NCBI GenBank assembly: GCA_949130485.1
Contig: OX422183.1
Coordinates: forward strand, 13,552,543-13,616,542
Direction: 5' to 3'
DNA: 64,000 nt
Source of the DNA: Agelas oroides
Lineage: Eukaryota; Porifera; Demospongiae; Agelasida; Agelasidae
A program made the translations under genes and the position numbers. This document shows, in pieces, positions 1-64,000 of the stretch; within the stretch, counting starts at the first letter, position 1, and each line of letters begins with the position of its first letter. The notes beneath the pieces were generated by a model, which did not search any database, was not told the DNA's origin, and worked only from the letters and a program-made list of their open reading frames with translations.

Positions 1-46
1 AACTAAGCTTGTGATAGTTCTCTAGGTGTGCATTCAACTTTGCATA

Positions 47-290
47 GTCAGAACTCATTGTTTGCCGTGTATTTCATTTCAGTTGAACTTCCAACAAGCA
101 CTTTACCATGTTTTTACTAGCTCTTACACTCCCCCAAGGTCATGCCAAGTGATGCATGGATGGGGTACATTACCATAAGTATGTGAACATTTTAAGTGTG
201 TATAGGCATCATATACACACGAGGAAATGCATGTAGGAGGTTATTACAACTGAAAATTGAAATGCACAGCAAACAATGAGTTATGACTAG
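47..290. repeat. short inverted repeat, possible MITE
   Basis: About 40 bp at 47-86 returns as its reverse complement at 248-290 with few differences; the shared core reads AACAATGAGTT on one arm. Both arms are followed inwards by a related CAAGGTCATG motif. A similar but weaker sequence occurs near 62.23-62.34 kb, suggesting a dispersed family. Confidence 0.45.
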
Positions 291-731
291 CTTCATACAC
301 TCCAAGGTCATGTGTCAATTTGCCACTGCTGAGCTCCTGGAGGTAGTGAAATTGCCTAGTTTAATCATTCAGTCAAAACCTATAACTACAAAGTTCCATG
401 CTACAAATTTTGCAGATTCAGATATTTAAACATCTAGAGGTCAAGCATCCCATAAACTATTATTATTATTGCACTTGCACATTGTGAAAAGAAGAACCAT
501 TAAACAATTATAAACAACATGCAATCTAGACCAGTGGACATACCAAGCAGAAAAACAAACCGGTCGATTTGTTTAATGGCAAGTAAAATTAATGAATAAA
601 TGTTGTTTACTCTACAAGAGTTGAACTTTAGTTAGGTAAACATGCCATGCCTAGCCTTAACCCTACTGTAATTTTAGAAGTAAGTCCTAACCATTTGGCC
701 ATGACCCACCTCAGACAACTACCATACTAAA

Positions 732-972
732 ATGGGGACCCTGGGTCCCCCTATTACCTGGAGAATATAGGGACTTGGGATCATTTTCCCACAGAAATAT
801 GCCAGGGGTCCCTTTGCAAAAATGGGGACTCCCGTTTTCCCAGGAGTATAGGGACCCCCTGTATGGCAGACCATCTCAGGAATATGGGGATCCCTTAGTG
901 AAAATGCATGGAGATTCCCTATATACTGCTGACTATTTCCCCTGGAGTATGGGGACCCTCTGTATGGCCGAT
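732..972. repeat. degenerate minisatellite with GGGACC and GAGTATAGGG motifs
   Basis: The motif GGAGTATAGGGACC, or close variants (GGAGAATAGGG, GGAATATGGGGA, GGAGTATGGGGACC), recurs several times with about 60-70 bp spacing. GTATGGC also recurs. The open frames here follow from the repetition and are not genes. Confidence 0.6.
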
Positions 973-1269
973 CTTCAATAGCCAGCCTCTCACTGACATA
1001 GCTGAGCATTCGTCTAGTTTAGTAGTGAGAGAGAAGTACTGACAAAAGCACTAGCTACATATATAATATCATTAGCTACATCCTATAACACTGACCTAAG
1101 GCCTTGCAAAGTAGATTTATTGATTCACATCTGCGCCCGCTTCCTTTGAGACCAGCCGCCTCAACTGCCTTACCATTACACGCCCAATTTTAATGGGTGT
1201 AGCCCATGCATATACTAGGGATACACATTGTGCAAATGACCTCGCTCCGCGAACGTCCGCGTTTGCCTT

Positions 1270-1730
1270 CGTATTTCCCAAGTATAGTTTATACGTTCCC
1301 AACCATGTATCCTGGGAACCAGACCAGTCTTACCATGTAAAAATGGCTGCTGTTGTAAGCTTAAGTTGGTAGAACAAAGAGCGTGTTTGTCTTATGGTAC
1401 AGTCGCTATTTGTCTGCCGTGGGTTGCTCACAGGTGGAACTGTCATACCAGTAAGTTTCGTAGCTGTTGTGCCTACCGTTCTGGAGAAATCCGTGTTTTG
1501 CGGATATCTCACTGCTGCATCTGTTTGCCTTGGGCTACCGACACAGTTCGCTCACAGTTCGCTCACAGTTGTTTAGTATCAGCTAGAGCTTTCATGCCTG
1601 CCAGTCTGATAGTGATTCCGTAGACCATTGTTGAGATGTCTAAGTTTTTAGGCCAACTTCCGGTTGACGACGACGACGACGACGACGACGAAAAATCTCA
1701 ATTGAACCCGGGTATAGCCTCGCTTCGCTC
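1270..1730 (+). repeat. dispersed 460-bp repeat, copy 1
   Basis: This matches 6221-6681 in the same orientation at high identity over the whole length. It starts at CGTATTTCCCAAGTATAG and ends at GCTTCGCTC. Near its 3' end is a GAC trinucleotide run (about 1667-1690). Unlike the second copy, it is interrupted exactly after GCTTCGCTC by the element at 1731-2053. Nearby, 1213-1276 and 2066-2130 are also direct copies of each other. Confidence 0.8.
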
Positions 1731-2053
1731 TAGTCTCGTGCCCCGCCCGCGCGCGCCTCCCGGCGAGAAACGGTCTGGTGAACGAAGTCGAATTTCTTGG
1801 GCTTATTACCCAAAACGGGTAATGACCAATGAGATTGCGAGATCGGTAATTATTACGTTGCACTTCCCTTACAACAGTAAAATTTGTTCATCTCCATTCG
1901 AGTATCCGTACCTTTTTTGAGCGGGTTGGCCGCAAAATGTTTTGCTCGTTGCTAGGTTACATTGTCGCAAAAGTGTGCGCTAGCCCAAGAAATTCGACTT
2001 GGTTCACCAGACCGTTTCTCCTTGTTAGAGGGTGGGGTCTGGGGACGAGACTA
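1731..2053. mobile_element. non-autonomous inverted-repeat element with 9-bp target duplication
   Basis: The 323-bp element has terminal inverted repeats of about 75 bp beginning TAGTCTCGT. It is flanked by a perfect 9-bp duplication, GCTTCGCTC, at 1722-1730 and 2054-2062. The related locus at 6221-6681 has one GCTTCGCTC and no insert, which looks like an empty site. There is no transposase frame inside. A 9-bp duplication suggests Mutator-like mobilisation, but the superfamily is an inference. Confidence 0.8.
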
Positions 2054-3284
2054 GCTTCGCTCAGAACTAGGGATACACATTGTGCAAATGGACCTCGCTC
2101 CGCGAACGTCCGCGTTTGCCCTCGTATTTGCGATTTTCGAATTTGGACGCGGTTTTTACGGAAATACGTATACTTCCGTGTTATCAGGCTTGACTTTAAC
2201 CCCTGGGCCACTGCAGATCTTTTGTAACTGGAAAAGGTAGGCGAGCCTGGGAACGAAGCTGACTTACGTACAGCAACCTGTTGCAAATAAGTAGAGGTAT
2301 ATGAAAAAGGTCCTGTGTGGCTAGGATGGCTCATGATTGTAATTTTTTTTTATTACTCTAGCCAATGAAACATTTATTAATAATTATTATTTTTGATGAT
2401 GGTAACTGCATAGTTATACCCAAAAATTTGTAAAATAAACGTTTCAGTGGCTGAAGTAATCAAGAAATTTACAGTCAAGTATAAGTATATGTATATATAT
2501 ATCTAGAATGTTTATAAAAAGTTGCAGCATTCATGCCGGCTTGGATGTTCTGACTGGAGATCAATGGACTCACACAGAGCTGCATTTCCAGTCATGTTTG
2601 CAGAAGATCTAACTCCCTGATAGACATAATATAGAGGCTCTTAGCAGGCACAGCTCAAGTGGCAACATATCCACCCCATCACCATTTTGCTGTATGGCTG
2701 TCTCTCTTCTCACTCAACATTGCAGCAAGTCTCTTACAGAAGATGTGGCAGCTCTTCCCATACCCCAGTTGATAGGGCCGGTGGTGTAAAAAGTGAATGC
2801 CTTACTTCTCTGATTCTCTGGTCATATGGAAATATCTTCTTTTGCTCATGCAAGATATAGGTACACTTACACTATATATACACTACACACACAAGGACAC
2901 ACACACAAGCTACTATGACTCGGACAGAAAGGAAGGGTACCTCTGCGTGCTTTGAACAGTATCAGATGCATGGTACCTGGTAGGGTGAACAACTGTTGCA
3001 TGCTCCCTGCTGGATCTGTTAACACAGCAGCACTGTCCTCCAGTGCCTGTTTATTAATCACTCTTCCTCGTCTCAATCAACAGTTTTCCACTCATGACAA
3101 CAATGTAGTCTTGGCAACTGCAAATTCATTAGAGAACACTACTGCAAGACTTATACTATAAGTTGCAAAATTTCATGATTATTATGCTAGTAAATTCTGC
3201 AGTGTTGTTCATACTCAGAGCACGGTAGAAGGGGCACAGTATTCCATCACTGGCATCAAACTTAAATGATACTACTTTTAGTAG

Positions 3285-3343
3285 ATACAAGTACAAATGT
3301 TTTGCGCATTCAATATACAAGTACAAATGTTTTGCGCATTCAA
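3285..3343. repeat. tandem duplication of about 29 bp
   Basis: Two adjacent identical copies of a unit starting TACAAGTACAAATG and ending GCGCATTCAA. The perfect match suggests recent slippage. Confidence 0.8.
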
Positions 3344-4080
3344 TTCTTACTAGACATCTCACCAGCACTGAAGCGAGAAGTACAGTTTGATGTTACCTTG
3401 CTCTATTTTCAAGTTTGCTGAGATAGGCTGATACACAGTAAGCTATAGCTCTGTCCAGGTGTGTAGCACCAATTCGGAAGAGAATAAGGTAAGCAAGCTA
3501 TACTAAGGGCTGCATTCAGGTACAATGGCCTGTATTCAATGTTGGGAAATATTACTTGTGAGCATTGGTGAGCTGACTGTTGAGCTGCATGTTGGGGTAA
3601 GTGGGATCTATAATATCCACAGCTCAGTTTTATCTTATCAGTTTTACATAATTGCCTACACTTTAGATAATATTTTTAGATTAATTTTCATATCGATCTG
3701 CATGCTACTATGGCAGCGTGACACAGCTTTTCCAAACCATTCATTAGTACTATGTCCATATTCCATGCATCTACCTTTAAGAAATTACCAATGAGTCAAC
3801 CAAGTTAAAGACTCATGCACTTATATATAGGTATGTACCATAACAAAATTTGTGAAGGAAGGCAAAGTAATCTGGCAAGTAGTAACGTTGACAGTTTGCT
3901 GTCATGAAACCCCAGGATGTATCAATGTTAACATCAAGATTGTTGTTTGGGGATCACCTGTTGATAGCGATAAATAGACTATGTTCTAGTTATCCATTGT
4001 TACAGTAACGTTGATCGCTTGAAAATATTATTGCAATGTTAATATTTCCTAGAAATTTTATCGCCAAGTGTAACTATTTT

Positions 4081-4177
4081 AGCCTCTTTCCCAGGTCTCC
4101 CCTGTTTTTGGTTCTTCAGTTTGCATTCAGTTAATACACCAAAGAACAAAAAACAGGAGAGGCCTGGGAACGAGGCA
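4081..4177. mobile_element. short palindromic element of the CCTCGTTCCCAGG family
   Basis: The ends read AGCCTCTTTCCCAGG and, inverted, CCTGGGAACGAGGC. The arms continue as inverted repeats for about 35 bp around a small loop. The flanks AACTATTTT (4072-4080) and AACTTTTTT (4178-4186) match at 8 of 9 positions, an aged 9-bp duplication. Confidence 0.65.
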
Positions 4178-5277
4178 AACTTTTTTGTAGAAAATGTCAT
4201 TGCCACCAGAAAATTTGATTGCTCAGTTTAAAGGAGTGCGTGACTCCCCTTGTCAGTGACCCCCCAGTCACTCACTCCTAGGAACACTGATTCCCCTAGA
4301 TCAGGGGCTCCATGTGAGTGACTTTACCTACTGTAGGAAAATGTGTACATACAGGTAGATGCAAAGAATTGGTATGAATGTTTAACTTTGCTCACACTGA
4401 GTATTCGACTTACTACAAGGGTAAATCATGCACTATCTCAATACTAGGCTATCAAATGGGAAAGAGTTGGGGAATGAATACATAGCCACAGAAGCAGAAG
4501 CTCTCAATGAAGAATCTGTGGCTTCTGTAGCAGAAATTATTTCAAGGTTGATGTGCTGAAACGTGGCCCTTCTGCAGCAAGGGGGTAAAATTTGGAAGAA
4601 ATGACTAAATCATTGAATATGTGGAAGTACTTACTAGAATGTTTACAATTCCATGAGCGATAAAAGTTCCTGGCCGCAATGATATTTGATAACATTTCTC
4701 AAGAAAACTTTATCACAGCGATATTATTTCTGAGCAATCAGATTTATCGTAAATATACCAAGTTACCCAAACCAAAATTCTATTTTCACAATTGGGAAGA
4801 CTATTGGCATGAACCACTTCTGTTTGTTATACTGTACAGACAACAGGAGGGTTGAAAGAGTCTCTAATGATATTTCACTGGTAACACCATTGTACCAGTG
4901 AACGCAGCTCTCAGTAGCTTGTTTAATACCTTACTCTTCTGCTCTTTTTCATAGCTATTCTCTTCTCAATATAGTTGTTGCACACCAGACCTTGACAGAG
5001 CTACATCAGCCTTGCTCATCAAACCCAATAGCTGTTGCTCTCTAATAGCAATGTATGTCATACTGCAGTGATTTTAGATGCAGCTCATGGTAACGTTCAG
5101 CAGCCAGCTCACAACCTCGTCACTGTATAAACTTGCCGTTCACAGAGCCATTTTTTGCCCTACATTACGTCATCAGAATACTGATGCCACAACCCATGAC
5201 ATCACCGCCACTTGTAACCACGCCTATTTAGGCACATGGTCTATACCTTTCAAGACCAGTAGTACTAGTGAGAGTTC

Positions 5278-5768
5278 AGGGGCGTAGACAACTTTTGAGA
5301 AGTGGGGGGGGGGGCTTAGCCTCTAGAATGGAGTTTGTTGCACGTAAGGCCAGACCTAATTAATGTTTTGTTGCTCGAGCCCGGTGGGTCAAAATTTTTC
5401 CATTTTCGAAAAAAAATAAATTTGATCACGTAATTGAATTAAGACTTAATGCACACGCGCACGTGGCTTCATCACAGATGGCTCATTTGTGGCTCAGTGT
5501 GGGAAGTCGTTTCAGGCTGCACTGTGCTTTTCGGGTCCAGAATCATTAACTGTTCCCAGGAGGAAACTTTTGGCAACTTTTTGTCATGGTTAGAGGACAA
5601 GTTCTCAGAGGGTGACTTTTTTCTTCTTTTTTTTATTACCGGCCACCCGGGTCAACTTTGTGATTAAGCTAGCTCGAGCAACAAAACATCAAGTAGGTCT
5701 GGCCTGATGAGAGCTTAAAATCTTGGGGGGCTTCAGCCCCCACAGCCCCCTCCTTGCCTACACCCTTG
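5278..5768. mobile_element. MITE-like element with GGGGCGTAG ends
   Basis: The left end reads AGGGGCGTAGACAA and the right end, inverted, AGGGTGTAGGCAA. Inner inverted arms at 5344-5381 and 5671-5710 share TTTTGTTGCTCGAGC. Runs of G and C follow each end. A related element with GGCGGAGA ends lies at 41819-41954. No protein is encoded. Confidence 0.55.
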
Positions 5769-6220
5769 AAGTTGGATGCCAGTGATACAGTACTTGTACC
5801 TCTCCTACAGTGCTTTGAGTACAGCAACACTGCAGAATTTACCAGCATAATTATTATGAGAATTTGCAACTTACACTTACAGTACAGATCACCAACGTGA
5901 GAATTCTAGTACAGATGTCAAGACTACAGAGCTGGGAATGACTGGAAAACACGTTGATCACTGAGATAAGATTCAAGGAGGGGTGATCAGGCACTTGAGG
6001 ACAGCACTGCTATGTTGGAGATCCAGTAGTTAGTAACTTTTCATACCCAGTTGTTCATCTCTCCGCGAGGCGCGGTCTGCTACGATTCAAAGCGTGTGTA
6101 GGTACCATGCATAGTAGAGCTATGCAGTGGGCAAGCGTACAGTACGGGTTAAAGTCAACGTTGATAACACGGAAATATACGTATTTCCGTAAAAACCGCG
6201 TCCAAATTCGAAAATCGCCT

Positions 6221-6681
6221 CGTATTTCCCAAGTATAGTTTCTACGTTCCCAATCCACGTATCCTGGGAACCAGACCAGTCTTACCGTGTAAAAATGGCT
6301 GCTGTTGTAAGCTTGAGTTGGTAGAACAAAGAGCGTGTTTGTCTTATGGTACAGTCGCTATTTGTCTGCCGTGGGTTGCTCACAGGTGGAACTGTCATAC
6401 CAGTAAGTTTGGTAGCTGTTGTGCCTACCCTTCTGGAGAAATCCGTGTTTTGTGGATATCTCACTCCTGCATCTGTTTCCCTTGGGCTACCGACACAGTT
6501 CGCTCACAGTTGTTTAGTAACAGCTAGAGCTTTCATGCCTGCCAGTCTGATAGTGATCCCGTAGACCATTGTTGAGATATCGAAGTTTTTAGGCCAACTT
6601 CCGGTTTACCATTGACGACGACGACGACGACAACGACGACGAAAAATCTCAATTGAACGCGTGTATAGCCTCGCTTCGCTC
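6221..6681 (+). repeat. dispersed 460-bp repeat, copy 2 (empty site)
   Basis: Near-identical to 1270-1730. It ends with one GCTTCGCTC (6673-6681), where copy 1 carries the 323-bp insert. Just upstream, 6133-6215 is the reverse complement of about 2120-2200, so the ancestral repeat unit is larger and partly rearranged. Confidence 0.8.
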
Positions 6682-6737
6682 GGAATTAATTTGCGAAGTG
6701 CGAACGGAAGTTTACGGAAGCGATAAGAAAGTCGTCT

Positions 6738-6763
6738 TGGAATGGAATGGAATGGAATGGAAT
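6738..6763. repeat. GGAAT pentanucleotide microsatellite
   Basis: About five perfect GGAAT units, 230 bp upstream of the gene 1 start codon. Confidence 0.85.
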
Positions 6764-6995
6764 ACAACTTTAATTTGAGACAGGGATTCTCTTTACGCAC
6801 AGGTATTTATAATGCGAAAAAATCGAACATTTTACCACTAGAAAATTTCTCGGTATACGGTACAGTAGACAAGTCCGTCAATCCGCCAAAGCAAATTCGT
6901 ACAATACATAACTTTGTACTTCTAAATTGTGAAGCTACTTTCGACTACTTATTGTAGCAGCGACCGAGAGTGCATTTTCTGCAGTGGGGACTGCT

Positions 6996-7081
6996 ATGGC
7001 AGGTGCTTGCAAATACTTTGTGATGGTAGCAGTGACTGCGGGTGCCATTGTCTTGTCATTGCCACAAGCAGATGCCAATCA
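6996..7081 (+). CDS. gene 1 exon 1: signal peptide
   Basis: Starts ATGGCAGG and encodes MAGACKYF followed by a hydrophobic stretch ([14 protein letters not shown]) and a plausible signal cleavage region, PQADANQ. Donor GTTAGT; the exon ends in phase 2. The start was chosen because the 86-nt exon aligns along its length with gene 2 exon 1 (48849-48934), also 86 nt, which shares the CKY and VAV pattern. An in-frame GTG at 6984 was not used. Confidence 0.7.
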
Positions 7082-10000
7082 GTTAGTTGTGCATGCAAGC
7101 AACATAGCTGCACTCTTATTATATTACATAAGTATGATGATTAACGGTAACTTCTGCATGCTTGAAGGTACAGTTTGATTTTCTGGCTGATTGCGTTTTG
7201 CCGCGCTTGTCCAGTATTGATGCAATTATATTGATATGTTCATAGTTACCAAGATGTATTTGCACGTATCACAACTTCGGTTTGTCTTAAATAAGTATTC
7301 TTTGCGTTTTTATAGTTTTATTTTGCTCACGCAATTTCCTTGTTAATAGATGCTATGCTTATAGATCTGTGCATTCCAATTTTGATAGCCAGACCGTCAT
7401 CATCAGGTCTGGCGATGCGAGATTACATTGTGGTTGCCACAGAATAGAGTATTTATACCGTTTTCTTTCATAGTTTAGTTGCTTGCTATCGCGTACGCGT
7501 GCACATTACAGCTATATATACCTTACCAAGCAGTAGCAGGAGCGCGTGTACAAAGCAAGTCCAAGCAACGATGTGTAGGCAGTCCCTCATATTATCGGTG
7601 GCGTTGTTTTACGCTCCTCGACAGTAATGACAAAAGGAAGAATGTGTGACTTAATTCTCCTGCTGTATGTGTGCTAGTTACCTTTCAATTCTATTTCTGT
7701 ATTTGGAACATCAAAAAAAAAGGAAAAAAGCGAAAATACCGTAATCTCTGGTTATTAGGCGCACCTTGCTATTAGGCGCATGCTTCCTTCCTGGTACACG
7801 GCATCATTTATTAAGCGCATGTGCATTAAATAGAGTACACGATGGCGGCGAGAGATCGAGTGAAAACCATGGCATCAAGAACACCCAGCACACTCGATGG
7901 TCATCCTGAAGTCAAAGAAAGAAGAGCTACACAGGTTTTTCCCGCTTCTGGCTAGCACAAAGTCACAAGCCACATCCTTCGCGGCTGACTGAGCCGGCCT
8001 AGTAAAATTTCTCCCGTACGACGCGTAGAGCTCCCGCATATCTCCTTGAATACACAATGGTAGCGAATCACGGTCTCTTCAAGTAGGATGGAGCCTTCTG
8101 ATTTTACGTCGATACTTGCCAGGTGAACGCGTCTAACGATCTACTGCGCACTCATGCCCGCATGTATGGCGTGGCTTTCATTGACGGTCCCTTATTTAGC
8201 GCATATCCTCTATTAGGCGCATATTTGCTTACCACCTACACTTATAAGCGCATGCGCTTATTAATCAGAGTCTACGGTATCATTAATTAAGTAACTCTAA
8301 TAAAATTGACCATGCTTAGCTTCTCGACTGCATTGTGTACGCACATACATCACTAAACACTTTTGGCCCTATAATTATTGTGCGGTCCGATCTGCGTTCT
8401 AAGCAATTGTGATGTACCAGTGCTGTATGTAAAGCTTTTTAGCGTGAAGTGTTAACTAAACTGTTATATAAACTGCTAAACAAACTGCTAATAGACACAT
8501 TAAGTAGTTGGGCAAATCTAAGCAATGGAGTAGTGAGGTCACAGACGATGCCCTAGCACAGCACGGGTGTTACTGATAATTAACTTCTTCATTTTAGAGC
8601 TTGTCAGGTGGAAACTGTGGCTATTTCCAGGTGATTGACATTGCCTTTACCACTTCTGAATTTGGAGCCTTGCCACGCAAAAGGGTGCGTCGGATCTACA
8701 TTTGCTCAAAGTTCACGAGTTTGGTGTTGTCATCACAGGTTGTGTCCACCCATCTCCTCATCCGCAGATGTTCCATTTTCAATCACGACCAAGGACCTGA
8801 AATTAATGGTTTCCAATGGTTATCAGTGGTTACAGGTGCATGGTTTCCAATGGTTATTGTTTTTACAATACAGACAATGTCCACCCAGAACATGCAGACT
8901 TGAAATTTTTTCTGTTGTGAACAAACATTTGCAAGATTTTAGAGCCAATACCAAAAACCCACAACCATTTCCTTTTACACAGGGTGGTGAAGCGCAGGAA
9001 CAAGTACATCACATTTTGCTATTTGGTTATGCAAGTCCGTCATTTTCTGTATTTTTAATTTTTTGGGGTATTCAAGTTTTGGATTGTATATTATACTTTA
9101 TTCAAAACCCATTGGAAACCATGCACTGATAACCATTGATAACATAGCCTAGTTCCCAGGCTCCCTCCGACGAAAAATAAAAACGGATGTGGGGAGCCTG
9201 GTATCGATTCGCATGTGATATCGCGGCACGACGCCTGTGCACTAACCATTAATAACCGGAAACGTCACTCACGTGAAGACCGCCACAAAGTACTCTCAGG
9301 TCAGGAGTTTGTTACTACAACTCTTCTTTTGGTGTGTAGCTAACTTGGAGCTTTAAAATGTGGCTGTGATTTTATTTTGTACGCCAGAGTGTAGCGCTAG
9401 CCAACTAAAGTCAGCTTTCTTCATAGCCTCGTAGCATTTTTTTACAAAGCGGAACATGGTAATAGTAAATAGGCAAAGTCTTACCTACGTACTGGGTACT
9501 TCTCCGCCGTCGCTGCTGTTTGAGTCGTGCCGAGGCCTCACCAACGAAGTGGCAGCTCACTTTTTCAGTAGTAATGTCGTACTAGCTGTTCGAGTCAGCC
9601 TATCACGTGGCTACACAATTGCGTCACGACTTTTGCAATTATTGGTGTAACGTCGACGTGCCTCGATATCACGTGCGAATCGATACCCCCTCCGTTTTTA
9701 TTACCCCGCGCGCGATGCGCGAAGGGGTTAAGCAATCGGTTTTGTCCGTCAGTCAGTCAGTCAGTCCGTCAGTCTGTCCGGTAAAAAATTTTGAAATCAG
9801 CACATTTACTGTGTTAAAGGATTGCTGTACGAGGCAGTGACATGGCAATCTAAAAAAAAAAAAAATGTGTGTGTACCTGATAGAGACCAAAGCAGTTCAC
9901 TCCTCTGCATTTCCAGCTCTTTTCTATTTAACGTTGATATTGTCCACCATTTTGATACGGTCAACCACTTGGATACGGTGGAGACCGGGCATATGCTGAC

Positions 10001-13000
10001 TCCAAGCACGTGTTCGCATTCACCAGCCTCCTCGTTCCCAGGATTGCGAAAAGCTGGGCGGGGGCCTGGGAACGAGGCAACGCATTCGTCTGGGCGCACA
10101 GGTGAGTGAAATATGGCGTGTTATTAGTGTCAAACAACCGAACGCTCCGACGCGGGCTTGATGAGGTCGGTCATGCAGTTACTCTATATGAAGTTCATTT
10201 GCTGACAGCATCAGGGGGTGTGGCAGGCGGGCACAAGTTCGATTGGAAAGTATAAAAACCCTCATCCCTACAACCAGCATTAATATAGTGTAGATACCCT
10301 ATGTAATATGATGTACACTGCATACTACAAACGTTTAATCTGCAATAGTTATGGGCACGCATGGGTAACAGCTGAAATTGCGTGGGGTTTATCTTCTCTG
10401 AAGACCTCTAGTTTTTCGTCGGGGTGAGGGGAGAGACTGGGAACGACGCTACTGATAACCACTGGAAACCATTGATAACTTGAAAACACTGACGAGTGGA
10501 AACTACTGATAACCTCCACTCCACCAGTACTGTCAGTGTTGTACCACTGTGGAATATGTGTGCCCATGGATGTTGTTTGTGCCCCGAGTCTTTACTCTTT
10601 TAAAAAGAGGTTAAAGTTTATTGACTTACTTTGAGTGATTTCCTGTTTTTCTCTGATTGGTGCTTGCACATTATTTGTTATCTTTCTTGCTCTATATCTT
10701 TGTGCTCTTTTTCTTTTTTTGTTCTGGGCAGCCTTAATATTAGCTTCTTGGCTAGGTGGCTATGTCCCTTGTACTCCCTCTCCTCTGTAGTGTTTGCAGA
10801 ACTTGTATAAAGAAAACCACTGGAAATACAGATAACCATTGGAATCTGCTGATAATCCCTGCATGGAAATCACCGATAACCACAGATAACCACTGCAGCA
10901 GAAATTTAGCTCATTATGTATCCATAAGACTGCTATTTGCTGCATGTTGTTTCTCATCCACCACCTGGACTTACATTGTCATTAGAGGTTGCTCTTGGAT
11001 GAATTATTTGCCAGTGACGGTGAAAACTGTCACATACACCACTTTATTATAACAGATGCCTTACATGAGTATACCCTATTGCATAAGAAAGAAGTTTAGA
11101 AATCAACATGACTGGGATGTTTTGAGAACACGCAAAAAAGTTAAGACCTTAATGGAAGGCGAAAACCTTAAAAGCGAAAAATGCCATGATATACTCCACA
11201 TCAACCTAGAGACATGGAGAGAGTTTAACAGAGCACTTGTCAGTATTTGGAATGGAATAATCAGAAAAAATGATGCAGAGCTGAGTGGTTATAAAAGACA
11301 TAATAGAAAAATTACAAAATTACAATGGATCAGGAGTCAAGTTTTAGGATAGATGAGGACTATAAAATCAGCCGTGTCATAGTCAATGTACATTTTTGCA
11401 ACAGCAAACTGAGTACACAAACAGTACAGCATTCCCTCTATGGCGAACATGAAGAAACTCTTAGGAGAGAATAATCTTGTCCTACTGAGCATTTGGGGAA
11501 TCAAGAAAGTGAATGTTGCATGTATTTATAATTTTCTTAGTCACCATAATTTTGAAACTCAGGCTACATTGAAAAATGGTAGCTATGGAAAAGTATGTGG
11601 TATAGAACCCATGAAGATTACTGCAGTCCACCAATTTTTTATTGCCATGGTCAGGTCTTGCACCAGGACTGGCTACAGATCTTCTTCCTACATTGGATAT
11701 CGCTCAAAGTAAGAGAATGTGATTGCTGTGTTTATGTACCATATAGCTAAGCAATAGCTTACACAGCAAAAAAATGTTTTTACTCAATAACATACAGTTA
11801 CATATAGCTTGATATATGCTACACTAGACTAGGAATTGAAGCTAGTCTACTCTAAACACACTAATATTGTGAGGCTGAAACAAGTCAATGTATATGAAAA
11901 GCCTTCAGGATTACACCTAGCAAGAAATACAACATGTTTTCTGAGTTTCTAGGAACTGGATATATTTTGTAGGTAAAGGTAGCACCTCCACAGAGCACAT
12001 TGAGGGTATTAACAATGAGGCTTTGGCAAGAAGGCATTCTTGAAATTACTTCACTTGATGTATTTCTTCATGCAGTGTTACGTATTCACTAAGGGAAGTT
12101 GTAAAAACTTATCACAGAATAACACTAGTAAACAGAAGTTCTTGCATGCAGCTGTTGACCTCACCACAGTGGCAAGCTGTTTATTACTGCACGCACAAGA
12201 AAGTGTCCCTACAGAGGGATCAACTATTAACACAGTGAGTAGCACAGCCTCAGGGTCTTCACAATACTCTTGCATAATCCATTCACTAAAGCAATATTCT
12301 GACTGAACCACAACTTATGAGCTACTAGATCAATGTTTTTTTTTTTGTTGTTGTTTTTCCAGCTACAGTGGGGATTCATACACTGCCTATCATCAGCAGT
12401 CATTCACTACCTGCTGCTCAGGATATGGACCATCACTTCCTTGTCATGGTATGGAGAATATTTATCAAGCAATGCTCACATGAACATAGGTAGACTATCA
12501 CTCACTGTCTGTGCATATAGCTAACAATACAATATTGAATACTGTTGTTTTACCACACACCAGAGAAACATCTGTTAGCTAAATCATCAAAAGCCACTCT
12601 TCTAAAAGGTATTAGTTTGGTAGCAATCTTCCTGGATCACTGTCTGTCAGCACAATTACGAAGTAGTAAATAAAACATTTCGTGAGGAGTATTTGTAATG
12701 GTTAGTACTCAGTCCTAATTCTCCAGCTAAAATCACTGTCACCCAGAACAATCATCAGCCTCCTTGTGTGTAAATACAAATGCACAGAGAGTTGTTTACC
12801 CATTTCATTTGTACATAACCAGCAATGCCTATGCATGACTTCATCTACCGGATATATGAACAATGAATGTATACATGTACCTTAAGTTCACCTATGCAAC
12901 TTCATGTAGCATATAATGTAGCTCACTACAGTCATTTTGGAAACTCTTAAACAAAAAGTGAACCACCCATGAAATTAGGCACATAGCTAAAATTATGCCG

Positions 13001-16000
13001 ATAGATATAATGCTTCTTGTCATTCCATAAAGAAACACTAAAATTAGCTCTTAAATACATTATCTGCTACTTTCATAATGTGCTACAAATTCAATAGCAT
13101 TATTTATCTTCCTATAATGTTATATAACTTGTGAACTGCAGATGTGAATGAATGTACTAGAGGTACTGATAGCTGCCATGGCAATGCAACTTGCCACAAC
13201 ACTCAAGGAAGTTACACCTGCTCTTGCAACACTGGATACACAGGCAATGGGTTTTCTTGCACAGGTAAGTGCTATTACCAACACTCTCTTCTCTTTCATT
13301 TCTATTGATGCCAGTGGGCATCATTTGACTTTGAACTTGCAGAACGAGTATGACAGGAGCCAGAGGTGGGTAGGTATTACCCTCTGGGTGACAGTACATG
13401 TCAACTGTTGTGCTTTGTGGTAAGAGGCAGGACTAAAATCACCATACAATATTTAGTACTGTAATCTCTCAAAAATACACCCATGGGCGATGAACTTAAG
13501 TGGCTCCTCAAAGAGGGGGGTGGGCGTATTTTCGAGAGTTGTGATATTTCTCTCGAAAATACACCCACCTCACACGCAGTTAGTCTAGCACTATTAATAT
13601 ACGCAAGCAGTGATTCTGCAATGCCACTTTTGTCATGCACTTGCTTATGCAATAACAGCAAATGGTGTCTGCCTTCATTTTGTTAGTCCCTCCTCTTGCA
13701 CACTGCTGCTTCTTTGGTGCTTCTCACTTACATAACCACATGTACTGAGGCATAAATAGGTGGGCATACTTTCGAGAGAAAAGCACCCTTTGCAACCAAC
13801 AACTTCGTTCAAAAAAGGGGGGTGGGCTTATTTTCGAGGGTGGGCCTATTTTCGAGAGATTACGGTACTCACATAATTATTTTCTATTTCTATATGCAAC
13901 TTGCAGATATTAATGAATGTACTGAAGGTACTGATAGCTGCCATCATAATGCAAGTTGCAGCAACACTCAAGGGAATTACACCTGCTCTTGCAACAATGG
14001 ATACACAGGTGATGGGATTTCTTGCAGAGGTAAGTGCAGCTATTTACAACACACACACTATATTCCCTTCCCTCAGTTAAAGGAGTTTTTCAGCAACAAA
14101 GGAGATTGTCACTGCAACTACTACCATTCAGATATTAATTACACTTTCCTGCACTAATATATTGTTCTGCTTAGAGTGAATATCTGTTTCAGTGTACTTG
14201 CTCACACTTGGTGCATGTTTCACACTGAAACTCATGAATAGCAAAAAAAATTTAGCACATGAAGTTTAAGTACACCTGACAAGTTTGTGTGTATTAAACC
14301 TACAGCACTGTTGTTCAGCAATGTCAAGGCCACGTATGTAAAGAAGATAAACCCTCATGAACCAATATTCATCACTTTGGAATTCTAAGCAGTGACCCTG
14401 TGCTTCTCCTTAGTTAGCTATCTACAAGATATCTCTGTTACACTCAAGAACAATACATATAATAATTATGCATAAGTAGTGTTTTTTGGCAGTCCATTAA
14501 TAGCCATAGATTCTTGAATGTACAACATTTTCTGCTGTTGCAGATCGCATTCATTTATGTCTTACACATTTAGCACTCACATTTAGCACTCACATTATAT
14601 ATTTTTTGCCAGAATTAGAGCTCCTACAAGATCAGAGTTGCATTTTCCTAGCCCATTTGTGCAATGAGGGAGAAAATTGGCCAACCCAGTGCCAACCAAA
14701 GCATTTCTACCGCCAAGCCTATAGAAGCAATCATAATTATGCATGTCACACTTTAGGTGACCCCATCCACCTCCTCCTCTCCCACCCCTTCTGCTCATGC
14801 AAAACTTAAACATTTTTTGGTGGAGATAAATTTTCCAAGCTAAGCTACACGTGAGAAGATGCAAGTGTTCCTGTTTGCACCAGTGCAAGAAGCATTATTA
14901 ATGCATTAATATTAATGCATTAATTTTGTATTTTTGTATTTCAGGTAAGGACAGACATACGCATTAATGTGGCAAAATCCATGCATTTTTTATATTAGCA
15001 TTAGCATTAGGAACATCTGTTTTGACTTCTCCTTGCCAGGTAAGCTATAGCTGAGTTCATTCTGTCACACCTCATGTTACACTATTTTCCTCACAGCTGC
15101 CAAATCTACCTGCACAGCCCTGCAAAGACTGTCAGAAAGTGCAAATTACCTGAACTGCAGCAGAAATGATCAGTGTGACACAGTCCACTGCAGTGTTATA
15201 GATTCCGTTGTCTCAAATCATCTACACCTTGTAAACTTCACAATTTTGCCTTGTAACCTGCAACCAGCAATGTGGCTGACTGGCAGTGACCTATCAGGTA
15301 GTTTAGTGCTGAACTATGTGCTCAGCCAGTCACAGAATATTTCACTGATCAAGGGATTTGTCACATTGAATGTTTCCGTGTTGCAGCTGATCAATGCGAT
15401 AGGATTTGAGGTCAGTGTTCTATACAATGAGTGCATGTACTTAAGTGATTGTACTGCAATAGATATCTGAGCCATAATGTCATAGCAAAATCAGATCAGA
15501 GTTTGGCACTAATAACAACATTTGTAGGAAGTACACCTATGTGCTTTATAGTCACAAATCTAAATCATGCTGCGGTTATATACAATATTATGATACAAGA
15601 ATGCAATCGGTTGTATTTGTTTACAGTGTCCTTGTTACATTGTACATCCTGCTGTATTTGTGGGCAGACTGGTTGCGTCTTTGCCTACAGCGGCAAACAG
15701 TCTGATGGATGTTCTAAAGGTTTAATGCACACTCTCATCAGTGAGTGCATGGTATCGCTCTATTTTGTTATAGATCAATCTTATTGTGAATCCCGGTAAA
15801 ATAAAACTGTTGTGCCCTACACACGAATCCCTATTGACACCTCAAGCTGTTCAAGTGAGTGAATCATTAATTCTTAATGTTGGGTAGAGACATTTCCAGT
15901 GAGAGACACAGCTGTATGAATTATTGTGAGGGATTTGTTTGCTTGCAAAAATCAGGAAGACTGTATACCGTATACATACTTGCTAATGCATGTGTGTTGC

Positions 16001-19000
16001 CATGCATGTTGGGCCCAATCTTGTTTTGTGCCAGTATGTGCACATGCTGAGTGCATAAGTAGCTCTGGATTGTCTTGTATGTGGAAGGCTGTAGAGTGAT
16101 ATTCGAAGTGCATAAAATATGCGCTATGCTGTGAGAAACTAGTGTGTTGTTAGTGAAGCAATAATTTAGTGGTTGTAAATAGGCTGATGTGGCATGTAGT
16201 GGATTGTGGTATGTGTGTGTGGTTGTTAAAATGATAAAATGATACAAGATGTAAGGATGGTGAAAATTGTGGTGTGATTCCTACCTTGTTGGTTGATATT
16301 TGGAGATTCTATACCTATGTGCACTTACCTTCATTTGAAAACTTTTTTCCACTTGTTATTGTCAGTTTGTTATTTATTTGTTTAGGGAGCGGAGGGGAGT
16401 CTAATTGCACTGTGTCTTTAAACATGGTGCTGTAATGCCTTTATTTTACAGAATTAATACATACCTGCTCCTCCTCGAGGCACACTATATCCCTATTGTG
16501 AATATATAGTACCTTCGTGGTACTAAAACACCAGCATGGCAAAATTTTATACACCCCTAGTCCTATTATCAGCTAACTAATTGGTATATTGTACATAAAT
16601 TTTATGCTTAGCTACGTACCTGCTTCTCCTGGAAGCAAAATGGCGTGTAGTTGGGAGCACTTTGAAATCATCAAACAAGGTTTGAGTTCTCCAAGGATGC
16701 TTTGTGGTGAGTGCAATACCTAGTAATACATTACATGATGCTTCTTTGCAATTGTAATAGCTCCAGTCATTACTGAGCTAGCCTGGCTGAAAAAAGAAAA
16801 AAGAAAAAGTAGATAAATGATTTGCCATTGATGCAAATTTTATTACAGTAGTGCATGGCTAGAGAACTTTGACAATCATGTTAAAGACAGAAAGGCAAGT
16901 ACCAGCCTTTATTCCCAGGCCAATTTTTCCACCCACTTTGATCATGTGATCATGTCTAGGATATAGAAAGCTAAGCATTCTGTAGCTACCAAACTTTCTA
17001 AGAATGTACCATTCCTCCCAACATGCACCTCTCATCTAGATACCTGCACAAGAAGACCCTTTGTATAGTAATAACAAAAGCTTAGTTTAAAGGTATGCAT
17101 CAAGATAGGAGCGCATTTATTACGCCAGTGAAGGAGCATGTAGCTAACAGGAAAATTCTAACATGGTGTCTTATTGCTAATTTTAGTAACAACCAAACTG
17201 GACTAGCTATCTGTACCTGAGGCTGTGAATCACAAAGTATGATATATAAATATTCTACCAATGTGAGCTATGGACAGGCATAATTGAAAATCAGATCTAT
17301 TTTTCTGTTTCTCAGTGAGTATAGACATGCAATCAGTGTTCTTGCTAGGCCTTTTTAGAGTAGTACACACTACTTAGTGAGCACCAGGGCACAACTTGAT
17401 TAGCTCCTGAAAACACTTGTGCACCTCAAATGGCAATTATGCTATTTACAGTGCCATTCGTGATGTATGCAGTAGCTACCGGTACTCCATGACCCACAAA
17501 CAAAAATGGCTGCTCCATCAAAAGGACATGTCTGAAGATCTGCTTTCGAATTAGTCAAACTGGGCCATTAGGAACCATACCAATGTTTACATGAGTAACA
17601 GATCAATAACATTGTTGGAGAGCATCACTGAAGTGTTAGACCAGTAAGTCACTAAACTGGGTTTAAACTCATGGGTTAACAGCCACTTCAAATCCTTTTC
17701 ATTGCTATTTTGTAACCCTACAGGTACAGCTCAGATTATGATCATCTCCAACAGTGCTACCATCACTGCTGGCAGCACAGAAGTGTTTATGTGTGTTGCA
17801 TCTGGCTACCCATTACCGTCTCTTTCTTGGAAAAGAGGTGGTACCTCCCTGAGGAATGGCTCCAAGTTTACCATCTATGAAGAGCTGTTGACTATGATTG
17901 GGATGACCTCTGTCCAGTCCACCTTGGAGATCAGCAGTGTGGAACCAGATGATGCTGCACGATATACCTGTGTTGCAAACAACACTATCGGATCAGCCAC
18001 TGCCAACTTCAGTTTGACTGTGAACCGTATGTGCTCTTGAGATATGTTTTATTGCTAAATAGGATTTTAATGATCAAATCAAACATCCCTTTTTTTGATA
18101 TGGTCTCTAGTGCAGGTGTTATTCAGCTAAGGCAGGTTTTTTTTTACATGCGAGAATAAATTACAAGTAATACTAATGTTGGCAGTAGGGTATAAGTAGA
18201 CTTAACTCACTTGCACTAGTGTATTTAATAATACTTAAGTACATAAGCAAAAACACTTTGGGAGCATTCTTTTTGGCAGTATGTGAATCCCAGAAAGTTG
18301 GTAATACAATCCTGGCAACAATCCTGGCAACAGCAACAGGTCTAGTATGTCATGAGAGTGTCGACAAAACATTACTCTGCATTTTTAAGCTGCCTCAAGT
18401 AGCTAACTAAGTATTAGGCATGACAGACTAGGCTGTGTTCTCAAAAACAACAGAGGTCAGCAGAAGATCAGACTTAGCCTGTGTGTAGAACCCCAGTCAT
18501 ACTAGTAGAACCTATAGGTAGGGAAAATGTCTCCATTGTGTGGCATCCGTTCATTACAAGCTGTTCTCTTCATTCATGACAACCTCTTTGCGAGGTAAGA
18601 CATTCTGGTAGCAGACTACCAATACAGCACAGCCACAATGAGCTACAAATCACTTGGACACTTCAGTGAAGTGCGCACTTAGCTACTGGCTTGCTGCACT
18701 AAAGCACATCCCATGCCTCCACAGCGCTTTTGATGGCAACGGTGCTTCCTTACAACACTGACCGATGTCTCTCAATAGGCTTTGCACGGTGTTATTAGCT
18801 CTTACACAACTCAGATACAGATACACAATAGTAGCATGGCCATCTTCTGCCCAGCAAGTTGGCTGCCTGTGTTCATCATCTCGCCTCTATACGGCTTCAA
18901 TTACCACCAATTAGCACCCACCATAGGTCTTAGACATACAGTGTTCATGCACTAGCAAGTTAGCTTCACTTCACTCTACATGCAATGGCTATGCTTATTC

Positions 19001-22000
19001 TTAGAAGTTGGATTTGTGCAACTAACTCCGATTCCCTGTTCCCTGCTCCAATTTTGCCCTAATCTAGTAAGGCTTCCACACTGTGTGTAGCTAGTGGGTT
19101 AGCTTATTGACATATTTATGGCAGGACAAGCTGATTTGTCCACCTGCATTCAAACCACCTGCATTCAAGTCACCATTTTCTTTCCACGTGGGGTGCGGTT
19201 AGGCTCAAAGAATAAATAAAAGGCTGGAATTTAAATATAGCTGAAGCCTTTTGGCAACGCTGCTCATTTAGCTTCTCTTGTGGTTCTCTGCTCAGTAACC
19301 CAAGTGGCTTACTGGTAAGGGTGTCTGACTACTATTCAGAAGGTTTGGAGTTTGAAACTCAGCTGATTCTGGGTTTTTATTCCTTTTGTACTCTTTCAGC
19401 ACTTCCATTGGGCTGAAATAGTGAACTGGACTGGTGGACTGATGCTAAAAATCATTTTCATGCTTTTGTAACACTTTCACTCACTTGTAGGGTTGTACGA
19501 GGCAGTAAAGTGACCCCCAAAATAGCTTTCTTCTTCCACAGAGTGATTTTGATACAAAGTTAACAATTTTCCAATGTTTAATCTTGACTTCATTTCTAAA
19601 ATTTGTTAGGGGAGTAGAGAGCAAAAGTTGCGTGCTAGGGGAGCAATGCCCTATGTTGTTGCACTTAAACATTTTTGACACTTGAGATTTGCATGTGGCT
19701 TGTTAGAAGAAAGGAACAAATATTGCTGCTGGTTACTTGATCAGCTTGCTCAGCTCATTATTATACACTTGAATGTTACAGTGTACGTACAGTATGTTAT
19801 TATGGTATAATGACATATGAACAGCTCACCAAACTGTTAACATCATCTGTGATCCTAGAAGATTGGTTTAAACATCTGGAAGGAGAAAGCCATTACACAC
19901 TGGGTACGAAGATCTTCACTAATACCATAAGCCTAGCGAGTTATTTGGTTCGAGACCATGCAGAAAAAGGCTACAGGTATCCACTCAACAGGCAAGGGAG
20001 TCTCCTTAGGAGGCATAAAAATGATTTCTGGTGCCGGCCCACCAGTCCAGTCCACTAGTCCAGTCCAGTGATTGTAGAAAACCCTTCCATCATGTATATT
20101 TAGCAGTAAACATGAATATTTGCATGCATTACCTTATACCCAGCCATAACCATCATCACAAGCATGCACACAAAGTCACCATACTGAGATTTTTGTGGAA
20201 AGTAGACAATGTAGGTTTTTTTCAGAAAGAGATAACTGGCTGCAATCCTTTATTTTAGCTAGATTAACATTCTGGCTGGTAAACAAAAACCATTTACTAT
20301 TTTATCAAAATTTGATTCCCTATTTAGAAATGTGAACTTGATTTTATGCAATTTGCATTAATGATCTTAGCTATATTTTGGAGGATCACAATCAGAAACC
20401 GGTTGAACATTGATGTTCACAAGCATTTGTGTTCAATGTAGTCAGAACAACCATTGTGAACCTAAACCAAAGAAGGGGAGAGCACTGTTCATTTGGGCTA
20501 ATAAACTAGCTAGCTAAATGTGAGTAATGATGAAACCCAGTTTGGGCAGTGATAAAACATATTTCGACTGAAAATGTCCAAAGGAAAAAAAATGCCTTAG
20601 AACTGACCTGAAAGGTTAAAAAAATTCCAAACTGTTTTGAGAAACATGTCCCCAATGACCCCCCCTCTCCCTTGAAAAAGCTTCTGTACTCACACAGATA
20701 GTATGGTACTCTAATACCATTGTTGGGTACTGCTAAAATTTTGCTGTTTAGACACTAGAACAGAATGGACCTTGTGCTAGAATCAGTTGCAAATTTAGAA
20801 TATATTTCTTCGTAGTTCTTCCACAGAGATTTCTCACATTTCTGCTGGGGCAATAGCTGGGAGTGTGCTTGCAGCCATGGCGATATTTCTTCTGTGCACT
20901 GGAGGTGCCATATTAGTAAACCTACAAAGAAGAAAGCAGCAAGCTAGGAAGGCTGAAATATCCAGGTACATTCCCAAGCTCCTTAAACATTAAACTTTCT
21001 TAACTATCAAGTCAAAAATGCACCCCAAGATACCTAAACAGTATTATCATAACACCTTTCTTAGGTGTTTAACACAATAGTCAACAGTATCCTTTAGGAA
21101 AGCCTGTTAGGTCTAGAATATACTGGGAGGTACACTGACTCCATTAAGATGTGGTCTAGCGGAACCCCTGATGTGGTGGTTGGAACTTTGAAGATAAGCT
21201 TAGATTGACTTTTTTTTTATTTTTAATTTTTTTACAATGATGGAGTTTAGTAGAGTTCTGTAGTTTCAGTAGCCGTGAGTAGTGCGTAATGCCTGCTTGT
21301 GAAAGCAAACTTGTGTCTAGAAGCAGCAGAAAGGCCACAGTGGCCAAGATTGTATTTGTTGAGTAGGCCCAGGTCTCGTGGCCGTATGCCTAGCCTAGTT
21401 GGTGACCGTGGCCAGGTGCTTTGAGTACTGGGCGGGGCTTTAAGGTGAATGTGAGTTTCATTGATGAAGTAGATGCACCATGCTAATAACCAACATTTTA
21501 TGTCCAGTGATACCTCTGCCCTGTGTATTAACTTACATTATAATCCTTTATCTCACATCTTGGGCTGGGTGTGATATTCTAGCTTTTGTTATGGAAGCCC
21601 ATGTCTCTACCGTAACAATACCAGTGGTATGTATTGGCATAATTATCCGAAAAAGCGCACTTTCTCTACTTACATAATTATGGCCATGGTAAACTTTCAT
21701 GACAATTCATGATACACAGCCAAAATAGAAATGCTAATTAAATATTACCTACCAGTTTACAAAATTACTACCTTTAGGTGTGTGACAGGTGCAAAAGCAA
21801 TAGTTATTAGTTTCTGCAATAAAGCTTAGCTCACAACTTAGTGTACATTCCCTTACTGTAGCCAGGCTCCTGTAAGAGTGATAGCTTTGTCCTGAAAATT
21901 CAGAGGTCCTCCTATTTTTGTACATGTACAGTAAAGTAGTATAGGGAAGGGGCATGCCCCCAGACCCCCTAGATCATATGGCCTTACACACGCATTCATC

Positions 22001-25000
22001 ACTCACCTCCCCTAATCTGAAGCATCTTCTGCCGCCACTGATTTTAATAATACTGGCCGATCTCCTCTGGTCACTCAGAATATTGTAGGACTATCACATT
22101 TTTACTATCTACTAGCAGCTGGAGTTCAAGGTTATTAGAATTTTGAAAAAATTAACCCCTTGGTTTTTCACTTAACATGAGGTGATACATACACAGATGC
22201 CCTATACAGAACAACATAACCATTTGTAGACAAAGGTTACTTGTGGGCATGGTAAACATGTTTGACAAAAGGGTTGTATGCCGAAATAGCTCTTGTGTTA
22301 ACTTGCCTACAAAACAGAAATCATCGTAGACACTGTGGGCTTAATTCCCTGCAAATTGCCACTAAATAGATCTAGCATGGCTGCTCACATATGTACTTGC
22401 TAAAACAGTATTTTATTATCTAGTTTTGAATCTTGCACTCTGTAGCTAATTGTGTTCTGATGCTCCATATGCACACATGCACATAGAGCCACAGTCTCAA
22501 ACCCAGACCCTCCTAAAAGAGTGTCTGGCGAATATAGTATGTCCTCGCACGATGGGCTAACTGTTGCTACAGATTCTGCTACAAGGTAAGACTTTGAAGT
22601 TGAATGCTGGGCTTCAGTAAATTCGAAGCATACTAAGTAGATCTGCACTGATGTGATGAGTAAAGTAAACATGCCAAATAATCATCATCTGATCATGTCA
22701 CTAAAATTCTGGGGAAGTACAAAAATGTTGTGCAATAGTTACAGACCCCCTTTTAAACTCCTAGATGCATTTAAACATCACACACACATACACATGTGCG
22801 CATGTGCATGCACACACACACACACACAATACCAATGCAAATTTGTACATGCACAAACGTGCATCTCTGCATTGGCCTTGTACACATATTTAGGACTGAT
22901 GAGATGGACACAAGAAATCAGTACATTGGTGAGCAAACAAAATCTTTCAATTAGGCGTCGCCTATATATACAAAGTTTTAATTAATTCTAGCATTATACT
23001 AACAACCTTTCCTTCACTGTGATGTCTTAGCCTTGGGTGGTCACATGTTTGAGTTGCACCCACAGTAGAGAATGCTGCCCTTGAATAGATGAATCAGAAT
23101 CATCTCTTGTCTGTTGAAATAATCTATACAGTAAACATTCATGCATTGTTAGTCTTATGCCACATATATAATATAGAGTAGATTTCATATTTTAATTTTT
23201 ACTGTACTGTATATCCATGCATTCATACATGTGTGCCCAAGTTCAAGGAAGTCAGGTGATTCATGAGCCACACACAGATGTGCCAAAGTTAATCATCTCA
23301 AAAAATTCTATCCGTCTGCTGAATGTTGTTGGCCAAGGTATTTGATCTAAGATGAGTTTTTGCTTATATTGTTAACAAAGCAGACTTGATATGTTTAGTT
23401 CACCTGTTCTGCTGACATTATTATGTGATCACGATGGTGGCAGGAGTGTAAGTCAATGTGGTGTGTGGTGCGGGATGTAATTGTTTGACATATTAACATG
23501 CTAACTGTTTGCAGTGGTACTTGCATATCTTGGGGTCAATATGTATAATCATACCAATTGCTTTGGTGTGAAGAGTATGAGTGAGCAACATGTAGCTATG
23601 TAGGTATGAAGATTCCTGCATATACTCCAGGTGAATTTGGAGTTGTCTACAGGGCTCACTTGGTGAAATCTTTTCAACAACAACCAGATATTGTGGCTGT
23701 GAAGACTCTGAAAGGTTAGCTAGATATAAAGCAAATGAGCAAACTACTACATAGGATTAGTATTAGTAGGGTGCATGGAACTTACAAACTGTCTTGAAAA
23801 GCTTGAAAATCTGATTATCAATGAATCCACAACATTTGCTCAGTTTCTGTATTGTAAGCCAGCCCTATAAGATATTTGTGAAGTGTGCTAAAGGTTATTG
23901 CATCTTGGAATGTAGAATGAATGTTGCACTGAGATCTGCAACATTTTGACGTTGTACTTTGTGGCTTCTCCCTTTACAACGCTATTTGTTCAAGCACCGA
24001 CATTAGTACAGGTAGTCTAGTAATAAGGGTCCAGTAATAAGGTAAGGTAAAGGTTCTACACACTGAAGCAAGCAGCTGTCAAAACATAGATGGTGTGGCT
24101 GTGATAACATCGATCGAATGGTACAAGTAAAACGCCTCTTCTCTCCAGCAGTGAAGCGACTAGCAGCAGCCAACATGAAAACAGTTTTACAAAGCTGCGA
24201 CTAACACGCTTACTGTGTGGCTACCTCGGAGATGGTCCCACCCCTTGCATCTCACCTCTTCCTGTCCAGAGCAATAATAACCCTTGGGGCGTACCCCCGA
24301 GGTTGTTGAAAGCTGTAATCATCGTTGTAGGGTATATTGAGCAGCTGTTGAAGCATAGTTGTCAGCAATTATACCACATGGAGTAAATTTTGCAAGTAAT
24401 TTCAGGAGCTAAGACTTAATGATTGCAAGCTCTATAAGGAGTGAGTGTAACAAATTAATGACTATTTTACAGCTATATAAGAGAATTTTGATATTAAAAT
24501 TATGGATTGCCACATTACATGTCAACTATACTGGTCCGTTATTTTCTGTTTCTAACAGGTTTCTTTGACCAGAAGACTGCTGCAGATATGGTGAAAGAGA
24601 GTCTAAAAATGGAGGGTTTTGAACATCCTCATGTCCTCAATATCATCGGAGTGTGCATGGATGCTGGCCCTGCTCCCTATATCATTATGCCTTTCATTGA
24701 AAATGGCAGTTTACTTGACTACATCAAGAGGGAAAAAAATAAGCTGGTGGTACTCAATGACACAGACAATGAGCTGGCAAGCCTATACTAATGCATACAG
24801 TATATAACTCTAGTCTTATGCTAGCAATTTCTACAGGCAGTTATCAATAGGGTATCATGATCAGCCTAATTTGATTTTTGCTTTTATCCTGACATACCAT
24901 ACTAATTGGTGAAGGCTATAGTATTGTTAACCACAGATAATATCAATTTCATGCAGTCAGTGGATTACTTCAATTTAAATCTCCATTCAAATTGATGTCC

Positions 25001-28000
25001 ACTTATTTTATGTTTCTCTTCCTTAACTAAAGGTCATCGTGGCACAAAAACGACTAGCAGACATGTGCATTCAAATTGCCAAGGGGATGGAGTATCTTGC
25101 TGAGAAAAGGATTGTACACCGAGATCTTGCAGCTCGCAACTGCATGTAAGCATGTCACTGGTTAGATTTATTTGCCAAATAGCATGAAAGGTAAGTAGGG
25201 ATCATGAAAAATGAATGACATACGTAGAAATAAAAAAGGGATCTTGGGAATGTGCGTACAAGACAATCAGACATAAGAAACAATCACTTATATTAAAATT
25301 GACCTTGCTAATTAATCAACCAAAACCCTAATGATCTACTTGAGTCAATTTATCAAAATTAAGAAAAACATAGCCACTCCCATTTGTGATTTAGCAGTTA
25401 CAACTTATGACAGCTTAAGGTATAAAAGCACCCAGGTAATCAAATTTGAATGGTAACTGTTTAAATTTCATCCCAAGGTAATCTGATTAAAGATGACAGG
25501 CCAGAGGAAGCACTGTATCTCAAATCTGAGTGCGTATTGGTTAGTGCCATGGTGCACCTACCCCAGGAATGAAACTTTCATTTACTAAAAAAGTGGGGGA
25601 AAGTGGTGCTAGACAATACAAGCCTTAAAAAAACATTGTTTTGAGTTAGACTTTACAGTTTAGATGTTATTGGGGTGAGCCTGAGCAAGCCCCACACTAG
25701 CGTGCTCCACGAGAAAACATGATCTGACCAGTCGACCAACCAACCGACCGTGTCCGTCCAAGTCACGTGTGTGCCAAAGACGTAACAATGTGCATGATGG
25801 ATTGCGAATGAGGGCAAGTAAGCATGCTGTAGGGAAGTGGCAGTGCTAGTGTGTAGACGTAACAAGCAAATTTGTTTGCAGAATGCAGAGGGTAGCAGAG
25901 TTTTCTCTCAAGCATGACAGATGAGCTGTCTGCTCAAAGGTAGCATGCCATAAAAAAAATTGCTGCATAGAGGGTTAACAGACACGGATTGAGCAGAAAT
26001 TTGTAGTTAATTTTCAGTTTAATTAATGAATCAACTTAATCAGTTTTATTATATTAACAATAATTATTTTCCACAGGATTGATGCCCACTTTGTCATCAA
26101 AGTAGCAGACTTTGGACTCTCTGAAAACATGTATTCAAAAACCTATTTCAGACAGGGGAAGGACCAAGCTACCAAGTTACCAGTGAAGTGGTTGGCTCTA
26201 GAAGCTTTGACGGAGGGAATTTTCTCTGAGAAGTCAGATGTGGTAAGCTATGTTACCAGGATGTGGTTTAGCATTGCAATGAGGGTGTCAAACGTGACTG
26301 CTTTACATGTGTGAGTGTTTTGAATCTAGACCTCCTCATTAAACTTGAGTGTTAGTTTAGGTCAGCATGAATTGCCTATGAACTCTTCTACCATGCACCT
26401 ATTGTATATTAGGATTAGTTTGCAGTAAATATTATTGCCGAGCGCCTTAGCGCATGCAAGGCTACTAATCATGCAGTGTAGTCAGTTCGCGTTTGTATGT
26501 ATATATATATATATATATCCGTCACACTTTAATTGCATGGGCGCGGTTTCTGTGGTCTCGTCCCCAGACTACTAGCCACGTGGTACTGGTCCAACGAGGA
26601 GGCGATCGACGTGTGAAGAAGATCGTGCGAGAGCCAAAATGGAGCAGGAGCAGTTCAAGCGTGATCATGCTAGAGAGCGAAAACGGAAACAAAGGGACAC
26701 TGCATCAGAAGAGAGTAAGGCAAAGGAGAAAGAGTCTGACAGGTTGAGGAAGAAGCGATGTATACAGGGAGAGTGTAGTGGACATACGTTTAGTTTGGAG
26801 ACTCACACGACACTTCGCTCACTTCCTGAAACTCTTCAGACGACCGCTTTGCCATCTTCACCGTCCCCAGTACGTAGCACCTACACGCTACACGTGGTTA
26901 CAGCGGATATCTACTTGCATATTTCCGGATATTCTTCTGCGCGAGGCATACTCTGCGCATGCGTATTCCTAGTTATGCCTCAGACTTAATGTGCGTGGTT
27001 TATGGTGAACACAAACATTGTGCTTTCACTGAAGACTAGTCATGGGCTACATTTTGTATTTTGACATACGTACCAGGCCCTCCTCCTTCTCCTCACCAAA
27101 CAGTCACTGGAGATCAAACCCAAGGTGCCCTGGGTTGAGCTGCTAGTGTGTGACTGCTGAGCTACAGGTTTCACAATTTTCAGCTCAAGCCAGAGGCCCT
27201 GGGTTCAATTTGATGGTTTGACAGTTTGTCAGACAATGTTAATTGAAAATGGTTGCTGTACAAATCTACATTATAAATTATAATCATTTAATGTAGATAA
27301 CTGATGCAGTAAAAGTTGTGTGCACCCTTCACTTCAACAATTTAGATAAAATAGCCCCGCTTTCAGAAAGTTCCAGTGGCGGATCTAGGACCCTAAAAAG
27401 GCGGTTTCAGATTAGGTGGCACAAATGACGACTGCATGCGTAACTGTGCAGCATTAGCATGCAGGAGGTAGGGAATCTGGGGGAGACATTTAAAAAAAAA
27501 TAGATGCTCTGGTTTTGAGGCCATTGTCTCTCAAGAGTGTACAGGGGTATCTTTACAACACGGAGCAATTCCTGCCTGTCATTATACATACTGGTTCTAC
27601 ATCTGAGAGTGATGATAGCTAGTTTGAGAGTAGGGTGTCTGAATTGGTTCATGATCTGGTGCCCCTTACAGGTTCGTCCGAAGCTATTGAAGAAACGCTC
27701 AAATCGTGTGTAGATAGATTATCCTCACAAAGTGCAGAACATTTTTCACCTGCACAGTTTTCAGCTTTTTGGAGCATTCTTGTAGCATGTTGCTAGTTGA
27801 TTTTTGCTTTCTGGACTGAGTCACCATGTAGAATATGCACCAGTTCATGCACAAACCATCACCGTAACTTCCCTCAAAATTCTATCAAAGATCGTCATTT
27901 CTCTAATTATAATACAATGTTAGTAGATCTTATGATGCCTCCCTCCTCCTTGCACTTATAATAATGAAGTAAAGTCACTACTTAAGCACAAGTTATATAT

Positions 28001-29435
28001 ACATGTGATGCTAATATACATTACTTGAACTATTGCTGTGTTGATATTGGTGTGGGTTTTTATTGCAGTGGTCCTATGGAATAACATGCTGGGAGGTTTT
28101 CACTGGAGGGAAAATTCCCTACCCTGGAGTGGACCCAGTCTCCCTTCCAAGTCTTCTGGAGAGTGGGCACAGACTGAACAAGCCAAACAATGCTGCTTGC
28201 TCTGAGGAAATGTTAGTTTTGCTAGCCATACCCCATTCTCTGTAGGGGAGAAAGTTTGGCAATTGTGTTGCCAAGTAACAGTATATTGTATAGCTCTGAA
28301 CCAGTGCAGTATTTAGTCACTTTATGGCTGACAACCCAGTTTGAATAATATGTAACTTAGCTATGAAGCCACAGCTGTTACCAGTCTTGTGAGTTGTAAA
28401 GCAAGGAAATTTGGTTGCAAGCCTATAGCTACCCACTGTAAGAATGTTGCAGCCTAATGAGATAGCAGAATTGTCAATCACGGAATACTACTGACATCCA
28501 ATAAATGTGGTAGGCTTCCAAAATTATTCTAACATTCCAATGCATTGTGATAAGGGTATTGAAAGTGGTCAGAAGGCTGGTAGAGAACTGGGCTACATTT
28601 AGCTACTTGGAGCCTGAATTAGCCTTGGAGCCTGAATTAGTTACATGCAACCAGACACTTGTACTATGCTTGAGTCAGACTGTGTAGATTGAGCATAGAA
28701 GTATTTATCAATTTTTAGAAGATAGCAATTATACAATGCAATTTTCTCTGCTATAAAACAAATTGCCAGACTCTTTCTGGTGGAGATTCATGTGGTATAA
28801 CAGCACTGCTCTCTGCATGCATAGATCCATCCACACAGAAATACAAATGCACTGTTCGCATATACATGTACATGTTGTGAGTGAAAATGTATCTGACCTA
28901 CAATTCAGATAGATACACAGTACTTGGAGTCTTTGACAAATCACTATCTCAGTGACACATTACAAATATTCTATTGTCCTAGAGGATAGTTATTTTATCA
29001 CAGTTCAGCCAGCTAATTGCATTCCCATTAGGCTAAGTTTAATGCGCACTGTCACCGGTGTCCACTGATGTGATGTCACTAGTAGCCAACTATCAGTATG
29101 CTGTATTGAGACAGTTAGTTTTTGGGGGGGTTTTTTTGTATATAAAAATTTTGCTTAAAGAAAGGGTACAAGAGTAGCATGTATAGCTAATAAGTAATGC
29201 ACCCAATTAGTTGTTAGTAGGAGCATTTGTTCTCTTTATCTGTAGCTACCTCTTCATGTCCAAGTGCTGGCATATGGATCCCAACAAGAGGCCAACTTTC
29301 TCAGAGCTGGTCAGCTCAATGTCACAGACTCTGGCAAGTTTAGCTGATTATATGGATGTGCTCACCTTTGGCGAGATAGAAGCACATCATGAGGACCCTG
29401 ATGCTGAAACCGAAGTGAAAGGAAATAGAATGTGA
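6996..29435 (+). CDS. gene 1: receptor tyrosine kinase with EGF, Cys-domain and Ig ectodomain
   Basis: Single-pass membrane receptor predicted to phosphorylate tyrosines after ligand binding. Exons read: 6996-7081, 13142-13264, 13907-14029, 15097-15410, 15774-15795, 17724-18026, 20827-20965, 22487-22585, 23252-23337, 23631-23714, 24559-24776, 25033-25145, 26077-26242, 28069-28211, 29246-29435. From 13142 to the stop, every junction keeps reading phase. Order: two EGFs, Cys domain, linker, Ig, helix, juxtamembrane, kinase. Exon 1 ends in phase 2 while the first EGF exon needs phase 1, so at least one exon between 7.1 and 13.1 kb is missing from my model. Splicing out of 24559-24776 appears to use a GC donor. 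The two ends are the least certain on the 5' side; the kinase part is secure. Not assignable to a vertebrate RTK class by eye. Confidence 0.85.
7739..8277. mobile_element. TA-flanked MITE with GGCGCA repeats
   Basis: Terminal inverted repeats begin CCGTAATCTCTGGTTA on the left and, inverted on the right, CCGTAGACTCTGATTA. Both ends abut TA, as for Tc1/mariner-type insertions. TTAGGCGCA or TTAAGCGCA recurs near both ends. It lies in the first intron of gene 1 and has no transposase. Its CCGTAATCTCT end is shared with the element at 13459-13865. Confidence 0.7.
8803..9144. repeat. cluster of GATAACCATTGGAAAC motifs, left part
   Basis: GGTTTCCAATGGTTAT and its complement ATAACCATTGGAAACC recur here. 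The same motif continues at 10452-10890 beyond an inserted element. See the matching finding. Confidence 0.55.
9145..10451. mobile_element. 1.3-kb inverted-repeat element of the TTCCCAG family
   Basis: The left end (TAGCCTAGTTCCCAGG) and right end (inverted, TAGCGTCGTTCCCAG) are followed by a shared CGACGAAAAA. Flanks TTGATAACA (9136-9144) and CTGATAACC (10452-10460) match at 7 of 9 positions, but both lie in GATAACC repeats, so the duplication is not independent proof. Inside are a GTCA microsatellite (about 9746-9780) and a smaller nested CCTCGTTCCCAGG palindrome at about 10027-10076. No transposase is seen. Confidence 0.45.
10452..10890. repeat. cluster of GATAACCACTGGAAAC motifs, right part
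   Basis: GATAACCACTGGAAACC at the left end and several looser forms (AACCACTGGAAATA, ATAACCATTGGAA, GATAACCACAGATAACC) up to 10890. The motif is about 14-17 bp and irregularly spaced, unlike a classical tandem array. The following 10.9-13.1 kb holds only short open frames (for example 11056-11352 and 12040-12306) that I could not connect to splice sites or a family. Confidence 0.5.
13142..13264 (+). CDS. gene 1 EGF exon 1 (calcium-binding type)
   Basis: A 123-nt phase 1-1 exon between TGCAG and GTAAGT. It encodes one EGF domain starting D-V-N-E-C, with six cysteines and the ending GYTGNGFSC. The D-[VI]-[DN]-E-C start plus Asn and aromatic positions fit calcium-binding EGF domains. The following intron shares sequence with gene 2 introns, so whole exon-intron units were duplicated. 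Confidence 0.9.
13459..13865. mobile_element. TA-flanked MITE with TTTTCGAGAG motifs
   Basis: Inverted ends CTGTAATCTCTC (left) and CCGTAATCTCTCG (right, inverted), each next to TA. Internally, several GGGTGGGC-TATTTTCGAG segments and their inverse make subterminal repeats. It sits in the intron between the two gene 1 EGF exons. Confidence 0.75.
13907..14029 (+). CDS. gene 1 EGF exon 2 (calcium-binding type)
   Basis: A 123-nt phase 1-1 exon encoding D-I-N-E-C at the start and six cysteines, ending GYTGDGISC, with donor GTAAGT. It is close to the first EGF, but Ser replaces Thr or His at some positions ([13 protein letters not shown]). The next exon, 15097, joins in phase. Confidence 0.9.
14088..14155 (+). 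pseudogene. fossil EGF exon in gene 1 intron
   Basis: The DNA (TTCAGCAACAAAGGAGATTG and onward) aligns with the [13 protein letters not shown] EGF exons of gene 2 (53163 and 56313) across the first cysteines. It has lost the acceptor, the D-V-N-E-C start and the frame. It looks like a dead exon left after module loss. Confidence 0.5.
14897..14924. repeat. two adjacent 14-bp perfect palindromes
   Basis: ATTAATGCATTAAT occurs twice back to back, each copy its own reverse complement. It is intronic. It could be a homeodomain-like ATTA site cluster or simple sequence; nothing decides between them. Confidence 0.7.
15097..15410 (+). CDS. gene 1 exon: unrecognised Cys domain shared with gene 3
   Basis: A 314-nt exon (phase 1 to 0). 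It encodes about 105 residues with the landmarks [30 protein letters not shown] and [10 protein letters not shown]. The paralogous exon in gene 3 (34770-35080) matches at more than half the positions, including all the cysteines named here. I do not recognise a named domain. It is extracellular, with an N-glycosylation motif in VNFT. The donor GTCAGT is the same in both genes. Confidence 0.85.
15774..15795 (+). CDS. gene 1 short linker exon with a new splice donor
   Basis: Encodes INLIVNP plus one base and ends at CCCG|GTAAAA. The homologous gene 3 exon is 91 nt (34305-34395). Here a net 10-bp loss shifts the old frame, but the GTAAAA donor ends the exon in phase 1, exactly what the Ig exon needs. 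The remaining old exon (15796-15854), with its original donor GTGAGT, is still visible as intronic sequence. Confidence 0.6.
17724..18026 (+). CDS. gene 1 immunoglobulin domain exon
   Basis: A 303-nt phase 1-1 exon encoding one I-set-like Ig domain. Visible are the B-strand Cys in FMCVASG, the Trp in LSWKRGG, and the D-x-A-x-Y-x-C motif as [12 protein letters not shown] near the end, followed by FSLTVN. It is the only Ig domain seen in the window and is membrane-proximal in the RTK. Confidence 0.9.
19290..19365 (+). repeat. tRNA-like SINE head
   Basis: An A-box-like TGGCTTACTGGTAAGGG (19304-19320) and a B-box-like GGTTTGGAGTTTGAAAC (19342-19358) at tRNA-like spacing. It does not fold as an intact tRNA by eye, so a tRNA-derived SINE is the better reading. 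It lies in the long intron between the Ig and membrane exons. I saw nothing else supportable in most of 18.0-20.8 kb. Confidence 0.45.
20827..20965 (+). CDS. gene 1 transmembrane exon
   Basis: A 139-nt exon (phase 1 to 2). It encodes a helix of about 23 hydrophobic residues ([14 protein letters not shown] onward), then a basic stop-transfer run, QRRKQQARK, which marks the cytoplasmic side. It links the Ig domain outside to the kinase inside. Confidence 0.9.
21144..21447 (+). repeat. dispersed repeat, copy 1
   Basis: The reverse complement of this sequence recurs at 37753-37935. Landmarks are TTAAGATGTGGTCTAGCGG at one end and GGGCGGGGCTTTAA at the other. Compared with the other copy it carries about 115 extra bp, partly T-rich, after position 21208. 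Origin unknown; no coding signs. Confidence 0.7.
22487..22585 (+). CDS. gene 1 juxtamembrane exon
   Basis: A 99-nt exon (phase 2-2) found by following phase between the membrane and kinase exons. It encodes [20 protein letters not shown] and about a dozen more residues ending TDSATR. A tyrosine in GEYSM could be a phosphorylation site. Splice sites are ACATAG and GTAAGA. A CA-rich microsatellite follows at about 22780-22830. Confidence 0.65.
23252..29435 (+). CDS. gene 1 tyrosine kinase domain and C-terminus (eight exons)
   Basis: The exons encode a complete protein tyrosine kinase: Gly loop GQGEFGVVY, ATP-binding Lys in VAVKTLK, catalytic loop HRDLAARN (the tyrosine-kinase form), metal-binding DFG in VADFGLSE, activation-loop tyrosines in MYSKTYF, substrate-loop LPVKWLALE, and [12 protein letters not shown] near the end. 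All residues needed for activity are present, so it is predicted active. A short insert, [11 protein letters not shown], follows the hinge. The tail after the kinase is brief (about 35 residues) and acidic. Introns hold an AT microsatellite (26498-26518), a basic open frame (26639-26989) and a SINE-like unit. Confidence 0.95.
26639..26989 (+). other. intronic open frame with basic N-terminus, possible transposon fragment
   Basis: 116 codons starting [20 protein letters not shown], rich in Arg, Lys and Glu at first and then unlike a normal protein. Such Arg/Glu/Lys repeats head some transposon proteins, but I cannot name one. It lies inside the kinase intron, on the same strand. Confidence 0.2.
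27095..27175 (-). repeat. tRNA-like SINE head, minus strand
   Basis: On the minus strand, A-box-like TAGCTCAGCAGT (27153-27164) is followed by B-box-like GGGTTTGATCTCC (27109-27121). A second B-box-like GGGTTCAATTTG appears on the plus strand around 27202. No intact tRNA. Confidence 0.4.
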
Positions 29436-31142
29436 ACATATCAAGAATTTGCATATTTCTTTGCTTGTGACTTTAAACTACAAAATGTGACATAGGACTA
29501 ACATTTCCGAAGATTTGGTAGCTTTCTATTGGTGACATTTGGAATGATTATGGTTGTGATAAAATGTATGTATAGGTACAAATCTGACCCAATGTATCAA
29601 ACTAAGTACTAGAATGGTCTTGGAAGCATCATCTTGTATAATCATTGCTTTGTGTTTACAAGTAATATTGTAATGGTACTTGATATTGAAATTGGCAAAT
29701 TTAAAGTCAACTATGATTCTATATAATATTAACTCCACCTAATCCTGGGGAAGATTCACATATCACTCCTGTAAGGGAAAATTTTCAACTTGCAAATGGT
29801 CAAATGATTGCAACCACTGGAGAACACAATTAGCTAGCTACCAACGCACAAGCTTCTGACAACACGCCATTTGATCTCAAGCGAGCAAAAGAGGATACCG
29901 TACATTCACTGCAAATTAATCTACCATCAAAAGGTATACATGCTGTATGGGTGCATTGATTGAGTACCACTGATGTAAACCACTAGCTTGTGGGTGGATT
30001 TGATCTGATCAAGTAACCTATAGCAGTTAGCCAGGTTAGTGCATATAATTTTTTGTTTGTTTGTTTGTTTTCAAGGAGCAGAGGGGAGGGATTTTGGGAC
30101 TCATTCCTTCTGACTCTGGGGCCTTTTTCACCTGGGAGACAGGATTTGTTCTAGTCTTGGAAGTGTGCCAACAGATCTTCAGTTGACTACAGCTAGAAAG
30201 TGCTAACATGCTACTGCGTCACAAAGTAGCATAGATAGCACCACACACTAGCTGGTGTACATGTGCACTACATAGAGGACTGGCAAGGACTCTAGGTGCA
30301 CAATCCAACTCTTACATACCAAAACATATTAAGCATGACAATTGCCTGTTGAATGATGCTAGATGAACCAATGAACCACATCTCCCTGGAAAAAGGCAGG
30401 TCTACATGTTATGCAGTGTCACCCACTGTGCAGGACATGTTTTGGCCAATACCAGCCCTCATCAGCTGTGCCTACTCAGGATGAATGCTAATTTGTGATA
30501 TTCGAAGCTACATAGAGGCAAGATAATAATAAAGCCAGCCAACCTGCTGATACAGGTCTGTGGGTGAAGGTCAGTTTGCTGCACGTGATTGTGAATGGAA
30601 GAAATGCTGAATTTGCAGGCTGCATGTTATCTACACGATGCACTGTGAACCCCAGATGATAAAAACACACACATAATCACAAAAAACACCCTCCACTGGT
30701 TAGCAGAATGCAGTAACACAAGGAACTCTTTGTAATCTAGTGTAACTATGCTGTGGTTTATGAAGGCCTAAGATAATGGGCTGTAATATACTTCGTGTCA
30801 AGGAGTTGATTAGATTCTATATCGATAATCATACGGTTTATCTTGCATAATAGCTATAATAGAACCCGTGACATTTAATTTGGCAGTAATTGTTTGTTTT
30901 TGCATTCAGCAACTTCAATTGTAATACTCTATGTTATCCCACATTCAGGTCACCACACATTTAGAAAACTTAGGCTCCCACATGCATGTCATGCATCTAG
31001 CTGGGCATGTGTACAAAATCTGTATTTAAACTTATCAGAACATCTTGTGAATTACACAATCAGCATTGCTAAATTGAAAATCATGCAGTACACAGCACAA
31101 ATTACACAGTACATATTATAGCAATGGTAGTGCACTGAATAA
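29436..31142. other. convergent spacer between gene 1 and gene 3
   Basis: The 3' ends of gene 1 (+) and gene 3 (-) face each other across 1.7 kb. I see 3'-UTR-like AT-rich DNA, a TTTG run at about 30050-30070 and an AATAAA at about 30525, but no clear polyadenylation site for either gene and no other exon. Confidence 0.6.
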
Positions 31143-31898
31143 TTAGCTACAATTAGAGGTGAGATGTGGATCAGCTGCCTCCTCCAGACTTGCTGACTGC
31201 TGATTAAGTTCTGGTTTTGATTCCACCTTGTGGCTGTTCAAATCAAGGGACCCATCTCTCAATAGATCTTCGCTAGTGACATATTCACTGCTTTGCTTAA
31301 TAGAATTACAGACAGTTATATCATTACAGTCACCAGAGGGGAGTTCAACAGCAGAAGCGTGGCCATCTGAATGAGTTTCTGAGCATTCATGGTCACTAAA
31401 ACTCAGTTCTGCTTCAGTTTTACCATTTTTAGTATCTGCTTCATTGCTAATGTTGTGTTGAACATCCTCCTCTCGATCAAGATTTACGCATATATTCTCC
31501 ACGTCACCAGTTGCATTAGAAGGAGGGGAGGGGGAGATGTTATTTCCTGTCACCAGTAATTGATCCATAGACACAATATCAGGTGTGTTTTGGGGCGCAC
31601 TTGGATCATAGCATTCTTGGTCAGTAGTGCTTGCAGCAAAGCTGTCTACAGTGGTATCATTTTCCAAAACTACGACAGCTGTGGTAGTTGTGTTATTCTG
31701 TGTTAAGGTGTTGGTTGTAGGGTCTGCTACTGGAATTTCTGACTTGCTTTCATTATTTGTATCATTTGCTTGATGTGTTCCTGCACCTTGAATGGTGCCT
31801 AGTTTTTCAAACACACTGACTACGGAAGTAAGTCTTATGCGTTTGGAGATGCTAGTCCAGGAAGGACTGACAGGATTGTAGGTCAAGTCCACCATGTC
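31143..31898 (-). CDS. gene 3 terminal exon: acidic Ser/Thr-rich cytoplasmic tail
   Basis: Encodes about 251 residues, starting DMVDLTYNPVSPSW and ending at TSNCS and TAA. Rich in Asp, Glu, Ser, Thr and Asn; no kinase or other fold seen. Possible docking tyrosines occur in LTYNPV, ECYDPS and SEYVTS. No glycosylation is expected if it is cytoplasmic, although NNTT-like motifs are present. A degraded copy of the 3' part lies at about 60548-60633. Confidence 0.85.
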   Translation of the reverse strand, partial: DMVDLTYNPVSPSWTSISKRIRLTSVVSVFEKLGTIQGAGTHQANDTNNESKSEIPVADPTTNTLTQNNTTTTAVVVLENDTTVDSFAASTTDQECYDPSAPQNTPDIVSMDQLLVTGNNISPSPPSNATGDVENICVNLDREEDVQHNISNEADTKNGKTEAELSFSDHECSETHSDGHASAVELPSGDCNDITVCNSIKQSSEYVTSEDLLRDGSLDLNSHKVESKPELNQQSASLEEAADPHLTSNCS

Positions 31899-34800
31899 CT
31901 GTGATAAGCAGTAAAGTAATAAGAGCTGTTGTGCCTTATATATAGGGAGGTAAGGTTATGTGCTGGTACTTGACATCATCCTCTTCTCCACACACACACA
32001 CACACATTTCCCTTCCTTCTTGTTTGGAATACTTATTACAAACTACTCTGGTAGAAAATAGGTAGCAAATAGTAAATTTAACATCATCTAATGTTAGAGC
32101 ACCCTCTTGTAGATGGTCTTTCAAACTTACATTTTTAAAGAGACTTTTGTGTATTTCAAACCTGCAATTAAGAATGGTACAGGTTGAGAATGATACAGTT
32201 TGAGTGAATATGTTAACCTTAAGTCTTTACAGAATGAATCACAACTCAACATGCAAGATAAACGGTTCACATAATGAATAAATAAGCCTGAGGAAACAAT
32301 GGACATCTAATATGAGAGCATATTCATTGCGCATCAACTCTGTGAATAAAATTCTTGTCTACCACAGGATTCACTTTACCAGCAAACTACCCTCACCTCA
32401 TGCAGTGATTAAAAAGTGATTTCCCTGCTTACATGACATCATACATCCCACAATTATATAAACTGAATGCTACATTGCTACATATGCAATTGTTTTATGG
32501 ATCTAGCACATCAAGAATTTTTAACGAATTGGTGAAAAATGTAGTTGATGACAACCCCTAAAAGTACAGTGTCTCCAGCTGATTGTGAGCCTGAAAGTGT
32601 TGAATGGTCACAAACCAAAATCTCAATGTGAACTTGGAAACGTTCATAGAAGTTGCAATTGAATGAGAGCCTGAGAACGAAGATTTTTAGCTACCATACC
32701 AGTGACTGTTAAAGTTTACTTGGGGCATTGTTCGAGCATCTGTCACACAATGCTATAGTCACATGTGTTGAACACTGTAGTATTCGTGACAATAATTCTA
32801 CAATAGCAGCCACATAAATCAAAGGCAGCCGACAGTATTCTAACCCACGTAAAGTCCTCAGTCACAATGTAGGAGCTGTCTGGAAACTTATTGGTCTTGT
32901 CTTGCTACTTATTTGCTTCATTAATAAAATGAAGCTTGATATCACTGTACTTGCTGCGGTAGAAGTAGGTTATCACACTCTATGTCAGCAGTTTAGCTGT
33001 TATTGGATTCATGCAGCTATGCCTCAGTCAATAAATCACTGAACTGCTTCTATCTTGTACTATAACCTAAATGAATTGATTTTGGTAAGGTGGATTATAA
33101 GCAAGTGCAAAGCACCTATCAAGAAACATGCAGTAACATACATTGTAGGCTCTTGCCTCCTGATCTTACACACAACACAGACAGCCACACACAGCAGAGT
33201 AGTGATGGTTATCAGTACAACAGTAGGTGCAAGCACAGCTGCGAGTATTGGAACACCAGAACTGAGACCTGGTATAACAGAGACAGCCAAAGGAAACAAC
33301 TGTAGACTGCTATTATTATGCTACATCAATACAATGTGTTTGTAGCAATCAAACTTAGCACAAAACAATCAGCACTTGAGGTTGCAACACCATCTCAGTA
33401 AAGTTACTTACTTGTACAGATGATGACTCCATCTCCAGTGTAGCCAGAGTTACAAAAACAGTGGAAACTCCCTTCTGTGTTAGTGCAGTTTGCATTCTCA
33501 TGACAGCTGTTCAAGTCATCACTCTCACACTCATCAATGTCTGCATAAAAATAGAAATGGATATGATATGTGCTGAAAGCACATGTATGATTAAAACAAT
33601 AGTAGCTACTGTTTGTATAGATCCATGATATTGAATAAATTCTAACCACTGCAGTTAAATCCATTTCCATCGATGTGATACCCAGTGTCACAGCTGCAGT
33701 TAAAGCCTCCAATGGTGTCAGTACAACTGTGTTCACAGCCTCCATTTGTAATGTTGCATTCATTAATATCTATGGAAAACAAACATGCAACAACAATGAC
33801 TATGCAACAATGAGATGAATGTGTGATGTCTTTTTTTTTCTTTTTAAGTCAGTTTTCAACTGCACAATTTAATCACTATTTGATAAGATGGGTAGCTAAT
33901 GTAACATAGGAATTTCTGCAGCCTGAAGGAATTAGTCATATACAGGCTGCTAGAGCAAACCATAGTGAAAAGTGAAACAGAATTACATCTAGTAGTACAT
34001 CAGTGTGTGCCGAGATGGTCAAAACTAAATTTTTTAGGATGCTTTTGTTTTGTCATGCAGAGAGCATAGAAATGGTACAAACATATACATAAACTAAACA
34101 CTAGACTACATATTTGCTAAAAGCTTAAATAAGCACTAAACCATCTTAGCGGCAAATATATGCAAACATCAAGTACATCAGTGTTGGAATGAAATTTAAT
34201 GATAAAACTCTTCCCAATTCTTATTGATCATTGCAAGCAGAGTAGTGACCTGATAGTACACCTCAATTGCATGCAGTCTCTCTACTTTACAGCTAGTGAC
34301 TCACTTGAACAGTTTGAGGTATCAATAGGGATTCGTGTGTAAGGTGCAACAATTAATGTTTCACTGGTTGAAATGAGATTCACAATAACATTGACCTGTA
34401 TAGCAAAACAAAGTGATACCATGCACTTATACTGGCAAAAGTGTGAACTAAACCCTCTCGTGAACATCTAAAAGTACTAATATAGGTAAAGATGATATGG
34501 CCTGTGTAATACATTTACTTCTGACAGTAGCAGGACATAAAGTACACTAAAGTGGTACAGTGACAGTATCTAGCATTATAACTCTGTATAACTTTTGCAA
34601 TCATACTATACAGACAGTAAAAATGTTCTAAGAAGCACTAGAAGTAAAGCTGACATGCATACATACACCATCCAAAACCCATTATGTAGTCATGTGCTAA
34701 GGTGCTCAGATGTTCATTGCAGAATCTTAACTTAAGTACATGCACTCAGCAAAGCATACATGCACTGACCTCAAATCCTATTGCATTGGTTAGCTGCAAC

Positions 34801-37800
34801 ACAGAAATATTCAATGTGATTCCATCGACCAGCGGAATGATCTGTAACTGGCTGAGCACACGGTCCAGGATTACACTACCTGAGTTATCAATGCCAGATA
34901 GCCACACAGTTGGTGGGAGGTTGCAGGGCAGGATTGTGAAGTTTACCATGCTGAGACGATCCTGGATTCGTCCAAAAGTAACATTGCAATGAACTGCATC
35001 ACACTGATCATTTCTGTTGCAGCTTAGAAACTGTGCACCTTCGGATAGTCTTTCCAGGGCTTTGCAGGTGGGTGTGACAGCTGTGGGGGAAATATTACAA
35101 CACTCAGTTATATATATGGGTAAGACAGTATGACTAAAATTTTCGATGACAAAGTGCTGCACTTCTAAGACCATCCGAGGCCTGTAACTCATAGACAATA
35201 GCTCTGATGACTTTAAAGTGCACATAATATTATCTATTTTTTATAACATATATGGCAACATGCTAGCCTCGTTCCCAGGCCCGCGCCCAGCTTTCCGTCG
35301 CTTGCAGTACGGTTCTGCAAGCGATGGGAAGCTGGGCGCGGGCCTGGGAACGAGGCTAGCAACATGCACGTATGCTGACAATTTGTGACTACGCACATGC
35401 AGTTAAAGTTATTGGAGTAAAATATTTATGCAAAAGTACCTGTTTCACATCCAGTACTATTCCATCCAGTACAGCTGTCACCATTTGGACATGATAGTGA
35501 ACATGGGACTGAAATAAATGGGTAGTATAAATTCAATCTGGTAACCAACAGTGGAACCCCGCTTAAGATGCTGCTCACAACTGAACCTATGAATATTCCA
35601 CATGTTACATTTGTCAAGTCAACCCAATCCAGTGCTACCACAGAACAAACATGACACCACTAATCATATTCTTGAGGACCAATGAACGGAATGTTTCCTA
35701 GGGGTGCCACACAGAGCTAGCTAAATTCAACCTGTATGAGGGGAGGGATTGCCTGACTTCCAGCCTGAATTACATGCCTTTAATGAGTATCCAAGGAGGG
35801 TTAATTGGATTCATAGCCTGGTTCTGTTCGGGTTTGAGTCCATGAAAGGCTTAGGGCATACTCATAAATATTCAACATCATTTACCCATTCCTTTCAACC
35901 CCAAGCCAAGCTGCCAATGCTTCAACAGAAGGTCAATAATGAGGTTCATGAGAGTCAACATACTCTAACCCTCCCATTGGACAGCTGACTGAACCCAGGG
36001 TTGTTCATGGGTAATGCTGAGGTCTAGTTAAAGTCAACTCATTAATATTCATAAGGTGGAGAGAAACCCTCCAGATTTTAGAGCTTGGTCAGGCTTTAAT
36101 TAGATTCATAGGCCCAATTAGGGTTAGGGAGATTAGGGTTAATGAGATTAGGGTTAGGGATTTTAGGGTTAAGGCAAACTAGGGTTAGGGCTAGGGCTAG
36201 ACTTAGGGTCTTAAGGTGGCGGTGAAGTCTTTCGGCAGAGGTTAACGAAAACATAAGCATGGGTTACAGTCAGGACCAGGGTTACTCCTAGTTTCAGGGT
36301 TAGGGTTTGCTTTAGGGCAATCTTGCTTTGCCTAATTTTAAAAAGGGTTTTAGTAGCTCATTAATATATTCATGAACCCAAAATTGCCACTCGATGGACG
36401 CATCTACATGCTCACTGTAGGTTGCGTCCTAACCACCAATGTATCTCAATTCAGTCTGTGCCAGCTTTTGTCCAGAGCTACTCTCAAAGTCAGGCTAGAC
36501 TCATGTTTGTCGCTGGTCTTGAAATGGACAACTTTGACTGCACCAAAATGAATGCACATTTCAAAAAATTCACAGCTTGTCTACGGGAGGGGCTCATTCA
36601 CGAGTGGAAGCAAGCATTACTAGCCCTAGTCTCGTGCCCAGACAACTTTTCGCCGAGCTGGAAAGTAGTCTGGTGAACTGCCTATACCGTTTTGGTTCCA
36701 ATATTTTGAAACTACCGTGACGTCACGTCAACTGGATTGTAAATCCAAAAGCGCTCTAGTAAACAGCAAACTCCTAGACAGCCTACTCGTGCTCCTTTCG
36801 ATAGATACAATAGCCTAGTCTACTCACGGCAGCTAGGGTTGCCCGATCAATGTCCATTTCGCTAGTAGATCGTTGGCACACAATGTGGAATGCAATCTTC
36901 GATGACGTTAAGCGTTAAATTCGAAAAGAACAATGCGCCAGCATTCCGGCGCACTTGAATGAAAACGGAATAGGCAGTTCACCAGACCCTTTTTTCCGGC
37001 GGGCGCGCGCGAAAAATGCGGTCTGGGAACGAGACTATACTAGCCCCACCTCTCCCCTTATGTCGCTAAACAACTCACGGTTCTGTTCCCCACACAACTC
37101 CTCTGCAGCTTTCTTGTCAACGGCAACGTAGTGCCAACGATATATTGCGCATTCTAGTTAAGGTTACGGGATACAGTTTGCTCATTAATATTCATGAGAA
37201 AATATTACCTTCCTTTTCTCCGTGCAGGAACCGGTGTACAGCACGCAATAGAAGCGACATATAACAGTACTATGAGTACCTTTTGACCAGTATAGTATTA
37301 ATTCTTATGTACAGCGTACAACTTACTTGAGGGCGGCTCGGAGCAACTTCGTCGCTGTGTGCCAGGGGAAGCGAGTGACACGCGTTTCTATCCAAAACCC
37401 CGGGGGTTTTCGACCGACCAAGCGACTAAATCTAGGCGTATATCAAAAACGGTAAGTCGTCTCGGCGAAAACTCTTCGAGCCACCCTGTGCCTGTCTTCG
37501 TAGAATTCAAATACAGTGTAACAAGATGTTCTTCAAACAGGAAATAACTGACACCGAAGTCAGTACTTCGTATGCGGACTATTAACCGCAGGCACTGCTA
37601 TCAAATTGCCTGCTCCTCCCACCCAACCAGCACAGCTGTTACAGGCTAATGCAACTTTTTTTAGCGGTAAAGTTAAACACATGCATGCCTGGATCCTGCA
37701 CGAAGATAATATTTTTAATGAATATTAATGAGCATAACTGTATCCCGTAACCTTAAAGCCCAGCCCAGCACTCGAAGCACCGGGCCACGATCACTTACTA

Positions 37801-40800
37801 GGCTTGGCATACGATCGCAAGACCTGGGCCTGCCCAATGAGTACAGTCTTGGCCACTGTGGCCTTTCAAGTCGATCTAAGCTTATCTTCAAAGTTCCGAC
37901 CACCACATGAGGGGTTCCGCCAGACCACATCTTAACTAACTTAATTATAAACTGATTATTGGATGTCAATGCCGACAGGAAATGGGGAAAATCCCCAATT
38001 TTACGGACAGTGAACGGATGAAGACTCCCAAAACGGACTGTGCGCTAAAAGTTTACAAAGACAAAGAATTCTATCAGCTTGGATTCCAGGTTTGTTGACC
38101 TTGAAAACACAGGGTTCCCTGCTACCTTAACGGATACCCCTCAACAGTGGACACCCACGATATATCTTCAATACTTCAGCAACCCCTGAATAGCGGACAC
38201 CCCACTACTCCGTATAACGGACAGTTTTGGCGGTCCCAATTGTACGCAAACAATACTCAACGACCCCGATTTAGCGGACACTCGTCGACCTTTTCAGCAA
38301 GATTGTCCACCATTGCTGCTGTAGTTAACAACTTGACATTGGATTAGTGCTGGTACTCGTAGTACTAGCCTCTGCTTAGCCTTCCCTGCCAGCGTACAGC
38401 AAAGGAAAGCTCTGAAAACGCAGCCACGTTGTGCTCAACAGCCCAATTACACAAACCACGCCTACCGGAAAATTTACCGGAAGCCCCTGAGTTAGGGACA
38501 CCTCGCTGTAAGGGACAAAATGTTGTTTCCCAATGGTGTCCGTTATAGAAGGGTTCCACTGTATTTCTAGAGACATTTGCACCACACACATCATAATATT
38601 CTCAAGAATTTATCATCCCATAAAACAACTGTTATAAATTTATCCTGTAGTTGTTAGTCAACAATAGCTGTTGACCATGAGCACATCTTTATCTAATTTC
38701 ACTTAGTCTAGCTGCATACAGACAATTGCATATGAATATGTAGTAGTGTTGAAGCTACCATGAGAAGTTGTATATGTACCTCATTTCTATAGGTGCTACA
38801 GTGCTCCAGAGCAAGTCAGCCAACTTTATAGTTTTTAAGATTTTCTGCCATATTCTAGAAAGCATACAAAGAGGGTCTGTTTTGAGCTCATGAGAGGATA
38901 CAACAAGCACTTGTAAAGCTTTGTGGGAAGTCACATGTTGTCACGTGACTTATATGTGCCACTATGGTTTCACTTCGTGAACTGATTTTGGAAACACTTT
39001 TTAGTTGTGATCTCTTCAGCCAATGCTAGTTAAGAGCTGAAAATTGAAATGAACGTAGTCCATCTGAAGATACACAAATGGTGAGAGGTTGAAAGCTTAA
39101 ACCTAAACAGCGTGGTAACATAATGCTTGCCTCAAAGGAGTAAAATTGTGTTAGTTACAAACTCAATACCCGCTGCTAGTTAAGATCTCAAACTTGCACA
39201 GTATGTGGGCAATGACCTAGTGATGCTACATTGCAAATTTCAACCCTTAGGTACTTTCCAATTCAAAGTTAGAGGAATTTTTTTTGTTAAAACCCCTAAA
39301 TTTAGCCATGCACGTACATGATTGTGTCACTACTGGTATATAGGCCGTTGGTAACATGAAATTCCAAGGTGTGTCATACTATGTTGAGCAGATATGTTGA
39401 ACAATTGGATGTAGAAACTCCCACAGGTAATGTTTGCATACAGCTGCAGACAAAAATTATTGGTGGTAAAAAGAAAACTCTGACTGTTAAATATTCATAC
39501 CACAGCCTCCTGGGCAAGCAGCACAAGAATAGAGATCAAAGACCTAAGAAGTGGCAGAAGAGACATACAATACTTCCATAGTTACACAACAATGGTCAAG
39601 TGTATGTTACATGCACTTAGCAGATGATACTGTCTTGACAAGTTGTGGAGGGTCAGAGTATAAGACTACAGATGATATAAAGCACCACTGTACACTTACA
39701 TAATTTAATATTCCATCAACCTCTCCTGCAGCAGTGGCAATGGGAGTTGTCCTTGACTGGTCACAGTGCAAGTATACTGTAGTGTTTCTGTATAAAATTA
39801 CAGAGATGCAACTATAATACACATGTACGTATTTGTTCTTCATAGTATTTTACTATCAAATTCTGATGTGCTGAGTTTAGAATTACATTTAACCAGAGAT
39901 CAAAATGGATATTACATCAAGACTATATGTAGTGACTATTGTGTTCACTATGATATATGTACCTTGGAGCGCTACCATCTTGACCAGGTCCTGTGTACCG
40001 CAAGAACATTTGTCCTCGGCTATCAGATTGGTCCACTACAACCTGCTCACTTTCATTAGCAATGGCATATGAAGAGCTTGGGTTAAGAGTCTCAAACTGG
40101 CACACCTGTAAATGTATTTAGATAAATAATATATATTATGGTGGAAATGGAAACTTGCCCATTGTCGAAGCCTGCGTAAGACCAAGTTCTGTGAGCTACC
40201 ATGCAGCAGCACAGAAGACTCTTCCTCTCAAAGTTTGGTAGTGATATAGCACTGTAAGCTAGACGGCAAGTATAGTGCCAAGAACACACTATTCAGTAGA
40301 CTCTGGTGTGTTAACCACAGATTGCATGACTATGCCAATGGCAAGACTGCAATGCCTTCATTGCCTTTTAATTATTATTTTTTCCTTACAGACTAGCTGG
40401 TGTCGCTGGAAGTAGCAACTATAGTCCGGCAAGTATTAGACACAGCTAGCTACAATTTATATCAGCTCAATATACAAACATTACTTATAATTTGCAATAA
40501 ATACTTACATATACATTGCTACATGGGGTACTGTTAAAGGTGTAGCAAGGGTTGAAGTCATAGCTGTACTGTCCCTCCAGTAGACCTGTAAATCTGTGTG
40601 TGACATATCACAAGCATGACAAATAATGCAAACTTGATTGGAAAAGTTTAGGGTGGTTACTTACTGAGGGAGAAACTTCTCAACTACAGTTATTTTGCAA
40701 CCAAAATGTTATAATATGTCATGCATGGACACCACTGGAATACAACTGTGATACATAACTGACATAAGGTTGGAGAATAATATCTGTATAAAGCATCTGT

Positions 40801-43800
40801 ACAACCGTAACACACTTTCTCTTTTCAGCAGACTGCTAATTTCCGGTAGAAGTCTGGTGTTGCGCTGAAGAGATACGTATGTACGGTATATACGTATTAC
40901 GTAATTATATAACGTTTCATAAATAAAAAATTTAAAAAATAAAAAAAGTATATGTAGGTGACTGCATCTGTTTAGATTATCTAAGTTTACTTGCTGTAAC
41001 TCAATAGGATATTTCCACCGTCTCTTCCCTGATGTGAACAACATCCAAGCATGCTAGTGGACTTAGCTACACAACACCATGAACAGCACAAGTAACTATG
41101 TTGTGACTGTGGAGCTGTGAGCAACCGCATTAGAGTGGTAAAGCGACACTGAATGGTGATTGGCCACAGCAGAGAGTGGGAAGCGGCTGCAGAAGCGGCT
41201 GGCTGCAGTATAGCGGCGGAAATATGAACGACGGCCAAAGCGTAGCGGAAACTGCGCGGCTTGAAAATGACCGCAGTAAAGCGGAAAGCGGCCGCAATAT
41301 AGCGGAAAGCAGCCGCAATATAGCGGAAAGCGGGCCCTGTAAAGCGGCCACTATGAGTAATTACGGCCGCAATTTCCCAATGCGGTTCATTGACTTCTAG
41401 AGGGCACATCAGTTACGTAAACTGAGAAGCGTAATATCAAGTGATTTGGCACTTAGTTGGACTACCCATGCTGACGTACAATCCATGTTCTTATAGTATC
41501 CTAAATAAATAGGCCCAACACGTGCAAACATAGAAATTTGTAAGCCCAGGAGCTGCATTCAATTGACTCTGTAAGAGGAGACCTCCACCTACTGTTGCCA
41601 TGGAGGTGCATGCATGAAGTGTTCCTGATAAGGTTGGACGTGTTTTCTGTGCACATGACTATGCAGTGGTTCATATATTTACATTCCTACTTCAATAGTG
41701 TTGTACAATCTCTCTCACTCATTTTTTCTTAGGTGATTGGGAGTTTGAAAGTATGGGTGTCTCAAAAATGCATCCAGTTGATCAGGTTTATAGTTAGAGT
41801 GCCAGTAGAACCTTTTCCAGAGGCGGAGACAGCTACCAAGAAGTGGGGGGCTCATGTTCTAATTGTTAAGCTGTGGGGGTGTGGAAACGAGATGATATTG
41901 TATTTCTCTCACTAGTATAAGCCCCCCCTGCCCCCATATATCTCCGCCCCTGATTTCTATATCTGCACCAAGTTGGGATAGTTGGAATCTATACACTCAA
42001 GTAAAGCCTTATTAGCACCTCATTTGCATGCAAATCTCCACCTCAGGATTTGTTGCTTTGAAGTTGGAATACTTCTCATGATCTATGCCCAGAAGTCTTG
42101 ACTGCATCACATATGTACTGTATGCTGTGGTGGAGGCCTGGTATTGAGCTAGTCTTTCCTTTGGAGAGGATCTGGTCACACTGCACCCTTGAAGTTATGG
42201 TACTATGGTCTGAAAATATACAGATGTATGTCAGTTTCACCATCACATTCCAAGCATTTATGTAGCTACTTTCTGATGCTGATTTGATCACTCTCCACAT
42301 AGAATGCCTTACTTTGCCATTATGTCTTAAAAGGATCATTTTCAAGTCTCCTCGTTGATTTGTCTGCTTGGTGTGATGTGGGAGGATGAGGGGGTGAGTC
42401 TTCTTGGTGAGGTAGTACTGAATGCTTCAATCGCATTGGCAGCCACTCAGCAAGAATACTTCTAAGTATGATGAAAAACCACTCAGCATTCCTGTCAGGA
42501 AGAATTTTCTGGTCAACTTCTAATGGAGTTTTGATGGCACATGCTGAGTGGTTGCTGGGTCCATGTGTGACTGAGGCAATCATACCACCTGTGCAGTATG
42601 AATAAAAGACTATTGGGGGTGGTGGTTGTCCGATTGCCATTCGGTTCTTGTAGCTGCTCACATTTTAATGTGGATACATGCATTCCGACACCCATGCAGC
42701 CTTTGTGAATAGGTATCTTAACTTAACTAATTATCTAACTTAACTAGCTACGTCCATAAAACCTAGACTTTTAATATAGTCCCAGACCACAATAGTCTGA
42801 AAACGCAATTATGTGAAGTGTCTGAATATTTTCATGGTTTACAGCAGTATTGCTAGGGTTGTCGTACATGAAAATGTGAGGACTCCACACAACTGAGCAC
42901 ATGTATAGTTTGCAAGGGCAGCAGCTCCTACTTCTGTAGAGAAGTTTGATGGTTGAATTTACAAGTTCACTTGAAAGCATTTACAGCAACACTTTGAACA
43001 ACAAGGTAGTACTTTACAGACCTGCATCTTCCCCTCGGGCTCCCCTCCCACCTCTCTTCTCTCTTACCATCCCTACATCTTGTGCCATTTTACCAACTAA
43101 GCACACAGAACTCGCTACATGCACTTTGGCCTATTCACACCCACTAAAGGAATGCATAACTACACACCAAAAAGACATTCAGTCCTGCTCACTCAAAAGT
43201 TCACAACGTAAGTCACACTTCAACATGCCATACAAACACAGCACTGTTCATGGACTCCACAGCTTCTGTATACAAGACATCTGCCATGCTCAGTAGCGAT
43301 TAAGTTGCAGCCACCCACAACATGCATGACTTCTCCATGCACATCAACATGCACTACACACCCATGCAGCACTATACCCACCCCACTGCCTTCCACATCC
43401 CTCCTATGCACACAAATAAGGTGCAGCTAGTTGGCAAAATGGCACAATATGTAGGGATGGTGTAAAAATAATGTGGTATCATTCCCATCTAGTTTGATTG
43501 GTTTTTGAGGGTTCCATCCCTACATGCATGTGCTTGTTTCCGTTCAGAAAACATTTTTGTGACTTTATCATATAGGTGCATGGCAACTCAGCAGAGTGCT
43601 TGCTAACAGCCTATGAATACCAACTGCTCGGTTGCTAAATGCTCAGTGTATAATGAATTGTGCTTAGTGACACTGTACCAGTACACTCTACTGCATGTAC
43701 CTGCGTCACATGCAGTTCCAGTCATGATATGATGTGAGGCATTAAGTTCTTAGGTTACACTACTGTGGTCTGAGCCTCACTAACACCACATTTTATACCA

Positions 43801-44215
43801 AATTGAATACTAGCTGCATTCTTTTTCTGTGTGCTTGTATGGAATATAGTTAGAGGAGAGGTCAATGGAGCCACATGCAAGCTCCAGGGCAGCATGCCAA
43901 CTCCATGTTGCATGTTGCTTATTACTGTATGTGTTTGCCACTTTCTCCGTCAGTGGTATGATGAACTTTAAACCCAAATGGCTCGGCTTGCCGGTCGAAA
44001 TGCAGAGGCATACAGATCTATTAATTTCCAACCTTACCTCCCTTCATTGCGTACCTTGGGCTTCCGCTGTTGGCTATCGAGGTGAGGTCAATCACACCGT
44101 CTGGGTGGTTGCACACACAGCCAGGTTGACCGGATATACGCGGGCATATCGTTGCCTGCCCATGTATCAGCCACGCCGAGTAGCCGAGCAGAAATAACAT
44201 GGTTAGGAAAACCAT
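31143..44215 (-). CDS. gene 3: kinase-less membrane receptor with MRH, Cys-domain and EGF ectodomain
   Basis: Exons in transcript order: 44215-44055, 40593-40509, 40105-39963, 39787-39700, [missing], 35508-35440, 35080-34770, 34395-34305, 33769-33647, 33540-33412, 33268-33142, 32161-32131, 31898-31143. Phases agree at every junction except between 39700 (phase 0) and 35508 (phase 1), where one or more exons, including the end of the MRH domain, were not found in the transposon-filled 35.5-39.7 kb. Linking the MRH part to the EGF part is therefore an inference; two neighbouring genes remain possible. The protein is predicted to bind a ligand or glycan outside and to signal or sort through its tail; no enzyme domain is present. 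Confidence 0.7.
32131..32161 (-). CDS. gene 3 31-nt juxtamembrane microexon
   Basis: Phase 2 to 0 between TTGCAG and GTAAGT. It encodes FEIHKSLFKN and joins the membrane exon (…RRQEPTM) to DMVDLTYN of the tail. Found by phase, since skipping it breaks the frame. Confidence 0.75.
33142..33268 (-). CDS. gene 3 transmembrane exon
   Basis: Encodes GLSSGVPILAA followed by a strong hydrophobic helix (VLAPTVVLITITTLLCVAV) and the basic KIRRQE cytoplasmic anchor. Phase 1 to 2. A weak relic of such a helix may be present on the minus strand at about 60840-60930. Confidence 0.85.
33412..33540 (-). CDS. gene 3 EGF exon 2
   Basis: A phase 1-1 exon encoding D-I-D-E-C, six cysteines and GYTGDGVIIC at the end. 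Calcium-binding EGF type; membrane-proximal in this receptor. Confidence 0.9.
33647..33769 (-). CDS. gene 3 EGF exon 1
   Basis: A phase 1-1 exon: N-I-N-E-C, TNGGCEHSC, then CSCDTGYHIDGNGFNC. This is the short-spaced NNGGC type, like 53163 and 56313 in gene 2, so both EGF subtypes are present in this receptor family. Confidence 0.9.
34305..34395 (-). CDS. gene 3 linker exon
   Basis: A 91-nt exon (phase 0 to 1) encoding VNVIVNLISTSETLIV and on to IDTSNCS. It completes the Cys-domain module with a further cysteine. Its counterpart in gene 1 was shortened to 22 nt. Confidence 0.8.
34770..35080 (-). CDS. gene 3 exon: unrecognised Cys domain
   Basis: A 311-nt exon (phase 1 to 0), paralogous to 15097-15410. 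Landmarks: [43 protein letters not shown]. Family unknown to me. The high conservation against drifting introns suggests selection on the fold. Confidence 0.85.
35264..35358. mobile_element. 95-bp near-perfect palindrome with 9-bp target duplication
   Basis: Arms of about 44 bp begin TAGCCTCGTTCCCAGGCC and meet at a loop of a few bases, so the element is almost all terminal repeat. Perfect 9-bp duplication GCAACATGC at 35255-35263 and 35359-35367. Same family as 1731-2053 and 36627-37037. It lies in a gene 3 intron. Confidence 0.85.
35440..35508 (-). CDS. gene 3 small Cys-rich exon
   Basis: A 69-nt phase 1-1 exon encoding PCSLSCPNGDSCTGW and ending GCET. Four cysteines in 22 residues. The upstream neighbour exon was not found. 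No counterpart was seen in gene 1. Confidence 0.7.
36119..36320. repeat. interstitial telomere-like TTAGGG repeats
   Basis: TTAGGGTTAGGG and single TTAGGG units recur at 36119-36200 and again at 36294-36318, separated by variant spacers. TTAGGG is the usual animal telomere repeat. The array is degenerate and intragenic, so it is not a chromosome end. Confidence 0.75.
36627..37037. mobile_element. 411-bp inverted-repeat element with 9-bp target duplication
   Basis: Terminal inverted repeats of about 75-80 bp beginning TAGTCTCGT; the inner part of both arms shares GGTCTGGTGAACTGCCTA-like sequence. Perfect 9-bp duplication TACTAGCCC at 36618-36626 and 37038-37046. No coding potential. Same family as 1731-2053. 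Confidence 0.85.
37162..37752. mobile_element. TTAA-flanked MITE
   Basis: Inverted ends of about 45 bp start GGTTACGGGATACAG and contain CTCATTAATATTCAT. Both ends are flanked by TTAA (37158-37161 and 37753-37756), the signature of piggyBac-type or other TTAA-targeting transposases. The interior is non-coding. It abuts the dispersed repeat at 37753. Confidence 0.75.
37753..37935 (-). repeat. dispersed repeat, copy 2
   Basis: Inverted copy of 21144-21447 without the internal 115-bp segment. Its end coincides with the TTAA of the neighbouring MITE, so the MITE may have inserted at the repeat's TTAA. Confidence 0.7.
38109..38561. mobile_element. TA-type MITE of the CAGTGGAACC family
   Basis: The right end reads, inverted, CAGTGGAACCCTTCTATAAC and abuts TA. 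The left end (CAGGGTTCCCTGC, then TTAACGGATACC) is diverged. Repeated TAGCGGACACC and TAACGGACA motifs fill the interior. Related to 49936-50091. Confidence 0.5.
39700..40593 (-). CDS. gene 3 MRH (mannose-6-phosphate receptor homology) exons
   Basis: Exons 40593-40509, 40105-39963 and 39787-39700 join in phase to each other and to exon 1. They encode the MRH landmarks YSYDFNPC, VCQ, MFLRYTGP and TTVYLHCD. MRH domains bind mannose-6-phosphate or high-mannose glycans in lysosomal sorting and ER quality control. Gln in VCQ, Arg in SAPR and Glu in GEVDG stand 45 and 22 residues apart. This equals the spacing of Gln66, Arg111 and Glu133 in the cation-dependent mannose-6-phosphate receptor as I recall them, with a Tyr (LNY) 7 residues further. 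The final exon was not found. Confidence 0.75.
41165..41370. repeat. AGCGG-rich minisatellite
   Basis: Units such as CCGCAATATAGCGGAAAG repeat with about 20-bp period, clearest at 41270-41335. Looser GCGG units lie before and after. It produces repetitive frames on both strands (for example FRYIAAAFRYIAAA), which are artefacts. GC-rich against its surroundings; in gene 3 intron 1. Confidence 0.7.
41819..41954. mobile_element. MITE-like element with GGCGGAGA ends
   Basis: The left end CAGAGGCGGAGACAG and right end (inverted) CAGGGGCGGAGATAT are followed by GGGGGCT or its inverse. About 136 bp, non-coding; similar in style to 5278-5768. Confidence 0.55.
43452..43534. repeat. short inverted repeat TGTAGGGATGG
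   Basis: TGTAGGGATGG at the left is mirrored by CCATCCCTACA at the right, about 80 bp apart. Looser relatives occur near 16240-16310 and 47453. Possibly a MITE; no clear target duplication. Confidence 0.45.
44055..44215 (-). CDS. gene 3 exon 1: signal peptide and start of MRH domain
   Basis: Starts MVFLTMLFLLGYSAWLIHGQ, a clear signal peptide, then ICPRISG, PGCVCNHPDG and VIDLTSIANSGSPR. The Cys-x-Cys, DG and IDLTSI pattern is typical of MRH starts. It ends in phase 2 and joins RFTGLLEGQY in the next exon. The first ATG in frame was used. Confidence 0.8.
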
Positions 44216-44261
44216 TCTCAAACGTAAGGCCTAAGTATAATAAACCGCTAAAAGGCGTTGA

Positions 44262-44276
44262 TCAGTATGTATATAA
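44262..44276 (-). promoter_or_regulatory. possible TATA box of gene 3
   Basis: On the minus strand CTTTATATACATAC lies about 50 bp upstream of the gene 3 start codon. A usable core promoter by position and sequence only. Confidence 0.3.
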
Positions 44277-44684
44277 AGTCTCGCAAGCCACACCAGGACA
44301 ATGATTCAATGACGGAAATGACCACAAGCATGTATTAAAAGCCACAGTTGCATGATTATCAAGGGTGTGGTGTGAAGCTTGGATACTTCGTACGGCTGCG
44401 CTGCCGTTTCCTCCGAGTCCTGGGCATGATTGACTGCTACAACACACTTTACTGGCTGCAACTAGTCTCGCAAGCCAGATCCTTTCCGTTCCTCAACGCC
44501 GATCGCTTTCCGTATCGGTTCCTGCCAGCATTATCTATGCTGCCAGGCGCAGGGTAAACTCGCATTATGCATGTCATACGTATCAGACTGTCGTATGTAA
44601 GGGCGCTTGCTTGGGTAGTGACGCATCTGTGCGCGTGTACCATACCACACCGTCTGTGTGCTTTGACTAGAGAATACGTAGCAT

Positions 44685-44785
44685 GCCGTGACTTGATTGA
44701 ACAAAACAACGCCAAAAGAGGCTTGAGTGAACAAAGAATGCCACGTATAGCGTGAGAGACTTGAGTGAACAAAACGACGCCATGA
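44685..44785. repeat. three copies of TTGAGTGAACAAAACGACGCC-like unit
   Basis: Variants starting TTGATTGAACAAAACAACG, TTGAGTGAACAAAGAATG and TTGAGTGAACAAAACGACG recur with about 35-bp spacing, upstream of gene 3. Function unknown. Confidence 0.6.
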
Positions 44786-44937
44786 AGACTGCATTTGGAA
44801 AGACTGAACCATCCTTCAGCTGAATTAAAGAACAAATAAACTCATCCTATATCTGCAGTGCACTATCAGTGAACTGTGACCAAGAATGGAAATCATCTGT
44901 CCCCTTTCTGTCGTCTCCACTAGAAGTCATAACTTGC

Positions 44938-45011
44938 CAGGGACAATGATCTGCACAATATAGTCTATTCCAATATTCCATGCAACCTGGAAACTCTCAG
45001 CAAAATTGGCC
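44938..45011 (-). CDS. possible exon of unknown minus-strand gene
   Basis: Between acceptor TTATAG and a GC donor (CTG|GCAAGT) is an open 74-nt frame encoding ANFAESFQVAW and IGIDYIVQIIVP. Weak on its own; suggested because a second exon-like segment lies upstream at 46724-46896. Confidence 0.2.
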
Positions 45012-45439
45012 CTATAAGAGTGAGCAGCAGGGTAGCTTACTGACCTGACAGGTAGCAGAGAAGACCAAGAGATCAATATTGAATGTCCTTTGAGCTTTTA
45101 TTCTGACACAGCACATGCAAGATTAAATGTTTTACCAGGCAAATGAGTGTAGGAAAGGGCCCGGAGCATTTTATAACACCGATATATATAGAGAGGGTGA
45201 ATGTGTGTGAATTATAGTGTGTCCTGCAGCTCCTGCTGAAGTCACCGAAATAATTGAACATCAATAGTGGCGTGTTGAACTATAGCAGCTCTCCTACAAC
45301 TGACATTTCTTGTGCAAATAGCTAGTGCAAATAGCTATACCTTTACTAGCCCACTGCAAAATCTGACATACCTGAATCAACCTTGTGAAATAGCTTTCTC
45401 CCTGGCAAGTACAGGGACAGGCGGGGCAAGAATTTTCAA

Positions 45440-46400
45440 CTGTACACACAGTATGCAGGTCAAAACAGGCAGAGGTCCCCATCTGTCATACAACCAGACA
45501 AGCTACCAGCAGTACAACCGACCAGGCCAAAAACCACTCTTCCACGAGCCATGACTGCCCACATCACCATCAGTCCAAAGACCCCAACAGAGAAAGTATT
45601 AGAGGTGCTACACGCGCTTCCCAAGACTCTGATCCCAAGTCTGGGGATACCTCTAGACATGGATATTGCAAGACAGGAAGCTCAACGACCCGTGGGAGCC
45701 AGACTTCAGGATTCGAGTCCTCCCAAATTGGCAAGCCATATCCGACGACCCCTGGATCGTAAATGCAATAAGGGGATACAGTTTGGAACTAAGTAACATC
45801 CACACCAAGGCAGCATCACCCAGCACCACCCATAGCCCTCAATCAGGAAAAATCAGCTGCGCTCACCGCATGCTAGAGATAGACAAACTGTTGCTAAAAG
45901 AAGCAATCAGCCCAGTCGAAGCCTCTCCAGGCAAATTTCAGAGTCCAATTTTCCTGGTTCCCAAGGCAGATGGGTCTTGGCGCCCCGTAATCAACCTTTG
46001 GGACCTCAACTCACACATTGCCCAGCACCACTTCAAGATGGAGGGTATCAGGACTGTGAAGGGGCTTATGCGAAAAGGAGACTGCATGGCTAACAAAGCT
46101 CGATTTGAAGGATGCCTATCTTTCAGTGCCAATGAATCAGGCACACACACACCTTCTGAGGTTTCAATGGCAGAGCCAAACATATCAATTCGACACTCTT
46201 CCTTTCGGGCTCTCCAGCACCCCTTACGCTTTCACGAAGCTCCTCAAGCCGGCTGTGGCAATTCTGAGAAGGTTGGGAATCAGGGTCGTTCTTTACTTAG
46301 ACGACATGCTGATCATGGCAAGCTCCAAGGAGGAAGCTCGAGCCAACCTAGCAACAGCAATACATCTCTTGACAGATGTCCATCCTGGAGTATAACATTT
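45440..46400 (+). pseudogene. decayed DIRS-like reverse transcriptase fragment
   Basis: Two frames carry one reverse transcriptase: 45666-46093 (DPWIVNAIRGYSLEL, then FLVPKADGSWRPVINLWDLN) and 46098-46395 (KDAYLSVPM, FDTLPFGLSSTPYAFTK, catalytic VLYLDDMLIM). A one-base shift near 46093 separates them. The SWRPVINL, KDAYLSVP and YLDD set, with DPWI and GY upstream, recalls DIRS-type elements. RNase H and a tyrosine recombinase were not seen, so the copy is 3'-truncated and inactive. Confidence 0.65.
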
Positions 46401-46723
46401 GCATTTTGGAAAGTGTTTGCATGAAAGTGCACTCCAACTCTTCCATACTAGCATTGGTATATAGCTACCCACAAGACTTCTAAAAATTAATGTGTCTATG
46501 GGTGTAATCACCAAAATTGTAAACACGCATGCACCGGTATTTATGCAATTGAATTTACTAAGTCAAAAATAATGTAGATAGCAGCAGTGGCATAAAGGAC
46601 AAGCTCTTGCAGGCAGCCCTCTGTAGCCTGGGAAACAAGAGGGTGAGTCTTTTCACTGCTGCTGGTCTAAACAAACAGTTGACACGCAGCAAACATGTGC
46701 ACAAACTCATTAGTTGAACTCAC

Positions 46724-46896
46724 GATGGGACCTATAAAAATAACAGACAGTGGGTCAATTCCATAATTGCTTTCTCTTGTTAACTGGCCACCATATGCAT
46801 CTTGCTCAAACTGCATTACAACATGTGCTGTGGAAAAAGGTGGAATCATGCTTAACAAGTATGGTGTCCCTTGCTGCCCAACAAGGATTACAATAG
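46724..46896 (-). CDS. probable isolated exon, function unknown
   Basis: A 173-nt open frame between AAACAG and GTGAGT. It encodes IVILVGQQGTPYLL, then PPFSTAHVVMQFEQD and NYGIDPLSVIFIGPI. Both splice sites are good and no stop is present. I do not recognise a family. It may belong to a minus-strand gene disrupted by the DIRS-like insertion. Confidence 0.35.
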
Positions 46897-47201
46897 CTGT
46901 TTCAAGATTGAATTAAGTTAACAGTAGCTGGCCAAGACACTTGTATTGCAACCTAACACAACGTTTCACAGTTTCATCTCTCATATCATTGATCTGGTTT
47001 GCTTCCATCTATATTACCTAAATTAATGCTTAAGTGGGTAAATGATTCTCAGATTTACATCAAGCCAAATGTGTTCTGCTCGTGGACTTTCTTGTGAAAC
47101 TGTCCTATGATAGGGAACCTTTTAATGTTTAACATAGAAACCTGCCAATTCCTGCCAAACATTAGCTAAGAATGAGATCTTGAACACTAATAGCTACTGC
47201 A

Positions 47202-47365
47202 ATGCAATATAGAAAGCAGGAAATGAAAATGAAATGGAACTGGAAATGGAAACTGGAAACAGAAATGGAAATGCAACCTCTTAATTCTTGTAGCCCTAGC
47301 ATGTTTATTGGGGCATATGGGAAAGCAGGAAATGGAAATTGGAAACGGAAATGGGAACAAAACAA
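47202..47365. repeat. GGAAATGGAAA polypurine tract
   Basis: Strings of (T)GGAAA and GAAATGGAA units at 47217-47275 and 47325-47365. The complementary pyrimidine tract recurs at 48075-48150 and 48650-48685, with GGGCATATGG shared next to each. They are the outer parts of the inverted repeat between. Confidence 0.7.
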
Positions 47366-47489
47366 AACAACCAATCACTGGTGCAATGTTTTCTTCATGG
47401 TGTGCTTAGTCATTACTCATGTATCAGAGAGTCGGTAGACTCTCTATGTAGGGATGGCGCCGACACAATATATGCAATACTTAAGTCTT

Positions 47490-48625
47490 GTTCTACTTAG
47501 CAATGGTTATAGGACTGGCTTTATGGGTCATGTGCTTTGCCTTTACTCTTGTACTGTGCTTTGTGATTACTGCTTTTGAGTAGCGCTCATGTGGCAAGCA
47601 ATGTTGCAATCCAGTTCACATGTATAGAGGGTCTGGGCACGAGACTAGTTGCTATCTGACCATGAGAGTAACCCACTTTGTTTTGGAACAAGGCCAGCAT
47701 TCCTACTCTTGCAGCCTCGTTCCTAGACTCACTTCCGGTTTTGATTGCTTGCAGTGTGTGAAGCAAATTATGGCTTCATACCCAGGCCCTGGGTACAATA
47801 GCCCCATTCCCGACACATTGCAAATACTGGTGTAGTGTTCTGATTCAAACATTAATCTCAGGACATGTACAGGGCATATTTATACAGAATCAGCTGCTTA
47901 CTAAGTATGGAACACCAAAGATAGAATGCTGCTGAGAACATAAACAATGACCCAAGTGAGCAGATTACACTACAACTGGGGGCAGCGATGGCGAAAACTG
48001 GAGGCGGGGAGAGGACTGGGATGCCTAGGAACGAAAACCAACAACATATTTGAATGACTGCAACAGCTAAGAGGTTGCATTTCCATTTCTGTTTTCAGTT
48101 TCCGGTTTCCATTTCCAGTTTCCATTTCATTTCCATTTCCTGCTTTTCCATATGCCCTGTTGTTGGCTATTGTTCCAAGGTATCCCAGAACTCTCCCTGT
48201 CTCCGGTTTTTGATCACTTTCTTTGTAGCCTAGCCTCGTTTCCAGGCCATTGCTGCCTCCAGTATTTCTGTATTGGCAAATATTTGGGGCGGCAATGGTT
48301 GGGAATTAACATATCCAGGTGCTTGATAAAAATAGGGCCTGGGTATGGAGCCATCATTTGCTGCAAGTGATCAAAACTGCAAGTGGGAGAATATCAGGGA
48401 ACGAGGCTGCAAGTGTAAGAATGCTGGCCTTGTTTCAAGACGAAGTAAAATTATTGTCATGGTCACATTGCAACCGTGTCTCATGTGCAGACCTTTGGAC
48501 CAGATTGCACCGTCACTTGCCACAAGAGAACTAGTCAATGACACTGACTAAGTAGTCACAAAGCAAGAGTACAAAGCACGCAACTCATAAAGCCAGTCAT
48601 ATAATAGTAGAATACAAGAGTAACG
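47490..48625. mobile_element. large inverted repeat with about 300-bp arms
   Basis: 47509-47800 is the reverse complement of about 48310-48610. Shared landmarks are GACTGGCTTTATG, AATGCTGGCCTT, CTTGCAGCCTCGTTCC and CATACCCAGGCCCT. The centre (about 510 bp) has further CCTCGTTTCCAGG and GGAACGAGG ends, so it seems to be a nest of the same family as 35264-35358. No transposase. Confidence 0.6.
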
Positions 48626-48848
48626 ACAAAGTACACTACTCATGAGTCCATTTATTTCCATTTCCTGCTTTTCCATATGCCCTTTTTCTTGTGTTTCAAG
48701 GGAAAAGTGGAATGGCCACAAAATCCACTCAACTTTCCTGTGTGTGGGCGTCTAGCCACATGTGTAAACTGATGGCAATATTTATAATTAGCTACCCAAT
48801 TTTGCAAGTAGCAGTTGAAGTAATTCCATGTATATAACACTGACAGAT

Positions 48849-48934
48849 ATGACAGCCATTTGCAAATATTGTGTGGTGGTAGCAGTGGCTATTTGGGCCA
48901 CTGTCTTGTCGTCACAGCAAACAGATGCCCAGCA
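48849..48934 (+). CDS. gene 2 exon 1: signal peptide
   Basis: Encodes MTAICKYC, a hydrophobic run [14 protein letters not shown] and QQTDAQQ, with donor GTGAGT in phase 2. Same length and pattern as gene 1 exon 1, which supports both starts and shows that the genes arose by duplication. Confidence 0.7.
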
Positions 48935-51900
48935 GTGAGTTATGCAGGTAGTATAGCACAATCATGTAGTGCATGTGTGACTCGCTTGGCCTCACCCATT
49001 AGGATTAATCAGTACAGTTCCAATATTACGATAAAAGGAGACACCACAGACTGACTGCACCAGTTTCAGTACTGTAACACTCAATGTCAAAAGTGTCTGC
49101 ACACAGGACACTGGTATAATAGGAGCTCTAACCTTCTTTAATTTTTATGACGGAATTTTAGTTTCCTTTAGTTACGAGAAGAGTGTAAAAATTCCCCAAA
49201 ATAGAGAATCAAAAAACTGCAATGGCCTATCTATGATGCCAGCTGTTTCCCAGATTATAGTATATAGTACACCTCTTCTCGTGGGGTCCCTGCTAGTCCT
49301 CTGAAAATACAGCTACTCAATCTAAAAAAAAAAAATAAGCAAGTAAGTTATTGAACGGGCACAGGGGAAAATCCAGATGGTTACAAGCGTAAATGCTTCA
49401 GTAATGCAGCTTCAAAATAGTTATTACTCCCAATGCTCACATGCTTTACAGAATTACTGTAGCTTAACAGGTGGAGCAATAGCTGACTCTGTGGAGGCTT
49501 GTAAAGATTTCTTGGTGGAAGACTGACTGAACTGTATGACAAAGAAGTAGTGTTTGTACTAAGCTTACATTGCCTTAAAGTTGAAAGCCAATGGCCAGTT
49601 GTCCAGTATCAATGATGTTAGTATCAGTGTCTACGGAGTAAATGAATGCCCCACAAATAAATAAATGTTAGTGCTTGAAATGTTTTAAAGTATGCAATGC
49701 ACAATCAATTGACATAGCTAAAATTTAGAAACAAATGTTAGTGCTTGAAATGTTTTAAAGTATGCAATGCACAATCAATTGACATAGCAAAAATGTATTG
49801 GAATTCCCCCCAAAATAAACTAATGATAGTGCTTGAAATGTTTACAGCATGTGATGTACATTTCATTTAGTTAGCAATGTTGTTTACTTAAGTTCCCCCA
49901 CAAGTAAACAAATGATTAAGTGCTTTCAGCATATACAGTGGAACCTCTCTTAAAGGACACCTCTGAAATAAGGACACCTGGTTAATCAGGACACTTGACC
50001 GAGTCCCGACTTTATATAAATACATATTATTCTTCCCCTGAAATAAGGACACCTCAAATATTTTGGTCCCAATGGTGTCGAGGCTCCACTGTAATGCACA
50101 TTTCATTGACTTAGCAATAAGTTCCCCCACAAATAAACAAATGATAGCACTTGAATATTTTCAGCAAATACTGTACATTTCAGTGACTTAGCAATGTTGT
50201 TTACTAGTACGTTTCCCCACAAATGGTAGAGCTTGAAATTTCTTTGGCATATAAGGTGCATTTGATCAACTTAACAATGTTGTTTACTTGGCAGTTCCTC
50301 CACAAATAAACAAATGATAGCACTTGAAATGTTTTTAGCATTTAATGCACATTTGATTGACTTAGCAATCCTGTTTATTCTGTTCCTTGTAGCTAAATAG
50401 TATGGTGCATTGCAGATCTATAGTACTTAGCGCAAAACACAAATGTTTCCCTCCAAACCATTTTTTAAAATTTAGATGAAAGGGTATGTTACTAAAACTG
50501 GTACTGAAGTGCAAGTAGCTGAAGCCCTAGAAGATGCGTGTGAGTGCAACAACATAATTTCCAATCAACACAATTGCTTACACTCAGTGCAATGTGTTTG
50601 CACACTGGAATTGTAATGGGTAGCAAATACTGTTGCAGCTGAAGTTAAAGCATTATATATGCACTGGATGAAGTCCAACTTTTTGGAGTGATATTAAACC
50701 TGCACCACATTGAATAAATTTCATGCCAAGTTTGGTCACCGTAAGCCACTGTTCTAATAATATATATCATTTTGCAACCCAAAAGTGGTAGTCAGGCAAT
50801 CTTTCTGGAATCATACTTCAGCAAACCATTTTGTGTGTGAATGTTTTACCAAAGCAGAGTGTCCTACACATTCTTTTTTCATAATTAGAATACAAAATGC
50901 TTCTGTTTGGTCACTCTGTTGTCAGGTACATGGTACATCCTTGGTTCCTCCATTTGGGCTACTTTCTGTATGCAAATTGTGTGGATTGAGCTTGTTGGTT
51001 TGTGTGCATGTATTGTAAGTTTTGTGGGTATTTGGGTCACTATCTCCTCCAAATTAGGTGCCTAATGTAATGGGTTCCTCTACATAATACATCTACATTA
51101 CTCCACTCTCCAAATCATTTTGTTAAACTGAACTGGGGCCTTATTCAGACAGTACAAGTAGGGACAATATGACTTACAAATTCAGCAGTCAGACTGATCC
51201 TACGTATTAATATGGCTTTTGAACTGTACATGTGAATGTTTCTGAGTGTTTGAACTTTGAAACTGGATTAAGTCTTGCATTGCTCTTGCGAGCAACAGCA
51301 CAAACATGTAGTTTACAATGACTGGAATGGCCAAAGCTGTATTGCCTGTAGTGGCTCCCACAGCCTTTCATAAAATTAGACCAATAAAAAATAATAATGC
51401 AATGGCATAGTGCTTCTAACAAGTCTGCAAAGAAAGACTGAATCTTGAATATAACATCATCTACTGTTCTTGATCACACTTATTCGATGTCTTGCACATT
51501 TCATCATCACATAGTGTCATCCTAATGTAATGGCTTGTGACTGCAGATGTGAATGAATGTACTCAAGGCATCGATAGGTGTCATTCCCGTGCAACTTGCC
51601 ACAACACTCCAGGGAGTTACACCTGCTCTTGTAACACTGGATACACTGGGAGTGGGTTTACTTGCATTTGTAAGTACATTTTTTTCCCATTACAGATTCA
51701 CTATGGTTAACTTCTTTACATTTGTTTGTTTGTTTGTTTTGTTTTTGCTATTGATGCCAACAAGCATCATTTGATTCTGAACTTGCCTATGATGTCACTT
51801 GGCACCGAGCATTCTGGAGATTAATTATTTCTGCACTTGCAAAAACAGTGGTAGAAGTGTAGATGAGTGTGTGTTACTCTCCGCACATGAAAGGTGTTGT

Positions 51901-54900
51901 GTTTGGCTGTGGAAAGAAGGACTAACATATAGTTCTACTTTCCTGATCGCATTCATTTATTGTTATATAGTTATACCTATTGTTTTATAATAACTTGCAT
52001 GTGAACTGCAGATGTGAATGAATGTACTCAAGGCATCGATAGGTGTCATTCCCTTGCAATTTGCCGCAACACTGAAGGGAGTTACACCTGCTCTTGCAAC
52101 AGTGGATACACTGGGAGTGGGTTTACTTGCATTGGTAAGTGCTTTTTTCTCATTACAGATTCACTATGGTTAACTTCTTTACATCTTTGTTGGTGTGGTT
52201 TGTTTGTTTGTTTGTTTGTTTTTCTTTCTATTGATTCCAACAAGTATCATTTCATTTCGAACTTGCCTATGATGTCACTTGGCACCGAGTATTTTGGACA
52301 TTAATCATTAATTATTTCTGCACTTGCAGAAACAGCGGTAGAAGTGTAGATGAGTGGGTGTTACTCTCCGCACGTGAAAGGTGTTGTGTTTGGCTGTGGA
52401 AAGCAGGACAAACATAGTTCTACTTTCCTGATTGCATTCATTTGATATGCTGTACAATTTAGTAGTTATACTTATTGTTTTAAAATAACTTGCATGTGAA
52501 CTGCAGATGTGAATGAATGTACTAGAGGTACTGATAGGTGTCATTCCCGTGCTACTTGCCACAACACTTATGGGAGTTACACCTGCACTTGCAACACTGG
52601 ATACACAGGCAACTACCCACTGTATTTAGCAGAGGTTAACTTTCCATTTTCAAGTATGTAATCCTGCATTACTTGCATTAATTCCTTTTCTGGAATAATT
52701 GTATTACATAGTAATTATGCAGAGTAGTCCAACCCCAAAACATCTTGAACCTGAACTCAAGATTGTGGTAGTGATATGCAGAGGAAGAGTCACTGGCAGA
52801 AGGCCACAACACTTAAAGCTATACTCAAAAACTGGCCTTTTTCATGCAAAAAATAATTACAGGCGCAATATTCCAGGTATATGTATGAACAGTCACATAT
52901 TTCATACTCTATTATTAAATTTGACATTATACTCTGTGTGTATGACTTCTGAACTGCAGACCTGAATGAATGTAGAAGAGGCTCTCATATGTGTCATCTT
53001 GATGCAACTTGCCACAACACTCCAGGGAGTTATACCTGCTCTTGCAATCCTGGATACACAGGCAATGGTACTTTCTGCACTAGTAAGCTTTTCTTTGCAA
53101 AGTTTTATTTATAAACAATATATATTTCATTTGTATCGAACGTTCTTCTCATATGCATCCAGATATTAATGAGTGTCTCAACAACAATGGAGGTTGCCAT
53201 CACAACTGCCATGACTCAGATGGAAGTTACACTTGTTCCTGCAGCGATGGCTACCAACTTAACAGTGATGGAGACACTTGTGATGGTATAGGTTATTATG
53301 CAATTGAGAAATCCTAGTCACTAGACTAAATTATGACTAGTGAGTGATCAGCATATAAGAGCGTATTAAAATAGTTGTTCAGCATGAGTTCAGGACGAAG
53401 AAAATTCTACTTTTAGAAGACTCCAGCATCCACTGTGATGCAAAAAGTTAGTTCAATCATGGTGCATTCCAATTTTGTCCACTGTCCAGCTATCTGCAGG
53501 ATCCAGGTTTTAAAGTGTAGCTATTGACATTGTGTGAACTAAGTGTGTATACTTTATTCAGTACAGTATACATACTAATCATATTAACTTAAAATAATTT
53601 AGTAGTTACATTTTATTCCATTACTGTTATGACTTCTTAATTACAGATGTGGATGAATGTATTTTTGCTGATAGCTGTCATACCAATGCAACTTGCAACA
53701 ACACTGAAGGGAATTACACCTGCTTTTGCAACACTGGATACACAGGCAATGGCTTTTCTTGTACAAGTAAGAGCATGCATTCTTCCATCATTACACTCAA
53801 AGATGCATGAAGCAGATTTATATATTGCAGTGAATCAAATTATCAGCCAAAGAAAGCAAGGGCACCGAATCACAGGGTTGTAGCAGCCAGTACAGCTGGT
53901 AAGGCTTTGGTACCTGATACAACACATAAATGATTTACCACTGTACATATAGACTACATAATCTTCATCTTGTAACATGTATGTGAATGCTTCAACAATC
54001 ATATTGTAGCCTTGCACCATGCAAAGTTATTTTCTTATTTCTGATACCACAAGTCACTTCCAATATGTATATCGTATAAGTAATCAATTTGGACATATGG
54101 AAGGCCTGAGAACAAGCCCGAGTTTCCAACATGCCTCTGGGAAGTAGGTATTCATGCTGTAGTCTTGGCTGCCTTTCCAAATGACACGAATTCTACCAAG
54201 GTTGGCCAGTATGTTTGTGTTCACCATCCTGTAAATGTACGAATTACAAGCCTGTTTGCAGATTGCAAGTTTTGATGTAAAATACGGATGCTGTTTGTAA
54301 TGATTCATTGCAATACCAGAATGTACCATACAGACGCTAGTTTCTGCCTACATACTGGTACTGCCATCCTGTGATGCACTGCTCCAAATTTTCTATACCA
54401 GACATCCAATATAAAAGTCAGACATGATAAATTCAAGTCACATTCAAATAGCTTTTTGACTCACTTGGTGCCCCATATTCCTGTTTCATGCAATACATAA
54501 AGTAGATGGGTACAATGTGGAACATGTGGTCATTTGTTAATTTGGACATTATTTGAAGTATCAAGTAACATACCTTTACATGATGTAATCCTCAACAGTT
54601 GTGGACTGTGGCACTCCAACTATTCCAGCCAATGGCCAAGTTAGTCACACTGCTGGAACAACATTTGGACAGACAGCCACCTACAGTTGTAATACAGGCT
54701 ACAGCCTGGTGGGAGGCAGTACTCGCATGTGTCAAGCTACAGGAAAGTGGCCTGAAAATGCACCTATCTGTCATGGTATGTTGTTATTGAAGCTTGTATG
54801 CTATATATTGGGTGAAACCATACAACATAATGCTCACATAACATAGTTTTGGAATGTTTATCTCTTAACCTGCTCTTGAAACACTGCAATGCATTTACTT

Positions 54901-57900
54901 ACACAAGTGCATCTATTTCCAATTATAGCAACTATGCTGCTTACAAACATTCTATGCTTGTGTATTCAGACATTAACAAATCCCTCAGCAACAATAGGGG
55001 CTGTCACCGCAACTACCATGTCTCAGAATTCAATAAAACTTCTTCCTACAGTAATGGCTATCAAGTTATAACTTTTACCAACCATGAGTGATTGAAATAT
55101 CATGTAGTAGAACATGCTGATTACAACTGCATTTATTGCATATGTACACTGTGTATATTTCTAGTCATAAAATATCTGGCAAAACGCATTACGAGAAACT
55201 CTGGCCTTGCCTAGGCTTGTTGAAGTTGTGGCCTTATTAATGTGAAACTGTGAAGTAAAATGATTAAAACTTGTCATGTCAGAAGTTACTACCATCAGTA
55301 CTTTCAGATACTCGTAGCCTAGCCATAACATTTTTGTTTTCTTTCAAATCTGCAGCAAGGTTAGATTCTTCCTTCTTAGCTTATCTATTTGGTTTTACAT
55401 TTAATTTAGGTTTATCTTCTAGCTCACATGTAGCTGGTTTTCAGTTGAAAAACTCATAGTTAGTTTCTGTTAGATGCATGTAGGTACAGTTACCATATAT
55501 ACCAAGGGAAAAATGAAGTGCATAAGCCTAGCAGTATAATTATGTGTCCATTGGTCATTAATTTTAGTAGTGGATTCATTTACGATGTTTATAATATTAT
55601 GACATTGTGTCTTTGGTCAGCAAAGGGGTAATAGTGATCGATACACTTGTGAAGGTAGAGTTGCAAAAAATGTATTATTTAACACAATCTAATACTAAAA
55701 ATCTGGACTCTGGACTAATGTAGACACTATACTCTAATTGATACTAATTGATGCATCCATTGCCACATTATTACTGTTCTGATCGTTAAATGCACTGCCC
55801 TATCTATTCTGCCTGTGTCACTTAGCTGCAGAATCCATGTATCCCAGTGTAGCCTTGGAGTATCTCTAAGCCTTTTTACTGTATCTATTATGAAACACTG
55901 TCCTGAGTCTATATAATTGGATACTCTTCATTTGTATTTTAAATCACATTTCAGTTGGCATTATAAAGTTCAATCTACTGTAACCAGAATTCAAAGTGCA
56001 CTTACAATCTCTCCTTCGCAGCCTTCTTTCTGCATGAATATAGAATTGGCTACATTTTAATCACATTCAGTTGACATTATACAAATCCAACAGTTATGTA
56101 TTATTTTTTGTTCCCCTATTGCTATGGCTTGCAGATGTGAATGAATGCACTGAAGATACTGATAGCTGTCATGACAATGCAACTTGTAACAACATTCAGG
56201 GAAGTTACAACTGCTCTTGCAACACTGGATATGCAGGCAATGGGTTTTTGTGCACTGGTGTGTAAGTCCATCCCTTTTGAAAGGTTTGCATTTACAGAGA
56301 TTTACATTTCAGATGTTAATGAGTGCCTCGCCAACAATGGAGGTTGTCACCACAACTGCCATAACTCAGATGGAAGTTACTCATGTTCCTGCAATAGTGG
56401 CTACTGGCTTGACAGTGATGGACACACTTGTGAAGGTTGGTAAAATATTATTATGCATCTAAGAAATACATTGTACTAAATATGAAAGAAGTAGTTGTCA
56501 CTGTATTATATACAAATGGTAAGAACATAATGTACATGTGACGTTATTTACAGCACATTAATTGCATCTAAGGAGTAGTAGTTGTCCTATTACTATTAAT
56601 TTTTCAGATTTGGGTACTTATGATGAGAGGATTGATCATACATATGACACACACATAGGAATTGGTTGGCATGGCGAACTACTATGTAAACAATAACAAC
56701 AGTAACATATAGTAATACAAAATAACTCAAAATCTAGCTTCCAATAAATGCATGTTGTTATTTAACATCATGCACGTATTTCTTTTATCTGCAGCATCAA
56801 TAGAGTTAATATTTGGTAAGTACACCTATAGCTGTGTTTCCAGTGTTGGTATATGGGAAAAGAAATGGCCTGGCACACACTGTTTGTACATGCTCAGATT
56901 CCTCAATGGCGAATTTGTTTGATATGCACTTAGTGAGTTGTGAGAACAGTGCATTGTGCCTTTTGTTTTGGTTTTCAAGTTTTTAATTTTTAGCTTGCTG
57001 TTTGTATGCAAGACAGCATCAGGTATGTAAGCCATCTGTACTGAAAAATCTGCCAGCTATAATAGTACTAGTCGCATACTTCACATGCTTATTTGGACCC
57101 AAAATCAAATGGAAATTATGCATGGAATTAGTGCTTGTGCTATCCCTGTACCAGTGTATCCCTTTGTTGGTTTTGCAGGAGTGCTTGGTAGTGGAGGAAT
57201 GGTAATTATCATTGCCACTGCCCTCATAACAATTGGTTTCATCATTATTAAAGGAAAACATGCCTCAAAGAAACCAGGTGAGTGGAGAGTAAAGTGATAA
57301 TAGCTGATGTAAAAGTTTGCTTTAACGTGCAAATACCAGGAGCATACAGTTGTTTAAGCTGTCCAAGTGCAGTCTAAATCATGTCCATGCAGCTAGACTA
57401 GTAAACTGTTGCACTCAAGTAAACAGTAAGTTTATTCTGGTCTTACAGTCACGTTCCATGAGCCTTCACTGAGCAACCAGCAACTGTTCAACTAAGAACT
57501 GGGTCTTACTTGATATGCCTGGAAGAGGTAATCTCATCAGCATTGCTGTGTACAGCTTGAGGCTTGAGGGCAATGTTGTATTTGTACATAGCCACCAAGA
57601 ATATACAACTCTAGGATTCTAGCAGAAGTGGGTGATAGAGCTAGGCTTGTTTTCGCCCAAGAATTAATTGGTAAGTAAAAGCTTGTGGTCAGTGAGTAAT
57701 GTAATATATGCATGCTAACCATTTGCAGAGAAGCCATAGTTTTGAGTGGTCATTTCTTTCCGATGACAAAGTCCTTGAGGCAAATACAATTGCCACTTAA
57801 CCAATTGGGCATCTTGTAGCTACCATAAAACAGGACTAATCACCATTAGCTGAGAAATCACTGAACTACCAAGTCTAACTTTGGATTGTAGGAACTCATG

Positions 57901-59155
57901 CTAAGTTCATTTTCTAATTACTTGTAAATGGGTGATGAGATATTACTTTATCTATATCTACAAACCATATCTACAAACCTACCATATCTACAAACCTGCA
58001 TCCAATATAATCAACAGAAGTGCCAGGAGCCTACAGTTTTCCTGATTAAAAAAAATGATGGCCTGTTCAGTACATCTTCTAGCACTGATGTTTGACTGCT
58101 CTCATCCCATGGCTAAAAACTTCTGATCCGTACAACTAGTCTTGCTAGGGGCCTGGAAGCAAGTTACATAAGGTACTTTGAGATTGATTCTAAAATGTGC
58201 TATTCTCTATACTTCCAAATTATTCACTTTCTGAGCGTAAACCTCTCAGCCTGTCACCTTTAACTGTATTCAAATTTGTGTCTGTTTGACACTTCCTACA
58301 TATTAGCCATATTGTACTATGTCTTATTTATATGATTGAACTCCTTTTATCTGCAGTTGAATATTGCAGTACAAAAGTGATTGTTACTGTAGCCTAAGTG
58401 ACTCACACTACTACCCCAAGTGGAAAAAATGAATTAATAGTTCTTTGGACTCTACTAGCCCCTAATTTATCTCCCCTCATCCACCCCTCTGATGAGTATA
58501 GATGACTCAGGAATGTCTTGTATTTTAAGTTATCCACAACAGGCTGAAAGGTGCTGACAAATTTATGTAGAGGAGGTGGAAGTAACAGAACAGTCATTTC
58601 TGTGTCATTTTAGCGCCTACAGCTGGGTATTTCAGTTGTGGGCCTTTGAGTTGCTGCAAACTGGAAAGTACCACTATTCAGGAGGTCACCTAGTATGTCA
58701 TGAAGCATGTGTCCTTTTTACTTGTGAACTATTATTGCCAGGGCATATTCCTATCGTTCCAGGGCTTGGGCAATGGCTATGCCACAACTACTATATTATG
58801 CCTTCATTCACTTTTGTTTGCCCCTACAGGTACTCTCCATGTCACTGTGAATATGAAATTTGTTTCCCAGAGTCCACTTGATGCTGAAGACTCCCCACCT
58901 CCAATTCCTCCAAAGCTATTTTTACATGATGAATTTGATGACAATCTCCCACCTCCAATTCCTCCAAAGCTATTTTTAGACGATGAAGATCCTCCCCCTC
59001 CAATACCCCCAAAACAATTCTCTGATGATGACTTCCTACCAGCCATGAAACTACCTAAGAGCAGGGGACCACAGCAAATTGGTAGGGATCCTTCTTCCCA
59101 ATGGCAAACCATTTTGGTACTACTTCATACATGGTTGTGGGGTGGCAAGCTATGA
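48849..59155 (+). CDS. gene 2: multi-EGF and sushi membrane receptor, kinase-less
   Basis: Exons read: 48849-48934, 51547-51669, 52012-52134, (52507- decayed), 52960-53082, 53163-53285, 53647-53766, 54599-54775, 56135-56257, 56313-56435, 56795-56815, 57179-57277, then either 57449-57495 with a stop or 58830-59155. All modules from 51547 to the membrane exon are phase 1-1, so they can be gained or skipped without shifting the frame. The exon linking 48934 (phase 2) to 51547 (phase 1) is missing from my model. A further possible phase 1-1 exon is 56608-56664. The product should be a surface protein with seven EGF domains and a sushi module, and no enzyme domain. Confidence 0.75.
49640..50375. 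repeat. satellite-like array of about 80-90 bp units
   Basis: About seven diverged units share AAATAAACAAATGATAG, GCTTGAAATGTTT, a GCACATTTGATTGACTTAGC-like core and TTGTTTACT. Two units near 49660-49795 are almost identical. One unit is split by the MITE at 49936-50091. It lies in the first intron of gene 2. Confidence 0.75.
49936..50091. mobile_element. TA-flanked MITE inside the satellite
   Basis: Inverted ends CAGTGGAACCTCTC and CAGTGGAGCCTCGAC. Flanked by TA on both sides (49934-49935 and 50092-50093). Neighbouring satellite units show the uninterrupted sequence with one TA, so insertion and TA duplication are directly visible. Non-autonomous Tc1/mariner type. Confidence 0.85.
51547..53766 (+). 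CDS. gene 2 EGF array, five intact exons and one decayed
   Basis: Exons at 51547, 52012, 52960, 53163 and 53647 each encode one EGF of calcium-binding type (D-V-N-E-C, D-L-N-E-C, N-I-N-E-C, D-V-D-E-C). The exon at 53163 is the short NNGGCHHNC type. The first exon ends in T rather than G, so the next domain would start Y-V-N-E-C, losing the calcium-binding Asp. The third (52507 onwards) lacks the last cysteine and the usual donor. The first two exon-intron units are near-identical tandem copies. Confidence 0.85.
52507..52650 (+). pseudogene. decaying EGF exon with lost donor and sixth cysteine
   Basis: It begins normally ([12 protein letters not shown]) and is intact to GYTGN, but then reads YPLYLAEV where NGFSC and the donor should be. 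AG|GTTAAC at about 52633 is a poor substitute that would break the phase 1 pattern. As a symmetrical exon it could be skipped harmlessly. Confidence 0.55.
54599..54775 (+). CDS. gene 2 sushi (CCP) domain exon
   Basis: A 177-nt phase 1-1 exon with four cysteines and the family pattern: [41 protein letters not shown]. The Trp before the last Cys is present. Sushi domains mediate protein binding, as in complement regulators and adhesion receptors. Confidence 0.95.
54970..55085 (+). pseudogene. fossil EGF exon
   Basis: Aligns along its length with the NNGGC-type exon at 53163: [16 protein letters not shown] stands where [16 protein letters not shown] would be. Most cysteine codons are lost and the donor is gone. 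A second scrap at 55625-55656 (NSDRYTCEG) matches only the 3' end of such an exon. Confidence 0.7.
56135..56435 (+). CDS. gene 2 last two EGF exons
   Basis: 56135-56257 encodes [28 protein letters not shown]. 56313-56435 encodes [30 protein letters not shown]. The separating intron is only 55 bp, far shorter than others here. Both are phase 1-1. Confidence 0.9.
56795..57277 (+). CDS. gene 2 stalk microexon and transmembrane exon
   Basis: A 21-nt phase 1-1 exon (56795-56815) encodes SIELIF. The next, 57179-57277, encodes GVLGSGGMV, a hydrophobic helix ([15 protein letters not shown]) and KGKHASKKP on the cytoplasmic side. The microexon was found by its perfect phase and splice sites (CTGCAG, GTAAGT). 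Confidence 0.75.
57449..57495 (+). CDS. gene 2 alternative terminal exon (short tail)
   Basis: After acceptor TCTTACAG, an in-phase 47-nt frame encodes [15 protein letters not shown] and a TAA stop. It would leave a tail of roughly 25 residues. It competes with the proline-rich exon at 58830; both accept phase 1. Confidence 0.45.
58830..59155 (+). CDS. gene 2 proline-rich cytoplasmic tail exon
   Basis: In phase 1 after CCTACAG. Encodes [10 protein letters not shown], then three repeats, [20 protein letters not shown] and [10 protein letters not shown], separated by acidic DDED-type linkers. P-x-x-P-x-K is a class II SH3 ligand form, so the tail could dock SH3 proteins. The frame runs to a stop at 59155, or the exon ends at 59081 (ATTG|GTAGGG) and continues elsewhere. 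Confidence 0.7.
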
Positions 59156-60547
59156 ACATAATAATGTGACAATAGCATTATGGACTTTTGCTGCATTGTT
59201 TGTGTATGTGTATTTTGGCTAGCTAGGGCTCAGTGCTTTTGGCCACAATACACTTCAATTACTTAGGCTTGCCCCAGGATGATGAAGTACCTCCCTGGAT
59301 ATAGCCATGCCCACTGTTTTAGGCAGTATACTCCACAGCCTTAGCCTGCCAGTTCTTTCTCCTCTAGCTTTAATATGAGTGCTGCTCATGATCTCATTCG
59401 CTGCATGCTCTGCTACACTTCACAGCCTATAATTTACTCCTCTCTGAACAAGATTTGAACTCAAGTTATTCCAGACACTGAAATTATAGAAAACTCACAC
59501 TACAGCAGCATAATTTTACATGTATAAAAGAGTATAGAAAGCTTCATGCAGAGCAGAGTAGAGAAAACATGCAGTGAATGAGGCCATGACCAGCACTCAA
59601 ATATAAAGCTAGAGAAGAAAGAGCTGGCTGGCTAAGACTACACCACCCTTGTAGCGAGCTAAGGTTCTTTATATCAGCAGCTTTTAAAAAGCCTTCATAC
59701 AATGGACTGCTGAGTAATGGAGTTTGAGCAAGCGTAGCTTGTAATTGATTTGGCAGACACTCAATGACAGCTACGTAGACTGCAAATACCCTATGTTGCA
59801 GTTCTCATAGTTGCTGCCAAAGTGATGAATCTGCAGCAGGTGATAGGTGAACACCTTTCTCTGTCTGATCTTCCCTTTTTCTCGCTTAGTATTTCTGGTT
59901 GTCATAATTGACTCCTATGGCACGTCCACATAAGAAGCCCATCTTCCCTCTGATTTTTTCAAACATTCAAGATCCTCCTGACTATTAGACTAACTTAAGT
60001 TTTCAGTCAATTTGAACCAGACACAGAGAAGAGTACAGAATATATACTGTGCTATGCCTACATGATGTACATATACGAATGCTCTCATCACAGTCATATC
60101 ACAAGTATAAGATGATTTATGATTAGACTTAGCTACCACCTTGTTTAAAGGTCATTTCTGTAACCATCTCTTCATCATCACTGCAGGAAGTGAGGCAACC
60201 AAAACAAACAAATGGACATCAAGATGACAGAATGTGCAGCATATGGTACTCTCCCTAACAGACCATAGGTTCTACACACAATGTAAAATGGTGAGATAGT
60301 AAAGAGCAAGTTCACACATTTAGTGAACATTAGAAATATAGTAGAGATTTCATTGTTGTTTTAGTATAGAGACTTAATGCTTCAATAAACGCAATATGAA
60401 ATGCATTTATAGTTCAGAAAATAGTCTGCTGCAACTTATCTGGTATATGAAACTTCTCAGAGAGAATCTTACTATACAAGGTTACACATGCTGCATGCAA
60501 AATGGATACACATGCTGTACACAACACTTGGAATATGGCAGTGTACC
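59156..60547. other. 3' flank of gene 2, nothing recognised
   Basis: No exon, repeat family or RNA gene that I can support in this 1.4-kb stretch. Confidence 0.5.
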
Positions 60548-61620
60548 AGCTGCTATCTCCAGACACACAGACTGCTAGAATTCTGGTTCTGATTCAACAT
60601 TGTGGTTGTTCAAATCAAGAGAGGATCGAGGTGAAACAGTTATTGTAGACACTAACAGTTATTATAGACACTACACAGCTTCTGGAAGTAACTGTAAACC
60701 TCAACAGATAGAAACTTAATAGAGAGTCAATCCAATGAGGGTTGTGGATTTGGGATATTGCCTGTGACGTGATTAATGCTCAAACACCGGTATTAATTTC
60801 TTAAGAAGTTTGATCTATTACCTGTGCTGTCCCATTAGGCAACCAATGTAGTACACATACAGAAAAGATTGCACTGTTTATCATGATTACTGAAGTCATT
60901 CTGGGTAGTATCCCAATTACTTCAATGTTCAACAAGAAATGATGCAAAAGGCAGATATATTTACCAAGCAAATATATGAAGGACCTCTGTGAACCAAATT
61001 TATACATTCAGACATTGGAAGAAAATACCATATAGCGGAAAACTTTCGAGGGAGAAAACTTTTGCGAATTTCGAGATTTTGTAGCTATTCGAGAAAGTTT
61101 TCTCCGCGAAATTGGGGGGTGAGGCATCTTTTGGCGCCAACACTAGCGAGCAATCTGCGAAAGTTTTCTCCCTTGAAAGTTTCCCGCTATACGGTAGGCA
61201 TCTTAATTGCGAGACTGTGGAAATACTGCACATATATGTCCATAACACTTGGGGATTTTGTTTTGTTCTCAGATCACAATAGTCTGGAAACAAAACTCAG
61301 TATGTTAGGTGTCTGAATTCGTATCGCAGGTGGCAACTCAGGAGAGCACTTCATAACAGCTTGTGAGTACCAACTGCTCAGTTGCACAAGGCTTTTACAA
61401 AAGTAGTTTGGTCACATATTCCTAGTGATACCACCAGTACAGTTCAAACACCATGTTTTCTGCCCATATTACTACTGCGTTGTTTTTCTCTGTGTTTTGC
61501 AGAGTAGCTACTGCCCGATTGTAGATCAGAGGAGAGGCCAGTGGAACCACATGTGACCTCTGGGCAACTTCATGTTGTATGCTACTGTATACAGATTCAT
61601 CAGAAAGGACAACTTAATTT
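60548..61620 (-). pseudogene. collapsed relic of gene 3
   Basis: 60548-60633 matches the gene 3 terminal exon (31169-31253) in the same orientation but with frame-breaking changes. A hydrophobic minus-strand stretch at about 60840-60930 may be the membrane exon. 61250-61312, 61325-61395 and 61510-61600 match gene 3 intron 1 at 42770-42835, 43575-43640 and 43850-43950. The order is collinear, so this is a shrunken duplicate of the gene. A MITE (61028) interrupts it. Confidence 0.5.
61028..61194. mobile_element. TA-flanked MITE with CCGTATAGCGGGAAACTTTC ends
   Basis: The left end (CCATATAGCGGAAAACTTTC) and right end (inverted CCGTATAGCGGGAAACTTTC) are inverted repeats of about 37 bp, each next to TA (61026-61027, 61195-61196). 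A third AAAGTTTTCTCC segment lies inside. No coding. Confidence 0.8.
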
Positions 61621-61998
61621 CTCATGAGCAACCTTGATCTCATTGAGGGCCAATCCAAAGGTATGTAGCTGAATTGGAGGAATCTGCACATTTTGTATCC
61701 AGTTTGTTCGAATGGCTACCCTTGGGATTCGTGAGGTTTTCTAGATGAGTGCATACAAATACGGAGCTGAACTGATGCCATAAATGGGTAGGCCTGCATT
61801 TTTGAAGTTGCATGCTGCATCTAGCATGGTAGGTGAGGAAATCCATGCACTATGGACTCATGCCTAGCCATAGCACAAGAGTCACAAGACAGCAAACTGG
61901 ACACACAGTAAACGCAGTAAAGAATATCAGTATGAAACATGAAGAAAGACCCAAGTATTACCTGTTATGGAAGTGTTAGGTAGTAGGTTTTAAAACCA

Positions 61999-62025
61999 CC
62001 CCCCCCCCCCCCCCCCCCCCCCCCC
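61999..62025. repeat. poly-C run of 27 bases
   Basis: An uninterrupted C homopolymer. Such runs are often misjudged in length by sequencing. It can form i-motif or, on the other strand, G-quadruplex structure. Confidence 0.95.
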
Positions 62026-62980
62026 TCCAGCCGCATTTAAAGCTATTTTAACTCTTGATAAGACCTTATAAATAAGAACTTAACAGCAGTAGTACTATAC
62101 TAGTAAATGCTGGTTGTAACAGAAAGGTATGAACTTTTGCGGCTACTCAGACAGAAGTCACCTGTCCCTCAGATACCTGGCCAATATGTTGAATAGTGGG
62201 GTGATCATCTGTTGCCACAAATGCACATGATGTGTGATAGTTCTCAAGCAAACTCAAACTGTGTATTTGGTTAGCCATTAAGTTTCAACACTCACTTGTT
62301 TGTTCAAATGTTGTGTACGAAATTTCAGTTGAGACAACCTCTCACATGTGGGTCAACATGTGTACATTACCCTTAGTGTCAGGTACTTTCCAGTAGCATT
62401 GTGCCTTATCTCCCTGTGCATGGGTGGATCAAAGGTACCGGTAGTCACAGTGACTGTAAACGTGCTACAACACTGGGCGCAAACAGAGGGCATGTATTTC
62501 CCTTTGATGTTTGATACATGCCCTGGGACTAGGGCATGTATATCTCTTTGATGTTTGATACATGCCTTAGCACTGTTCATCATAAATATTCAAATCACAA
62601 CTGGTAGCTAAGTTCCGTTATGCATAAATAGGTACTAGATAAGTCCGCATCATACATGCACAAGCAGAAAAGTCACATCATACTATACACAAGCAGCTGC
62701 AGTTTGCTTATTTGGATGTACTTGTTCATACCCTGTACATGTTTCAACCTGAAAAAAAATTTGATACACATCAGTGTCATGTGGATCATATACAGTACTA
62801 GCACATCACTGAAATATATAAAAACACAAGCCTCCCACAAACCATCAGAGCCAGTGTGAATATTTGGGTATATATTCACTAATAACACCACATTGTGCCT
62901 GATAACATTCATTGATGTGTTACAAATTTGGTAGTCACAATTTACCCTCTTAATACGTAGTTATAACTTCTGAACTGCAG

Positions 62981-63103
62981 ATATACCTGAATGTACCAGA
63001 GGTACGGATAGGTGTCATTCCCACGCAACTTGCCACAACACTCAAGGGAGTTACACCTGTACCTGTAACACTGGATACACAGGCAATGGATTTTCATGCA
63101 CAG
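62981..63103 (+). CDS. orphan EGF exon of a following gene
   Basis: A 123-nt phase 1-1 exon between CTGCAG and GTAAAT. It encodes [23 protein letters not shown] and GYTGNGFSC. Pro replaces the usual Asn or Asp before Glu-Cys, which should weaken calcium binding. It is closest to gene 2 exons at 51547-52507. No matching signal or membrane exon is in view, so it may start a fourth receptor or be a stray copy. Confidence 0.7.
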
Positions 63104-63654
63104 GTAAATTTCTCTATAACAATATTTCTAATCATTGCAGCTACACTATAATACGTAATATTTCTTTTCCTTTTGATGAGTGTTTTACCAACATTGCCAT
63201 CACCCCATTTTCTGTGATAACTAGCTCATCAGTGAATTGGAACAGAGCTTGCATGATTGGAGATTCAAGGGTGGGGAACACTTTTTAATCGCAGTTTCCA
63301 AAAACGTTGGGCAGAAAGGAAGCAGTGAATGTGTGTAACTGATCTTGTATACTAATGTGCACTACCGGAGGTGGAGAGCAACCAGACATCATGTACTACG
63401 TACTAACTATCATTTTCACCACAGTGACTTTACTTTCACTACTCCAGTTACAATGGCATACACATCTCTGCATAAATGTGTGACTTGTCCGATATGTAGC
63501 TCAGAGGCCTTCACAACAACTTACGTTGCTTGCAGTGGGTTTAAACCTGTCATGTGCAGTGTTGTATTGGGTACCTAGATGTTAGCTAAATTCCTGTGAG
63601 CATAAAATTAAGAGAAGGTTATTTGGTACCAACTTTAGCTCGGAAAATAACTTG

Positions 63655-63720
63655 CCGACATTTTGACTGAATGCTCCAGTTGTCATCAGGGCGAAAGTGA
63701 AGAGGTGCGAACAAACGTTG
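63655..63720 (-). ncRNA. possible degenerate hammerhead ribozyme of the Penelope-like element
   Basis: On the minus strand, just after the retroelement stop, CCCTGATGACAACTGG leads to a small ACTG-CAGT stem and then TCAAAATGTCGGC. CTGATGA, stem II and GAAA are the hammerhead core; here GAAA is AAAA, so it is probably inactive. Penelope-like elements are known to carry such motifs in their terminal repeats. Confidence 0.35.
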
Positions 63721-63737
63721 CTATTTATAGCCATGCA

Positions 63738-64000
63738 TTACTGAGGATACACGTCATTGGAGGTCAAAGGTCGGTGAGGATTGCTCCTCTCTCCCTGCCT
63801 CCTCATCACAGCGGTCCAGCAACCAGGGACTTCCAGTCCTCCATCTTGGTTGAAGCACTCTTCTGAGGGTGTCATCTGGATCTGCAGAGCCTCCTTCACC
63901 AACAGTTCCTGTCCTCTGCCATGGTCCAGCACTGTGGTCTCCTCCCAGTGGATCGGATGGTGATTCTCCCACGCATGCTCCGCTACAGCTGACTTCTCCA
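63738..64000 (-). CDS. Penelope-like retroelement, C-terminal part of the reverse transcriptase/GIY-YIG protein
   Basis: Open from the window edge to a stop at 63738. It shows KSAVAEHAWENHHPI, TVLDHGRGQELLVKEALQIQ and NQDGGLEVPGCW. This A-x-H-x-W, LLVKEAL-I and N-x-D-x-G-LE series is what I recall from the C-terminal end of Penelope-like polyproteins, after the GIY-YIG nuclease. Catalytic parts lie beyond the window. The frame is undisturbed in view, so a recent copy is possible. Confidence 0.65.
   Translation of the reverse strand, partial: EKSAVAEHAWENHHPIHWEETTVLDHGRGQELLVKEALQIQMTPSEECFNQDGGLEVPGCWTAVMRRQGERSNPHRPLTSNDVYPQ

Follow-up and report, generated by a model that had tools for sequence, protein, structure and literature searches.

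Organization of the receptor locus

The question on which this locus bears is how early animals wired new receptors. Within the window (the whole 64,000-nucleotide stretch of Agelas oroides DNA that was analysed), the region from 6996, the ATG of the gene 1 signal exon, to 59155, the last base of the gene 2 stop codon, holds three genes, with gene 3 on the minus strand between the plus-strand genes 1 and 2. The initial annotation had described clustered membrane receptors with recurring ectodomain exons; this was borne out by the shared modules that we found and by three cytoplasmic ends without detectable homology. Our preferred reading, to which we give a probability of roughly 0.75, is a lineage-specific cluster of type I receptors that arose by duplication and phase-1 exon shuffling. 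No published description of this cluster was found in a literature search, a result that does not itself prove its absence from print.

Gene 1 is built in the order EGF, EGF, Cys domain, linker, Ig, transmembrane segment (TM) and tyrosine kinase; gene 3 in the order Cys domain, linker, EGF, EGF and TM, followed by a long acidic Ser/Thr-rich tail; and gene 2 has eight EGF exons, a sushi domain, a TM and a tail in which the PPIPPK motif occurs three times. A single open frame extends from the first placed exon to the stop in gene 3 (8 exons) and gene 2 (11 exons). In gene 1, the Ig, TM and kinase share one open frame of 470 aa over nine GT-AG exons, from the Ig exon to the stop, and the EGF and Cys exons join it through a non-matching donor. 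The EGF, Ig and sushi exons are of phase 1-1, the Cys exons of phase 1-0 and the gene 3 linker of phase 0-1, and the TM exons of all three genes begin in phase 1. Phase fit decided two junctions, the gene 1 juxtamembrane acceptor and the 31-nt exon of gene 3. No Rfam families or tRNAs were found in the window, and no Pfam match was obtained for a candidate exon at 39965-40105 on the minus strand or for the ORFs at 49035-49301 and 54084-54272 (up to E 0.1), nor for the ORF at 49347-49523 (up to E 1).

Three cytoplasmic ends

The Ig, sushi, TM and cytoplasmic exons are as follows.

17724-18026, plus strand: gene 1 Ig (I-set) exon, phase 1-1
20827-20965, plus strand: gene 1 transmembrane exon, starting in phase 1; Kyte-Doolittle 2.35 over 19 residues
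23252-29435, plus strand: gene 1 juxtamembrane region and tyrosine kinase, seven exons, stop in 29246-29435
23252-23337, 23631-23714, 24559-24749 and 25033-25145, plus strand: gene 1 kinase-region exons; acceptor of the first weak and phase-chosen
26077-26242, 28069-28211 and 29246-29435, plus strand: remaining gene 1 kinase-region exons, ending at the stop
33142-33268, minus strand: gene 3 transmembrane exon, starting in phase 1
32131-32161, minus strand: gene 3 juxtamembrane exon, 31 nt, phase-chosen, from TM (phase 2) to tail (phase 0)
31143-31898, minus strand: gene 3 cytoplasmic tail exon, 251 aa, stop TAA
54599-54775, plus strand: gene 2 sushi/CCP exon, phase 1-1; Sushi 6.4e-13
57179-57277, plus strand: gene 2 transmembrane exon, phase 1-1
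58830-59155, plus strand: gene 2 tail exon, three PPIPPK (PxxPxK) motifs, tyrosine-free

The active tyrosine kinase first proposed for gene 1 is encoded as a complete domain (Pfam PK_Tyr_Ser-Thr, 1.4e-85, covering positions 2-257 of the 258 in the profile) that retains the G-loop and catalytic motif residues, looks intact and may be active; the completeness of the domain ruled out a broken kinase. Judged from pairwise PDB scores, the kinase appears MET/AXL/MER-like: among the best 60 of 2555 matches, MET and AXL were the best of the chains matched in one stretch, followed by MER (226-231 bits), and EGFR gave 195 bits per domain. The ectodomains of these families are Sema-PSI-IPT (MET) or Ig-FN3 (AXL/MER). 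That of gene 1 differs in being EGF-Cys-Ig, and neither Sema nor fibronectin III domains were found in the scan of the placed exons. The Ig exon matched the Pfam I-set model (1.2e-16), and the V-set model just at E 0.045.

The long acidic Ser/Thr tail described for gene 3 is likewise present (42 D/E, 12 K/R and 60 S/T in 251 aa) and is reached in frame from the TM through the 31-nt exon. A BLASTP search of public predicted proteins gave nine relatives of this tail, 54-81% identical, which rule out a spurious ORF and show the tail exon to be real; one of the nine keeps sequence across the modelled acceptor. Two tail tyrosines are kept in 9/9 and 8/8 of the aligned sequences, gene 3 among them, that are not gapped at the position, and at the short motif LTYNPV, a putative ITIM by its fit to the consensus, the tyrosine is present in six of nine such sequences (gene 3 again included) and replaced by Phe in three. 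In gene 2, the TM joins the expected PPPIPPK tail in frame. Through SH3-type PxxPxK motifs in gene 2 and conserved tyrosines in gene 3, both could in principle join tyrosine-kinase signalling.

Signal exons shared by genes 1 and 2

6996-7081, plus strand: gene 1 signal exon, 28 aa, ending in phase 2; no exon found that joins it to the EGF exons
48849-48934, plus strand: gene 2 signal exon, 28 aa, ending in phase 2

Reuse of the signal exon by genes 1 and 2 was confirmed by 74% DNA identity over 105 bp (6989-7093 vs 48842-48946, E 1e-11), with the ATG and the donor at equivalent places. A chance origin of this match was rejected, as it scored 68.9 bits, against at most 32.8 when the gene 2 piece was put through 500 dinucleotide shuffles. 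Neither signal exon can be joined to its gene as modelled: the phase-2 end of the signal exons does not fit the phase-1 start of the EGF exons, which implies one or more exons that have yet to be found. Comparison of the two 5' introns with each other gave no convincing shared joining exon. In all, six comparisons at loose settings, which covered these 5' introns, the TM-to-tail stretches and the region upstream of gene 3, gave no convincing shared exon; one repeat (E 8e-7, 4e-4) aside, the best match was E 3e-4 over 13 residues.

Cys and linker exons shared by genes 1 and 3

15097-15410, plus strand: gene 1 Cys-domain exon, phase 1-0, common to gene 3
15774-15854, plus strand: gene 1 linker exon, 81 nt, 10 nt shorter than that of gene 3; alternative donor after 15858
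35440-35508, minus strand: gene 3 candidate short Cys-rich exon, phase 1-1, proposed from splice consistency alone
34770-35080, minus strand: gene 3 Cys-domain exon, phase 1-0
34305-34395, minus strand: gene 3 linker exon, 91 nt, phase 0-1, with one further Cys

The Cys domain reported as common to genes 1 and 3 is 75% identical in DNA over 404 bp (E 1e-69), and a second common exon that had been overlooked, the linker, is 76% identical over 156 bp (E 4e-24). The two copies of this Cys and linker pair match at their splice sites and in some of the intron flank. The Cys domain had no Pfam match and no convincing match among solved structures, and the full-length gene 1 model had no homologue over the Cys part among 109 candidates. 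An exon-sized query retrieved nine relatives from public predicted proteins, which show that the Cys exon is real; its 3' end (GFE or GLE, then V) is kept in all nine, and its 5' end can be aligned in eight. One scan of viral contigs gave 25 pattern matches and no relatives of the domain. The module would deserve a name of its own if it is as widespread as the nine relatives suggest.

The linker raises the alternative that gene 1 is decaying in this haplotype, with gene 3 as the working Cys receptor, or else splices at a donor 4 nt downstream that looks weaker. If the matching donor is used, the shorter gene 1 linker breaks the frame before the kinase and leaves 29 in-frame stops, and the homologous linker frame survives beyond the gap. 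The donor 4 nt later, however, restores one open frame. The nine exons from Ig through TM to kinase, moreover, are intact and open, a state that would have been lost in a gene long dead; the break may also reflect an error in the assembly or an additional exon. We regard this alternative as unlikely. It and the alternatives below can overlap, and their odds need not sum to one.

EGF exons

13142-13264, plus strand: gene 1 EGF exon 1, phase 1-1; EGF_3 9.1e-13
13907-14029, plus strand: gene 1 EGF exon 2, phase 1-1
33647-33769 and 33412-33540 (span 33412-33769), minus strand: the two gene 3 EGF exons, phase 1-1
51547-51669, 52012-52134 and 52507-52653, plus strand: gene 2 EGF exons 1-3, phase 1-1
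52960-53082, 53163-53285 and 53647-53766, plus strand: gene 2 EGF exons 4-6, phase 1-1
56135-56257 and 56313-56435, plus strand: gene 2 EGF exons 7-8, phase 1-1

The suggestion that all three genes reuse the same EGF exons held for genes 1 and 2, whose copies of the main EGF type intermix at 70-87% DNA identity; it failed for gene 3, whose two EGFs are 45-66% identical to the others and are not close copies. The third EGF exon of gene 2 is without its last Cys. A tree of the EGF exons did not sort by gene, although it was weakly resolved (2 of 10 inner branches strong), and the clustering of the gene 2 EGFs was matched or bettered in 176 of 500 label shuffles.

The distance of the gene 3 EGFs and the TMs and tails without detectable homology would fit three unrelated receptor genes that lie side by side and carry common mobile modules without a functional link, and EGF, sushi and Ig rank with the most frequent modules of animal proteins. 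The signal exon and the Cys and linker exons are nevertheless genuine local copies that agree at their splice sites and in part of the flanking intron, and we hold this explanation to be somewhat unlikely.

Divergence of the Cys domain and the recognition question

A further alternative is a recognition complex, for self or for microbes, in which the common Cys module would bind the same kind of ligand, the outputs would be opposite or complementary, and the gene 1 kinase would act on the gene 3 tail. The clustering of genes with a common module and differing insides is consistent with it, as are the two conserved tyrosines of the gene 3 tail. Within the Cys domain, the most variable window is a 13-residue loop (62% mean pairwise difference vs 37% overall) whose divergence exceeds that of the remaining domain in 54 of the 55 pairs formed by 11 aligned sequences, and this fast loop may be taken as a weak point for a recognition role. 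So may a second comparison, in which gene 3 and its nearest relative (P0002) agree at 85 of 104 residues in the Cys exon vs 39 of 49 in the adjoining intron read in frame, so that the exon appears to be no better kept than the intron. The loop, however, was picked after inspection of the alignment, and dN/dS of the Cys exon between genes 1 and 3 was 0.48 overall and stayed under 1 in each of four segments (0.35, 0.94, 0.19 and 0.85), a pattern that relaxed constraint would fit equally well. Moreover, the ectodomains of any two of the genes correspond in part only. No sponge receptor is known with certainty to serve self-recognition. The main text of a graft-response transcriptome study (PMC5450542) contains neither 'receptor' nor 'tyrosine kinase'. 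A self-recognition role of the cluster is possible; the complex as a whole we consider very unlikely.

A very slim chance is that the Cys and linker exons form an undescribed ligand-binding module of sponges, a swappable recognition head on a receptor kinase and on a kinase-less partner with a phosphorylatable tail. The module would make contact through the fast loop, which lies between two strands, and the two receptors would form a two-output recognition system in an early animal.

Comparison with known receptor systems

The likeness to paired receptors with similar outsides, as initially drawn, did not survive comparison. Genes 1 and 2 share the signal exon and related EGFs, genes 1 and 3 share the Cys domain and linker, and the order of the parts differs; loose comparisons within the window found no Ig, sushi or TM exon common to two genes. 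Given this partial sharing, the differing order and the lack of a common Ig, sushi or TM exon, the three genes do not qualify as paired receptors of the vertebrate type, whose members are alike over the full ectodomain and carry opposed tails, activating (ITAM or adaptor pairing) and inhibitory (ITIM). The immune paired receptors of vertebrates resemble this locus in their clustered genes, partly related outsides and different insides; here the ectodomain is shared in part, and no short-tailed, adaptor-pairing receptor was seen in the window. The allorecognition complex of Hydractinia (the Alr family) likewise groups membrane-receptor genes in an animal outside the Bilateria, and fusion there is controlled by high allelic polymorphism. 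It differs from this locus, which has an EGF/Cys architecture, a receptor kinase and, in place of a tandem family of V-set-like Ig domains, one I-set domain in gene 1; the placed exons of genes 2 and 3 gave no Pfam match to an Ig domain.

A further likeness is to the lineage-specific RTK radiations in choanoflagellates and in other holozoan groups (e.g., the RTKB family of Monosiga), for which two reports (PMC3584944, PMC8662651) describe EGF, sushi/CCP and Cys-rich ectodomains in non-standard combinations. Such combinations and ectodomain shuffling occur in both. RTKB kinases are related and their ectodomains diverse (PMC3584944), whereas here one ectodomain module is common, the ends differ and two of them are not kinases.

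A cluster probably built by duplication and exon shuffling

Under duplication and phase-1 exon shuffling, the EGF, sushi and Ig exons and the two-exon Cys and linker unit of the gene 3 type, which as modelled begin and end in phase 1, could be copied between neighbours without loss of frame. Because the three TM exons start in phase 1, the same outer modules could be attached to any inner end.

Beyond the observed exons, frames, common modules, kinase residues and relatives of the Cys domain and gene 3 tail, we infer ligand binding, partners and signalling for the three receptors. The outer modules would bind extracellular or cell-surface ligands. Gene 1 would signal through its MET/AXL/MER-like tyrosine kinase, gene 2 may dock SH3 adaptors on the PxxPxK repeats, and gene 3 may be phosphorylated and bound by adaptors at its conserved tyrosines and at a membrane-proximal segment that is likewise conserved. 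The three receptors may work jointly or independently. Should the products of genes 1 and 3 recognise one and the same ligand, the locus would hold a kinase in genetic linkage with a protein that may be its substrate. Receptor wiring at this locus would have been caught half-done, with outer exons still recognisable in DNA before three different signalling ends.

Three spliced receptor genes with different cytoplasmic ends

The window is spliced eukaryotic DNA whose receptor domains are of animal type, compatible with a sponge, and three genes were modelled in it, in the following order:

7.0-29.4 kb, + strand: gene 1 (EGF-EGF-Cys-linker-Ig-TM-tyrosine kinase), first along the window
35.5-31.1 kb, perhaps further upstream, - strand: gene 3 (Cys-linker-EGF-EGF-TM-long acidic Ser/Thr-rich tail), between genes 1 and 2
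48.8-59.2 kb, + strand: gene 2 (eight EGF exons, sushi, TM, tail with PPIPPK motifs), last of the three

Starting at the Ig exon, gene 1 is a single open frame of 470 residues that ends at the stop and spans nine GT-AG exons, with a weak acceptor before 23252 that was picked for phase fit. Pfam recognises an I-set domain in it (1.2e-16), and the tyrosine kinase, matched at 1.4e-85, is complete and contains CW..RP. Among the best 60 of 2555 PDB matches to the kinase, MET and AXL ranked top and MER next in one-stretch matches (226-231 bits), and EGFR scored 195 bits per domain. Gene 3 is open from the short Cys-rich exon to the stop (544 residues, eight exons), a model that had to include a 31-nt exon to join TM and tail, identified by its fit to both phases. 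Gene 2 is likewise open in one frame from its first EGF exon through eleven exons to the stop (534 residues as scanned), and its third EGF exon is missing the last cysteine. Hydropathy gave one clear TM segment each in gene 1 and in gene 2 (from the sushi domain onward), and a best window of 2.74 in gene 3 with the runner-up (2.12) immediately before it. Both signal exons, in genes 1 and 2, end in phase 2 and the first EGF exons begin in phase 1, which means that each gene lacks one exon or more; a comparison of the two 5' introns found none in common.

Several repeats and stray ORFs were also observed. Upstream of gene 1 lies a direct repeat (1269-1730 and 6220-6681; 92% identity, 473-column alignment). 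A near-perfect, MITE-like inverted repeat (35261-35361; 50-nt arms 94% complementary, 1-nt spacer) sits directly upstream of the gene 3 Cys exon, with a related piece at 10047-10078. An inverted repeat pair (94% and 85%) joins 21144-21446, in the gene 1 TM-kinase intron, and 37750-37935, upstream of gene 3, and falls within no identified exon. Other features were a tandem array with TTAGGG-like units (36116-36190; periods 15 and 30 bp), a run of 27 C (61999-62025) and, within the gene 2 5' intron, degenerate repeats (49644-50386) akin to a tandem unit of 70 bp. By eye, overlapping ORFs at 45389-46424 (+) resemble a broken reverse transcriptase, and an Arg/Glu-rich ORF in one of the gene 1 kinase introns (26576-26986, +) looks like a mobile element; neither 45657-46424 nor the latter ORF had a Pfam match at E<=0.1. 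A splice-consistent ORF at 39963-40105 (-), CQFETLNPSSSYAIANESEQVVVDQSDSRGQ..., is a possible upstream exon of gene 3 and had no Pfam match.

Exons shared between the genes

The shared parts were checked by DNA self-comparison of the window. Its matches were of three kinds, involving the signal exon, the Cys exon with the exon that follows it, and EGF exons. The signal exon that the initial annotation assigned to both genes 1 and 2 was recovered (6989-7093 and 48842-48946; 74% identity over 105 bp, same ATG and donor position), at 68.9 bits against a maximum of 32.8 in 500 dinucleotide shuffles. So was the Cys exon common to genes 1 and 3 (15075-15472 and 35102-34704; 75% over 404 bp). Directly after it comes a linker exon that had been overlooked, 76% identical over 156 bp between the two genes.

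The linker exon is 81 nt in gene 1 and 91 nt in gene 3. With the homologous donor, gene 1 loses the frame into the Ig exon and then meets 29 stops; if the donor lying 4 nt further on is chosen (GTGAAT, not GTGAGT), a single frame of 685 residues stays open to the end. Gene 1 may use the alternative donor, contain an unfound exon, carry an assembly error or be a dying gene.

The proposal that all three genes share EGF exons held for genes 1 and 2, whose exons intermix with each other and with a lone exon at 62981-63103, but not for the gene 3 pair, only 45-66% identical to the others. Within the main EGF type, DNA identity was 70-87% when gene 1 exons were set against those of gene 2, and 72-94% inside gene 2. 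A second type in gene 2 (exons 5 and 8; 84% mutual identity) is 50-57% identical to the main type, and the gene 3 values are little above this. A tree of 13 EGF exons had two of ten inner branches well supported, which is compatible with intermixing and gives no order of events.

The lone exon (+) has 74-84% identity with main-type exons in genes 1 and 2, and its match to the first EGF exon of gene 1 (81% over 203 bp) extends into the upstream intron. It either begins a fourth gene or is a stray exon. An ORF at 54831-55088 (+), lying between the sushi exon and EGF 7, weakly resembles the second type of gene 2 (42% across 45 residues) and may be a decayed EGF exon.

Exon phases correspond to this pattern of sharing. 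The EGF, Ig, sushi and gene 2 TM exons are 1-1. The Cys exon (1-0) and the gene 3 linker (0-1) together behave as a single 1-1 unit. TM exons of all three genes begin in phase 1. Because an exon copied into another gene leaves the frame intact if it is of the same phase class, outer parts are shared piecemeal and inner ends are not. The copies are not fresh (Cys exon dS 0.52, signal exon dS 0.40); the freshest event seen was tandem copying of gene 2 EGF exons 1 and 2 (94% alike). A 57-nt stretch at the Cys exon end is 91% alike compared with 74-79% in the other two stretches, weakly hinting at local exchange.

Relatives of the Cys domain and the gene 3 tail

The Cys exons matched no Pfam family. 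The gene 3 Cys exon alone had one unconvincing match among PDB sequences (E 0.48), and a profile of 11 sequences had none up to E 10. A profile search in 5.8 billion predicted proteins nevertheless found 11 proteins, two from the window itself and nine relatives, which in alignment were 58-82% identical to the gene 3 exon and all kept its 3' end (9/9). AlphaFold2 with the 11 sequences gave a mean pLDDT of 76.1 and pTM of 0.66; the predicted structure had no good match among solved structures.

The gene 3 tail exon, used as a query, retrieved 10 proteins, one from the window itself and nine relatives (54-81% identical by BLASTP, 62-83% in alignment). Against a second group, P0016-P0019, the tail matched at 29-32 of its first 36 residues and at 103-118 of the remaining 171-194. 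Two tyrosines are conserved, ECYDPS in 9/9 and SEYV in 8/8 rows with a letter, and a third, LTYNPV, is kept in 6/9, with gene 3 included in all three counts. The relative P0015 retains sequence over the modelled tail acceptor (CLSQ|D).

The gene 3 Cys ORF (P0001, 34770-35080) was found on two contigs, the longest of 2,779,238 bp, and the gene 1 ORF (P0011, 15097-15410) and tail ORF (P0012) on one of 1,953,603 bp, perhaps representing two haplotypes or assemblies.

Variation in the Cys exon

The initial annotation had likened the cluster to a recognition locus. Between genes 1 and 3, dN/dS of the Cys exon was 0.48 (0.35, 0.94, 0.19 and 0.85 by segment). The 0.94 segment overlaps the family's most variable 13-residue window, residues 35-47, a loop selected after inspection of the data, where mean pairwise difference was 0.62 compared with 0.37 overall. 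This loop differed more than the remainder in 54/55 pairs, which are not independent; the exception was P0005/P0010 (1/13 vs 16/90), in which the P0010 start is poorly alignable. Of two near-identical pairs, P0005/P0008 was the sharper (6/13 vs 5/90, uncorrected p 0.0004) and P0006/P0007 gave 2/13 vs 5/90 (p 0.21). The gene 3 exon and its nearest relative, P0002, are identical at 85/104 positions and the adjoining intron, read in frame, at 39/49, indicating that between these two the protein of the exon evolves at roughly the rate of non-coding DNA. These patterns mark weak constraint, and they leave room for diversifying selection.

Discussion

The analysis shows the exons, their frames, the domains and the relatives; how the products work is inferred. 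By general knowledge of these families, the EGF, Ig, sushi and Cys ectodomains would bind protein ligands, and gene 1 would autophosphorylate upon ligand-driven pairing. The gene 2 tail has three PxxPxK motifs, which would suit class II SH3 domains. The conserved gene 3 tyrosines, once phosphorylated, could be docks for SH2 or PTB proteins; phosphorylation of gene 3 by gene 1 is a guess.

Shuffling of receptor kinase ectodomains is established (PMC8662651). The choanoflagellate RTKB receptors show the converse of the pattern in this cluster: their kinases are related and their outsides diverse, SCR and EGF modules occurring in one of them (PMC3584944). The Hydractinia Alr complex (PMC11999971) is a cluster of Ig receptors, which the present cluster does not resemble. 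The Agelas oroides locus is probably a receptor cluster built by exon shuffling, and what is new here is a module without a Pfam name and an unusually plain exchange of cytoplasmic ends.
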